Shown here in pieces: positions 1-64,000 of a stretch of 64,000 bases of DNA. The position numbers and the translations under genes were made by a program. The notes below the pieces were generated by a model. The model saw only the letters and a list, made by a program, of their open reading frames with translations, made no database searches and was not told where the DNA came from. The number at the start of each line of letters is the position of its first letter. Position 1 is the first letter of the stretch. The DNA is taken from positions 3,286,001 to 3,350,000 of the forward strand of contig JAKSGN010000003.1 in the NCBI GenBank assembly GCA_024180945.1, in the 5' to 3' direction. The DNA comes from Macrophomina tecta (Eukaryota > Ascomycota > Dothideomycetes > Botryosphaeriales > Botryosphaeriaceae).

Positions 1-3000
1 GTCGATGAAATTTGCGGCGGCATGGCATTCATCCTGGGGGACTGTCGACAGGGCACCAAATCTCGCTCTTTCGGAGCTGCAGTCGTGGGATACCAATCGC
101 TCTGGCCGCTTCGGGTGGCATTGATGGTGGAGGGCATCAGAGACAAGCAGAGAGCGGCATTGATGGGCTGGATGCGATACATCGGACACGAGCTCGGGTT
201 ACAGCAAGCAGTGCTGTGAGGCGTAATGAGGCGTTGCGGCAGAAGCGGGGACCATCCTTCCCGATGCCAGGATTTGATCCTGCATGCCATGGTGGTTTTA
301 TTCTGCAAGAACCATCTTTATTACCTAACAAACCGTTGAGACTCGGACGGCAGTCAGTCTTCATGGCAGCATATCATGACCAAACAGCAGTCCAATCTCC
401 TCGAGCGTAAGTGCAGTGGTCTGGGATCCCAATTAGGGTATGTCCTGTGGGCGGGAAACTGCGGATGGCTCACCTCCGGCAGCAAGAAAGAAACGGCGAT
501 GCAACACGGCACCGTTAACGCCACAAACACGACCTAATACGTCCACCAAATCGTCGCAAACGCCATCGCGGCAGGATACGTGTACTCCAGCGCGGACCCG
601 AAAGAAGCCGATGTAGTTCAGCTTACACGTACCTGAGAGTTGGACCATGAGCGAGTCTGCAATGCACACCCCAAAACAAAGTGCCTTTTCGAGACAGCCG
701 TTAGATTTATTACCACGGACCGCCGATCTTGCTCAAGTCTCAAGTGATCGGCCCCGCCGGCCAGGAACGTTTCTTGGCTAGCTGCTTAGCACCTTCGTTG
801 TGCCTATTTCTCTGCCAATCCCACATTACGCGCATGCCCATCAGGAGACGGGCTTATCCGTAGAGTAAGATGGAGCCCGTGGAGCCTCTGATTACTGCAG
901 TGACACCGCCCAACTCCTACGGGCTGATTCATGTTACCGTAGCCCTTTCTACCGGAGGAACATCCCGTACCCCGGGGTTCTCTATTGTTCCTCCAAGTGC
1001 ACAAATACGAGCACGACCCTTCATCCACCTACGCTCCCTGTATGTACGGGCGCGGCGCGGCAATGACTCTCCTCTCAACCTTCGCCCACATCACTGACCA
1101 ATAAGGTATGTAGGATTTTCCCACCTGGCAGGAGATCTGCAGAGGCGTTGCACTTGCTGACAATAGCCTTACGAGCTCAGCCTCACGCCGCCACCATCTT
1201 GCGCCAACTCAACATTCCGCGGGGGAGACCAGGACGTGAGTCGGTGGCGTGGTCGGCGAGACCGAACATCCCCTTGCACTCAAGGAATAAATGCGACACG
1301 GCGCCCTGGGTCGCACAACAGTCATTCCTGGAAATTCAACCCCCCTGGTCAAACGACAACACCGGTAGCCTACTGATTGATCTCGCGCCTTTTACAGCAA
1401 TCATGTCGCGCGCGCGAACTGTGGTCGAAGGCTGAGAGCGGAGCGAGACTGACCGATACATTCCCTGTCGTTCTGGCGCAGATTGCGTTTTGGGTCGTCG
1501 ATGCATCCCCGTCGCGCTAAAGTGGGGATTTTGTCCACTTGGTAGGTCTCCACCATCGAGGCTCGATTACTTGATCTCTTGCGTCCTGCGGGTGCTCAGG
1601 AGCCGGAACAGAGCATATGCGGCTTCTGGGCCGCCGTGTGGGAAAAAGAAAACACGTGAAGCTGTGATGACACCGCATTCCCGGAAGCTCGGAGCACTCG
1701 CTGCTATTATCTTGATTGGCAATGTCGGCTCGCAGGTGTAGATTTATAGCAGCTGAACCATTATGCCGCCCTGAATCTCTTCTTACGCAAGCCCGTATGC
1801 TCAGGCGTTGCAGTCGCTCGAAAAGGTATATGCGCGAAGCACTTGCGGGGCTGAGGATCCATGCACCACGCCATAACTCATTTCTGTGAAGTAGGTCGAC
1901 GGCTTGAAGAGTGCTCGCACGTAGGATTCTCTGTTTTCTGTGGGACCATAACATCCATAAGTACGCGCATGTGATCCTGAGTCGCGTCACTCAACAAGTG
2001 ATGGTACATGATTGGTATTAAGATGTCATGCAGAAGCATCAGCGCAGAATAAATATTGTTCAAGAAAATTTGTTCACACACCTTTTTTTTAACGCATATC
2101 AGGCGCAGTGCACAGAGGAGATGCACGAGGTCGTAGCTACGCTCAGATCAAGGCGGAGCAGTCGATGATCTACGGAGGGATCTGCAACCCCAGGTTCCAG
2201 CCTACGAATCATGCGCCGTTGCCTGTCGGTGATTTCTTCCTGCAGTGTCGATTTTCGTGAAGTAACATGGGGCACTCCACATCCACGAAGGCAGCTGTTA
2301 ATCCTGCTCGGCGTATCTGGTGTGATATATCATACTAATAACAAAAGTACAAATGGGCAAGGTGATGCCCTCATGTAGCCCGGCAAATTCTCATGCGTCC
2401 TTAATATTGCTCTTCTTCTTGTGAACGACTTCCAGCTGGCGTGAACCGGATAGACCAGGCCGATAACAGGAGTAATAACCGGAAATTTCACCATGAAACA
2501 TAAAATTGAACTAAATATACTTCATATCAAAGGTGCCGTTCAAGTGATTAGCATTGCAATCCATATCTCGCACATCAGGCATTTGGCGGTCGATTTTTGG
2601 GCAGGACTTTGGATAAAAATCAGTGCCGTCGGAAAATTCGCAGCCGAGGCATTAGATAGAAACATATTGCAGATCATCTAAACACTAGGGTCTCTGTGGA
2701 CATGCAAGATGGACTATCTGTAAATTATTCTTCTCAGAGGTCTTCAAAGCCACACTAAATACCGCAAATACTCGGTAAATGTTAGGACAATAGGCCCTGG
2801 CATACCCTTAGGGTGCTTATACCGTGCGTCCCACGTGCTTATCACGTGCTACGCACGGGCCCCCAGTATATAACGCCACCAAGGGGTGAATCCTGCACTA
2901 CTAAGGATTCGCACCGGAGAATATACGACTCTTCCGAAGGCTCCCTGCTTATAACCAACCCATTTCGCTCACAGTAAAGCCTTTTTAAAAAAAAAGCATG

Positions 3001-4880
3001 TGACATTGGAACTTCTTGAAAGGCGGTCAACATGCGTGCTGCAGATAAAATTCTCAGAAGAACACGCGAGATGGAGTAGATGGTGGCCATAAAAAGGAGT
3101 TGCCTCTGGTTTATGGAGGCTTGAAGGTGCGTTGCTGCTAATCTAAGCAAAATCACAAGTGTGGCGAGCCGCAAGACTTTTCCATTCATTCACCAATGTC
3201 ACGCACTCGTCTCAATGCTCACTGAGCGCTTCAGAGTAGAATTGCCACAGATAAAGAGAACGTGTGTCATAGAAAGAAGTCATTGGACGCTCTATCCAAT
3301 AGACAGGACGAACAACGCTCCTACGCATACTGTGAGGCACGCGTCAATTTTGATGGGGAACGGGGGGCTCGCAAGGGATGCTCCTCCTCTCCTTTGGAAT
3401 ACAGCGCGACGTGCGCCCAAGAGAATGCAATATCATTTAGCCCCTTCGCAAAATCAACCATGCCACCTGGAAAACGAACCCGAGGGTGGTGATATAATGG
3501 CGAGAACGGTCAGACCTCCCGCGGAGCTTGGATGGCGCACCGCTCAGACTTTCGCCATCTGCTTACTAGGCCGTACATTCCCGGTTGTTTATTCTTTCAG
3601 GCTGTTGCATGTCCCTCGAAACTGCATTCCAAAGTTTACTCTACACGAAGACGGCCAATGGTCCGGGAGGCTGGCGCTGTCAGAAACATGGGAATCGCGA
3701 AGTGGGATGCGTGAATTGAGGTACCAACGTGGTGTCTGCATCCTGGAGCTAATTTTTCTCGCTCTTTTATGATGTAACAGGCCTGCGTTCAACGGCCTCG
3801 CTTTCAAAGAGAGGCAAAATACGTTGCATTATGCCCAATATCTCCTTGCCCGCACTGTTGCGTATTGGCGCATCGGAAACTCGCAATGGCTAGTTGAGTA
3901 GGGAGCAATAAAATTGGGGGATTGTGCTGTTGAAGACAGCGAAGCTCGACCTACTGGCAATCTGCACTGACAATTCTTGCTTGAGGCCCACGGGAAAAGC
4001 GCGTGAATATTATCTCCAAGAGCAAAGATTGTGCGACATGAACACTTGATAGGACGACGGGACTTGCCACGTGGTCTGGAGACACGGCTTGACTGTCTTG
4101 ACTTCTCTTGGCCTCCTTTGGCGACGTCATAGTCTGAGCACATTGGCGCCCAGTCCATTCACCATCGCCAGCTCAGAAGACGTCAGACAGGCGTGTCATT
4201 TATTAACGCCTGATCAGTTCTGGGGGAGCCAAAAGGTGCGCTAGCCAAAAAGAAAGGGAACGCGGTCGGGAGCGGGAAACACCCAAGTCTCGCCAAGCGC
4301 GACGCGTCTTGCTCCGCCCACAACAACGTTTGTTCTGCTCAGAACCTCCTCGGAGCTGCACCTCAACGGCTCTCATGGTCTGACCCGCAATGGTGCAAGG
4401 CACAGATTCCGCCAATCCCTCCCCTCAGAGCTTGATGAAGGCATGGATAAGCCACGTTCCTGGGCCCGCGAGGGAAACATTACAAGCGCTTCGCGGCCAG
4501 GGTCGAATCACAGGCCGGCAATGGCGTGGCAATGTTGGGGAAGGAATTATCTCCTTCGGCGTTCTATTGTAGTGGCGAATCCCTTGCCTTGCGGCAATCG
4601 AGGCGCGCGAAGAGCCTCGGCCAGAATGCTCCTGTTTTGCGCGCTCATTCTTTGCACGCTCATTTCGCCAATCCTCAGCTTCACATATCATCTAGAGCCT
4701 CCGAGGCAACCTCGTTGTCCCCACTGTCGCTCCGCTCAGTCCATCGTTCCGTGCTTTCGTTCGATCATTTCTCGTTGGTTTGGAAACCTGTGTCTTGAAG
4801 ACGATCGTGACGAAGTTCTGCGCCCCCGATTGACGACAGTCACGAAATCGTAAGTAATAGTTGTCTGTGGATAGATTGAC
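1..4880. other. Gene-poor region upstream of the giant gene
   Basis: I see no gene here that I can support. Open frames are short, overlap on both strands, mostly lack ATG starts and show no recognisable domain or splice pattern. The stretch around 420-680 has peptide-like composition on both strands, but two stops interrupt the plus reading and neither reading matches a family I know. The only structured element I found is an inverted repeat near 2822-2858. From about 4626 an open plus frame with a hydrophobic N-terminus runs to 4853 and can be spliced in phase to the giant gene (see that entry). Part of the region is presumably the giant gene's promoter and 5' leader. Confidence 0.5.
2822..2858. 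repeat. Imperfect 16-bp inverted repeat with two CACGTG cores
   Basis: Two 16-base arms (2822-2837 and 2843-2858) are reverse complements except at two positions and are separated by a 5-base loop, CTTAT. Each arm contains the palindrome CACGTG, the core bound by bHLH-type regulators. A TATA-like string, TATATAA, follows at about 2868. No downstream gene is evident, so a regulatory role is inference only. Confidence 0.4.
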
Positions 4881-7800
4881 ATGTTTTTGCGCAGCCTCGG
4901 GCTGGTGGCGGCCCTCTTGCTACCACCGGCCGCCGGCGGTATCTTGGGGCGTCGCCAGATTGTCCGCGTCCACGATCCCGACTGCGTGGTCGAGATCGAT
5001 GTTGGCGCCACTGTGTTTGAACAGCCGGTAGCTGTCAAGACCTCCATCACCCGCCCGACGACCATCACCGTGGGCCCAGGCGCCACAATCACGGTCGAAA
5101 GAGCCCCAACCTACCTCGATACGCTCGTTACGGTTACAACCACTTTGACAAATACCCGCACCCACACCTACACCATCAACACTTATGGGTCCGGCATAAC
5201 GTCGACTACCACTCGGGTCACCCAGCCCGGATATCCCTCTTCAACTGTATATTCTTCCGCCTCTGTAACTCTCACTAGCACATACTTTAGTGCATCCTAC
5301 AGTCTTCCTTCGCAAACGCCTAGCCTTGGCTACTCGTCTGGGTCTTCCGAGAGCGTGGTAAGTGCACATTCACTATGGCGGGAAAACCGCAAAAGAACGG
5401 CTTCAAGCGTAGAATATCAGTGGAAATTTGACCCCTCTCCCCGCATAACTCCTTATGGGCGGATGATTGAAGCTACGTGCTGTTCTTCTGCCCACCGTAG
5501 TCTCTTCCGCATCGGATTGTAGTGGAATGAGCGCTGACGGAAACTCAGTCTTCCGGTTATGGAGGCTCGTCCGCTAGTGTTTCCTCCGGAACCGAGCCCT
5601 CTGTATATCCCAGCTCGCAGCCTGAGTCTGGCAGTTCCTCCACTGCCAGCGGCTACGCCTCTGTTCCATATGAAAGCGTCAGCTACCAATCATCTTTCGG
5701 AACCTTCTCGGCAAGCGCTGAGTATGGCTCAAGCTCAGCGTTCTTTGGAAGCTCATCGCCCGGTGAATCTGGCTACCTGCCTCCGACGGGAGTTGTCACG
5801 TTGCCGTATTTGGGCCCCTCCCCGACCTCATTGACAGTCACTTCCGGCACAAATTCACGTCCTGTAGTCCTCACGCCAGCGACTGTTGCCACTTTCACAG
5901 GACCTACCGGTCGTGACACATTCACGGCCGGGTACGATGGTTCTACCACAACCAGCCTTGTGATATTGCCTACGGGTACTAATACCGAGGCCACCATCGT
6001 CTTGGAAACGCCGAACCGTAGCTTATCGCCCACCGACATCTTGACGTTGACGTATTTCGGTCCTTCACCCACCACAGTTGTGGCAACTGTTGGCTCCAGC
6101 ACCCGTACGCTGTACCTGGTTCCTGCCACGGATGCAAACACGTATATTGCCACTGCAACGGTTACAATCTCTGCTGGCTATGATCAGCCGACGCCTACCA
6201 CCCTCACTGTTAGACCCACTTCTGGCGTCGGAACTGTGATTGTTGAAACTCCAACGCAGACCTCGGGTCCATCGTACACCAGCTCCCTGGGCTACAGCTC
6301 ATCACTTGCGTTCAGCAGTATCACCAGTCGATCTGTTATTGGCCTGTCGGACCCTACTTCCATTTTCGTGGCAGGCGAGAGCGAGCAGCAATCTCTCAAC
6401 CTTGTTCCTGCCACTGTATCCAGCTATCCTGGTCCCTACGCAACCTTTGCTGTGACAGCTGGTTATCCCGGCGCTTCCCCCACGACCTTGCTCATTCTGC
6501 CTTCTGGGACTGAGCCAGCCACTCCGCTCATACTTACTCCCACCGGCTATGCTGCTACAAGCTCTGGGATTACCTCCCGTTCTGCGATCGGTTTACCGGA
6601 ACCCACCTCCATTTTGGTGACTAGCGGTAATCAGCAGCAATCTCTCAACCTTGTGCCTGCTACGGTTACGTACTATCCCGGTTCCGTCGGAACTGCTGCA
6701 GTTACGGCTGGGTATCCTGGCTACTCACCAACAACATTACTCATTCTGCCTTCTGGGACTGAGCCAGCGACGCCGCTCATACTTACTCCCACAGGTTATG
6801 CTGCTACAAGCTCTGGGATTACCTCTCGCTCTGTGATCGGTTTACCGGAGCCCACCTCTCTTTTAGTGATTAGCGGTAGTCAGCAGCAATCTCTCAACCT
6901 TGTGCCTGCTACGGTTACGTACTATTCCGGTCCCGTCGGAACTGCTGCGGTCACGGCTGGGTATCCTGGCTATTCACTGACAACATTGCTTATCTTGCCA
7001 ACCGGGACTGAGCCGGCAACTCCACTTGTACTTACACCTACCGGATACGCTACTACGAGCCTCGAAATCACATCCCGCTCTGTAATTGGTCTACCCGCAC
7101 CTACCTCGCTTCTAGTGACTGCAGGAAGTCTTCAGCAATCTCTTAATCTTCTCCCGGCGACGGCATCGAGTTTTACAGGTGCTATAGCGACATTTGCTGT
7201 GACAGGAGGATATCCCGGGCCAACACCTACTACACTTGTCATCCTTCCGATCGGCACTGAGCCGGCTACTCCTCTCGTTCTTACGCCAACAGGCTATGCA
7301 ACCACAAACACTGGAACGACTCGCTCCGTGATCGGGCTACCAGCCCCGACGTCATTTTTAGCGACGGCTGGCAGTCTACAACTGTCCCTCGATCTTGTTC
7401 CCGCTACAGCCGCCAGTTTCACCGGCCCTCTTGCAACGTTTGCTCTGACCGCTGGCTACCCAGGCCTCTCACCTACTACCCTCGTGATACTTCCATCTGG
7501 GACAGAACCAGGTACCCCTCTGGTCCTGATCCCCACTAGCTATGCTACCACCTCGGGTCTCTTTAGCTTTGCATCACCCGGTGGCGCCACTGTGACATAT
7601 CCGTACATTACAGGAACTATTGTGACTACCATCACACTGCCTGTAAATGGAGTCCCGTCTGCTTTTGTCTTGACGCCAACCCAGATATCTTTCACCGGCA
7701 GCTTGGCAACCAGCAGCTACACCATTGGTTACGACGGCCCGACGACGACGACGCTCACAATCCTCAACCCCGGCCCGTCGCAGGAGGGTATCGTTGTGGT

Positions 7801-10800
7801 GGAGACTCCAACTGGCTCGCAGCTCTCTTCCACTTCCCCCGGCTACGGAAGCTCTTACGCACCCTCGAGCTCTGCCATATCATATTCCGGCATGACATGG
7901 TCTGCCGCTCTCAGCACTTTGCCATATGTCGGCGGTGAAACCACCACAACTGTGACCGGAACAATCAGCGGTACGCTGACGACGTTTGTTATCACACCTG
8001 TCACCCCTCCTGCTACCACATATACCGGAGCGTTTGACCCTTATACCTCAATTGTTGCTGGCTACCCTGGAATTACGACCACCACATTGACCATTCTCCC
8101 TACGAACCCGACTGGATTAGCCACTCTTCTTGTGGAGACTCCAACCGACCTCAGCATGTCGTCCACAGGCTCCGCTTCGTCCGGCAGTGAGAATCTCTCG
8201 GCTTCAATAACAGCCCCACCCTCGTCCTCCACCGCGGTTTTGACGGATGTCGTGACCCAATACTATATCGGAGGAACGACAACAGCGACTCTCTATCCAC
8301 TCATCGGTAGAGCACCGAGGGCCCTGTATATTATACCCCTCCCTTATCCCTCTTTGACGACGTTCGGTGTTGTTCCAATAACCTTGACCGCAAACTACGC
8401 CGGAAGCGCGCCTCAGACAGTCACGCTTGCCCCTCTTACCCCCGGAGGGCTCGGGACCTTGTTGATAGAGCAGCCTTACTTGTCATCAGCAGGATTGACG
8501 ACTGGCGTGCTGACTCGCCCTTATGTTGGAGCAACCGGAACACAAGTGATCACTCCTGGTATCAGTGGAGTCCCAGGCAGCGCAGCAATTACTCTCACTC
8601 CCGCAACCACCGCTTTTGCTGGCCCCGTCAACCCTTCGATCACAATTACTGCTGGTTGGCCTTCGGATAGTGTTGGGACAGTGACATTGCTCCCAACTGA
8701 TTACGACACGACGGGGACAATTGCGATTTTGACTCCTATATACTCGCCTCCTGTCTCTGTAACAGCTTCGATTGGTGCAGGCCTTCCTTACATTGGAGGA
8801 ACTTCCACTCTCACCATCTCTCCTACAATCAGTGGTCTTCCAGTTGGCGCCGGGTTTACACTTTACCCTGTTTCCACCTATTTCACTGGTCCTGTTGGCC
8901 CAATTACGTGGACGATACCCGCAATCACTCCTCTGCAAAGTCCTCAGACCTATACGATTCTTCCGCAAGGTTCCGACTCTTACGGAACAGTTGTAATTGA
9001 GACTGCATTGGCTTCTAGTGCAACAAATGCTCCCAGTGCCACCAGCGTCGGCCCTGTTACCAAGCCTTACCTTGGCGGTACCTCACCGACCATTATTACG
9101 CCTATCATCAATGGTGTGCCATCCACATTGCTGCTGAGCCCCACGACGGGCTTCTTCAGTGGACCCTATGCTTCAGGTGCCCTCACTGTCGGTTATCCGG
9201 GTTATGGCACATCCACAATCACCATACTCCCTGCAGGAACAGATGTCCCTGGGACCTTGGTGGTGGAGGTTCCAACCGGCAGTGCCCCTGCAGAGAGTTC
9301 TCCATCGGCGATGACCACGGGTTTGAGGACTCAAGGCTACCTGGGCGGAAATACCCTGGAGACGATCACCCCCATCCTCAACGGATCGCCCATGCCAGTC
9401 TTCATTACGCCTACGCAAGCTACTTACAATGGTCCTTATGTTACATACACCCTTACGGTTGGCTACGGAGGTTCTACAACCAACACCATTACGCTGCTCC
9501 CAACTGGTTCGGAATCTGCAGGTACGGTAGTGGTGGAAACTCCAACCGCTTCTTTCGGCAGCTCGCCTGGTATCACGGCTACTGGCGCACCCACTGCAGT
9601 TGCCGGTTTCACTGTGCCATACTTGAGTGGATCTTCTACTGTTGAGGTGCCTGCCACCATCAGCGGAGTGCCAATTGTTCTCACCCTTACTCCAGCTACG
9701 CAGGATGCATTCACCGGTCCGATCGACCCAAGCACGACCTTCACTGTGGGCTACAGCGGTACCGTTACCACAACCCTTACTATCCTACCCACTGGGTCTT
9801 CTGGGACAGGTATTCTCGTGGTTGAGACGCCACTCAGTTCTCCCACCAGCTCTGCTTCACTTTCATTGCCTACTGGCGGCGTTGTTCCTTATGTCACTGG
9901 TACGGGTGTTCTCACGCTCTCAACAACTATTGCGGGCATTCCTGTTACATATACCTTGACGCCCGCGACTATTTCATCCTTCGGTGGTGCCATTGATCCC
10001 AGCACAACTTTCACGATCCCTGGATGGACGGGTGCACCTACCACCTTTACGATTCTGCCCACGGCTTCTGGCGTCTATGGAACCCAGGTCATCGCTTCTC
10101 CAGGTTCCCTACCCAGCACTTCATCTCCCATTGCGTCAGCATCAGAAAGCTTTACGACTGTCACCATTCCCTACGGTGGGTCCGTCATTTCCACATTCAC
10201 CGTATTGCCTTCGGGCACGAACATCGGGACCGTCATCGTTGAACTGCCGTCAGGTCTCCTACCGTCCTCATCCGGATCGGCTGCCTCCACAAGTCCTGGG
10301 CCTGGCGGCATTACGCGCCCGTACTACGGAGGCACAGCAGTCCAGACAATCGCTCCTTTAGTCACAGGTGTGGGCTTGCCCGCATTCGTGATCACTCCCA
10401 CGGATGCGCCGTACACGGGTTCCCTCGACCCCAGCATCACTCTTACTATTGGATATGACGGCTCCACCCCGACATCATTCACGCTATATCCTCTTGTCAC
10501 CGGTGGCCTCGCAACATTGTTGGTGGCCACTCCATCGAACGCTGGATTCCTTTCCTCATTCTCCTTGACTACGGCTTCTCATTCTCTGTTGCCGCTGCCT
10601 TCAGCTTCGGCAGGCCCCATAAGGTCATATATCGGCGATACCACGACTGGAGTGATCACGGCTACTGATGTCGGTGGTATTCCGTTTACTCTGTCGTTGA
10701 CGCCTGCGACAATCACTGCCTACACTGGTCTAGTGGATCCATCTACATACCTGGCTACTTGGACTGGGCCGATCTCAAGGACTATAACTGTACTTCCGCT

Positions 10801-13800
10801 GCCTTCGCAGGATCTTGCCACCGTGATTATCGAAGTTCCAGCTTCGGTTACATCTCCTGGCAGCTACTTCACTACGGTTGCGTCATCTTCTTATCTGCCA
10901 TCTGCTTCCGCCGTCATTGGTGGCCGTCCCTACTTGGGCGACGTATCAACTCAAACTGTGGCGGTGTCCGTTGGAAACGTCCCGATCACGACTCTAATCT
11001 TGACTCCTGCCACCGCGGCCTTGACGAACGCTGTCAATCCGAGCGTGACTTATACTGTCCCGTGGTCCGGTACCAGTACCAAGACTTTGACTGTGTTCCC
11101 CGGTCCCGGCGAGGATTACGCAACTTACGTTTTGCAAACTCCGGCACTCACCTCTGGCCCCGCGATTTCTGGACTTCCTTCAGGCAGACCTTATGCCGGT
11201 GACACAACCATTCTTAGCATTAGTGCTACGCTCGGTCTTACCGGGTTGCCCACTGATCTGCTCCTCGTACCAGCTACTGCCACTCCAACCTTCCCGATCG
11301 ACCCCTACAACACATTCGTCGCGCCTTACACTGGAGCCAGTGTGCGCACTTTGACGTTGTTCCCGACAGGAAGCGAGACCGCAGGAACGTACCTAGTGCA
11401 ATACCCTGCATCAGCGACTGGCTCGTCCTTGGCACAATCTACAAGTTCCATTAGCCTACCAACTGTTGGCCGCCCGTACTATGGTGATACTACAACGGGA
11501 ACAGTCACAGCTTCCACAAGCCTTGGTGCTATTCCCACTGGTATTTTCCTGACACCGACAGATGCACCATTCCCTGGCCTCCTGGATCCTGCTGTCACGT
11601 ATACTGCACCTTGGTCTGGTTCTTCTACTTTGTCTCTGACCCTGTATCCAACTTCAGGCGCTATCTATGGCACATTGTTGCTTGAGGTTCCCCAAATCAC
11701 GGGTTCGAGCTCTCTCGGTACCTCGATTGCCAGCGGTAGACCATACTACGGTGACAGCACGGCTGCCACGATCCCGGCCGCCTCGACCGGCCTTCTTGCC
11801 GTTCCAACCAGTCTGTACATCATACCAACCACATTTTTCACCGGCCCGATCGATCCCACAATTACCTTCACGGCTCCTTGGGATGGATACTCGACTAAGA
11901 CTTACACCCTCTATCCGACAGGTAGCGACATCTCAGGGACACTTTTGCTGGAGACTCCTGCGAACCTGGTATCGACGGGTCTGCCTACAAGTTTGGCCTC
12001 CATTACTGCAGCACCACCATTGGCGTCGGGCATTCCTCGCAGGCTCTATGCGGGTGACTCAACTACAGGCTTGATTACCGTGCAGCCCGATGGCACCGGT
12101 CTTCCAACCACGTACGACCTTGTTCCGTATACGGGTGCTTCCTCCTTCACTGGACCGTACGATCCGCTAGTGACCCTGACAGCGGCGTATGAAGGCACGA
12201 CAAGCAAGCTTATAACCTTCCTTCCTGAATCATCGGGTGGCTTTGGTACTCTCGTTCTTGAGGTCCCTCGGACTGCCCTTGCTGCTCCAACGTCGTCGCC
12301 CTTTGCATCCTCGCTTGGCGGTCCTCGCTCTTATGTCGGTGATACCACTTCTGGCATCATCACGGCTTCGGCTCCGGTCCTTACTGCTCCAACAGTCCTC
12401 ACACTCGCACCTGCCAGTGCAGCGTCTTCCTTTGCGATCGACCCGGTAACCACCTTGACCGCTGGCTACCCTATCGAAGCGCCCAATGACTATGCTGGTA
12501 CCCGTACCCTGACCTTGTTTCCTAGCGGAACACTCACCTACGGCACGATCCTGCTGGAAACCCCGATCTTGACCTCGTCGGGCTTGCCAACATCGGGTGT
12601 TTTCGGTGGAAGGCCGTACTGGGGTGATACTACTGCTGGCACAATCACTGCAACCGCTTCACTGCTCAACGCCCCGCTTGTCTTGACAATCACCCCGGCC
12701 ACTGCTACCACCTCCTTCGCCGTCGATCCCGTGACTACCTTGACAGTCGGTTATGCAGGTGAAACCGTAAAGGTCTTGACACTACTTCCGAGTGGCACTT
12801 TCAGCCTCGCGACGATTTTGCTGGAAACACCCACTGCAGACACTGCCCCTGGCCTGCCCACCTCCTCCGCTGGTCCTTTGAGTGGAAGACCATACATCGG
12901 TGACACGACTGAGGGTACTATCATTGCAACCGCTTCTCTCCTGAGTGCGCCGCTTGTTATCTCGATTACGCCGGCGACTGCGACACCTTCCTTCTTGGTA
13001 GACCCTGTAACAACACTCACTATTGACTACCCAGGCCCAACTACCCGTAGCATTACACTCTTGCCTAGTGGAACCCTTCCATACGGGACCGTTATAGTTG
13101 AGACGCCTTCCACTGCTCTCGGCGGAAGACCGTATATTGGAGACATAACTACCGGTACTATTACTGCAACTGCTCCTCTTCTAACTACACCGCTTGTTAT
13201 TTCGATTACACCGGCGACTGCGATACCTTCTTTCTTGGTAGACCTTCTAACCACCCTTACTATTGGCTATCCAGGCCCAACTACCCGCAGTATCACACTC
13301 TTGCCTAGTGGAACCCTCTCCTATGGGACCATTGTCGTTGAGACGCCGTCCTATATCTCTTCGTATAGTGGGTTAGTATCCACCACTGCCCCTGGCGCAA
13401 GGCCGTATATTGGAGATGTAACTGTGGATACTATTACTGCAACCGCCTCTCTTCTAAGCGCACCGCTTGTCTTGACTATCACGCCAGCAACTGCCACTCC
13501 CTCTTTTTCGGTGGATCCCTTAACAACCCTTACCGCTGGGTACTCGGGAGCAAGCACCCGTAGCGTCACACTATTGCCAAGTGGAACGCTAAGTTATGGA
13601 ACTATTGTCGTGGAGACGCCGTTTTCCACCTCTTCTTATAGTGGGCTGGCTTCCATCACTGCCCTTGGCGCAAGGCCGTACATTGGGGATACAACCGTTG
13701 ACACTATTACTGCAACCGCCTCTCTTCTAAGCGCGCCGCTTGTCTTGACTATCACGCCAGCAACTGCCGCTCCCTCGTTTTCGGTGGACCCCTTAATAAC

Positions 13801-16800
13801 TCTCACCGTTGAGTACGCAGGAGCCAGCGCGCGCAGCATCACCCTATTGCCAAGTGGTACGCTGAGTTACGGGACCATCGTTGTAGAGACGCCATCCTTG
13901 AGTTCTTCATATGGCCTGCCGACCGCCTCTACTGCGCTTGGTGGAAGGCCATACATCGGTGATACGATTGTGGACACCATTACTGCCACAGCTTCTTCTT
14001 TGAGCGCACCGCTAATCCTTACGATAATCCCTGCAACCACTACTCCATCCTCTTTTGCGGTTGATCCCTTAACCACTCTGACTGTTGGTTATCCGGGCGC
14101 GAGCCCTCGCAGCATAACGCTCCTGCCCAGTGGGACTCTCAGCTATGGCACCGTTGTTGTGGAAACGCCATTCAGCTCATCGTACGGCCTGCCCACGCCT
14201 TCCACTGCCTTTGGCGGTAGACCGTACATTGGCGACTCGACTGTGGGAACAGTCACTGCTACTGCTCTGCTTTTGAGTGTGCCCGTGGTTTTCACGATCA
14301 CTCCTGCCGCTGATTCGGTGCTCACCTACCCGGTGGATCCAGTGACAACACTGACTACTTACTACCAGGGCACAGCAGTCAGCACTCTTACTCTTCTGCC
14401 GACCGGTACTGAAAGCCTTGCCACGTATTTGATTGAGACACCGTCTGGGGTCTCGACAGCTTTCCCATCCGCATCTTCTGCAGGCCCCCTACTCTATGAC
14501 GGAGGTGACGGTACTGTTGCCACATTCACGGCAACGCCTGTTGTTGGTGGACAGACAGTTGGAATACCGACGGTCTTCACGCTCTACCCCGCTCCAACTC
14601 CATGGACTGGGTTGGTGAACTCAATTGGTGCCTTCACGACACAGTGGTCTGACAGCACAACACGTACGCTCACTATTCATCCGACCGGCACGGACAGTTA
14701 CGCCTCCTTACTGGTTGAGGTGCCCAGCGCCACACTCCCTGCCTCTGGCATCAGCTCTTCGGCTCCCCTTCCTTCTTCTTCGGCTCCGTTAGGTCAATTG
14801 TACGATGGCGGCGATCGCAATATCGCTACATTTACCGTAACTCCTCTTGTTGCGGGTCAGACGGCCGGCCTTCCTACGGTTTTGACGCTCTATCCTGCAA
14901 CATCCTCATGGTCGGGACTTGTGAACTCTGCAACCCCCTTCACAACACAATGGGACAGTTCTACGGCGCGGACCTTGACGCTTCACCCTACGGGCACGGA
15001 TGGTTACGCTTCGCTGCTCATTGAGATTCCCAGAGCTACGCCTACCTCGTCCGCATTCGCATCATCGTCACCATCTGGATTGCTGTACGACGGTGGAGAT
15101 GGTACCATTGCCACATTCACTGTAACTCCTGTTGCTGGTGGTCTGACCGCCACGGCGCCTTCTGTCTTGACCCTCACTCCTGCTCCATCATCCTGGACTG
15201 GCGCCGTCGACTCTGGGGCGGCACTGACCACTCCCTGGACGGGTGTGAGCTCCCGTACTCTCCTCATTCATCCGACTGGAACAGATACAGCGGCTACGCC
15301 TTTGATCGAAGTACCTGGCGCCACCACCGCCTCAGCCTCTTCACCTTCTTCTACTGCTCTCAGCCTACTATACGACGGTGGAGATAGCACAGTGGCCACA
15401 TTTACTGTGACACCATTACTTGGTGGCTTGACGGCTTCTATGCCCTTAGTGCTTACTCTGACCCCTGCTCCTTCGTCTTGGACTGGGGCTGTCAACTCCG
15501 CCGCGGTATTAACTACTCCTTGGACCGGTTTAACTTCGCGCACCCTATTGATCCATCCGACCGGCACTGACACAGCTGCCACGCCGCTTATTGAGGTACC
15601 AGGAGCTGCTACTACGTCCGCTCTTCAGTCCGTTGTTCCTGGGCTCCTTTATGATGGCGGCGATAGTATTATCGCAACCTTCACAGTAACGCCATTGCTA
15701 GGAGGACTGACTATTACTGGGCCTTCTGTGCTCACTCTCACTCCAGCCCCGTCACCTTGGAGTGGGGCGATTAATTCGGCTGTGGTACTGACTACGCCAT
15801 GGACTGGCCTGACTTCCCGTACTTTATTGATTCATCCTGCTGGCACCGATACCGCCGCTACGCCGCTTATCGAAGTCCCTGGTGCCACCACGGCTTCGGT
15901 TCCGCCATCAGTGACTCCGGCTGTGGGTGGAAGGCAATATCAAGGCGATACAACGACGGGAACTGTCATCGCCACTCCGGTCACCAGCTTCTCAGTACCC
16001 TCCGGCTCGCTCTTAACCACCCTTGTCGGCGCTCCCACCACCTTGTCGTTGATCCCCGCCACTTCGCAATTCAGTGGAGCAGTCAACCCAGTGCTGACTT
16101 TCACCGCACCCTACGACGGTCCCATAACCAGGACACTGACGCTACTTCCAGAAAACGGGGAGACAACCGGTACCATCCTCATCGAGGTTCCTTCAGCAGC
16201 CTCATCTGGCTTCCCATCATCGCTCCCTGTTGGCCAGCTTTATGACGGCGATTCCACCGTGGCAACGGTTACCGCGACACCGGGTAACAGCCTTGGCGTT
16301 ATCCCAACTGCTGCTCCGACCGCGCTGGTTCTTACACCAGCCACTGCTCCGTTCTCCGGGTATGTGGACCCAAGCATCATCTTGACCGCACCATGGACGG
16401 GAACCTACACTCGTACCTTGACGTTGCATCCCCAGGGCACTCAATCTGCTGGCACATTGCTGGTGGAGACGCCATACGCCGCCTTATCCAGCATTCTGTC
16501 CACAAATCCAGGAGTTTCCTCGTCCGTCCCAGCCTTATCCTCCGCCAGTGCTCAGCTCTATGACGGCGATACAACCACCGGCACCATCACCGCCACTCCG
16601 GGCAACACCCTCGGCCCCATAGCCGGCGCGTCACCGACTGCAATCCCCCTCACGCCCGCAGCAACCCCATGGCCTGGCGCCATCGACCCTGCGACCTCCT
16701 TCTTCCTTCCCTGGTCGGGAACAACCACCCGGACTCTCGTCCTGCACCCGTTGTCCTCTGACGGCGTGGGCACCTACGTCCTCGAGACGCCCTACGCACC

Positions 16801-19800
16801 CGCCCTCCCGTCCACTACCGCGCCTCTGCCCCTGCTCTCCCGCCCCTACGATGGCGGTGACGGCACCACCGCCACCATAACGGCCGTTCCCGGCGGGGCA
16901 TCTGGACCCTTCGCCAGCGCCCTCCCGTCCACCTTCATTATTACCCCCGCCCCGACGCCGTTCGGCGGCGTGGTCGACGCGACGATGACGCTGACTGCGC
17001 CGTGGGATGGCACATCGACGCGGACGTTGACGCTGCATCCGCTCAGCGGGCAGGCGACGGGTACGGCGTTGGTCGAAACGCCGGCAAGCGCGGCGACTGC
17101 GAGCGTGACGGCGCCGACGGGCATTCTGGGCAGCTTGAGCAGCTATCTCTTTGGCGTGTCGAGCACAGCGTCGTCGGGGCTGGTGTCCGGGCTGCCAACA
17201 GGATCGGGTGCGGCTTTGTCAGGCGTCGAGTTGTCGTCGCTTTCCGCTTCGGTGCCGGGGGCGTCCATCACCGCGAGCCTGCCCAGCGTCTCCGGCCTCA
17301 CCTCGTCTCCCAGCGTTGGTATTCCGAGCGATTATGGTAGCCTTTTCAGCAGCCTCTCTGAGAACTTGCCCAGCGCTCCTTTGCCCACTGCCTCTGGGCT
17401 CCCGAGCGCGCTGTCTGGCGTCTCAGGCCTTCCCAGCGGCATCAACCCTAGTGATGTCTCGAACCTGCTCAGTAGCCTTTCCGTCACCGAGTCCGGTGCT
17501 GCCTCGTCCCTTCTCGCTTCGCTCGGCCTGACCGACATTGCTTCGGTCACTGTTCCCTCGCTCAGCGGTCTTCCTACTGGCCTCAACACCGACCCCGCTT
17601 TGGCCTCGTCCATCGCCGCCTCCCTCGTTTCTCAGTTGAGCAACCTGCCTAGTGGCGACTCGTCTCTGGCTGGCGCAATCTCCTCTGGCCTTAGTGATCT
17701 CGCTTCTCTCCTCAGTAGCGCTCCCCTGACGGAGGTGAGCGGACTTTCCACCGGCGGCCTATCCACTGCAGGCGCCTCCCTCAGTGACCCAGGCTTGATT
17801 TCTTCCGCTGCTGCATCTCTGGCATCGGAGATTAGCAACCTGCCCAGCGGCGCCTCCTCTGCTGCTGGTTCGCTCGCTTCAGAACTGAGCGACCTGGCTT
17901 CGCTCCTCAGCAACGCTCCTGGAACTAGCGTGAGCGGTCTTCCTTCTGGCGTTCCTTCTGGCAGCGCTACTATCACCGATCCCGCTGCGGCATCATCGCT
18001 GGCTGCCTCCCTCGAGTCTCAACTGAGCAATTTGCCGAGTGGAGATTCGTCTCTTGCAGGAGCTATTTCATCTGGCCTCAGCCAGCTTGGCCCGTACTTG
18101 TCAAGCGCAACATCCGCCGCCACAGCCATTCCATCAAGCGTGCTTCCTACCAATGCCGCCAGCATCACAGACCCTGCCCTTGCCTCTTCATTGGCAGCAT
18201 CACTCGCCTCCCAGCTCAGTAACCTTCCCAGTGGCGATTCGTCCCTCGCGGGGGCCCTTTCATCTGGCCTTAGCGACTTGGCATCGTACTTCACAAACAC
18301 GTCCCCGAGCCTGTCCGTTACTGGATTACCTTCCAGCGTGCTGGGTACCGCCAGCGCTGCCATCACTGATCCCGCTCTTGCTTCTTCCGTTGCCGCATCT
18401 CTGGCATCTGAGCTTAGCAACTTGCCGAGTGGTGATTCTTCTCTCGCTGGCGTTCTTTCTTCCGGTCTTAGTGACCTAGCCTCGTTGCTTAGCAGTGGCA
18501 TGCCGAGCAGTGCGGCTGCCAGCGGCCTTCCATCCAGCGTTGCCCCTTCCGCTACAGCCGCCATAACCGACCCAGCCCTCGTCTCCTCTCTTGCCGCGTC
18601 ACTGGCCTCTCAATTGAGCAACTTACCGAGCAGCGATTCATCTCTGGCAGCCGCACTTTCCTCCGGTCTGAGCGATCTTGCGTCTTTGTACCCTGGCACT
18701 ACCCTGGCTTCAGGCGCGCCTTCAGCAACCGCGGCGATCACTAACCCAGTCCTCGCATCTTCACTTGCGGCTTCCCTGGCTTCCCAGTTGAGCAACCTCC
18801 CAAGCGGCGACTCGTCTCTCGCGGGCGCTCTTTCCTCTGGCCTCAGCGATCTGGCCTCGTACCTGTCAGCTACTGGCCCGGCTTCAGGCATCGTCCCGTC
18901 AGCGACGGCCGGCATCACCGATCCCGCTCTCGCGTCTTCTCTCGCGGCCTCTCTGGCATCGCAACTCAGCAACTTGCCCAGTAGCGATTCCTCTCTTGCC
19001 GGCTCAATCTCGTCCGGGCTCAGCGACCTGGCTTCGCTATTCCCCAGCACAGGGTCTCCCTCCGGTCTGCCATCTGAGCCGCCTGCGGCCTCTGGAGCTT
19101 CGTCTCCGGCACCGACTGAGCTGAGCGCGTCCGTCTCCGTCCCGAGTGCCGTCAGTGCACCCAGCGTCGAGTCCTTGACCGGGTTGCCGAGCGCTTCCGT
19201 GCCTGGCGTTCCATCTGAGAGCCTCTCGTCCGGTATGTCTGGACCTTCTGGCTCGGAGCTTCTCAGCGGCTCTGCTCCCGTTCTGTCAGGAGCTAGCCTT
19301 TCCTCTGAGCTACCAACTGGTCCATCTGGCATACTGCCGTCGGCTGTGAACACTGCTCTTAACTCACTACCCACGGGCCCATCTGCGTCCGCTTCTGCAG
19401 TGACTGCGGCTTATAGTCCTGAGCTTTCGTCGCTCCTTTCAAGCGTAGTTTCTGCACTACCTCTGACCAACTCCGCTGAGCTCTCCTCCGCGCTGGCGAG
19501 CTTGACTGCTAACCCATCGGCTGCGCTCTCGTCCGGTCCATCTGGATCCCCCGCTATCTCGGCTACTTCCCTTTCTGGACCTCAGTTGTCATCGATCATC
19601 TCCAGCATTGTCTCGGACCTTGCACCAACCGACTTGGCTGCGCTATCCTCTGTCCTTGCTAGCCTTACAGCGAACCCATCCGCGCCTGTCTCATCTCCTT
19701 ATGTCGATTCTTCGCTGTCCGGCCCTGCACTCTCCTCATATCTCTCGAGCGCCGTTCCTGCGCTCTCGCTCACCAACTCCGCCGAAATCTCATCAGCTCT

Positions 19801-22800
19801 TGCGAGCCTGACCGCAGGACCATCTGGGCCTGTGTCCGGCGCTCCTGGTATTTCGGCGTCTGTAGAGGTCTCCGCTAGTGGTCCTGGTGTATCTGCACCT
19901 ACTGCTTCGGCTCTCACTGGGCCTCTCGCACCCTCTGGCTTGTCTAACTTGCTCAGCGGCACATCATCTCCTGGCGTCCCTTCAGAATCGGGTCTGTCAG
20001 CCGGATCTGCTGTACCTCCAGGCAGCTCTGTCCTCCCCACTAGTAGTCTTTCGGCCAACCTCGGCCCTAGCGCTTCTGGATCCGGCCTGCCGTCTTCTGG
20101 AGCATCCGCGCCCAGCGGCTCTGAGACACTTTTGTCATCTGGACCTGGTGTTTCTGGCATTCCTTCTCAGCTGCCAAGTGGGTCGTCTTCTCTACCACTG
20201 GGTGGCACCGCTTCACAGCCGTTATCTCTCCCATCCGGTTCTGACATTAGTTCAGGACCTTCGACACCGGCTGTTAGCGGTCTGTCGGCATCTGGTTTGT
20301 CTGCGAGCAGGTTGGAGCCATATGGCTCTGCATCATCTCCTGCTGGTGTGACCAACTTGCCGACGGGAAGTGAGGCTTCTTCGAGTCCATCGCCGTCAAT
20401 TTCTGGGGCCTCATCGTCTGGATTTCCCGGCCTTTCCAGCAGCGACTATGCTCCGACGATAACGGTCACAAGTGGAACAGAGTCCCTTACCTCAACCACC
20501 GTTGTGACCCCCAGCGGCGCGACTCAAGGCATTACCCAGGTGATCATCAATGTACCTCTAAGCAACCTCGCTGGCCTGCCCTCGGGGTCCACTAGTCCTT
20601 CTGGCCCGAGTGGATCGTCGCTCGCTATTGTCAGCCCAAGTCTCTCTGCTCCCTCTGTTGGCAGCAACGGCATTGCTACTATCTCAATAACCTCGCGTAC
20701 ATCTTTTTTCACCACTACAATCCTCACGACGCCCGCCACCGCAACTGTTCCGATCACTGCGGTTGTCATCAACTACCCAGAGAGCAACGCGCAGGCATCG
20801 GGGCTTCCTTCAGGTTCCGTTCCCGAGGTATCTTCTATAGGCCCTGGCCTTCCAACTGGCATCCCCGGTTCCTCTTCGAGCGAACCGGCTCTTCAGACAA
20901 TTACTTCATACTACCCTGGCGCCAGTGCGTTCACGACTACACAGTTGAGCCCATCAACCGGAACTTCGCCTTACAGCCTAATAGTAGTTGTCAATCTACC
21001 CTTGAGCAACCTGGCCAGCGGCAGTCTTTCCACGTACACTACGACGTCTGGCTCAGTTCCACTGACTTCGACTCGCATACAATCCATCGGCTCAATCCCG
21101 TACACTGACGTCATTGTCGTTGTCCCTGAGAGCGGCCTACCTGAAATTACTGCCTCCCTGCCATTCGGCGGCTCATCGACTCCTGGCGCAGGGCTGCCCA
21201 CAGTAACCCAGACATTTGGAACGGCAAGCTTCACATCTACTCGTACTCAGATTATTGGCGGCGCTCCTTACACTGATGTTGTTGTCAATGAGCCTTTGAC
21301 GGGAGTTCCGTTGAGCTCCTCTCCTGCTGCGGAAAGCCTCCCTACCGTTACTCAGCTTTATTTCACTGGGACGGCCACCTTCACCACTACCGGTCTTGCT
21401 TTCTTAAGCGGCTCAGCTGGTACTCTACCTGCGTCTGCTGTGATCGTCAATATCCCGGGAACATCAAGCCCTGCCATCCAGTCACCATCGCTGCCGATCG
21501 GCGGTACGTCAACTCCGGAAAGCCTATCCAGCATCACCGCCGGCCCATCAATTCCGTATGGTATCGGCATCCCGCGCACTCTTTACTACGTTGGGGATAC
21601 TACTACAGGCACAATTACGGCACAGCCTGATGAGACTGGTCTTCCAACAACGTTTGTCTTGGTCCCGTACACTGCTCCGACCACAGCCGCAGTCGATCAG
21701 TTTACCACTCTCACTGGCCCTTACGATGGCGAGACTACAAAACCGATCACCTTGCTGCCGTCTACCCCAGGTGGCGTTGGAACTATCCTCATTCAGACTC
21801 CACGCTTTGCCCTTGCGACACCCACCTCGCCGGGCCTCTCGCTATCTTCTCCGTTCAGCTCTGGCATGTCGCTGCCCACTGGTGGATCTTCGGCGCCAGA
21901 AAGCCTTTTGACCATCACTCAAACTTACTTCACTGGTTACTCGACGTTCACGATCACGGGATTGGTGACTGGCTCTACTGAAACTGCTCCGGTCTCAGCT
22001 GTTATTATCAACGTGCCCGGTAATGCTAGTCCCTCGCCATCTGGAATCATCAACCCAAGTCTCTCATCGCCACTGGGCGCCTTCTCAAGCCCAGAAAGTC
22101 TGACGACTTTGACTTCCACTTATTTCACTGGTGTTTCAACCTTCACTACGACCGGATTCGTCACCGTCTCCACTGGTACCGGGGCGATTCCCGCGGTTAT
22201 CATCAATGTCCCTGGCACTTCCGTTCCCAGCCTCTCTTTACCGGCGGCGAGCCTTCCAACCATCACACAGACATACACTGGGGATGTGCCGCAAACGACG
22301 ACAATTCTCACCTACCTAAGCGGTTCCACCGGCCTTACGCCTGTTTCTGCCATTCTGGTGCAGATTCCGCAAACTAATCTCGCATCGCCTGCTCAGTCAT
22401 CTCCTGGCTTATCTGGGTCACTGCCGCTGAGCCCAAGCGCATCTCTGTCGCTTCTGTCTGCGCCTGGAGCAAGCATTCCCACGATTACCCAGACCTCTGG
22501 ATCGGTGCCGTACACCTCTACTATCCTGACTTTCTTTAGTGGCTCTACTGGCTCCGATCCTGCTACTGCGGTGCTGGTGAATATTCCTTCGTTAGGGTCC
22601 GCTCTGAGCTTGCCTACTATTACTCAGACCTCTGGATTGGTGCCGTACACCTCTACTATCCTGACTTTCTTCAGTGGCTCTACTGGCTCCGATCCTGCTA
22701 CTGCGGTTCTGATAAACGTTCCGGCTTCTGGACCCGCTACCAGCCTACCTACTATTACCCAGACGTCTGGACTGGTGCCGTTTACTTCGACAGTTTTGAC

Positions 22801-25800
22801 CTACTTTAGTGGTTCTACTGGCTCTGATCTTGCTACTGCGGTTCTGATAAACGTTCCGGCTCCTGGACCCGCTACTAGTCTACCTACTATTACCCAGACG
22901 TCTGGATTGGTGCCGTTTACTTCCACGATTCTGACCTATTTTAGTGGTTCTACTGGCTCTGATCCTGCTACTGCGGTTCTAGTAAATATTCCAGCATCTG
23001 GGCCCGCTCCGAGCTTGCCTACTATTACTCAGACTACTGGATTGGTTCCGTACACATCCACGGTCTTAACATACCTGAGTGGATCGATTGGCACAGCCCC
23101 TGTGAGCGTAGTACTGGTTAATATTCCAGGCTCTTCGCCTACTGCAAGCCTGTCTGCTGCGAACCTCCCTACCATTACTCAGACCTCAGGCTCGGTGCCA
23201 TATACTTCAACTATTCTCACGTACATGAGTGGATCGATTGGCACGGACCCTATTCGTGCAGTGCTGGTTAATATTCCAGGCACTTCGCCTACTGCAAGCC
23301 TGTCTGCTGCGAGCCTACCTACTATTACTCAGGCTGCTGGGTTGGTGCCGTACACGTCAACGATCTTAACTTACTTAAGTGGATCGATTGGCACGGACCC
23401 CGTCAGCGCAGTACTAGTCAATGTTCCAAGCTCTTCGCCTACTGCAAGCCTGCCTTCTGCGAGCCTACCTACTATTACTCAGACTGCTGGTTTGGTTCCA
23501 TATACATCCACGATCCTTACGTACTTGAGCGGCTCGATCGGCACGGACCCCGTCAGCGCAGTACTAGTTAATGTTCCAAGCTCTTCACCTGCTGCGAGCC
23601 TCCCTACTATTACTCAGACTGCTGGTTCGGTGCCGTACACTTCAACTATCCTCACGTACTTGAGCGGCTCGATCGGCGCAAGTCCCGTCAGCGCAGTTCT
23701 GGTGAATGTGCCTCAAAGTGCAACCCCTAGCACTGTCTTGCCTTCGACTGGAAGCCCTGGCAACTCAGGCACGTCGAATATTCTGCCCAGCGGCCTTCTG
23801 ACCAATCTGGCGCCTGGACAGTCAACTCCGGCCAGCCTTAGCACCGTAACGTACACTTCTGGCAGCGTGCCTTTCACCACTACGGCTCTGATCACGCGCA
23901 CCGATGTCCTCGGTGGCTCAGCGTACAACGAGGTTCAAGTCTATGTCCCGACAAGCATAGCCACCCTTACAACAACTGTGACCTCTGGCGCTGTCAGCTC
24001 AATCTACACGACGATCGCATTGGTCGGCAGTGCCTTCGTTCCGGAAGTTGTCTATGTTGTCCCCACGCCTACCACCATCACAACCACCATTTATGGGCCC
24101 TCAAGTGCAACTTACACAACTGTCGCGTCATTCGGTTCGTCGGTTGTTCCAGAGGTGGTCATTGTGATCCCAAGCTCTCTTCCCACGATTACCATCACGC
24201 AAGGCTCAACAAGTGCTACGTACACCACACTCGCCACCACTGGCCCGTCTCCTTTCGTTGAAGTCGTTGTTGTGGTTCCCACCCCATTCATCCTCACTTC
24301 GACTCAAACCAGCGGTTACCTCCCCGCATACACGACAATCTTCGCCACACAGGATCCGACTATCAACAATGGCCTGCCTTACACGGAGGTACTTGTTGTC
24401 TTGCCTTCGCCGTTCGCTCTCACTTCGACCCTGACTTCAGGGAACCTTCCTGCGTACACGACATCCTTCACTACGCAAAATCCGACCATCAATAGTGGTC
24501 TACCATACAGCGAGGTACTCGTCATTGTGCCTACGCCATTGATTATATCTTCGACAATAACCTCTGGAAACCTACCGGCGTACACAACGGCATTTGCGAC
24601 GCAAAACCCGACTATTAACAATGGCCTACCATATAGCGAGGAACTCGTCGTTGTGCCTACACCATTAGTTGTGTCTTTAACAGTGACATCCGGAAATCTT
24701 CCCCCGTACACAACGGCTTTCGCAACGCAAAATCCAACAATTAATAATGGCATCCCGTACAGCGAAATCCTTGTCGTCCTACCTACGCCATTAGTTGTTA
24801 GCTCAACTATAACGTCTGGGAACCTGCCTGCCTACACAACATCTTTCGCGACCCAAAATCCAACTATTAATAATGGCCTCCCGTACAGCGAAGTCCTGGT
24901 CGTCGTGCCCACGCCTTTTGCTCTAACATCAACTGTCACGTCAGGAAATTTCCCCGGGTCTTATTATACCACATTTGTGACTCAAAACCCGAGCATCAAC
25001 TTTGGTGTGCCATACACTCAGGTCCTTCAAATTGACCCTGTGCCTTTTATATCGACAGCTACGATTACTAGTGGACTCTTACCTGTCTATACTACGGCTT
25101 TCGTTACGTCAAATCCGGCTATCAATAATGGCTTACCATACACGCAAGTCCTGGAAGTTAACCCGGTTCCATTTGCATCAACGGCTACTACTACTAGCGG
25201 GTTTCTACCTGTCTACACAACCACGTTCGTTACGTCCAATCCGACTGTTAATAATGGGCTGCCATATACGCAAGTCTTGGAAGTTGACCCAGTTCCGTTT
25301 GTGTCGACGGCTACGATTACTAGCGGATTTCTACCTATCTACACAACGACGTTCGTTACATTGAACCCAACTATTAACGGTGGCCTGCCGTACACGCAAG
25401 TCCTGGAAGTTAACCCGGTTCCGTTTGTGTCCACGGCTACTACTACTAGCGGATTCTTACCTGTCTATACGACTACGTTCGTTACGTCAAACCCGACTGT
25501 CAATAGTGGCCTACTGTATACGCAAGTTCTTGAAGTTAACCCAGTTCCGTTTGTATCATCAGCAACCATCACAAGTGGGACGTTGCAGCCGTTTACCACA
25601 ACCTTCCTGACGCAAAATCCAAGTATTAATAACGGATTGCCATACACTCAGGCTTTAGAGATCGACCCGGTGCCACTTATCTCGTCGGCGACCATTACAA
25701 GCGGGTCATTGCCGCCGTTTACCACAACATTCCTAACACAAAGCCCAAGCATCAACAACGGATTGCCATACACTCAGGTGTTGGAGATCGACCCCGTGCC

Positions 25801-28800
25801 ATTTGTCTCGTCGGCGACCATCACGTCCGGGTTTTTGCCTGTCTACACAACCGTAATCGTCACTTCAGACCCAGCCGTTAATTACGGCCAACCTTTCACC
25901 GAGATTATCGTCGTCTCGCCGACTCAATATACCGCGACTTCAACTCTGACAAGCGGTGCATCAAGCTTCGTCACTACCGTGGCGACTGCGGATCCATTTT
26001 CGTTAATCAACGGTGGCCAACCCTACTCGCAAGTCATCTACGTTGTTCCGACTCCTACGCCGACGCCTTTCGGCCCCCTGACGACGACTATCACAAGCGG
26101 GTCAGTCTCCAGCACGAACACTCTGGTGACGTCTGATCCCTTAATCAACAATGGTCAACCGTTTACTGAGGTTGTGATTTACATTCCTACGAGCGGCCCT
26201 ATCCTGTCTTCAAACCCGAACAGCAACCTCGCTAATGGACCAAGCGGACAATCATCATCACCTGGCTATCTGTTCACATCTACCCAATACTCAGGCAGTC
26301 TTCCTTTCACCACAACATTCCCGGTTACTTGGACAGATGGCAGCCCAGCTACGGAGGTTCTGGTCAACTATCCTACGTCCACCAGCGCGACCACGAGCGT
26401 ATGCTTGCCCGCCGCCGGATCAGGAGCCCCTCAATGTCTTTCTGCGCTTCCCAGCGCCTGTCAATCCTCGTCTGGTAGTGGCTTATTCGGTAGTTTTGTC
26501 AGCTCTATCGATTACACGGCTTGCCGAGCGGCCTTGGGCGTCTTTGGTACAGTTCAAGCCGGAGCATGTTTTGTTGAGAACACATTCGGCGGAGTCATCA
26601 GTGTTTTGAGTCCTTTCAGCAATGAGGGTGACTTTTTGTCTTGCTTGCACAACTACGTCCCCACCTGCGACAATTGCGCTCCTGCACTGCCGTCTGCTTG
26701 CTCGGCTCTTTCGTCTCTGAGCAGCCTCATTGGCAACGGTGATGTGCTTTTGTGTCAATCCGCTCTAGGAATTTACGGTACGACCACTGCACAGACCTGC
26801 TTCAACAACCTCCTAGATGGCGCCAGCTTGCTATCCTGCTTGAACGCGAACGTCCCCTTCTGCGTCACAGGCAACCCCACGCCTACAGCCATAGTCGCTG
26901 CCACTACGACTACTCTTTGCGGCACCCCCGTGGCGACTTCCTGTGTGACCAGTCTACCCTCTGCCTGCAACTTCCCCGACACCGGCGGTCTTTTGTCCAG
27001 CATTGTCGACCCTGCTTCTGTTAGTGCTTGTAAAATCGCACTGGGTGCCTTCGGTACCGTCCAGGGCGCCGCCTGCTTCGCAGATAGCATAATCAGCTCT
27101 TTCACCAATTCTGACATCCTCTCCTGCCTTCGCGCCAATATCCAGACCTGCGACAACTGCCTCAACGCCAATATTCCCTCATCTTGCCAGCAGTTGAGCA
27201 CCGTCGGCACCTTGGGCCTCTTAGATCCTCTTGTCACCACTTGCCAAACCGCTCTTGGTCTGTTTGCGCAAGTACACGCGGCAAGCTGCTTCGTCGCCAA
27301 CGGCGCGAATTCCATCGTCGGCTCTGACTTGCTAAGTTGTGTTACTAATAACGTGCCGACTTGTGCGGGTACGACAACCAGTGCACTTAGCACTTCCTAC
27401 ACGACTGTTGGCCCCACTCCGTTCGTGTCCACGATCGTGAGCAGTCCTTTATTCGGCTCTGCAACATCTTACATCCTCGTAGGATCTCCTGCGCCGCTTT
27501 CCACCGTGACAATCAGGTCGGGCGCGATCAGTAGGACCACCACGGCCGCTACGTACGACTTCTTCGGCAATCCATCCTCTGTGGTAGAGGTCATCGTACC
27601 TGGCCCCGTTTTGCCTACGAGCTATACCACCGGTAACTTCCAACCTTTTACTAGCACTGTGGTGTCTCCTCCTGGTTTTTTCAACCCTGGTACGACCTAC
27701 GCGCTGGTCGGAGTTTCAGCGGCGGGGCCTGTGCTCTCAACCAGCCATACTACCGGAGGCTCTGTGGTAAGAAATCCGCTACAATTCACCGAATAAAAAC
27801 GCTGATATTCACAATATAGGCTTACACGAGTACTATCACGACAACACTCCCTGCCCTTTTTCCTTTTGGCCCTTCCACTCCAACTACGTACGTGGTAGTC
27901 AACACCCCTCAGATATTGGCACCACTGGGTGGCAACACGGCTCTTGCTCCTCTTGTTCATCCGACAGTGACGGTTCCTGGACCAGCCTCTACATTCACCG
28001 CCTACACTGACCCGCCCGGGACTTACACACCAGGAACCTATGTAATCGTTCAGGTGCCCCTTCAAACAGTTACGGTGGCCGGTCCAGCCTCGAGCGCCTA
28101 CACATCCTATTTTCAACCGCCAGGAACGTACACGCTCGGCAGTTATTACGTGGTCCAGACCCCATACCCAACGATTACACAGACGAGTGGCGCTGTTGCG
28201 TACACATCAACATTGCTGACGACACCCGCTGGAGCCCCTGGAGGGTGAGTATACCTCATGGTCCCAACTTGATTCCCAAAAGCTCACCATGACTTGCTAC
28301 AACAGGACGTACGTGGTCGTCAACCAGCCGGCGAGGCCTACATTTACTGTCACGTCTGGAAATGTCCTATTTACATCTACAGTTGCAACAGCAGTCTATG
28401 TGTACCAACCAACCCCTGCCCTCACGATTACTCGCACCTCTGGGAGCGTTACCATTAGCTCTGTTTCGACAACAATGGTCGGGGGTTCTGCGAGCAACGT
28501 GGAAGTGATCACCGTTCCAACGCAGGCGCCGTTCAAGATCTCTATCACTGATTTCCCTGGGAACTTCTACGGTTATTTGCATATGCTAGACACCCCATCA
28601 AGTGGAACAGCGCATCAGTGCGGCCTCACGCAAAGCTACACCAGCGGTTCCACCTTCCACATTGATCCGGCATCATCCCGGCTCGTCTGCACCTCCGGCG
28701 TGGGGTCGACACAGCAGCTTCACTCTTGTCAACGTAGTACAGACTCGAACGCTCCCTTCCTGTTCGATCACCCCAATCTCGCCGGCAACGTTGATATTCA

Positions 28801-29699
28801 CACGACTTTCTGGAATGACAACACGCTGCGCGTCGCAAATGCCGGAAATGGCCAGTACTTGGCTGCATTGTGTAGCGGCATCCTCTATCTCGCCGGAGGC
28901 ACCCCCAGTGGTTGCACGCAGGTTGTATTGTCGCCTTGCCGCTCAGCGCTCACGTTTGCAAGCACGACGGTAACCAGTGGAACGGGCGTCGCTCACACCG
29001 TCACTCATGCTGCTGCCGGAACAGCAATCAGCCAGGGTGGAGCAATTCAAGTAGTCGTTCCGTCTTCCTGCTCGGCTGTTCCTGGAATCGAGTACACGAA
29101 CCGCCCGAACCCCGTTCCTGGCGGCGCGACCGTCTCGGACCCCTACTACGCTGCGTTCCATCCGGCCGTCTACAACAACCCTCAGACGGCGCCATACAGT
29201 ACAATCAACTTCCGGGGCGTCGCAGACAACATTGCCTTGGGTATCGCCAGCCCTGGAAATGGTGTTGTGTACAACTCCGGTACACATTCAATGTCGCAAA
29301 CAGCCTTGATTTTCCGTGGATACTTTTACGCACCAACAAGTGGTTTATGGACTTTCACGCTGCATCAGCCGGATGATATCGGGTAAGTCCAAGTTTTCCC
29401 ATGCTATTAATAATAATGCTAACATCCGTCGTTCCAGGTATCTATGGATTGGGCCAAACGCGGTGTCTGCTTGGTCAGACACCAATTTTAACGTCATCGC
29501 CGGCCTCAACACGCCAACAGCAAGCACAACTATGACGTTGACAGCTGGCTCCTTGACACCGATCAGACTCGTCTACGGCGATGGTAACGGCGCCATCAGC
29601 TTCACTTTAAGGACGACCGACCCCAGCGGTCAAGTTAGAGAGGACACCACCGGTCTCTTCAGGCAGACAATTTGTGGACCGTACACTGGATGGACATGA
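4881..29699 (+). CDS. Giant secreted GLEYA-domain adhesin-like repeat protein (8152 aa)
   Basis: Five exons join in phase: 4881-5357, 5549-27766, 27820-28244, 28306-29382 and 29438-29699, predicting 8152 residues. Introns of 191, 53, 61 and 55 bp have GTAAGT, GTAAGA, GTGAGT and GTAAGT donors. The protein starts with a signal peptide (hydrophobic residues about 5-20) and a dibasic RRQ site. It continues with beta-type repeats (242-4010), a Ser/Ala/Leu helical block and linker (4010-5130), two more repeat families (5130-7040), four Cys-rich modules (7109-7433), a small domain (7783-7930) and a C-terminal GLEYA/PA14-like domain (about 7960-8140). GLEYA domains of yeast adhesins bind glycans; surface adhesion is therefore the likely role. 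No C-terminal GPI signal is present. Ser, Thr, Pro and Gly dominate, and I saw no Cys between residue 35 and about 7109. Alternative start: a perfect intron-like 4850-4894 would remove this ATG and join an upstream frame in phase. Confidence 0.85.
12600..14460 (+). repeat. Recently homogenised sub-block of array A (PYIGDTT units)
   Basis: Seven consecutive units, starting near 12610, 12889, 13127, 13403, 13673, 13946 and 14218, are far more alike than the rest of the array. They share runs of identical bases such as those coding for ITATASLLSAPLVLTITPAT and LLPSGTLSYGT. Spacing is about 240-280 bp. Such similarity at silent positions indicates young tandem duplication or gene conversion. Confidence 0.8.
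14480..15930 (+). repeat. Sub-block of array A with YDGGD signature
   Basis: Five units begin with YDGGD (near 14496, 14801, 15085, 15370 and 15647) and share the strands TLTPAPSSW, LLIHPTGTD and LIEVPGAT. They lack the preceding GRPY opening of the neighbouring sub-block. Later units at 16239, 16557 and 16846 carry shortened or mixed versions (YDGDST, YDGDTT, PYDGGDG), so the subfamily grades into the array's end. Confidence 0.75.
17580..19060 (+). repeat. Array B: eight Ser/Ala/Leu-rich, probably helical repeats
   Basis: Eight units of about 55-70 residues share a core reading SLAASLASQLSNLPSGDSSL followed by AGALSSGLSDLASLL-like sequence (residues about 4170-4663). Leu and Ala recur at 3-4 residue spacing, which suggests amphipathic helix, unlike the beta-rich arrays on either side. 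A related block at 19410-19820 has three copies of an SSLLSSVVSALPLTNSAEL-type unit. G+C is visibly higher here than in the neighbouring arrays. Confidence 0.8.
21540..21840 (+). repeat. Displaced array-A unit nested inside the C repeats
   Basis: This single unit is unlike its neighbours and closely resembles the array-A unit at about 12010-12310, almost 10 kb upstream. Both run GIPR-x-LY, then GD-TTG-x-IT, QPD-x-TGLPTT and LVPYT, and both end in a PRxALA(T/A)PTS segment followed by an SSPF stretch. It is best explained as a copy moved by unequal recombination or conversion within the gene. Confidence 0.75.
22470..23720 (+). repeat. Array C1: nine near-identical TITQTSG repeats
   Basis: Nine units of 42-51 residues follow the pattern LPTITQTSG, VPYTSTILTY, SGSIGTDPVSAVL, VNVP. 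Neighbouring units match over long stretches at the base level, including silent sites. Examples are the units at about 22610, 22735 and 22860, and those at 23300-23600. Expect length variation between strains and assembly collapse in short-read genomes. Confidence 0.85.
24290..26190 (+). repeat. Array C2: about fifteen 42-residue repeats
   Basis: About fifteen units have the form PFVSTATITSGFLPVYTT followed by TFVTSNPTINNGLPYTQVLEV-like sequence, mostly exactly 42 residues long. Two subfamilies are visible: an early one with GNLPAYTT and TQNPTINNGLPYSEV, and a later one with GFLPVYTT and TSNPT. The last two or three units are diverged. Residues about 6407-7040. Confidence 0.85.
26395..27370 (+). 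other. Four Cys-rich modules within the giant protein
   Basis: After some 7000 Cys-free residues the protein carries four modules of 65-90 residues with the order LPSAC, C-x-x-ALG-(I/V/A)-(F/Y)-GTVQ, A-(A/S/G)-CF, LLSCL-x-x-N(V/I)-x-TC. Modules 1 and 3 are followed by DNC. The even, repeated spacing suggests disulfide-bonded helical modules between the repeat stalk and the C-terminal domains. I do not recognise a named family. Confidence 0.7.
29080..29696 (+). other. C-terminal GLEYA/PA14-like domain of the giant protein
   Basis: The segment opens with GIEYTN (compare the GLEYA signature) and contains the FRGYFYAPTSG, WTFTLHQPDD and YLWIG strands typical of the PA14/GLEYA beta-sandwich. The adjacent Asp pair lies where these lectin-like domains hold calcium. 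An intron falls right after the Asp pair. In the yeast adhesins I know, this domain is N-terminal and a GPI signal is C-terminal; here it is at the extreme C-terminus. Confidence 0.8.
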
Positions 29700-30520
29700 T
29701 GAGCATTGCTGGCGGAGCCTTCTTGGGGTGTTTGTTTTTGCATTTATTCGCAATTATCGGCATTTGAAAAATTTTTCTTTCTTTTTTTTCTTTTGCTACA
29801 AAATCCTCGCATAATCAATCTAGTTTTGAGTTTTTTCATAAAAAGCGTGAAGAACTTTCTGGGCTCGGATTAAATTAGAATAGTACTTCCCAGATAATTG
29901 AATGTTTGCATTCTCCATATTCGCTCAAGTTACGTATCATGCCACGACAGTGCGGACTTGTTATAGCGAACTGTAGAATACTCATAAATCTGAAGTATCA
30001 TCGACATTGGCATTTATTCGGATATTTCCAACACTATGCTTTCATTGCATACACGGCGCATGGCTTGTCTCGTATTACATGTATATCCACGTTATCAATC
30101 ATGATCTTTGTCATGTCATGTTCAAAGGTGTGGAGTGGGATTGGAAAAAGGCATGCATTTCAGGCAGTCTGAAGCCAACGGCATAGAGGGATGAAGGCGC
30201 AAGTCCAATAATTTTCCAACAATCTTATCTATCACGCCAGGATCGTTCAAGATCTGGACACCATCGTGCTTTGTATAGTACATGACTCTTCTCATTCTCA
30301 AGAAAGCACATGGGAGCCATTTTTCGTATAAATAAGTCTGGATGCTAACTATGTATATACCATGAAGGACTGAAAGGAATGCTTCTCGGTACACCATCAA
30401 ACCGTTTCGGCTTAGAACATGTATGAGTCAGCCTGTACTTCATTCTCGTGGGCGTAGCTACAATCAAAATGTTAACTAGATAGTAATAAGGACCAGTGAC
30501 AGGCTACTCACCCCTGGTCC
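29700..30520. other. AT-rich intergenic stretch after the giant gene
   Basis: No coding signal is seen. The first 200 bases hold T-rich tracts likely to be the giant gene's 3' UTR and polyadenylation region. The remainder has only short open frames without recognisable features. Confidence 0.5.
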
Positions 30521-30521
30521 C

Positions 30522-30698
30522 TTAGCAGGCGAAGTCTGCGGGGTTGGCAGTGCACTCGTTGTAGATCTGCTGGTTGTCCTGCGAGTAGCCAATGCAGCAG
30601 TCGTGCAGGTCCTCGGGGGTCCTCTCCTGCGCAAGGGCAGAGGCAGGGAGGGCCAACAACGTGGCAATAGCGGCGAAGAAGATGGTGTTGAACTGCAT
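30522..30698 (-). CDS. Small secreted Cys-containing peptide (58 aa)
   Basis: A single-exon frame from ATG at 30698 to TAA at 30522 encodes 58 residues. Residues 1-23 form a clean signal peptide (MQFNTIFFAAIATLL, then an ALPASALA-like cleavage region). The mature part of about 35 residues carries four Cys, two of them adjacent (DCC), and ends in Cys. A GTGAGT site follows 14 bases after the stop and could mark a 3' UTR intron. A TATA-like string lies about 105 bases upstream inside a palindrome. Size, export signal and Cys content fit an effector-like or antimicrobial-type secreted peptide, but I recognise no family. It lies tail to tail with the giant adhesin gene. Confidence 0.6.
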   Translation of the reverse strand: MQFNTIFFAAIATLLALPASALAQERTPEDLHDCCIGYSQDNQQIYNECTANPADFAC

Positions 30699-30794
30699 GT
30701 TGGCGGATTGGTTTTATTTTGTTGGGGTATTATTTGAAGTATTGGCGTTGAAAATTGGAGGACGAAGTAGATGGTATGATAACGGTAGGATAGT

Positions 30795-30812
30795 CTGGAG
30801 TATTTATACTCC
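30795..30812 (-). promoter_or_regulatory. TATA-like element in a near-perfect palindrome
   Basis: The minus strand reads GGAGTATAAATACTCCAG, a TATA box embedded in a palindrome, about 100 bases upstream of the start of the small secreted peptide gene. Position and sequence fit a core promoter. Confidence 0.5.
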
Positions 30813-30829
30813 AAAATACGAGCAAGTCA

Positions 30830-32680
30830 CGCTTTGATTAGGCACATTGTACATGTGTTGTGGTTTGCCTGATCAGCGGTGGTGGTTGCGTTGGATTAGG
30901 CGCACAGACTGCTACTTCGCGAGGGCCGGAAAAACACGACAATGAGTTCCGAGCGTTCTGGAAGAGATGGTACAAATGGGACAGTGCTCCGGTTGGGCGG
31001 CCCGGCCACAGACACACAGTCGGAAAAATTCATCCCGGTCGCTGTTCTCGGTGGTGGCAAATGGTGTATTGTAGGCAGATATAAGCTAAACACGACTGAA
31101 TACTCTCTTGCATGAGTGAGTAATTTTCCGCGAAACGGTTGGACCAGTTTCCAAATATTGAGGACTGTGAATGAAGCTCCTCTCTTAGGGCCCAGGGCGT
31201 GAACTGACGGGCTTCCCTCCCGTGGAGCTCAGCATGAACCGAGTAAGCATGATAGAGACGTGGGTCGGGCAATGCTCTGTCACCGCATCTTTCCGATCAT
31301 TGCCTGACAAGGAAACTCGCTCTGTCTCGGCTCGCTGCAATCTACCAGACGTGAAACCAAATTGGAGATGCTGGAAGTCTTGAACAACACTCGGACTGCG
31401 AAGACGTGATCGAATGCTTGGCATTGGATTTCATGGCGAGATACGGCCAAGGCCTTCCCGATGTAAGGCCAGTTTTCAATTATCCCAGGTCGTTCGCCTG
31501 CTCCCATGACAAATGCCATGAGTTGGCACGTATGCTACGGCTCTGCTTGGCCATTGTGCTAAGAACTTGTACCGTAAATCTTGTGTGTAAATGGGAGGTA
31601 ATCTCGGATTCGGCTCCTCTTACATTCTGAAGTGGGTATAGGGCGGACGCCTAACGCCCAGAACGGAAGGAATTGCCTGGAAGCCGCGGAACACAACGAC
31701 CCCCGCTCCTCGAAGACCTCGTAGGTGTATGTACATTTACTGCAGCATTGGGAATCATCAATCGGAGTCTCAGAGCGGAAATGAATTATCAAATAGTTTT
31801 GCGACTGTCTGTCGAGCTTGGCTGAGTCTGCGATAATGCACACCACCATTGCGCCCGCTTCATCCCCGGCGAAGAATGCTTCTCAGTCAGGGTTGAGATC
31901 AAGAGCCGCTAATATTCTACTCTCTATTGCAAGGAGCTCAGTCAAGCAGTCCACCACTTAGCGGAGGCTGCGAAATGCATTCGCTGTCTGCGTCCCACAA
32001 CCTCGGTTTGGTGCCCGTGGTGGCATAAGTCTAGTGGTGCCAACGCGACCCCACGGTGACTCGATAGGCATATCATCGTCAAGCAAAGCTGCTGAGGTGT
32101 TGTCTTGGGCCTCCTGAGCACTTGAGGTGGTAGGGTAGTAGTGTGCGGAATATCGGTGGAGTGCCAGGAGGAGAATGACAGCGTCAAAATGGTAACTCCG
32201 ACCGATGAGGCGGAGGTTTATGCTTCAATGTGTCGCAAAATAGATGCGAGGTTGCTTTTGGCTGGTGATCTCTCGCAATGGCGTCCGTCCCTTTTTGGGA
32301 GACTCGGCGACGTTTTGCAAGGTGGACTTGGTGTTATTCAGGTGAAGCGTTCATAACACGTGCGAGGAATGGTGTACAGCTGCTGCGCCGCGGTATTCAC
32401 AGAAGAAATGGTGCAGGCCGGCACCAGCTCGGGAAAGCGGATAGTCAGGGCGGCCTCAATCAGCGTCTAGTGATGTGGAATGGTCGGGTTGTCTGGCGGG
32501 ACAAAGCATAAGTGACATATGGATTTGAAGCATTCATCCGAAGGCAGATGTTAGGAAACTCCTGACACTCACGTCACCACTGATCACCCATGCTTTTAAA
32601 ACATGCTAAAATTCGCCAAAATCTTTATAGACGCAGGTTGCATCGTGAAGTTGCAAGGGTTCCAATTGCGGGGTACGAAC
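30830..32680. other. Long stretch without a supported gene
   Basis: Only short, mutually overlapping frames occur, without signal peptides, domains or paired splice signals that I could join. It may hold promoter sequence for the 30698 gene and remnants of older sequence. Confidence 0.45.
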
Positions 32681-32682
32681 TC

Positions 32683-32700
32683 AAAAAAAAAAAAAAAAAA
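32683..32700. repeat. Poly-A tract (18 A)
   Basis: A run of 18 A followed by an interrupted A-rich stretch lies shortly upstream of the broken GH39 gene. Similar tracts occur at 43937-43955 (A) and 57855-57871 (T). Confidence 0.9.
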
Positions 32701-32941
32701 GAAAAGAAAAAAGCATCCGCCACCATAGATTCGCTAATGTTCTGCTCGTGCTTTCGAATATGAAGTCATTTAAGGCTTTGCGCTGTTTAACTCGCTCTTC
32801 GCGTTACTGGTTAAACATTCAAGGCTGACACTGCCAGACAGAGGCTCCGGACCACAGTTCTGAGCCAACGCAAGCAACATATTTGTCGCAAGCAGTGTGA
32901 CTCTTGCGCTGCTGCTTCGAGCCGCGTCCACACTGAAGACT

Positions 32942-34438
32942 CCCAGGGGAATTCCAATATACGACTGGACCTTCATGGACCGCATTTTTTGATACCTACC
33001 TGTCCGCTAACGTAAAATCATATGTGCAAATTGGCTTCACGCCTCTGGCCTTATCAGCAGGTCCAGATCCCTACTTCTTCACGTTCACGCCAACCTCGCC
33101 CTATGATGCCATCTACACCGGATGGTCCAGCCCGCCCACCAACTACCAAACGTGGGAGGAATTGCTGTATCAATGGACAAAGCACAACGTGGAGAAGTAC
33201 GGGCAAGCCGAAGTGGAGTCGTGGTTCTGGGAAGTCTGGAACGAGCCCAACATCGCCTACTGGAACGGCACGCGCGACGAGTTCTACGCACTGCACGACC
33301 ACGCCATCGCCGCCGTCCGCCGCGCCCTCCCAACCGCACGAGTCGGAGGCTGCGAAGCAGCCGGCGGAGCGGCGGACGGCTACCTCGCAGGGCTCCTGAG
33401 CCACAGCCTGCACGGTGGCAACTACGCCACCGGCGAGACAGGCACGCCGCTCGACTTCGTCTCCTTCCACGCCAAAGGCGCGCTGCACTTCATCAACGCC
33501 ACGGGCGCGAAGGAGGGTGGCTTCGTCCAGATGAATCTCTCCGCGCAGCTGCAGCAGATCGATGGGGCGTTCAGCGTCGGGGCGTCCTTCGCGGAGCTGC
33601 GCCAGACGCCCATCGTGATGGGCGAGTACGATCCCGACGGGTGCGCGGCGTGCCAGACGCCGCAGTACGGGTACGGGAACGGCCTGCTGTATCCGTCCTA
33701 TACGATTGCGACGTTTGTTCGCCCCTTGGATCTGGCGGACAGATGGGGCGTCAATCGGCAAGGGGCGCTGACCTGGGCGTTTGAGTACGAGGAGGCGGAG
33801 CTGTTTAATGATACGACATACTCTGATGGCTTCCGTGTGCTCGCGACGCAGGGTATTGACAAGCCGGTGCTCAATGCCCATCGAATGTTGGGGATGATGA
33901 CAGGAGACAGGGTCCGGGCTGAGAGTGACGGTCAGGTGTCATTGGATGAAGCGTTGGCTGGGAGCGTCAGAGGCAAGACCGATGTGGGTGTGCTAGCTAA
34001 TCCCGACGAGGAGCGGGGTACGTTCTGGTCTGGCATTACCATGACAATGACACCAGCTTCCAGGATGCGCAGGTAGATTTGACGATCGGAGGGCTGGAGA
34101 ATAGAACATCTGCTAACCTGACGCATTTGCGTCTCGACGAGGAACACAGCAACTCTTATTCACTGTGGCGGGCTTTAAGCTCCCCAACAGCCCCCATACC
34201 GGTGGATTATGAGCGTCTGGTAGCTGCAGGTAAACTTGATGAACTAGAGACGCCAGGGAATGTCAGCGTTGATGAGGATGGAAAGTATATCATGCCATTT
34301 GCCTTGCCAATACGATCTCTCTCATTAGTTGTGGTGGAGCATGTTGAAGCAGGCAACAAGATTTCCTACTATCGTCCAACATTGGATCACAGTGAATGGC
34401 AAAAGACCATCCCCACTTTCCAATCCAATTTTCATTAA
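32942..34438 (+). pseudogene. GH39 (beta-xylosidase-type) glycoside hydrolase, broken
   Basis: The main open frame (about 32985-34076) reads as a fungal GH39 enzyme. It has the EVWNEPN motif with the acid/base Glu, and a GEYDPDGCAAC motif where the family has its nucleophile Glu. Two single-base frame changes break it. A T6 run at 32985-32990 separates YDWTFMDRIF from DTYLSANV. A second break near 34018, beside a G4 run, separates LANPDEERG from YVLVWHYHDND; the C-terminal part continues open to TAA at 34438. The N-terminal 100 or so residues expected of the family are not found upstream, and no signal peptide is seen. Catalytic residues survive, so decay is probably recent. Sequencing error could explain the frame shifts, but not the missing N-terminus. 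The 275-residue minus-strand frame here is a shadow. Confidence 0.75.
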
Positions 34439-34560
34439 AAAAAAATAAAAAAAAAACAGAATAAAACAAATAATAAATCCCATTGCCATGAGCTGAATGG
34501 TTCATGGAGAGCCGAAGCAGCCGTACGGATGCAAATGCCCTACAGTAGTCCTCCCTCCAT

Positions 34561-35202
34561 TCACACCCACTCAACCTCCAAGCCCTCAAACTCCGCATCT
34601 AATCCCTCCTCGCCGTCTCCATCCTTGCTACCTGGCCTCGCCGCATACGCCGCCACGCTGACCTCCCACGCGCCCTCCTCATCCGCAAACCACCACGTCA
34701 CCTCCCTGAGCGGCACCCGCGTCTCCCCTTCCCCGTCCGTCGCCGGCACGCACAAATACACGCACAACGCCTTGCCGCCCTCCTCCCTCTCCATCTCCAC
34801 TGTCAGCTTCAGCGCCCCGTCCTCGCTCGCGCCCACGGCGCCCCACGGCACCAGGCTCGCATCACTCCACGTCTCACACCCAACCGTACTGACCCACGCC
34901 TCGTGGTCGACCACCTCCACGCCCGCCTTGACCCAGCGCGCGCCGCGGGCCTGCGCCTCGCAGTGCAGGTCGGCGCCGGGTGGGGCGATGGCGAGGAAGA
35001 GGCCGGCCTGGTCGTAGCGGACGAGGCGGGCGAGCGGGCGCGGGAGGGTCGCGGTGAGGCGGGCGCGGCGGAGGGAGCGAAGAGGCCCGCGCGAGAGGTG
35101 GGCGAAGGGTGCGGAGAGGGCGGCGTGCGTGGGAGGTTTGCGCCAGATGTCTGTGGAGGGCGGGGCGGTGATGGTGAAGGCGGCAGCGGCAGCAGTAGCC
35201 AT
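34561..35202 (-). CDS. DUF1349 family protein (concanavalin A-like fold)
   Basis: One exon encodes 213 residues starting at ATG 35202. The order of motifs (FTITAPPSTDIWRKPP near the N-terminus, LVRYDQAGLFLAI, WVKAGVEV, WVSTVGCETWSDASLVPWG, LREVTWWF) is that of the DUF1349 family, to which yeast Ree1 belongs. Members are cytosolic and about 200 residues long, as here. No signal peptide or membrane segment is present. Molecular function is not established; a role linked to carbohydrate metabolism is known only for the yeast member. Immediately upstream lies a C11A9 homopolymer junction. The gene is convergent with the GH39 remnant. Confidence 0.8.
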   Translation of the reverse strand: MATAAAAAFTITAPPSTDIWRKPPTHAALSAPFAHLSRGPLRSLRRARLTATLPRPLARLVRYDQAGLFLAIAPPGADLHCEAQARGARWVKAGVEVVDHEAWVSTVGCETWSDASLVPWGAVGASEDGALKLTVEMEREEGGKALCVYLCVPATDGEGETRVPLREVTWWFADEEGAWEVSVAAYAARPGSKDGDGEEGLDAEFEGLEVEWV

Positions 35203-35231
35203 AGTAGGTAGAAGTATTTTCGGACGTGTGC

Positions 35232-35251
35232 TTTTTTTTTGGGGGGGGGGG
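35232..35251. repeat. T9-G11 homopolymer junction upstream of DUF1349 gene
   Basis: Nine T are followed directly by eleven G. On the gene's strand this is C11A9, about 30 bases before the start codon, within the probable 5' UTR or core promoter. Such tracts vary in length by slippage. Confidence 0.85.
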
Positions 35252-35815
35252 CGGTGAATTGAGTTGGTGGGTGAGGTTGGGAGGAAGAAACTGAGATCGC
35301 GGGAGAACTGTGCTTTCCAGCGTTTGTGGTGCGGCTTTATATCTATATGTTGCGGCCGGTTTGGGAGGAGACGTTGGCGGTGTGCCGCTTCGAAGGGTCT
35401 GTCTACATGGCGTGCGGTTGAGAGTGCAGCTCGTTCAGGCCAAGTCGCGCTTTGCTGGAGCGCGGATGGCGGAGGATGATGGCTGTGACGGGCTGCGAAG
35501 CGGAATGCCTGCTCAGAGTATGACCGTGATGGGTAATGCCTAATGGAGGAAAAGGCTCGGCAGCTCAGGGCAAATTCGCACTACTCCTGCTTCTGATGCG
35601 GGCGGCGGATCTCCGGCGGCCACGGCTTCGCTTGCTGCTTGTCCGCTTCGAGATTAGCACTGAAAAGTTGACTCTTGTTCCTCTTCGGGTATAGTCTTAA
35701 TCAAGTGACCTCTCCGCCTGCGCGGACACGGCCGGTCTTATAACACAGCGATAAATTGATCAGAAGATTGTCCGGCGGATTCGAGGGTCCATCAGCATCG
35801 AATCTATCTCGAAAA

Positions 35816-36845
35816 ATGCCTGCAACCACGAAGGAGTACGGGCCAGAGGTCCAGAAGGTCCCCGCAGATACCCCGCTCCAAGACATTCTGTATCTCTTGA
35901 AGCGCGACGGCGGTGTCTTCATCGAGGGCTTGATCTCCAGCGAAGATATTGACAAAGCCTACGATGAAGTTCGCGAGACTTTGGATAACGATGTGGAATG
36001 GGACGGAAGTTTCTTTCCCAGTGAGACCTACCCAGCGATTCATCTGTTGCTTGTTAACCTTGGGCAGAGGAGACGCAGCGAGCTTCAGCGCTAATCATGA
36101 GGAGTCCGACCTACGTGAAAACACAACTCATGAATCCGCTGTATCACCAGGTGATCGACCACTTTCTGACCACTCGCAGCTGGTTCTGGTGGGGCGATGA
36201 AAGGAAGGAGTCCGTATCCAAGCCCCAGGTGCACTCGTGCGTGGCAATGAGGATCGGCCCAGGCGGAAAAGCACAGCCGCTGCACAGAGACGATTACATC
36301 AGCCACAACATCCACGAGGAGATCGACGAGTGGGACGATGAGCGTGATATGAAGCGGGAGACTGCGATCGGCATGTTCGTAGCCGGATCTAAAGTAACGA
36401 AGGAGAACGGAGGCACACAATTCATCCCGAAAAGCCATCTTTGGTAAGTAAACTCTTGCTGGACCAGGAAAATATTCTGACGAACTTGCACAGGGGCAAT
36501 GATCGCGAGAAACCTCCGCAAGTGGGCCAGTGCATCTTTGCGGAGATGGAAAAGGGGGACGCATTCATCATGCTTGCTTCCGCATTCCATGGAGGCGGAA
36601 ACAACACCACGAAGGATGAAAAGCGCCTCGTCTTCTCCACGTTTTCCGTGAGGGGATACCTCAGACAGGAGGAGAATCAGTTTCTCGCTGTGCCTCAAGA
36701 TGTGGCTAGATCGTACGGTCGGGATGTCCAGGATTTCATGGGATATTCGATGAGTGACCCTGCGGGCGGCTGGGTTGAGCAGATGGATCCTATATATGCA
36801 CTGAGGCCAGAGCTGAAGGAAGGCGTGCGGCCGAAGGATTATTGA
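35816..36845 (+). CDS. PhyH-family 2-oxoglutarate/Fe(II) dioxygenase
   Basis: Three exons (35816-36020, 36068-36443, 36494-36845) give 310 residues. Splicing restores FFPKETQRA across intron 1 (47 bp) and HLWGNDRE across intron 2 (50 bp, GTAAGT). The phytanoyl-CoA dioxygenase fold is indicated by the iron ligands in PLHRDD (H141, D143) and FHGGGNN (H226), with a downstream Arg in SVRGYLR suited to bind 2-oxoglutarate. Fungal members of this length commonly oxidise specialised metabolites such as meroterpenoids and indole alkaloids; the substrate cannot be read from sequence. No export signal, so probably cytosolic. A Zn2Cys6 regulator follows on the same strand 378 bp downstream, then an acetyltransferase gene, which suggests a shared pathway. 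Confidence 0.85.
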
Positions 36846-37222
36846 GCGTTGATGATTCGCTAGCCAGTGGCATACCCAGTCCAAAATGCCATTGATATGC
36901 GAACGGCAACTGAGATATACAGATCCAGGGCGAACAGTGCTCTTGCAACTAGATGTTCCCTTGGTTGTGGCGCGTGACCGGCACCCGGAGAAAGGTGGCG
37001 GCGATGCCCCTCAGTTTCCCCGAGGCTGCCAAGGTGTTTCCGGAAGGTTGGCACCGCTCGCTGCACTTGGTAAAGCCCCGCGTAAGCAGTAGCGCTCTCG
37101 ACTCACCTGTCCCTCTTCAATCCCGTAACTCTACAGGTCTGCTGCTTTCAAGACCAGCTCGTTATCAAGACAGATACAATTTTCATCGCAACCCTCCAGT
37201 AACTCTGCACGTGGGCTGTGAA

Positions 37223-38992
37223 ATGTCCAAACGACTGACAGCTATTCGCCTTGGTTAGTGGGCGCATCTCCGGATATTGCAACAAGGCGCTAAAGCTCGC
37301 AGATCCGGCTTGCGGGACGTGTCGAAAGAAGTGCCGTAAGTGTGATCGGGCTCGACCAGTGTGCAAACGATGCACCATCAAGGGTCTGCACTGTGAGGGC
37401 TATCCTCCACGATTCCAGTTCTTGGAGTACGGATCCATGCCAAGCGCCACCAGCGCTGCTGCGAATGAGGCCGACGTTCCTCCCGAATCAGCTGCGCGAC
37501 GAAAAAGGAAACAGAAGGCGCCGACGTCCAATACCCAGAGACAGAGCTCCACGACCCTGATCGACCTACCCACTCGCGAGCGGGATCACCCGTCGCCAGC
37601 CCCGCTAATCACCCTGGACCAATCTTTGTCTCCGGAAAGTGATGTCTCTTTGGGGCGTTCAAGCCTCGTAGATGACGTCCTGGCCACTGCACAAGCGCAG
37701 AGATTGCTTGTTCATTGTAAGTTTCTGGCAGCTGGTATACAATATCCCTCTCCCTAATGCGTCGTAGTCGATACAACGGTTTGTAATACTTTGGCTATCA
37801 CGACCGCGCGAACGGCCAACCCGTTCCGCGCTTACGTCCTACCACTCTCGTACCAACACGCAGGAATCCTGCATGCGCTTCTTGGCTTAGCTGCTTACCA
37901 CCTGAATGCTTCGGGCGAAGACACTAGTAAAACAAACACAACGGCTGCTCTCCAACACAAACTCTCTGCCATCCAATCATTAAGCACCCTGCTCATCAAG
38001 GAAGAGATATCCGGGCTTAGTGAGAGAGAAGAGGAAGTCACGCTTGTCATCGTACTTCTTCTCGTCCTACAGGATATATGCGAGTCTGGGATATCCACCC
38101 ATGGCGCACATCTCACTGGCGTCACATTCCTCTGCGGTAGGATTGCGGACCGTTCACTGGAAACCCTGTCCCCATTCAAGATGTTCCTCATATCCTGCCT
38201 GTCTTGGTGGGTGTTGCATCCGCTTCCACTTCCTTCCAGCTAATCTCTTACTAGGCTAGACGCCCTTCGCGGGTTCAGTGGCGCAGAGAAGCTCGCCTAC
38301 TCCGATAACGTCCGCCAGTGCGTTCTTCAGGCTCAAGACTGCAGCTTGGAGACCTCAGTCGGCTGTCCTGCCGAGATATTCTATGAGATCGGCAAAGTGC
38401 TCTCCGCAGGCAGAGACTTCATTGCCGGCGCGCTTCCAGTTTCCGAGTTTGAAGAGGTGCTTGCCAGGGCTGACGCCTTCCTCCTGAACTGGGATGCGGA
38501 CAGTGCGACCTTCCCGACGCACGACCCTGAGTGGAAGTTACTGGCAGAAGCATACCGGCACGCTTGCATTCTGCGGGTGCGGCGCTTTCCCGAGCCCTTA
38601 GAGTCTGTTCCGGCAGAAGACGATAGGATCAAGGGGCCAGTGGCGGCCATCTTGGATGCTGCAGCAAAGATTCCCATGGGTTCGCCTTTCTACAAACGTC
38701 TGCTCTTCCCGTTGTTTTTGGCCGGTGCAGAAACCAGTTCGCCGCATCAGTACCACTACGTGCACTTGTGCATCAACCAGATCAAAGAGTCTACAGGGTT
38801 CCAGCACCAGGCAATGACGCAGCTGCTGAATACTGTTTGGGAAGAAAGACATACGAACTCACAACGCTGGAGAAACATCTCGTGGACAGAATGGGTGAGC
38901 AATACGCGTTCAGCAGTAGATACGGTACTGACGATTGGCTGCAGACGTGCTCGTCGCTGCTCAAAGTACAACACGCCTTTCTGTTCTTCTGA
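37223..38992 (+). CDS. Zn2Cys6 transcription factor with fungal-specific C-terminal domain
   Basis: Five exons (37223-37253, 37303-37716, 37768-38206, 38255-38894, 38945-38992) give 523 residues. A short basic first exon (MSKRLTAIRL) splices to the binuclear zinc cluster ACGTCRKKCRKC, then ARPVCKRCTIKGLHC, with the six canonical Cys plus one extra Cys between the second and third. A polar linker follows. Then comes the Fungal_trans_2/DUF3468-type region with NPFRAYVLPLSYQHAGILHA, LDALRGFSGAEKL and the terminal HAFLFF. Introns are 48-51 bp; intron 4 has a TACTGAC branch. The nuclear regulator sits between the 2OG oxygenase and the acetyltransferase, so local pathway control is plausible but unproven. 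The 37223 start depends on accepting the GTTAGT donor of intron 1. Confidence 0.85.
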
Positions 38993-39377
38993 ATGCACGT
39001 GGAACCGAGCTGCATACGAGTCATCGAGTGCCATACCGCAGAATCATCACAATCAGACATTCGCATTGGACAATCAATACTTCTGCATCTCCCGCGTGAA
39101 ATCTGCATCGCCCACATGCTGGGGAGAACGGAGCCAGGGCGTGTCGCAATGGCATTGGCTACATGTCGGGACCGGCCAGCGCTAATGCAAGCTGCGGTTG
39201 GAATTATTTCCACATCGGGCCTAGCGGCACACGAAGATTCCCCGAGACGTACGAAGGTACAACGAAAGCATTGGCAGGAGGCTCCATTTTCTCCGGAGAC
39301 AAATGTAAATATTCCAAGGGAGCTTCATGGCTGTCTCGTGTTCTCTTACAACATACAACGCCCCAACAATCAGAAAA

Positions 39378-40314
39378 ATGGCAGCCACCGAGAAAGACCC
39401 GGAGCAGTTGGCACTCGCTCGCAAGCTCAACCATATTCCTTGGTCTGAGCAGTACGAAAAAATGATTTCCGGCATGCTGTAAGTGGCCTTCACAATGAAC
39501 CTTGCTCTCCAGGAATCTCCGCTAGAGTCTGCACGGTGATTGGGGAAGTTGAGGCAGCAACTCCGACGCACGAGTTCCTCAGCAAACCCGAGCGTCAACA
39601 CCTGCACAATGACTACAGCTGCCGCCAAAGCCCAGCCCTCCATCCCCGAATCCCATCCTCCGCAGACTCACCATCATGCACCCGCGCGCAATGTAAATAG
39701 AAACCAGAAAAAAAAAAAAAGGGGCACCGCTCACACGCCTCTCTCCGCGCCACAGCTACGACTCCTTCGACGCGACCCTGTCGTCCGCGCGCTTCAAAGC
39801 CCGCGCCTGGTGCCACACCTACAACACCACCTTCCCGGCCAGCGCGACCGACTTGGCGGCCCTCCAAGCCGACCGGCTCGCGCAGCTCCGCGCCATCCTC
39901 GGCCACGTCGGCGACGACGCCGCCTACATCGAGCCGCCGCTCTTCCTCGACTACGGCTGCAACGTGCGGCTGGGCGCGCGCTTCTACGCCAACTTCAACC
40001 TCACCGTGCTCGACTGCGCGCTCGTCACCGTCGGCGACCGCGTCATGTGCGGGCCCAACGTCACCATCTGCGCGGCCACGCACGAGACCGACGTCCACAG
40101 CCGCCGCCAGGACATCGAGTACGCCCGGCCCGTCGTGATCGGGGATGATTGCTGGATTGGCGCCAACGCCATCGTGCTGCCGGGCGTGACGATTGGCGAG
40201 GGCTGCACGATTGCGGCGGGCGCGGTCGTGACCAAGGATGTGCCGGCTTGGAGTGTGGCGATGGGGACGCCGGCGCGGGTGGTGAGGAAAGTCACGCCGG
40301 CGCCGAAGCCGTGA
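39378..40314 (+). CDS. Hexapeptide-repeat sugar O-acetyltransferase (maltose acetyltransferase type)
   Basis: Two exons (39378-39478 and 39756-40314) give 219 residues. The N-terminal Mac domain reads HIPWSEQYEKMISGML then YDSFDATLSSAR across the junction. The left-handed beta-helix follows, with FLDYGCNVRLG, FYANFN, VMCGPNVTI and the ATHETD His typical of the catalytic base. The end has IGDDCWIGANAIVLPGVTIG and GTPARVVR. Family members (NodL/LacA/Maa) transfer acetyl from acetyl-CoA to sugars. The 277-bp intron is the longest in the window and holds a 13-A tract; its length is unusual here. Cytosolic. Co-oriented with the oxygenase and regulator upstream. Confidence 0.85.
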
Positions 40315-40574
40315 CGGGGAGGAGGAGGAGGGGAGGCGGTGGGGGTGGTGGTGATGGTAAGGTGTGTTGGTCGTTGGGGGTGGGCGGCGGCGTAGCGGCG
40401 GGAAACAGGATCACGGCGGATGCGTTTAGATTGGATTGACGTCTGAGGAATTTTCGTGTATTTACATCATAGGCTTGATTATATCAACAGGGAGATGGGG
40501 GCAAGGAAAAAAAAACATGAAGCGAACTTTTTACGATGAAATCAAAGAAACAGGGATCATAAAGTCTCATAAAC

Positions 40575-42269
40575 TCATTTCAGGACGACGGAAGTATCAT
40601 CCATGTAGATGTTGCCCGTGCCCTCACCCTGGCATACAACATTGACCCAGACCTGGTCGAAGCGGCTCAGGATCCTCACGGTGGAGGAGAACTTGGTCCA
40701 CTCGTCACGCGCGCTGATCAGCTGGCTGGTGACGGGCCGGCCATTGACATAGGTCGAAACACCGCAGTAGCCAGTGAGAGTCTTCTCGATCTTAAAGTAC
40801 GCGCCCACGTTGTACGTCTGGCCGGGCTTGAGGTTGAAGCCGAGAGGGTTGATCATGCTGCTTGAAATCTTGGTGGAAGCGGTCTTCCTGGCGAATTGCA
40901 GGGCGTTGGCGCCGGTGCGGGCGGTGCTGCTGCTGACAGACAGGTCGAATGACTCGAAGCCGGGGACGTTGAACCGCCCGAACGCGCAGCCGTCGTGGAC
41001 CCAGGGGAGGTAGGACTTGGTGGAGTCTTCGAACCCGCCGTTGCTAGTGGGGCACTTTGGCTGGAGGGAGTCCTTGGAGTAGAACAAGCTCCAGCTGTAG
41101 GTGTACTTGGTATGGATGCTGTCGTCGTATGAGACGGTATTGACGGCGTACTTGGAGTCCCAGTTCGAGGTGTACATGGTGCACATCTGACCCTGGACAT
41201 AGGACCCGGTGTCGTTGTGGACATTGAGCTGGTAGGTGCCGAATGCGGAGCACAGGGGAATAGTGCTCCCATCTGAAGGAGGATGTTCTTTGCTATACTT
41301 GTCCTGGGATTCGCAGGCAGCGGAGCAAAGCTCAGGTTCGAATGGGCCCTCGTTGAACAGCTTGTAACCCATGTATGTCCAAGTGCCCTGGCAGTCTCGG
41401 AGAGGAGCGTTCATAACCGCGTTGCCGAGCTTGGCAGGGACGCTCCAACCGGCGAGCGGCTTGCCGACCTTGTCGGAGCTGTACGCGTTGGATCCTGCAA
41501 TTGCGACGTGGAATTGCTCCCGCCATTGACCGTCGTTGACGGCGGTGTCAGTATCCAACGCACTACCCCAGTAGGAGCACTTGATGTTCACGAACGACTT
41601 TGGCGCCGGGCATGCCTTGCTTGGGTTCGAGACGGGATCGAGCTCGAAATAGATGTTGAAAGAAAGGCAGCCGTCCTTTGCGTCGCAGGTCTTGGCACAG
41701 ATGGCAGGGTCGTATTTCTCAAAGACCTCGTAGCCCAAGTAAGCGTAGGCGTTGTTCGCCGCTTTGTAGTTCTTGAAGTTGACAAAATACCCGGGAGGCG
41801 TCGCAGCTTCGGTGGCTTTGGCTGCAATGGTTTCGTCTGCCTTGAAGGCGTCGTAGTTACTCGCTGTGATCCCGTACACGTTTGCGATGGTTGGTAATGG
41901 CGATGCAGGGCAGGCGTTGACGTAGTCGTCATTGCGTTTGGCGAGAGCGGTGGTGGTCGGGGTGGCAGAGCCATCATCGCCAGCAGCGTTGATAGCGACA
42001 CTGGTAGCGGCAGGAAAGACACTGAGAGGAGACTCCTGCTGGTCCGCGGAAGCGGCTGCAATGGCAGTCTGAGTAGCGTAGGGAACAACCTGAGAGAGTG
42101 ATCCCTGCGCAGAAGAGTAAGTCGGGACTTCAACATCCCTCAGGTCGGTGACAGGGACGCCATCGAGATTTGTCGCCGTGTTGACTTGAACGTTATTGAA
42201 GAGGTCGGTGAGGGTGAACTGCGAATCAACCAAAGTAATGAGAGACTGTAAAAGAAGAACAGAGCGCAT
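40575..42269 (-). CDS. Secreted Cys-rich protein with PAN-like segments and carbohydrate-binding-like C-terminus
   Basis: A single exon from ATG 42269 encodes 564 residues. Residues 1-17 form a signal peptide. A Ser/Ala/Thr-rich stretch ends in LAKRND, a likely Kex2-type site near residue 112. Two similar Cys-containing segments follow: YAYLGYEVFEKYDPAIC with AKTCDAKDGCLSFN, and WTYMGYKLFNEGPFEPELC with SAACESQ. They resemble PAN/apple modules. The last 150 residues (from NGGFEDS to YMDDTSVVLK) read like a jelly-roll carbohydrate-binding module. This arrangement is common among uncharacterised secreted ascomycete proteins; the role at the wall or on substrate is inferred. A TATA box lies about 75 bases upstream. 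Confidence 0.8.
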   Translation of the reverse strand: MRSVLLLQSLITLVDSQFTLTDLFNNVQVNTATNLDGVPVTDLRDVEVPTYSSAQGSLSQVVPYATQTAIAAASADQQESPLSVFPAATSVAINAAGDDGSATPTTTALAKRNDDYVNACPASPLPTIANVYGITASNYDAFKADETIAAKATEAATPPGYFVNFKNYKAANNAYAYLGYEVFEKYDPAICAKTCDAKDGCLSFNIYFELDPVSNPSKACPAPKSFVNIKCSYWGSALDTDTAVNDGQWREQFHVAIAGSNAYSSDKVGKPLAGWSVPAKLGNAVMNAPLRDCQGTWTYMGYKLFNEGPFEPELCSAACESQDKYSKEHPPSDGSTIPLCSAFGTYQLNVHNDTGSYVQGQMCTMYTSNWDSKYAVNTVSYDDSIHTKYTYSWSLFYSKDSLQPKCPTSNGGFEDSTKSYLPWVHDGCAFGRFNVPGFESFDLSVSSSTARTGANALQFARKTASTKISSSMINPLGFNLKPGQTYNVGAYFKIEKTLTGYCGVSTYVNGRPVTSQLISARDEWTKFSSTVRILSRFDQVWVNVVCQGEGTGNIYMDDTSVVLK

Positions 42270-42340
42270 GACGACTGAGTTCTGTGAAGAGAACTGACTC
42301 TTGAGCTGTTGGATGAGTCCAAGTGGGGGGCAAGCGGCAG

Positions 42341-42352
42341 TTCTTATATACG
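42341..42352 (-). promoter_or_regulatory. TATA box of the 564-residue secreted protein gene
   Basis: The minus strand reads GCGTATATAAGA about 75 bases upstream of the ATG at 42269, in the expected position for a core promoter. Confidence 0.55.
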
Positions 42353-42359
42353 CGCTGAA

Positions 42360-44030
42360 TGTTCATCAACCCAGACTATATTTATCACGGAGACCCTGAG
42401 GGTCTTGCTCAGCTCGCTCGCTCCGGTCAATTCTCCATGTTGGAGATCTGGAAGCTCTCGATCGACTCGGTGCTCCCTTGCTTCCACGCCGCTAGGTGAT
42501 TCCAGAGCAAGGGATCTTCGAGACTAACCAGATCTGGCGATTTCAGCCATCAACTCGGCCGCGGAGGTGCTGCAGAGCCGAGCACAGGAAAGCCGACGCA
42601 GCTCCGGACCGCATGACACTCATTACCATCAAAAATTTCTAGTCGGATGTAGGCGACGGGGCGAATGGCCCATTGGCTCTGGCACATGGCCTATTTAATG
42701 CAGTGCGGACGAGGGCCAGTTTGAGGAGCTTCTCGGATGGTATCTCCGTTATTGCTCCTATCACAACGTTTTTGTATGCTACCAATACTCTATCACAACT
42801 ATACACGATATATACAGACCTTTACCGGCGATGAATTAACAATCCTGATTCAAGATTCAGCATTCCGCCTGAGGGAATCACACAGTTCAAAATCGCGAGC
42901 TCGGCATAGAAACACATGCATCCTCCGACGTGATAGAAGCTTCAACGTTAGACTAAAATTATTGGCAAGGCTTGAGCCTCAAAGTGAGCCCATGTGGCTT
43001 GAGGCATGTTCTGGGGTGAAGGGATTGCCGAGTGGAGCTGCAGGCACTCTCCGGATTTGGCAAGCTCAGATGGCAAATCGCCACAAAGTAAGCTTTCCAT
43101 TAGCTCGAGCCTTTCTAACTAGTGTAAGATCCGTGTATCCGGATCGGAGTTATATTTGTTTTGGTTTCGGAGGTCGGCGCGACCCTGTGAGATCTTCTGT
43201 GAAGTAATACAGCATCAGTCAAGATGATTGCATGCATACCAGAATGTCCACTCGACCATAGTGTGAAGGATATATCAATCATAAATCAATTTATTGTGCC
43301 GCAATAAACACGGCGCTGCTTGGTTGTAAACATTGGGGCCCGCTTTTGCGTTCTTGCTCACGCCTTTTTGTACCCATACTAAAACCAGCGACGAAGCCGA
43401 CCGGTTCCCGCAGGACAATACCCTAGCTGAACTGAAGCATCCCCACTCCGTTGGCTCTTCCGGGTCCGTGCCGATACGAGATCTGCTCAGTTGCTGCATA
43501 GCACAGGGATATTCTGGTGACTAGCTGTAGTATTACCCCGGGACACCCTGCAAACAACATCTGTAACCACCAAGTCTTCGTATTTATAAATCCCGAGCAC
43601 AAGGGAAATACATATGAGGTCCATTAGTATGAAGGAGTGTAGCAGGGAAGAGACGTAGCTTGTCTGACGGCTGCGGTATATCACAGGATCGATAGGGGAG
43701 ATGCCATTTGAGGTTGATAGACTTGCCGCCTCGGTAGGGAAAACACCGATTCAACAAGAGATGCCCCATACTCCATATTGCAAAAAGTTTTAGAACCAAT
43801 GGCGTCCTGGTACTGAATCGAAACTTCCACAATCATCACCGTAGCCTTTTCTCAATACCTGCGAAGTCCCGAGCCTCCCTTTCAATCTCTCATCAACATC
43901 TCCCGCTCATCTTGGCCCGCTACTCAAAAGTACACCAAAAAAAAAAAAAAAAAAAGGCAGAAGCCATTATCAAAGCGCAGCATCAGCACCAATCCCTCAT
44001 CAAAGCTCCTCCTCTCCCTCCACCGCCACA
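42360..44030. other. Long stretch without a supported gene
   Basis: No frame shows a domain, signal peptide or joinable splice pattern. A 19-A tract lies at 43937-43955, next to a C-rich stretch that forms the 3' side of the decayed minus-strand gene. Confidence 0.45.
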
Positions 44031-44041
44031 CCCAACCCCCC

Positions 44042-44460
44042 CTACCACGCAAACATCCCCATCCTCGCCTCCATCTCCCTCTCCATCGCCGCCACCTTGG
44101 TATTCGCCAGATGCAGCGCGCGCAGCTTGACATCCTGGCATTCTTTCTGCCACACCTTGCGCAGTGCCGCCTTGCCCTTCCATCAGGCGGCGTGCTCCGA
44201 TGCCAGAAGCTCGACACAGGTGGGTATGGCTCGCAGGATCGCGATGAGGGCTTCGCGGCGGGTGGCGGAGGAGGAAGAGTTGGCGGCGGCGGGGCAGGAC
44301 TCGACGTCCCGGTGGGCGCGGGCGATGAAGGTGCGGAGGTCGGCGAGGGTGGAATCGAGGGGTTTGGGCTATGATGTGGTAGGAGTTTAGTGTGTGTTGG
44401 TGTTGGTAGTGGTGTGAGGGTGTGGGTGTGTGGACGTACACAGCGGTCACGGCCGGCGAT
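44042..44460 (-). pseudogene. Small helical protein gene with lost start codon and an internal stop
   Basis: A two-exon gene can be read on the minus strand: 44460-44440 and 44368-44042, with a 71-bp intron (GTACGT donor, CTAAAC branch, TAG acceptor) in phase. The first codon is ATC, in the context CACCATCGCC where CACCATGGCC would be an ideal start. Exon 1 then reads AGRDRC. Exon 2 gives a hydrophilic, helix-prone protein (PKPLDSTLADLRTFIARAHR, later KAALRKVWQKECQDVKLRAL) interrupted once by TGA at 44185-44183 and ending at TAG 44042. The sequence after the stop stays coding-like. Two independent point lesions in an otherwise coherent 115-residue frame suggest a recently silenced gene. Use of a non-AUG start is possible but would not cure the stop. 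I recognise no family. Confidence 0.4.
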
Positions 44461-45176
44461 GGTGGTGATTTAGCAGAGTCGGCAGATGGTTGAGATGTGG
44501 AGTTCTAGTCTTCGAGAGTTCGACTTTCGAGAGAGGAAGGCGCCGGTGTTTGTGTAATGGGCTGCCGGCGGCTGCCGACTTTTGAGGAAGATATGCTTTG
44601 AGGGGGAGTACAATGTTGGAGGCAGGCGGTACATTGGGCATACACTTCATGCACCTCATGGGAGTAGTATGGAACATGCGAGAAATAACCGATGTGCCAC
44701 AGTATTCTAGGGGACTGAAGGTTTTGCTTTCGTATTGTGTGTGTTGATTAAGCAACCATACCAGAACAAGCAAGAGCGTTGGTAGTTGGCTCTCTGCCGC
44801 ATATGAAAGCCATTAACTCCAGCCATAACCTTCAGAGTAGACGGAAGGGGCTGCAAGTTATATGAACCTGTCTTGACAACGGAAAGTTTGATGCCTGCAA
44901 CTCCTATTCGAGGCGGCAATTCAATGTAGTTGAAATTATTACATTGCAAGGGCTGATGAAGCGTTGCATATACGTATGTCAGATGCGAGAGGTGTAAGTC
45001 CACAGCGCGTCCGGCCCGGCCAGCCTTGCGCTGCGGTGCGGATACAGACTAGTCCACGCATAGTGCATTGTTGCTTCGTTTCTATTGCCGTTGACACATA
45101 ACGCCAGGAAACCAAACGGTTCTAGGAAAGGACACAAGCGCATGTCAAAATATGCAAAAAGAGATCTATACCGGTT

Positions 45177-46279
45177 TCAAACCATGCTCCAAAGAGGCTG
45201 CGGCAAAGGCTTCCGCGTAGCGTTGCGGTGGCCGGTCTTTAACCTGTTCTCCTTTATGCCAATGTACGCCTCTCGCTTGGCAGGTGTGCCTGTGGTGATG
45301 GACCACGTTTCGAGGCCATAGTAAGCAGCGATTGAATGGACGAGCCAGCGCCTGTAACAGGTCAGCAGCGAGTGGGCTTAGGACCTTGCGAAATACTTAC
45401 CCAAAGGCAGCGCTACGGTCACCAACTAGACTATCAAAGACCATCAGGTCCTTCCGCAGTTCCTGCTCGGCACGCATGTCGCTCATCTGGCCATTGCGCC
45501 CGACGAAGACGATCTGCTCGTCTTCCGAGTCGGGGTCGATCAGGTCGTCTTGCTGGTCCTTCCTCACCTTGTCCTCCCACTTCTCGACGAACGTGCGCAC
45601 CTCGCGCTCGATATCCTGCAGCATGTTGCGGGCCGCGCGCTTCTTCTTCATGCGCTCGCGCACCTGCTTCAGCGCTTCCTCGGCCGCTTCCTCCTCCTTG
45701 CTGACGGCAGGCTTGGTGCCTTTGGTGTTGCGCGCAGCGCTCCGAGCAGCCAGTTCCTTGTCCCAGTAGGAAGCAACGGCGTAAGGAACGTAGTGGAATT
45801 GGTACTGGGGGCGGACCTCCCAGTCGCTGGGGAGCGGGGGCTGCGCGTGAGGGTTGTTGAGTAGACGGTCTGTTCAGACATAAATCAACTGGGCGCGCTC
45901 GCAGGCGGACGAGAGAATCAAGGTGTGGTCACGCACCATTCTCCCAGCGGCGCCGTTGACGGCTGCCCTCCTTGCCCTTCAGCAGGGCCTCGCGCCGCTT
46001 GAGGCTGTCGCGGCGCAGAGGCTCGCGGCGGCGGGTGTAGCCGGAGCGCACAGCTTGCGCGGCGGTCGCGTCACCGTTTTCGCCACTCTGGGCGCGCGGG
46101 AGAACGTGGTCGTCGAGCGGGATGTCCAAGGTCACGGTTGTGCCGCGCACGGGAGCGCTTGCTGGCGGCGTGATATGAATGGCTCCGAGAGCTTGGGCGG
46201 CCTCTTCAGTCCATGCCTCGATGTCAATGGGCTGCTCGGGGACGGCTGGTTGCGCCTCGGCGATCGTGGGAATGGCCAT
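45177..46279 (-). CDS. R3H domain protein with R3H-associated N-terminal domain
   Basis: Three exons (46279-45937, 45869-45401, 45351-45177) give 328 residues; introns are 67 and 49 bp. The R3H-associated N-terminal region is visible as RSGYTRRREPLRRDSLKRRE, KEGSRQRRRWENDRLLNNP and PLPSDWEVRP. A long charged helix rich in Arg, Lys and Glu follows (about 175-225). The R3H-like domain near the C-terminus contains FDSLVGDRSAAFGRWLVHSI and ends with a basic tail. R3H domains bind single-stranded nucleic acid; the role of this protein is unknown. ATG 46279 was chosen because the sequence upstream in frame is Pro/Ser-rich and lacks conservation-like features. It is on the same strand as, and 378 bp downstream of, the dehydrogenase gene. 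Confidence 0.85.
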
Positions 46280-46656
46280 GGTCAGAGGGGCGCGATAAGA
46301 CAGCGTGGCAACGCGATTGCCGGATAAAAGCTCGAGCTCGCGCCTACGGACGGTGGGAGGGCGTGTTCGGACTGCTAGGGTCTGCAAGAATGAGAGACGG
46401 GGCGTACAAGACGCCGAAGATAGGCTGCGGGGAGCAGAGGGACAAGGGAGGGTGGGTGGACGGATGGTGGAGATAAGAGGGTGTGGGAGCCAAGGCGGCG
46501 GCCCAGACATGCACTAAAAGGAGCTGCACCAGGACCGCGTCCCCCGCCGAACGTGCTCTCGTCGCGTCATCTCGTTGGACTCATCAAAGACCTCGCACAT
46601 GGCCGGCGTCATGAATCTGTGCATTTCCTTGTCTACAGCATCACCCGCACCCACTC

Positions 46657-47736
46657 TCAGTTCTCGAACGGCAGTCCACTCTCCTGCCTGACGGCTCCGT
46701 AGATGCCAGCAATGTCCCCTCGAGCACCCTTGTGCTTCTGGACCGCCTCGAGCTGCGAATCGATCACCTCGACCGCCCGTATCTTTGCACCGGATGACTC
46801 CGCCAGGCTCAGCGCGTGGCGTGCATCCTTCCTGGCCAAATCGACCTGGAAAAGAGGCTATGGCCAGGCTAATCAGCCGCTGCCGGTCATGGGTCATAAG
46901 GATGACAGCACACTCACCTCTTCACGCTTGTAGTAGTCGCCGGAGCGCATGCGGTTGGAGTAGGCGACATAGGGGCCGGGGAACATGGTCTCGATGAACT
47001 GGTGCAGATTGTCGGTTCCCAGCCCGGACTTCTCGGCCAGCGTGTGCCCCACCGACAGCGCCTCGATCATGTTGAAGATAAAGGTATTGCCGATTATCTT
47101 TAGCAGCGTGGCCTTGCCGTGCGGCTGTCCGCTGAAGTCGATGATGGACTTGCCCATGACGCCGGTCGTGTACGGCTTGACCTTCTCAATCCACGACGCG
47201 TCGCCCGCCAGCACGAAGATCAGCTGGCCTGCGTCGGCCATTGCAGGAGCGCCGAAGACTGATGCCGGTCAGCGTGTGGAAGCTTCTGAGGTGAGGGAGC
47301 CACGCACCTGGGCTGGCGACGAAGCCAGCGCCTTTGGCTGCGATCTTCTTGGCCAGGCCATCGGTGGTCTCGGGATGCACGGTGGAGCAGTCAACGAACA
47401 GCTTGCCCGTCACATCGCCCGCGAGTGCGCGGTCGATGGTCTCGTTGATGGCCTTGTCATCGCCAACGCATGTGAAAATGATGTCGGACTTCTGCACCGC
47501 GGCGCCAACGGTCGACACCACGGTTGACTTGCCCGGCGGAAGCTTGGCAGACAGCTCGTCGGCACGCTTCTGGGTGCGGTTGAAGATGATGAGCGGCTTG
47601 TCTAGATTGCCCCTCTCCACAAGGTTGGAGCACATGCCCTGCCCGCATTTAGTCAGCCACCAGCACATGCACATCCTGTATCCGAGCCTACCCTGCCCAT
47701 GTTGCCGAGGCCAATCCAGGCTAGCTGTGGCGCCAT
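46657..47736 (-). CDS. 3-hydroxyisobutyrate dehydrogenase-like NAD(P)-dependent enzyme
   Basis: Four exons (47736-47692, 47638-47308, 47258-46918, 46845-46657) give 301 residues; introns are 49-72 bp. The N-terminus is a Rossmann dinucleotide fold with GLGNMG (G9, G11, G14). The substrate-binding region has DCSTVHPETT, and the catalytic Lys and its Asn partner sit in LLKIIGN (K179, N183). This is the beta-hydroxyacid dehydrogenase family, which oxidises 3-hydroxyisobutyrate, glyoxylate-type or related small hydroxyacids. There is no obvious mitochondrial presequence, so a cytosolic member with unsettled substrate is possible. It shares a 387-bp divergent promoter region with the N-acetylglutamate synthase gene. 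Confidence 0.85.
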
Positions 47737-48123
47737 TCTGAGTGGTTTGTTTGTATGTATGTAGCACAGAACTGAAAATGCCTCTGAGGGAGAAAACAGC
47801 TCAGTGAGCGAGATGCGGTCGTGAACCAATTGGCGCCGGCGAGGAGCCTATATAGCGCCGCCCGAAACGTGCCAGCGGATGGCGGCAACGGTAGATGACG
47901 TCCCACCTGATGGCGGGGCACATTAATAAGACGCGGCCGCCCTGGGGAATTGGCCCGCGAGCCACTTATCGATAGCGGGCGTCATTTTCGCATTTGCGAC
48001 CCCGGCCTTCGCTCTGCTCAAAGAATTTGACTCACCCCTCACCACCCTCCTTTGCTCCAGCAATGCCCAAGCACCTGCTCTCGCTCTTCGCTCGGGGCAG
48101 TGCCTTCTTCGTGTTATGAGACA
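47737..48123. promoter_or_regulatory. Divergent intergenic region between dehydrogenase and N-acetylglutamate synthase
   Basis: The two start codons face away from each other with 387 bp between them. The region must hold both promoters and leaders. On the plus side it ends in a short upstream ORF. A CCAG at 48057-48060 preceded by a pyrimidine-rich stretch could be the acceptor of a 5' UTR intron. Confidence 0.6.
48063..48119 (+). promoter_or_regulatory. Upstream ORF (18 codons) in the N-acetylglutamate synthase leader
   Basis: An ATG at 48063 opens an 18-codon frame (MPKHLLSLFARGSAFFVL) that stops with TGA at 48117-48119, only four bases before the main ATG at 48124. Ribosomes scanning from the cap would meet it first. 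Such an arrangement usually lowers downstream translation and can be regulatory. Fungal arginine genes include a known peptide-sensing uORF (on the carbamoyl-phosphate synthetase small subunit), but I do not claim this peptide is homologous. Confidence 0.5.
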
Positions 48124-50360
48124 ATGACCGTCCTCCGCTGTGCTCTGACAGCCAGAGCCTCCTCTACCGCCAGCATCCGTCGCTGCGTGAGTGCTTCGCT
48201 TTCCAGAGCTCAACTCCGACTTCGCAACGCGGGAGCCCCAGCTAATTTGCCAACCTCACGTAGCCATCCTCTACAATTGACTCCTCGGCCGCCTTCCAGC
48301 GCCTTCGGCAGCCGTTTCAAGGCTTCGGCAATAGCGTGCGCCCCGATCTGCGGGACGACGATATTGTGACGCCTGTCGACCCAGACCAGGTCGATCATGA
48401 GCGCGAGTTCATTCTCTCCGTTCTCAGCACAAGCGCGACCAAGCGCGATGCCCGTTCGTATCTTGCCCGCTACCAGCCGCAAATTCGCAAGCGACCTGTC
48501 CAGCGCATTCCGAGAAGAAGCGAGCAAGCTGAGCGGACAAGCAAACGGGAGGTGGAAGAGCACAATGGCTGGCGCTTGAAGCAGACCGGTGTGAACTTGG
48601 GCGGCCTATACACTCCGTCCAAGGCCATGCTTGAGAGTCCCGTATTCACCCACCAGGAGTTGCCTGAGGAGACCAATTCCGAGGAGGAGGTTGTGCACCC
48701 TCTACACGTCGCTCTCGTCAAGGTCCGGGCCGTCGACCTATGGGACGAGGCTACGCTACATGGCGTCAGTCTTACCTTGGGCCAGCTCACTCGCCTTGGC
48801 CTGAGTATAGCTGTGGTAGTTGATTGCGACGAGCAAGCTGTACCAGACGCTCCCGAGAAAATCACCAAAGAGTGGCGGGACCGGGCAAATGACCAAGCCG
48901 ATCGTCTCGTCGAGTCCCTCTGCAAGACCACGCCTCAAGGTGCGGTGCGCATCAGTGATGCTCTAAGCAAGTCCGATGTCCAGGAGGAGGTCGCGGGTAA
49001 AGTATATGTGCGCGGTGGCGTTGGCGTTGAATATCCCAATCTCCTGTTGCCACTTCTGCGTGGTGGCAAAATTCCTGTCATTCCACCCATGGCATTCACT
49101 AAAGATGAATTTAAGGTCACTAGAGTCCAACCAGATGATGTCATGCTGGCCCTGACTCGCGAATTTTCTGGCATCAGCAATGTCGCTCAACACCAGGATA
49201 GGGCCGCTTTCCCGGAGGACATCACGCTGGAGCGGGTTATTGTACTTGATCCTCTTGGCGGCATCCCATTTCCAAACCGCGATGACCGGGCCCACGTTTT
49301 CATCAATCTGGAGCAGGAGTACGAGGACATCAGGAGAGACCTTCAGCAGGCCCAAGTTGCCGTATCTCAATCAGAGGATAAGAAGAGCAAAAGCTGGCTT
49401 TCGAATTCACTTGCCAGATTTTCGAAGCGTGAACTTGCCTCCTTACCTCCCGTGAATCCCAGGATTTTGGGCTCTCCAGACAAGCCCCTCCGCCACCTGA
49501 AGAATCTGGACCTAGTACAGCGGACGCTGGCCTTGCTCCCGCCCGCATCTTCCGCTCTGATTCTTACTCCCGCCGAGGCAGCCATCTCAGCTAAGCCCTC
49601 GGATCCCTCCACTCCTGGCGTCCGTACTCGACGGCAGAAGAACCCCTTGATCCACAATTTGCTCACCGACAAACCCATGGTGTCCTCCTCCCATCCGGAC
49701 TCCCCTCTTGCGCAGATTCCGTCGATCATGCCCGCTACCTTTGTCAAACGCGGCATGCCCGTTACCATGATCCCTAACCCTAACACAGAGCCGTGGAGGC
49801 CTCCGGAGCCAGGTCAGCCGACGTTAGACCTCACTGATCCCCGCATCGATTTCTCTCGACTCATAACCCTCATTGAAGACTCGTTCGGCCGCAAACTCGA
49901 CGTTGACCACTACCTCGAGCGGATCAAGAACAAGCTCGCCGGTGTCATCATAGCAGGCGAGTACGAAGGCGGCGCTATCTTAACCTGGGAATACCCGCCA
50001 GATTTGATCGGCCCCAACGGCGAGCGCATCCCTCGCCCGCCTGTTCCATATCTCGACAAATTCGCAGTTCTCAAGCGCTCCCAGGGTTCGGGTGGCGTAG
50101 CGGATATTGTTTTCAAGTCAATGGTGCGGACTTGCTTCCCGGACGGTGTCGTGTGGAGGAGCAGGCGGGACAATCCGGTGAACAAATGGTATTTTGAAAG
50201 AAGTACGGGAACGCTGAAACTGGATGCCTGGGACCAGACGAAGTGGACAATGTTCTGGACGACGGAGGATGTCGAGAAGGATCCGTTGAGGTGGCGGGAT
50301 TATCAGGAGGTTTGTAGGGGCATTGTGGCGAGTTGGATGGATAAGAAACCTCCGGATTAA
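48124..50360 (+). CDS. ARG2: N-acetylglutamate synthase (amino-acid acetyltransferase), mitochondrial
   Basis: Two exons (48124-48186 and 48264-50360) give 719 residues, the usual size for the fungal enzyme. It makes N-acetylglutamate from glutamate and acetyl-CoA, the first step of ornithine and arginine synthesis. The N-terminus (MTVLRCALTARASSTASIRR) is Arg-rich and free of acidic residues, as expected of a mitochondrial presequence. An amino-acid-kinase-like region follows, with PLHVALVKVRAVD and VIVLDPLGGIPFPNRDDRAH. The C-terminal NAT domain contains IDFSRLITLIEDSFGRKL, AGVIIAGEYEGGAILTWE, YLDKFAVLKRSQGSGGVADI and WYFERSTGTL. The 77-bp intron has a GTGAGT donor and TAG acceptor. The symbol follows yeast usage; the Neurospora gene called arg-2 is a different enzyme. 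Confidence 0.92.
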
Positions 50361-50636
50361 TGTGGTGCGAAGGACTGTGAAGTCGCTATTGCGAGCCGTC
50401 TTTCTCGTCCGCTGTCGGACCTAGTTGTCTAACTTAGGTGTCAAGCTCCCTTGACGATGCGTGGGATTCAAGTGTAGAGAAAAAGGGTATCAGTCTTTAC
50501 TAATTTCTTTGCGTTATTGCTGTTGTCCCTTTCTCTATCAAGTGTTGCACGGCTTTTGGTACTCTAGGAGCTACGCCATCCGCTTGTGACAGGATTGGGT
50601 GGCTTTTGCCCATGTTTCTGTCCTCATCCACGCTTC

Positions 50637-51270
50637 TCAATCTCCCTTTCTCTTCCGTGCTGGTGCTTGATCGCTGGTCCTGACCGTCACCATCCCTACG
50701 CTCAGCATGCTCGTCTGCTCCGATGTACCCGAGTCGGTCTATAAGTCACATGCACAATCGAGCCATCCTCCTTCGGGCATTCCTTCTCCGTCGCAAGACC
50801 ACAGTGGTTCGACTTACCAGTCTAATGCTCTCATCGCTGACCTCCAAGAACTCCTCGCTCTCCGCGATCCGCTCCAAGCTCTCCCTCAGGCGCTCCGGGT
50901 GTATGACAACCGCTTTCTGCAATCCAGCGTGAACAAGGCTTCCCCACCCTCTTACCTCCTATACCCCTACCCGCCCCACATAGGGGATGCCATCGTGCAA
51001 TTCTTCCGCAGCGTCGCGGTGGGCTTTTTTCGCAATTCGCCATTAGCTACTTTCCCTGCCGAGAGGCTGGCGGAAAGGGCGTTTACGTGGACTTACGAAG
51101 ATTTTCATGTAGGGCCGGTTCTGCAGACGCGCGAAGATCAGGGCGAGCGGGTTGCGCTCCGTGGTCGGGATGCGTTGGCCTTTGTAGATGGGTGGGGAGT
51201 TGAAGGTTGATATAGACGTCCTCGGGGTTGGGGGCCGTGGCTGGGAGGGGGCCGGGCGAGGGGTGCTCAT
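50637..51270 (-). CDS. Small conserved-looking protein of unknown function (145 aa, four exons)
   Basis: I assembled four minus-strand exons: 51270-51087, 51023-50971, 50916-50818 and 50738-50637. All join in phase, with introns of 63, 54 and 79 bp. Donors are GTAAAC, GTAGGG and GTAAGT; acceptors are AAG (with a CTAAT branch), CAG and TAG. The protein starts with a Pro/Thr-rich stretch, then ERNPLALIFARLQNRPYMKI, a middle HRDAAEELHDGIPYVGR, a strongly helical IHPERLRESLERIAESEEFL and a basic RKRKGD end. I do not recognise the family; no signal or membrane segment is seen. The first donor is uncertain because a better GTAAGT lies ten bases earlier but breaks phase. A 167-codon plus-strand frame overlaps all of this and is the main alternative. 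The gene is convergent with ARG2. Confidence 0.45.
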
Positions 51271-51359
51271 GGTGGCGGCGCTGGGGTGAGAGAGGGCGGA
51301 GAGGCAGGTTTGGTTATGCCAAAGGGGGGCTAGGGAGAGGCAGAGCATGGCCGGGGAGG

Positions 51360-52890
51360 CGCAGACGGTAGGCTCCTAGCTCAATCGTTCATTCATGTGT
51401 GCCTTCTTTCAGGCCATGAAATTTCTTGTCTGTTTCTTCTTTCAATGTATGCGAAACGGCCGCCGGGAGAAGGGCACTCCCAATGCCCTTTGGCGGGGGA
51501 GGGTTTCGAGAAGAACAACAAGTTAATCATCAAAGCATCGTTTATCCGGATCCAAAAATTCTCTGTCAATACTGCGCATAATCTTTTCCCTGACTCAATT
51601 TACTCAATCCGCATTAGCTTTTGTGATAACGCGACTATTATCGAAGCATTGGAAGATGCTGAAGCTTTGAGACCGTACTTACAGCACCCAGAGCGGGTAA
51701 TCGAAGAATCTCCTGTGTGGCAGACGAAAGCCTGTACCCAAAATGTTGCTCCGCCCTGATATCTCCCAACAGGTTTCTTGTTATGTCCTTTCGACCTTGG
51801 ACTCCAACTGGGATCTTTGTATAGTTTATTGCTCTCAAAATCGGCGGGGTTTGTGAACATTTCGTAGCGTCTCTTGAAGCGTTCTGTTACTGAATTGAAA
51901 GCTGTCCCTCAGCGGACAAAAATGGGTGCTGTATAAAAATTATGTCATAGAAGCAGTTAACGAGGTTGATCACAGCTATATGGGAAAGCCTATAATTGAA
52001 TAAGGTCCACGCAAGACGATCTATTGATGAAATGTCAATTACGGTTGTGCTTTGAACATTCTGAGACTCTTTAGCAATGTCAAGCGAGAAATAGAAGATT
52101 CCGTAACGGGCATGGACGCGTTATTAATATAGGCCATACATGGGTCTATAATCGTAGAGAGGGGCGGGAGGTTAGGTCAAGACACTAATTTTGAAGAGAG
52201 AAGGCCTAAGTTCAGCTATATACTCCGAGGAAGCTATTTGACGTTTATTACGCTATACCCAGATCAACGCGGCTTTAAGCCGGTTTAGAGTGGGAGCCGT
52301 GCCGGATAGCAGGGCCATTTAGGGGCGGATACGAGTCAATAGTCTCGGCCGCCTTGCCTGGTGCCACCATCGCATTGTAACCGGCAAAAGGGATGAAATA
52401 AGCCATCACCCTCGGCTCTGCGAACTACGGGGTCCAGCGAAAACAACACCGTTATCAACATATAACACGCGGCTCACGGAGAGTTTAAGCATTCGTCCGG
52501 ACGTGGATATCGTTGAAATTGAAGACATTCATGCCCGGACGAGTGCTTCAACTCCCCATGGCCTATTCATTCCAAGGGCAACCCATTCTTGTGCCTCACT
52601 ATGCCGGCAGAACTCGCACCGTCCGACGTCATGGCCTGGATATGTCCGGTGGGAGGAAGGCGAGATGTCTGCTAAAGGAAACTCCGCCGCACGCAAGTCA
52701 GTTTTACCGCCTCGCAAAGATACCCCGCACCCAGCATCCCGTGAGATCTAATAGCGAAACCCCACACGCCGGCCAGGGTTTTTGAGTGCATCCGTACTCA
52801 GCAGGGAAATGATCGTCAGGTCCACCGGCGTTTCCGCCAAAAGCTCGTCATCTGCGCCCCAGATTCCGGGAGAATTCAGCAATGCTGGGC
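51360..52890. other. Long stretch without a supported gene
   Basis: Only short frames occur. The part from about 51850 to 52300 is AT-richer than its surroundings and rich in TA steps, as in decayed repetitive DNA, but I cannot identify an element, terminal repeats or a target duplication. The end is the promoter of the GH43-like gene. Confidence 0.4.
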
Positions 52891-52899
52891 CAATGATGC

Positions 52900-52910
52900 G
52901 CATATAAAGA
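52900..52910 (+). promoter_or_regulatory. TATA box of the GH43-like gene
   Basis: GCATATAAAGA lies about 70 bases before the ATG at 52973, a normal core promoter position. Confidence 0.55.
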
Positions 52911-52972
52911 GAAATGTAGGTAAGGACCGGTTCGCTCTCCGTGGGTTCTCTTGTTCAAGTCTCTCAAACATC

Positions 52973-54080
52973 ATGCGCTCGTTTCGCTCCACCATTCGCG
53001 TTCTCGCATCCTGCGCCGCAACTCTTGCGGTAGCCGCTCCATTCGAGAGCCTGTCCGTAAGACAGGCGGAAACCGACAAAGTCGGCTATCTGGCAGTCTA
53101 TTGGAAGACGAATGAGACGGGCGTATTTTTCGCCCTCAGTACCAATGACGACCCCCTTGCCTTCACCGACATCAACGGCGGGAAACCAATCTTCGTTCCT
53201 ACTCTGGGCCAAAAGACCGTGCGGGATGTTTCCCTGATCCCTGGCAGCGGCGAAGATGAGGCGACAAAATGGTATCTCATTGCAACTGACCTGAACATTA
53301 ACGATGTGGGTGTCACTGAGCGCCGCCAAAACATAATTCTGACCGTCTCCAGTATTCGTCATGGGATGCGGCTTCGGCGAACGGTTCCAAGGCACTTCTG
53401 GTCTGGGACAGCACGGACCTGATCAACTGGACCGACGAGCGGCTCATCACCGTCGAGGATGACACCGCCGGAATGGTCTGGGCTCCTGACGCAATCTGGG
53501 ATCCATCCGAGGGCAAATACCTCGTACATTGGGCGTCAAAGTTCGTAAGTCGTACCGGACTACGTACGTGGTGTGCACAGAAATCTGACATCCTTTTTAG
53601 TTTGCTGAGAATGACACGGCGCACGCCAATGGCGCGATCACGAACACAACGATCCAGTACGCCCACACGAGCGACTTCCAAACGTTCACCGCACCCCAGA
53701 CGTACCTCGACCTTACTCCGGAGAACGTCATCGATCTGGCATTCCTCAAGATCAACGACACCGCTTATGTTCGTCAATATGTCACTGATGGCGTTCTCAC
53801 AGACGTCGGATACGATGGGCTTTTTGGCTCCTTTCAGGTTGTCGGAGAGAAGATCTCTGGCTATGAAGGCCCTTACCCATTCTGGGATAACACGAACCAT
53901 AGCCAGGCGTATCTGTATACAGACAAGGTTGGCGGTGATGCTGGAATTAGAGGATTTGGACCTTCCGACCCGACGACCGGATTATGGGTGCAGGACACCT
54001 CGGTGGATCTTACTTATATGCGACACGGGTCTGTACTCGCCCTGACACAGGAGCAATACGATGCACTCTCTGCTCTCTGA
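52973..54080 (+). CDS. Secreted GH43-like five-bladed beta-propeller protein
   Basis: Three exons (52973-53305, 53353-53544, 53601-54080) give 334 residues; introns are 47 and 56 bp with CTGAC branches. An apparent frame break near 53350 is resolved by intron 1, which restores TDLNINDYSSWDAAS. Residues 1-22 are a signal peptide. The propeller is recognised from LLVWDSTDLINWTDERLI, MVWAPDAIWDP and GYEGPYPFWDN, the last carrying the Glu expected as general acid in GH43 (arabinanase/xylosidase) enzymes. The usual N-terminal catalytic Asp is not evident in VGYLAVYWKTN, so activity is uncertain. The end, MRHGSVLALTQEQYDAL, is typical of this fungal subgroup. A role on arabinose- or xylose-containing wall polymers is inferred. 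Confidence 0.8.
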
Positions 54081-54089
54081 GGGACCTGG

Positions 54090-55460
54090 GGATGCGAGCT
54101 GGATCAAAATCTTTCTCTATTATGAATAATTGGAAAGCCGTAAAGAATTGCGTTCGCGTGAAAAGCATATGATACAACCCCGCCAAATGAGTTCAGGTAT
54201 GGGCTGGACTATTGGCTACAGTTGTTAGAACCTCCACATGCCATTCCAACACCTTTCTGGTCACAGCTACATTTGCTTCCGTATTGCTTCGTACAGTGCT
54301 AGCAAGGGTCGGGTTTAATGGTCACTCTCGCGAAAAAGAGAGGCCGGGGCACGGTTTTGATGTAACAGGTCACCCTGGGACGGCAGAAGGCATGGGAGTT
54401 GAAGTAGTCATCTGGACGTAAATGTACTAAGGTTGAGGAACCTTTACATCCAGCCGACTGCTTCACCTCCCTATATAATATCGGTGCTTCTACTTCTCGA
54501 GCTTCTCCCATGCAATTTCCGGCAGTGCACACGTAAGCCGAACTTTTGCCAGCACTTTATGTGCCCATCGCAAAAAGGGATGCATACTCCGCCCTCCAAC
54601 GGCTTGGCGCGGGTAGCGGTAGGTTTTGGAGTCTCTACTTTATCTTCTGCGCATCGCTGCAAAGGTTTCCTTGGTGATTTGCGGCACGAGGGTGTTTCAG
54701 TGTCACAGATGCCCGTGTGCCGCGTGACTCTGCTTTCTTTCCGCATGCGAGCGAAGCCCAACCAGCCTGAGGACAATGCACCATCCAGTTCGCACTTTGC
54801 TGATAGCATTGAGATCGGCCGGGAAAGATCGGAACTGGAAGGGGCTGAGTATGAGAAGTAACTCACAGACGCTGACTCTTCTACTCTTTGCTCCTGAGAA
54901 AATGAATATCAGCGGGCAAATCTTGCCTGCGACACGGTGAGACTGGGTTGCAGGTGGGGGGTGGTGGGAGCCATATCCGCACGAGATTCGGGATGCCGCA
55001 CAAGAAGAAACTGTCCGGCCCGTCGACATGGGTTGTCTCCGGGGCGCCATATTATATCGATTCTCTGCAAGTTGTCCGGTCAGACCATCTGCTACGTAAT
55101 AGGCGTGCCCTGAGGATCGGGGCCCCGTGGCACAACCCTTAGATGCGGTTTCATTGGCCGCAATCCCTGCTCGACTCGTCATTCTCGTGTTCTTATCTCG
55201 CTGAAAAGGTAATCAGCGCGTGTTTCAGGCGCAACTCTCCGCAATTGCAGCCGCTAACGCCGAGCCGCTAAGCCTTTGGCTCCGGAAGCTTGTCATGCTT
55301 GTCTGCATTAGAAATGACGCTCCCCACCTTCCTGATCTGGCAGGTGAAAATGGTCAACACGGACCTGAAGGGCCAGCTTTTGAGGCAATATTTAATCTGT
55401 TTCTTTCTCGCAGTATGCCGGTCGGCAAGCAGGAGCAAACACTGCCTCCGGGCGCAAAAC
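54090..55460. other. Stretch without a supported gene
   Basis: Frames of up to about 140 codons occur on both strands around 54430-54870, but neither shows a domain, and their compositions are mirror images of one another. The last 100 bases include AATATTTAAT near 55387 and probably form the promoter of the protease gene. Confidence 0.45.
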
Positions 55461-55470
55461 CGTCTGAATC

Positions 55471-57553
55471 ATGCGAGCCTCGTTCTTCCTCGGCATTGCG
55501 GCTTGCTGCCGGCTCATTGCGGCCGCTCCATCATCTCCTGGCCACTTTGTTGTTCATGAGAAACGCAATGGCCACCCGCACGAATGGACCAAGCGCGACC
55601 GAGCTCATGGAGATCAGATTCTGCCAATTCGCATAGGTCTCCAACAGCGCAACCTGCATCTGGCCGACGAATACCTACAGGACGTCTCGGATCCCGCGTC
55701 CCCGAATTTCGGCAAGCACTGGAGCGCTGAGAAGGTGTCAAAGACATTTGCCCCAAGCCGAGAAGCAACGAACAGCGTCACTAAGTGGCTGCAAGATTCA
55801 GGCATCGATCCTTCCAGAATCACATATTCTGCGGGTAAGTCATGTTTGCGCAATGAAGGGGCGGTGGCGGAGAGACTTGTGCACTTTTTTTTCCTCTCTT
55901 TTTATCCTTTTCGATAACAGCAAGCTGACAGCTTCCAGGACGCAATTGGGTCCAGTTCAATGGCACCGTCGATGAGGCTGAGCGCTTATTCAACACACAG
56001 TACCATTTCTTCGAGCACAAGGAAACGGGTGGATACCGCATTGCCTGTGATGAGTACCATTTGCCTCAGCACATCCAGCAGCACGTGGACTTTGCGATGC
56101 CTACCATTCAGCTTGATGGCCTTCGGCCTGTTGCGAACCTGAACATTGCTCGTGCCGCCGCACTAACGCCTCTGAACCTCACTGGCCTGACCGGAACCCA
56201 GAACTGCGACAGGCTAATCACCATTGACTGTCTCCGCGATCTGTACAAATTCTCATTTCTGAACTCCAGCATTGCTGGAAACGAAATGGGCATCGGCGAA
56301 TGGGCAGACTATCTCTATAACCCAGATCTTGTACCTTTCTTCGAGCACTGGACATCGCCAAAGATCCCGAGTGACACGGTGCCGGAATTCATCAGCATTG
56401 ACGGCGGCAAGCCCTCCAATATCACACAAGCAGAAGCTGGAACCGTCATTGAGTCAGCCTTGGACTTTCAAACTGCTTACTCCATAATCTGGCCACAGAA
56501 GCTTCGTCTGTACCAGGTTGGTGATGGGGTGAACGTCGACAGTGTGGGCACGTTCAACATTTTCCTCGACGCGCTCGACGCTAGCTACTGTACCTACGAG
56601 GGCGGCGATGCGCCATATGTGGACCCAGCCTATCCAGATCCCAACCTCGGCGGATACACTGGTCCCCTGCAATGCGGCGGTGCGCCCATCTCCAACGTTT
56701 ATTCGTTCTCCTACAACCAGATCGAAGCCGCCCTCCCCGAATTCTACCAACGACGGCAGTGCAACGAATGGATGAAGCTCGGGCTGCAGGGCGTCAGCGT
56801 CCTCTTCGCCAGCGGCGACTCCGGTGTTGCAAACCGATACAACGCCGGCTACGAGAACAGCTGTCTCAACGCCGACGAGCTCTACGTCGACGTCAATGGT
56901 ACAAGGTTCTCTCCCGCCTTCCCCTGCAACTGTCCTTACGTCACCGTCGGTATGTGCGATCCTTAAGCCCCCACTGCACGCCTCCACTAACAGCCCCCAA
57001 AGTCGGCGCCACCCAGCTCCTCGACGGCACCATCGAAGGCGGCGAGCGTGCCGTCTCCGATCCGGACAAAACCAACCCCAAAGAAGACTACTACAGCGGC
57101 GGCGGCTTCTCCAACATCTTCTCCCTCCCCTCCTACCAAAAAGACGCCGTGAACGGCTACCTGCAAAACTACCCGCCGCCCTACGACTCCAAGACGTACA
57201 ACAACAGCGGCACGTCGCGCGCGTACCCGGACGTCGCGGCGCTGGGCCTCAACATCACGACCGTCTACCTCAACCGCACGTACGGCGTCGGCGGCACGTC
57301 CGCCAGCACGCCCATCGTCGCGTCGCTCGTCAACTTGCTCAACGAGGAGCGCTACCAGGCGGGCAAGGGGCCGGTGGGCTTCCTGAACCCGATTTTCTAT
57401 GCCCACCCCGAAGCGTTCAATGATGTTACGGTGGGCGGGAACCCGGGGTGTGGGACGGACGGGTTTGCGGCGCAGCCTGGGTGGGATCCGGTGACCGGGT
57501 TGGGGACGCCGGATTATCAAAAGCTGAAGAAAATCTTCTTGGATTTGCCGTAA
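55471..57553 (+). CDS. Secreted sedolisin (S53) serine-carboxyl peptidase
   Basis: Three exons (55471-55834, 55939-56949, 57003-57553) give 641 residues; introns are 104 and 53 bp. A signal peptide spans residues 1-19. The propeptide is of the pro-kumamolisin type (SPNFGKHWSAEKVSKTFAPS). The catalytic domain has the Glu/Asp pair in IESALDF (E293, D297), the oxyanion Asp in SGDSG (D415) and the nucleophile in GGTSAST (S558). The calcium-site end is GWDPVTGLGTPDY. Sedolisins of this layout are acid-active tripeptidyl or endopeptidases secreted by fungi. Several N-glycosylation sites are present, for example NLTG, NGTR, NITT and NRTY. All active-site residues are intact. The specificity subtype cannot be decided. 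Confidence 0.9.
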
Positions 57554-57854
57554 TGAGAAGGTGTTGGTTGGAGGAGGAGGCGGCTTGCATGCAACTGTGG
57601 GCTGACGGTGGGTGTGCTAAAATAGGACGAGCTGTGTTCAGCTCTTGAGATCCAGCGTGTGCTTGTTTGGGAGATGTGCATGATGTGGCTTTGGAGGATC
57701 GCCTACGCTTGGGTCTGTGACTGGATCCTTGGCCACGAGATTGCTGACGCTCTCGGGAAGACCCGTAGCGTATTGGCTTGCTTCGACAATGTTGATGGTC
57801 AGACCAAATAAGCGATCCCCGCAGAAGCACGAGTTTGTCCAATGAGAAAGGAGC

Positions 57855-57871
57855 TTTTTTTTTTTTTTTTT
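57855..57871. repeat. Poly-T tract (17 T)
   Basis: A run of 17 T lies in the convergent spacer between the protease gene and the CFEM-like gene. It may be the copy of a polyadenylated tail or a simple slippage tract; no flanking duplication was seen. Confidence 0.85.
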
Positions 57872-58087
57872 GGGTTATGGGCATGCACCCACTTCTCCGA
57901 AGCCACAGCTCACAGCCGTTGAAACCGCACGCATAGGTTTGAGGTTGCTTTTTCAAACTTTTGGCGCATCTCAAAAAATGCTCTCATATCGGCAACTATT
58001 TTTATTGGAAAGCCAGTGCCCCATCATTTTATTTCCCCCCACCATTTCGTTAATTTTGTTATATATATCAAGCGGAGACCTCAATCT

Positions 58088-58698
58088 CTAGAAATACGCC
58101 CATGAGATTGCGAGAGCTGCAACAGCAGTGGAAAGACCAACTTGTCTAACAGAGGGGCATTTGTAAGGGGGGGCAGTGCCTGACATATTGTGCTGCTTCG
58201 AAGTGGGTACTGTGACAGTAGGTGGACTATTGGTAGGGGGGTACGTAGGTGTTATAGAAGCTGTAATCGATATTAACCAATTATCACAACGCCTTAGACA
58301 GGATTCCAGGACATACGAGGACTATTAGATGTGATGCCTGCCTCAACTCCAATAGAACAATACTGATCGAAGATGCTCAGAGCACTTGTTGCCTGTGCGA
58401 CATATCCACTGCCGCACTGAGACACTATCTCCGTGGAAATATCGAAGCTGGCCTTTCTGTAGCTGTCCGTGCAGAAACAGGTGTATGAGGTGAGCCTGGA
58501 GCCATCCCCACACCCCTTTTGCATGTTGCGAACAATGGTGCTTAGTGAACGTTCAGCACAGAAAGAAAGATCGTAGTAGGCTGAGATTTGGTTGATATAA
58601 ATCTCCGTCTCTCCCTCCCCAGAAACAAAGGTGCAAAGGAATAGTTGCACGGAAAGGAGCGCTTGCAGCCCACGAGGCATCCGAAGTAGGCCCACCAT
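58088..58698 (-). CDS. CFEM-like Cys-rich GPI-anchored surface protein
   Basis: Two exons (58698-58317 and 58260-58088) give 184 residues. The intron of 56 bp has a GTATGT donor and CAG acceptor; without it the frame stops early and the anchor signal is lost. Residues 1-27 form a signal peptide. The Cys-rich domain reads FCAERSLSTIVRNMQKGC, then TSYTCFCTDSY, SQCG and FDQYC: six Cys around a CxC pair, as in CFEM domains, but two short of the canonical eight. A Thr/Pro-rich stalk follows, then a hydrophobic end (VGLSTAVAALAISWAYF) suited for GPI attachment, with a likely omega site upstream. CFEM proteins act in haem uptake, adhesion or host contact. The role here is open. It is convergent with the protease gene. 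Confidence 0.7.
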
Positions 58699-58799
58699 AG
58701 CTTTGGTTGATTTGTTTCAAGCAATTGCGAGAAACCGTTGATGCTGGGAAACGTTTTCGGGATAAATACCCACAAAAGCAACGGAGAATCCCGGGAAAG

Positions 58800-59490
58800 A
58801 ATTCAAATAGCACAGCTGATGAATGATTGAAGATCGGGCCACCTTATGACAGGAGTTCCCCCAGATTTCTGCTCTAAACCGTCATATCACAACTCTGTCA
58901 AAGCCTCGAGAGACTGCCACAAGATTACGGTGGGGTAGGGATTGCTGACCACCATCAGGGCTTAAACCTCAGCCGGGGCTTGCTGGATGGCATTGTATGG
59001 TCGCCCAGACAATGGCAAAATTTGAAATGACCAATAACGATGGACTTCAGCCTTCAGCGAACTTTGTGTTTCAGCTGAGTTTGCCTGAAGCTAGGGAAAC
59101 TTCCCTGTTTACTGGAAGAAGGCAACAGATAAGCCGTGATGACTAGGGCGGTAGTTTTGAGGCTGTTGAACAAGAGAAAAAGCAAAAAATTCAGATGGAC
59201 TGCCTGAACAAGAGGTCGAGAAGGGAAAAAAGCAATAGGCAACACTGATACGACGGTAGGTTGAGAATTTGTTAAAACCAGTTTTCGACTGTAGGCTTTG
59301 AATGTCTAACTGGCTGAAAGCGGTCACACAAAGAACCAAATAAACCTAGTGAGGCATTAACCAGGCTATCGGGCAGGCATCTGTTGGGTGTTCGGATTCA
59401 ATCTCACTTGCGCCTCGTATTATCGTTACACAGATTGGGCTACATCGGTGGCCAGGCGCACGTGGACTGCAAACTTGACGTTGATCTTGT
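58800..59490. other. Stretch without a supported gene
   Basis: I see only short frames on the minus strand with no domain or splice pattern. It separates the divergent CFEM-like and DUF3176 genes and should contain both promoters. Confidence 0.45.
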
Positions 59491-59496
59491 CAGTAG

Positions 59497-59505
59497 GATA
59501 TAAAT
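59497..59505 (+). promoter_or_regulatory. TATA box of the DUF3176 gene
   Basis: GGATATAAATCC lies about 60 bases before the ATG at 59561. The core promoter therefore looks intact although the coding frame downstream is broken. Confidence 0.5.
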
Positions 59506-59560
59506 CCATGAACTTCTCTTCATGGTTGACACATTCTGAATATCATTTGCATTGACACTC

Positions 59561-61562
59561 ATGAACCATCAAAATCCTCGAGATATGTCAGCAGAGCTTC
59601 ATCAGCATCGTCAGCCTGGTGATAGTGGTTTTGAAAGCATATCAGCTCTGTCAAAAAACCCAAGCGGTGGATCAAATTCTCAAGAGAATTTAGGCATTTC
59701 CTCAAAAACTTCCGGGATTTGCTTAGAAGCCAGCAATATCTCGGAGCGTTCTGTTACTGCGTCGAGGCCTGCCCCTCACAAGACAGAGCAAGCACAATCT
59801 CGGCCCTCAAACGTGAAAGGCAAAGACAGCTTTCGAACTGGATCTCGTTATGCAACCGCTGGTGGTATTGGGAACTTGCGTGCATGTTCCTGGGTACTTG
59901 CTGCATTGTAGCAGTCATCATCATCCTAGCAACTGTCAATGGAATCGCCCTCGATTCGTGGAAATTCCCGATTCAACCCAATTCTCTCATTTCTGTGTTC
60001 ATAACTGTGGGAAAGTCTGCGCTGCTACTTCCGGTTGCCGAATGCATCAGCCAAGCGAAGTGGATACAGTTCAAGAACGCCCCTCATCCACTCGTCAAGC
60101 TCCCGGAGTATGACGAAGCTAGCAGAGGGCCCTGGGGTCCCTTCAGCTGTTATTGAATTGGCGGGCTGGGATCTGGATAGCTCAGGCAGGAGCTCTACTG
60201 ACGATACTGGCCCTTGCACTTGAGCCATTCACCCAACAAATCATCGCCTATCCTAGCCGGCAAGTTACGCCAACATTTGAAAGCGCCTCTCAAAGAGCTA
60301 CCCGAGATCTTGACTTCTTCGACCAGGTTGCAATGAACGGTGCCGTCCTTGAAGGAATATACTTCTCGCAGATCGCCTCAGCAGCATTCAACTGCACGAC
60401 TTCATCATGTACCTGGCCAACCCCTTTCGTATCACTCGGGGTCTGCAGTGCTTGTCGAGATGTCACTACCCTCACAAATTTGACGCTCAGAGTAGACACT
60501 GGACCTCTAGTGCCAGCAAGCAACGAAAATTGGTCCTTCAGAACGACGAGCTGTACGTACAGTCTCAACAACACCTATACTTTATCTACCTACATTCAAA
60601 CTATCCACTTCCCGTTGGAGAATAGCCGACCTGCAGAAGACGCGAGCGAATGGACACAGATCAAAATGATTTCGCCCGACGTCGACGAAGGGCTAGGATC
60701 CTTCCTCGGGCGTAATCGCACCTACCTGGCTACTGTTCTATCCTACTCCACCTTCTTCGATCAACGTCAGAAGTGCGTTCCATCCGTCACACCCGAGCTT
60801 CTCAGCCCCGAAATCTTTGCCTGCGGCTTGTACTGGTGTGGCCAGGTCTACAACAATGTCAGCGTCGTCAACGGCACCCTGAGATCCGCCGGTGTCTTCG
60901 CTTCTTACGACCTTGGGATGATGTATCACTCCAACGGATCCAGAGTCGCCATTCAGACGAACAGAACTCGATCTGATGTCTTCCGTGTGCCAGAGGACGA
61001 CCGCGCCTCATTCCCAGCAAATGACACATTCACCGTCAGTGAAAGCGCGCATATTGAACTCAGCAACTTCTTCTATCAGCTATTCAACATCACAAAATTG
61101 GGTGGCAATGAGGATTTCCCAGTGTTTCCAGACATCGAACAAGGCCTCTACGGTATCAGCGATGCCATATTCAAAAACAAGAACATCACCAGGACGTTTG
61201 AAAACATTGCTACTGCGATGACGGAGCAAGTGCGTGTTTCCAATTCGAGCTTCGGGGTGTCTGGCCTTGCTTGGAGCAATGAGACGTACGTCAATGTGCG
61301 TTGGGCGTGGATGACCTTGCCGCTGGCTGTCCTGGTAATGTCGGCGGCTCACCTAGCTTGTACTATCATTACGAATGGGGCCAGGGGGCAGAGGATCTGG
61401 AAATCTTCGAGTCTGGCATTGCTCTTTCATGGATTAAATGGGTGGAGTCCAGATGAGCTGAAATTAGAGAATATCCAGGAAATGGAAAGTGCGGCGAAGG
61501 GTATGCGAGCTCAGCTAAGGTCTGCTTCGGGGAATCAGACGGAGTTTCACAGAGCGCCTTGA
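59561..61562 (+). pseudogene. DUF3176 family membrane protein, frame disrupted
   Basis: The layout is that of fungal DUF3176 proteins. A polar cytosolic N-terminus is followed by WWYWELACMFLG and two membrane segments (about 59880-60050), the PEYDEASRGPWG motif and a third segment (GIWIAQAGALLTILALAL). A long Cys- and N-glycan-rich extracellular part follows (CTTSSCTWPTP, CSACRDVT), then a last membrane segment (LPLAVLVMSAAHLACTII) and a cytosolic tail. Between GPWG and the third segment, near 60139-60144, one base is missing: the frame runs into TGA, while LLLNWRAG continues in the next frame. A second frame change at 59750-59830 could be a 79-bp intron with a weak GTTACT donor. If the deletion is real, the product ends after two membrane segments. 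Function of the family is unknown. Confidence 0.7.
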
Positions 61563-61569
61563 CAGATCG

Positions 61570-62020
61570 AAACGGCCTTCTAGGGAATACTTGCTAAATT
61601 GAGCACGATTCTGAATTATCAGCCCAGTAAAGGCTTCTCTGCTCATATGGTGTGATCTAGAATTTAGTAAATTGGAATTGCTAATATCTCAGACTAGGTC
61701 ATGCACAAACACCATGCTTCAGGCTGAGGGAGTCCGGAGGTTTGACGATATTGGCCGCTGCGCCAACCGTACTCCACCCATGCGGTGCACTATTGCGTCC
61801 GCCGCGCCCTTCTATTATCTCTACCTTGAGGTCTCAACCTATTCAAGACTGGCATCTGGCTTGCTACAGCGGGGCTTAATACAAGTCCAAACGTGCTCGG
61901 CCCTTCCGAAACCCCGTTTTCACAGACAGTATTCCACAAGGTAGAATGGAGATCTTTCAAATTCAGCACTGTCAGAACACTATCCTGCGCGAATACTGGG
62001 GCAATTGCGGCCTATAAACC
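61570..62020. other. Convergent spacer
   Basis: No gene seen. A 90-codon frame at 61672-61944 lacks an ATG-led or domain-bearing reading and is probably chance. Confidence 0.45.
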
Positions 62021-62026
62021 ATCCGA

Positions 62027-63955
62027 CTACTCAAGGAACTCGTTAGGAACATAAAGTGGCATAGAATCCTCCCAAATGCTATCGGTAATCAAGCGCTTGT
62101 TCGAACCATCCGCGTCCATGATCATGATCTGCCCGTAGGGCTGGAAAGTCTGATCGTAGATAGCTGCCTCATCCCTGAAACCGTACATGCCGGTGGAGAA
62201 AGCGATGCGTCCATCAGCCGTCCACACAGCGTGCGCATCATTGGCGCCGCTCGAAGTCAAGACCTGCAGATCCGTTCCGTCGGGCCGAATCGTGCACACA
62301 TCGAAGTTGGTGGCGTTCATCTTACGGGTGAAGACGATGCGCTCGCCGTCAGGCGACCAGCCGGGCAGGTTGTCGGTGGCGTTGGTGAGGAAGCGCATGC
62401 TTTTGTCTTGCAAGTCGATGATGCGCAGCCCGTAGCGCACGCCCCACTCGCGGAAGACGAGGTACCGCCCGTCCGCGCTGTAGCTGGGGAAGCCGGAGTG
62501 GACGGTGCCGTCGGTGAGAGCCTCGTAGTACGAGCCATTGCTGGTCGCCCTGTACACCTTCGCCTTTCCGGTGGCGCGCGACTGGAACCACTGGCCCAGG
62601 CCGAAGGCGATCCACTTTCCGTCCGGAGACCAGGTTGGCTGGAAGGCGCCGGCCAGGCCCTGGGAGACGAGGGAGGAGTCGACCTCGCCAGTGCTGTAGG
62701 TGTCGAAGACGGTAAATTCGTTAGTGCCGTCCGGGTTCATGGTGACGATGGAGGAGTTGCCGAGCTGCTTCTGGGTGATGGCGAGCTTGCCTTGGAGGGA
62801 CAGCATGGGGAAGACGTCGGTGAACCTGTACTCCCACTCGTCGTCCCAACTGTAGAGCTTCGTCTCCATGGGGCGGGCGGTGAAGTCAACTTTCTCATAT
62901 ACGACCTTCTTGCCGTCAGGGGACCATGCGGGCGAGCGAATGGACGCCTTGACCTGAGCACGACCATTGGCATAGGAAGTGTAGTTGAGCCCCTCGTCAT
63001 CGCCTCCTTTCACGAGAAATCCGACGTCGGTGTCAGAGACGTATTGGGGGAACATCTTAAGACTGGAGCCAGAGGCGTGTTCGACACGGTCCGTTCCAGT
63101 CTCAAAATCGACGGAGACAATCTGGGACGAGACCGGGGCGACTGACTCAGGGCGATGCGCACCCCAGGTGTTCTCCCTTGTCACTTCATAGTACACAACC
63201 CGCTTGCCATCAGGCGACCATTTCGGAGACCCGAGACAGTAATCCTTCTTCGTCGCCAGTTTTCTAAAGCCAGTACCATCAGGTTTGATGACATAAACGG
63301 ACAGCTCCTGAGTGTGCTCCCAGCCAGTACCATTGCCATGACCAGTCCAAGCGGTGTTGCGGTCAGAGCTGAATGCAAGCCACTCTCCGTCGGGTGACCA
63401 GGCGGGACGGAAGTAACCATCCGGGCTTGTGGCAACACCGGTCACACTCTCGGTGTTCGTCAGATTCGTTTCGGTTCCGGTCGTCAGGTCCTTAACCCAG
63501 ATGTTGGCTTTGTATCCGTTCGCGGTCGAGACGTATGCGACTTTGGTGCCATCAGGAGAGAGCGCGCCAGCATCTTCGACCGACGAACTTGCCACCAGTT
63601 TCTCGAGCCCGGTGCCGTTGGTGTGAACGCGGTAGATGTCTGAGTTGCCGTCTCCATTACGCTCGGTGGTGAAGATTATCCATTGACCGTCAGGTGAGAA
63701 GGATGCGTGGTATTCAAAGACGCTGCTGTTGCCAAGGAGCTTGCGCTCGTTACTGCCATCTGAGTCTGCGATATATAGTTCCGAGGTGGAAGGGCCGATA
63801 CGGTTCATGAACAAAACGCCCTTCTTACCCGGAGCGGGAAGTCCGCGGGCTGAGTGCATCTTGAACATGGAGCCAAATTCACTCTCCAGTTCGTAGCTAG
63901 GGAGAGATAGGCCTAAGGTGGCGAGGCCACAGAGCGAAAGAAGGGATAAACGCAT
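62027..63955 (-). CDS. Secreted TolB-like beta-propeller protein (PD40 repeats)
   Basis: A single exon from ATG 63955 to the stop at 62027 encodes 642 residues. Residues 1-17 are a signal peptide (MRLSLLSLCGLATLGLSL). The rest is a series of PD40 / WD40-like blades marked by repeated (W/F)SPDG motifs: FSPDGQWIIF, LSPDGTKVAYV, WSPDGEWLAFSSD, WSPDGKRVVYY, WSPDGKKVVYE, WSPDGKWIAF and WSPDGERIVF. Each is preceded by a strand with a (P)DGT or DSDGSN turn. About ten blades suggest two propellers or one long one. N-glycosylation sites occur, for example NTSS-like and NGTG. Bacterial TolB is periplasmic; fungal secreted relatives have unknown roles. An intronless gene with a bacterial-type repeat could reflect old transfer, but I cannot test that. 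The start was moved inward from a GTG-led frame so that the signal peptide is N-terminal. Only 45 bases of promoter lie in the window. Confidence 0.82.
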   Translation of the reverse strand: MRLSLLSLCGLATLGLSLPSYELESEFGSMFKMHSARGLPAPGKKGVLFMNRIGPSTSELYIADSDGSNERKLLGNSSVFEYHASFSPDGQWIIFTTERNGDGNSDIYRVHTNGTGLEKLVASSSVEDAGALSPDGTKVAYVSTANGYKANIWVKDLTTGTETNLTNTESVTGVATSPDGYFRPAWSPDGEWLAFSSDRNTAWTGHGNGTGWEHTQELSVYVIKPDGTGFRKLATKKDYCLGSPKWSPDGKRVVYYEVTRENTWGAHRPESVAPVSSQIVSVDFETGTDRVEHASGSSLKMFPQYVSDTDVGFLVKGGDDEGLNYTSYANGRAQVKASIRSPAWSPDGKKVVYEKVDFTARPMETKLYSWDDEWEYRFTDVFPMLSLQGKLAITQKQLGNSSIVTMNPDGTNEFTVFDTYSTGEVDSSLVSQGLAGAFQPTWSPDGKWIAFGLGQWFQSRATGKAKVYRATSNGSYYEALTDGTVHSGFPSYSADGRYLVFREWGVRYGLRIIDLQDKSMRFLTNATDNLPGWSPDGERIVFTRKMNATNFDVCTIRPDGTDLQVLTSSGANDAHAVWTADGRIAFSTGMYGFRDEAAIYDQTFQPYGQIMIMDADGSNKRLITDSIWEDSMPLYVPNEFLE

Positions 63956-64000
63956 GCTTACTGAGTTGTTCGAGGTCAAAATGACCACAGGCACCGAAAC

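What the first reader, a model, noticed from the sequence alone, without database searches (positions are those of the whole stretch)
4881..29699. An 8152-residue GLEYA-domain protein encoded largely by one 22.2-kb exon
The sequence shows exon 2 open for 22,218 bases with flanking introns that keep phase, an N-terminal signal peptide and a C-terminal GLEYA-like domain. GLEYA/PA14 adhesins I know of are far smaller. A secreted stalk of this length, if extended, would reach well beyond the cell wall. No frameshift was found across 24 kb of repeats, so the gene is probably under selection.
Basis: partly seen in the sequence, partly recalled or inferred. Interest (0 to 1): 0.9.

Follow-up and report, generated by a model that had tools for sequence, protein, structure and literature searches.

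The report
Giant fungal surface adhesin gene
A soil fungus, apparently of the crop-infecting genus Macrophomina, carries what looks like a real gene for an 8,152-residue secreted protein, a very long string of mostly old repeats ending in a sugar-binding-type domain, so it is probably an oversized version of known fungal adhesins.

Summary
Five exons (4881-29699) give 8152 residues, 7406 of them from one 22,218-base exon with no stop in frame, against 195-631 stops in the other five frames. The spliced C-terminus scores 97 bits against GLEYA, PF10528, across the last intron. The repeats are protein under constraint: fewer nonsynonymous than synonymous differences per site in 949 of 949 repeat pairs. 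Most pairs are strongly diverged at synonymous sites, a minority are younger, so the length is mostly old. A second near-giant in the genome, now in two halves at copies of one hAT-like transposon, shares the N-terminal domain (52% identical), Cys modules and GLEYA, which supports the single-gene reading. Another GLEYA protein of this genome is 98% identical to one of Macrophomina phaseolina. The plan (signal-like start, repeat stalk, C-terminal lectin-type domain, no GPI-like tail) is that of described GLEYA adhesins without GPI anchors. New are the scale, stalk units without a confident structural match, and Cys modules without Pfam or PDB match. Expression, ligand, anchoring and reach are untested. 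New variant of a known kind.

The parts
4881..5357 (+). Exon 1: signal-like start, dibasic site at residues 24-25, and an N-terminal domain shared with the second giant (159 aa)
   Evidence: ATG and splice sites; 80 of 153 aligned positions identical to the N-terminus of the C31 frame, E 2e-40; dibasic sites at 24 and 2323 only
5358..5548 (+). Intron 1, 191 nt, GT..AG
   Evidence: exon-1 frame closes at 5520 if unspliced
5549..27766 (+). Exon 2, 22,218 nt, 7406 codons
   Evidence: 0 stops in frame, 195-631 in the other five frames
5804..17083 (+). Array of long repeats, residues 245-4004: 41 of the 42 HMM stretches, with linkers between them
   Evidence: HMM segmentation; AlphaFold2 of two units, mean pLDDT 85.5
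17099..20431 (+). Ser/Ala/Leu-rich region (residues about 4010-5120) with 8 repeats of about 46 aa
   Evidence: composition, HMM, substitution counts
20456..26251 (+). Shorter repeats of about 33-45 aa (residues about 5129-7060), with one stray long repeat at residues 5506-5577
   Evidence: TRF periods 126-150 nt
26402..27364 (+). Cys-rich region, read by eye as four modules in two pairs (residues 7111-7431)
   Evidence: two halves 45% identical; no Pfam match, no PDB match; recurs on C13, E 1.1e-37 and 2.5e-25
27767..27819 (+). Intron 2, 53 nt
27820..28244 (+). Exon 3: further repeat-like sequence, no Pfam match
28245..28305 (+). Intron 3, 61 nt
28306..29382 (+). Exon 4: repeats, a domain of about 136 aa before GLEYA, and the first part of GLEYA
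28532..28939 (+). Domain before GLEYA, no Pfam family
   Evidence: 42% identical to a domain of the small C31 GLEYA protein, E 1.2e-26; best Pfam match E 0.18, under its cut-off
29303..29621 (+). GLEYA domain, interrupted by intron 4 (29383-29437)
   Evidence: matches in two exon parts; spliced 97 bits
29438..29699 (+). Exon 5: rest of GLEYA, last Cys, stop codon; no hydrophobic C-terminal tail

Best explanation
It is one gene for a secreted, probably heavily O-glycosylated fungal surface adhesin of 811 kDa before glycosylation. Shown by sequence: a hydrophobic N-terminus, one giant exon, 41 long repeats in a row, a Ser/Ala/Leu-rich stretch, shorter repeats, a Cys-rich region, a further domain and a C-terminal GLEYA domain; no GPI-type hydrophobic tail; repeats under purifying selection. 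Inferred: the conserved N-terminal part is held in the cell wall without a GPI anchor, the repeats form a flexible beads-on-a-string stalk, and the C-terminal Cys, pre-GLEYA and GLEYA block is shown at the outer end, where GLEYA binds glycans with calcium, for contact with plant, soil or other hyphal surfaces.
For: Gene model and open frame. GLEYA at 97 bits on the spliced sequence and sequence matches to Epa1 (best 1.2e-4) and CEA1 (0.0019) lectin-domain structures, 9 of the 10 matches listed at E up to 1. The Asp-Asp pair that binds calcium in Flo/Epa lectins (PMC6308950, passages) is present in 4 of 4 GLEYA domains that I aligned of the 5 found in this genome. Purifying selection: pN<pS in 780/780 long, 120/120 45-aa, 21/21 42-aa and 28/28 Ser-type pairs; five picked pairs p 4e-7 to 1e-11. 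Two stalk units modelled as beta domains with a disordered linker. The modules travel together elsewhere in the genome: N-terminal domain plus long repeats in one frame on C31, repeats plus Cys modules plus GLEYA in one frame on C13. 2550 Ser+Thr, 9 Lys.
Against: No expression, protein or binding data. The second calcium ligand, Asn in the CBL2 loop of Flo/Epa, is Asp in this domain by my reading of the alignment, and phmmer leaves a two-residue gap there. The GLEYA pentapeptide is degenerate (GIEYT against G(M/L)(E/A/N/Q)YA). PA14 is matched only under its cut-off (20.1 against 24 bits). Nothing tested shows wall anchoring or which end is outward. A published M. phaseolina secretome paper has 0 occurrences of GLEYA, PA14 and adhesion in its main text and 'adhesin' only in its reference list; its supplements were not searched.
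Confidence: 0.72

Rival explanations
1. Several shorter genes lie in the region: one or more repeat proteins and a short GLEYA gene from the last exons.
For: The exon-2 frame ends at 27796 if intron 2 is retained; automatic annotation often splits such genes (general knowledge), and no protein of this size came up among 682 scored candidates.
Against: Only 10 Met codons lie in exon 2, and the most hydrophobic 10-residue stretch after any of them has a KD mean of 1.47, against 2.56 at residue 1; the C13 frame joins repeats, Cys modules and GLEYA with no intron, and the C31 frame joins the N-terminal domain to the repeats in one exon.
Confidence: 0.12
2. A secreted matrix or glue protein (mucin-like, shed into the medium or the extracellular sheath) and not a cell-anchored adhesin; GLEYA would crosslink it to glycans. 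This overlaps with the best explanation in all but the anchoring.
For: No GPI-type tail, very high Ser+Thr, no known wall-binding domain among the Pfam matches; GLEYA and WSC families are discussed as possible parts of the extracellular adhesive of nematode-trapping fungi (PMC3828140, passage).
Against: Fission yeast adhesins without GPI signal are held in the wall (PMC6023273, passage on Map4); the conserved N-terminal domain suggests a dedicated role such as anchoring (inference).
Confidence: 0.3
3. An assembly or annotation artefact: the repeats are inflated or the open frame is fortuitous.
For: Repeats are the usual place for assembly error (general knowledge).
Against: Array copies are only 74-85% matched, mostly diverged at synonymous sites but conserved as protein; no stop in 7406 codons.
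Confidence: 0.03

Closest known systems
GLEYA adhesins without GPI anchor, described from fission yeasts (Linder and Gustafsson; the paper itself was not read, seen only as cited in passages of PMC6308950, PMC8621652 and PMC6023273)
   Same: N-terminal secretion signal, Ser/Thr-rich repeats, C-terminal lectin-type domain, no GPI signal
   Different: 8152 residues; long repeat units predicted as beta domains, Cys-rich modules and a pre-GLEYA domain that match no Pfam family; no DIPSY family among the Pfam matches
Epa/Flo lectin adhesins of yeasts (PA14/GLEYA type)
   Same: GLEYA lectin domain by sequence, Asp-Asp calcium motif, Ser/Thr-rich middle part
   Different: There the lectin is N-terminal and, for Epa1, a GPI anchor is essential (PMC6308950, passage); here it is C-terminal with no GPI-like tail
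ALS adhesins of Candida (PF05792 repeats)
   Same: Part of the long repeat resembles the ALS tandem repeat, weakly; the C13 frame has 9 such stretches
   Different: Scores under the Pfam cut-off (17.8 against 25 bits here; 20.2 for the C13 frame); no other ALS domain among the matches
Second near-giant of the same genome (N-half on C31, C-half on C13)
   Same: N-terminal domain 52% identical, long and shorter repeats, Cys modules, GLEYA
   Different: No Ser/Ala/Leu-rich region noted by eye; Cys and GLEYA part in one frame without intron; interrupted by a transposon

Membership tests
GLEYA domain PF10528 | Profile match above the curated cut-off over the full model | tested here: met
   97 bits against 26.2, positions 2-91 of 91, spliced
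GLEYA domain PF10528 | Eponymous motif G(M/L)(E/A/N/Q)YA (PMC6308950 passage) | tested here: inconclusive
   GIEYT in this protein; GLAYA, GLLYA and GLSYQ in the other three domains aligned
GLEYA/PA14 lectins | Calcium site: Asp-Asp pair plus Asn in CBL2 (PMC6308950 passage) | tested here: inconclusive
   Asp-Asp present in 4 of 4 domains aligned; the Asn position reads Asp here and Asn, Asn, Asp in the others by eye; gap in the Epa1 alignment
GLEYA adhesins without GPI anchor | N-terminal signal, internal repeats, C-terminal lectin-type domain, no GPI signal | tested here: met
   Hydropathy of both ends, repeats, GLEYA at the C-terminus; by hydropathy only, no dedicated signal or GPI predictor run
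GLEYA adhesins without GPI anchor | Cell-surface location and adhesion | not testable with these tools
   No experiments
Flo-type adhesins | N-terminal PA14/GLEYA plus flocculin repeats (PF00624 or PF13928), as defined in PMC8621652 (passage) | tested here: not met
   GLEYA is C-terminal; no flocculin family in the Pfam scans
Candida ALS family | ALS repeats above cut-off | tested here: not met
   17.8 bits against 25

The most novel reading that the evidence does not exclude
The fungus has had two proteins of about 7000-8000 residues, each essentially one exon, as tethers of up to micrometre scale whose length is itself selected: most repeat pairs are near synonymous saturation yet conserved as protein, so the units have old, separate histories and have not been kept alike by recombination, as yeast flocculin repeats are thought to be (recalled). 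The lectin end would reach far beyond the wall while a new type of N-terminal domain holds the other end without a GPI anchor.
Probability: 0.35. Interest if true: 0.72.

Novelty: new variant of a known kind. Interest (0 to 1): 0.52.

Why it matters
Adhesion molecules outside Candida and Saccharomyces are sparsely described (PMC6023273, abstract and passages). A giant one with a mostly old stalk, in a genus of broad-host crop pathogens, offers a test of how adhesins without a GPI anchor are held and of whether stalk length is selected. It also hints that such genes can be missing from protein collections: a close relative of the small GLEYA protein is held, the giant was not found.

Tried and rejected
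Giants elsewhere: protein searches with the end of exon 2, Cys region included (682 candidates scored), and with the Cys-plus-GLEYA part of the C13 frame (7991 candidates scored) gave 0 matches at E 0.001; a search with the small C31 GLEYA protein gave 3 among 7995 scored, so the collection holds some fungi, Macrophomina included, but apparently few. Each search sees only candidates of 0.55 to 1.75 times the query's length, so shorter annotated pieces of the giant would have been missed.

Papers: GLEYA/adhesin/fungal (28 papers), giant protein/fungi/adhesin, largest protein/filamentous fungi/tandem repeats/cell wall, megasatellite adhesins, GLEYA/Fusarium, DIPSY or Linder (15 of 58,297 listed), giant/adhesin/Pezizomycotina/repeats/GPI, Macrophomina genome, Macrophomina/rearrangement/hAT (8 of 4,946 listed), Macrophomina/adhesin (8 of 27 listed). 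By title and start of abstract I saw none on this protein. I saw passages of 10 papers and read none whole. PMC9548116 and PMC4859500 gave nothing that I use.

Rows dropped before the substitution counts: 2 of 42 long-repeat stretches (a half unit at residues 1681-1726 and the stray unit at 5506-5577). The 45-aa set has 16 pattern-picked units (38 HMM stretches), the 42-aa set 7 (26 HMM stretches), of which the last spans two repeats. Against a wholly old array: pairs with pS under 0.60 number 11 of 780, 22 of 120, 6 of 21 and 0 of 28, the lowest pS shown being 0.21. The five pairs were picked by me from the most similar pairs of the four sets, with rounded counts.
Full report
WHAT IS THERE. 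The window lies at G000:C3:3286001-3350000 of a 54.1-Mb genome in 37 contigs. Exon 2 is open for 7406 codons while the other five frames hold 195-631 stops. There is an in-frame stop just before the ATG, and unspliced exon 1 runs into a stop at 5520, so intron 1 is needed.

ORGANISM. A GLEYA protein on contig C31 of the same genome is 98% identical over 98% of the query to a Macrophomina phaseolina protein. Macrophomina is in Botryosphaeriaceae, Dothideomycetes. The species of this genome is inferred from this one match: M. phaseolina or a close sister. Other frames of the window match fungal families such as Fungal_trans_2.

ANATOMY. Signal-like N-terminus and a domain shared with the second giant; long repeats at residues 245-4004 and one more at 5506-5577 (42 stretches in all); a Ser/Ala/Leu-rich stretch with 8 repeats; shorter repeats to about residue 7060; a Cys-rich region whose two halves are 45% identical and which I read by eye as four modules; more repeat-like sequence; a domain of about 136 residues; GLEYA. 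The C-terminal 40 residues have no hydrophobic stretch (best 15-residue mean -0.01), so a GPI signal is unlikely; no GPI predictor was run. In the Pfam scans only GLEYA is above its cut-off; PA14 (20.1 against 24 bits) and ALS (17.8 against 25) are under theirs.

SELECTION AND AGE. Between repeat units the nonsynonymous difference per site is below the synonymous one in 780 of 780 long pairs, 120 of 120 45-aa, 21 of 21 42-aa and 28 of 28 Ser-type pairs. Pairs are not independent, and aligning divergent units by protein favours this direction, but five similar pairs that I picked are individually significant, Fisher p 8.6e-9, 4.4e-7, 4.2e-7, 7.6e-8 and 1.2e-11. Several listed pairs that are 74-87% identical as protein have a synonymous difference of 0.7 or more per site, near saturation. 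A minority are younger: pS is under 0.60 in 11 of 780, 22 of 120, 6 of 21 and 0 of 28 pairs. So the array is mostly old, with some later local duplication, and is not kept uniform. The M. phaseolina genome paper did not observe repeat-induced point mutation in transposable elements (PMC3477038, passage), which fits the survival of so much repeated coding DNA.

STRUCTURE. AlphaFold2 on two neighbouring long repeats, with 39 repeat pairs as alignment, gives two beta domains joined by a linker of low confidence (mean pLDDT 85.5; residues 76-87 under 50), which suggests beads on a string. No solved structure matches with confidence. The pTM of 0.49 fits domains without a fixed mutual orientation. 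The contour length is my estimate only: 8152 residues at 0.36 nm would be 2.9 micrometres as an upper bound; with folded units it would be several times shorter, still likely longer than a fungal wall is thick (general knowledge).

RELATIVES IN THE GENOME. GLEYA is found at four loci: C31 (two domains), C13, the window, and a weak one on C5 with a stop inside the match. The Cys-rich region recurs on C13, the pre-GLEYA domain on C31, the long repeats in a 4880-codon frame on the minus strand of C31. That frame starts with the same N-terminal domain, 80 of 153 aligned positions identical. It is cut after about 4850 residues by a 2.7-kb element with hAT-like transposase sequence (recognised by eye and recall, not by a search). 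A copy of the same element, 99.85% identical, stands before the 2279-residue C13 frame with repeats, Cys modules and GLEYA. The 8-base target duplications match crosswise between the two places (read by eye). So the two are most likely halves of one former near-giant gene, separated by an exchange between two transposon copies or by an assembly switch. A search for the element listed 40 matches, 39 of them over the whole query, each printed as 100% identical (40 scored of 115 candidates; the C31 copy was not among them), so the number is a lower bound.

HOW IT MOST LIKELY WORKS. Shown: hydrophobic N-terminus, stalk, C-terminal GLEYA, constraint. Inferred: the N-terminal domain holds the protein in the wall, the stalk carries O-glycans, and the GLEYA end binds glycans with calcium. 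In its favour, Asp-Asp is kept in 4 of 4 domains aligned and Epa1 and CEA1 lectin-domain structures match by sequence. Against certainty, the third ligand position reads Asp and the loop is two residues shorter than in Epa1 by that alignment. [quoted passage not shown] The GLEYA family is among those highly expressed in two nematode-trapping fungi (PMC3828140, passage), and one of nine GLEYA proteins of Drechmeria is up-regulated during conidiogenesis and infection (PMC4792172, passage).

VERDICT. The finding is real and the reading mostly right. It is an extreme new variant of a known adhesin class. Interest lies in the size, in the age of the repeats and in the second near-giant; function is inferred.

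Noticed in passing
L010, L011 and L014 (G000:C13:161105-170667) and G000:C31, about 1142700-1159986, minus strand (L023-L025): A second near-giant of the same kind is in two halves, each ending at a near-identical 2.7-kb hAT-like element; the 8-base target duplications match crosswise between the contigs, so either two transposon copies recombined or the assembly switched there.
   Followed up: partly
G000, whole genome: A search for the hAT-like element listed 40 matches printed as 100% identical (a lower bound), which suggests very recent activity.
   Followed up: partly
L012:5167-7173 (G000:C31:1165167-1167173): A small double-GLEYA gene lies about 5 kb from the start of the C31 half and points away from it; it is 98% identical to an M. 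phaseolina protein of 1070 residues whose annotated C-terminus differs, running into other sequence where this frame stops.
   Followed up: partly
window 40578-42362, minus strand: A 595-aa open frame with a signal-like start inside it (by eye) and a sub-threshold CBM_4_9 match (PF02018) lies about 11 kb downstream of the giant gene.
   Followed up: no
window 32937-34073: A frame matching glycosyl hydrolase family 39 (PF01229) is the first frame of 300 codons or more after the giant gene.
   Followed up: no
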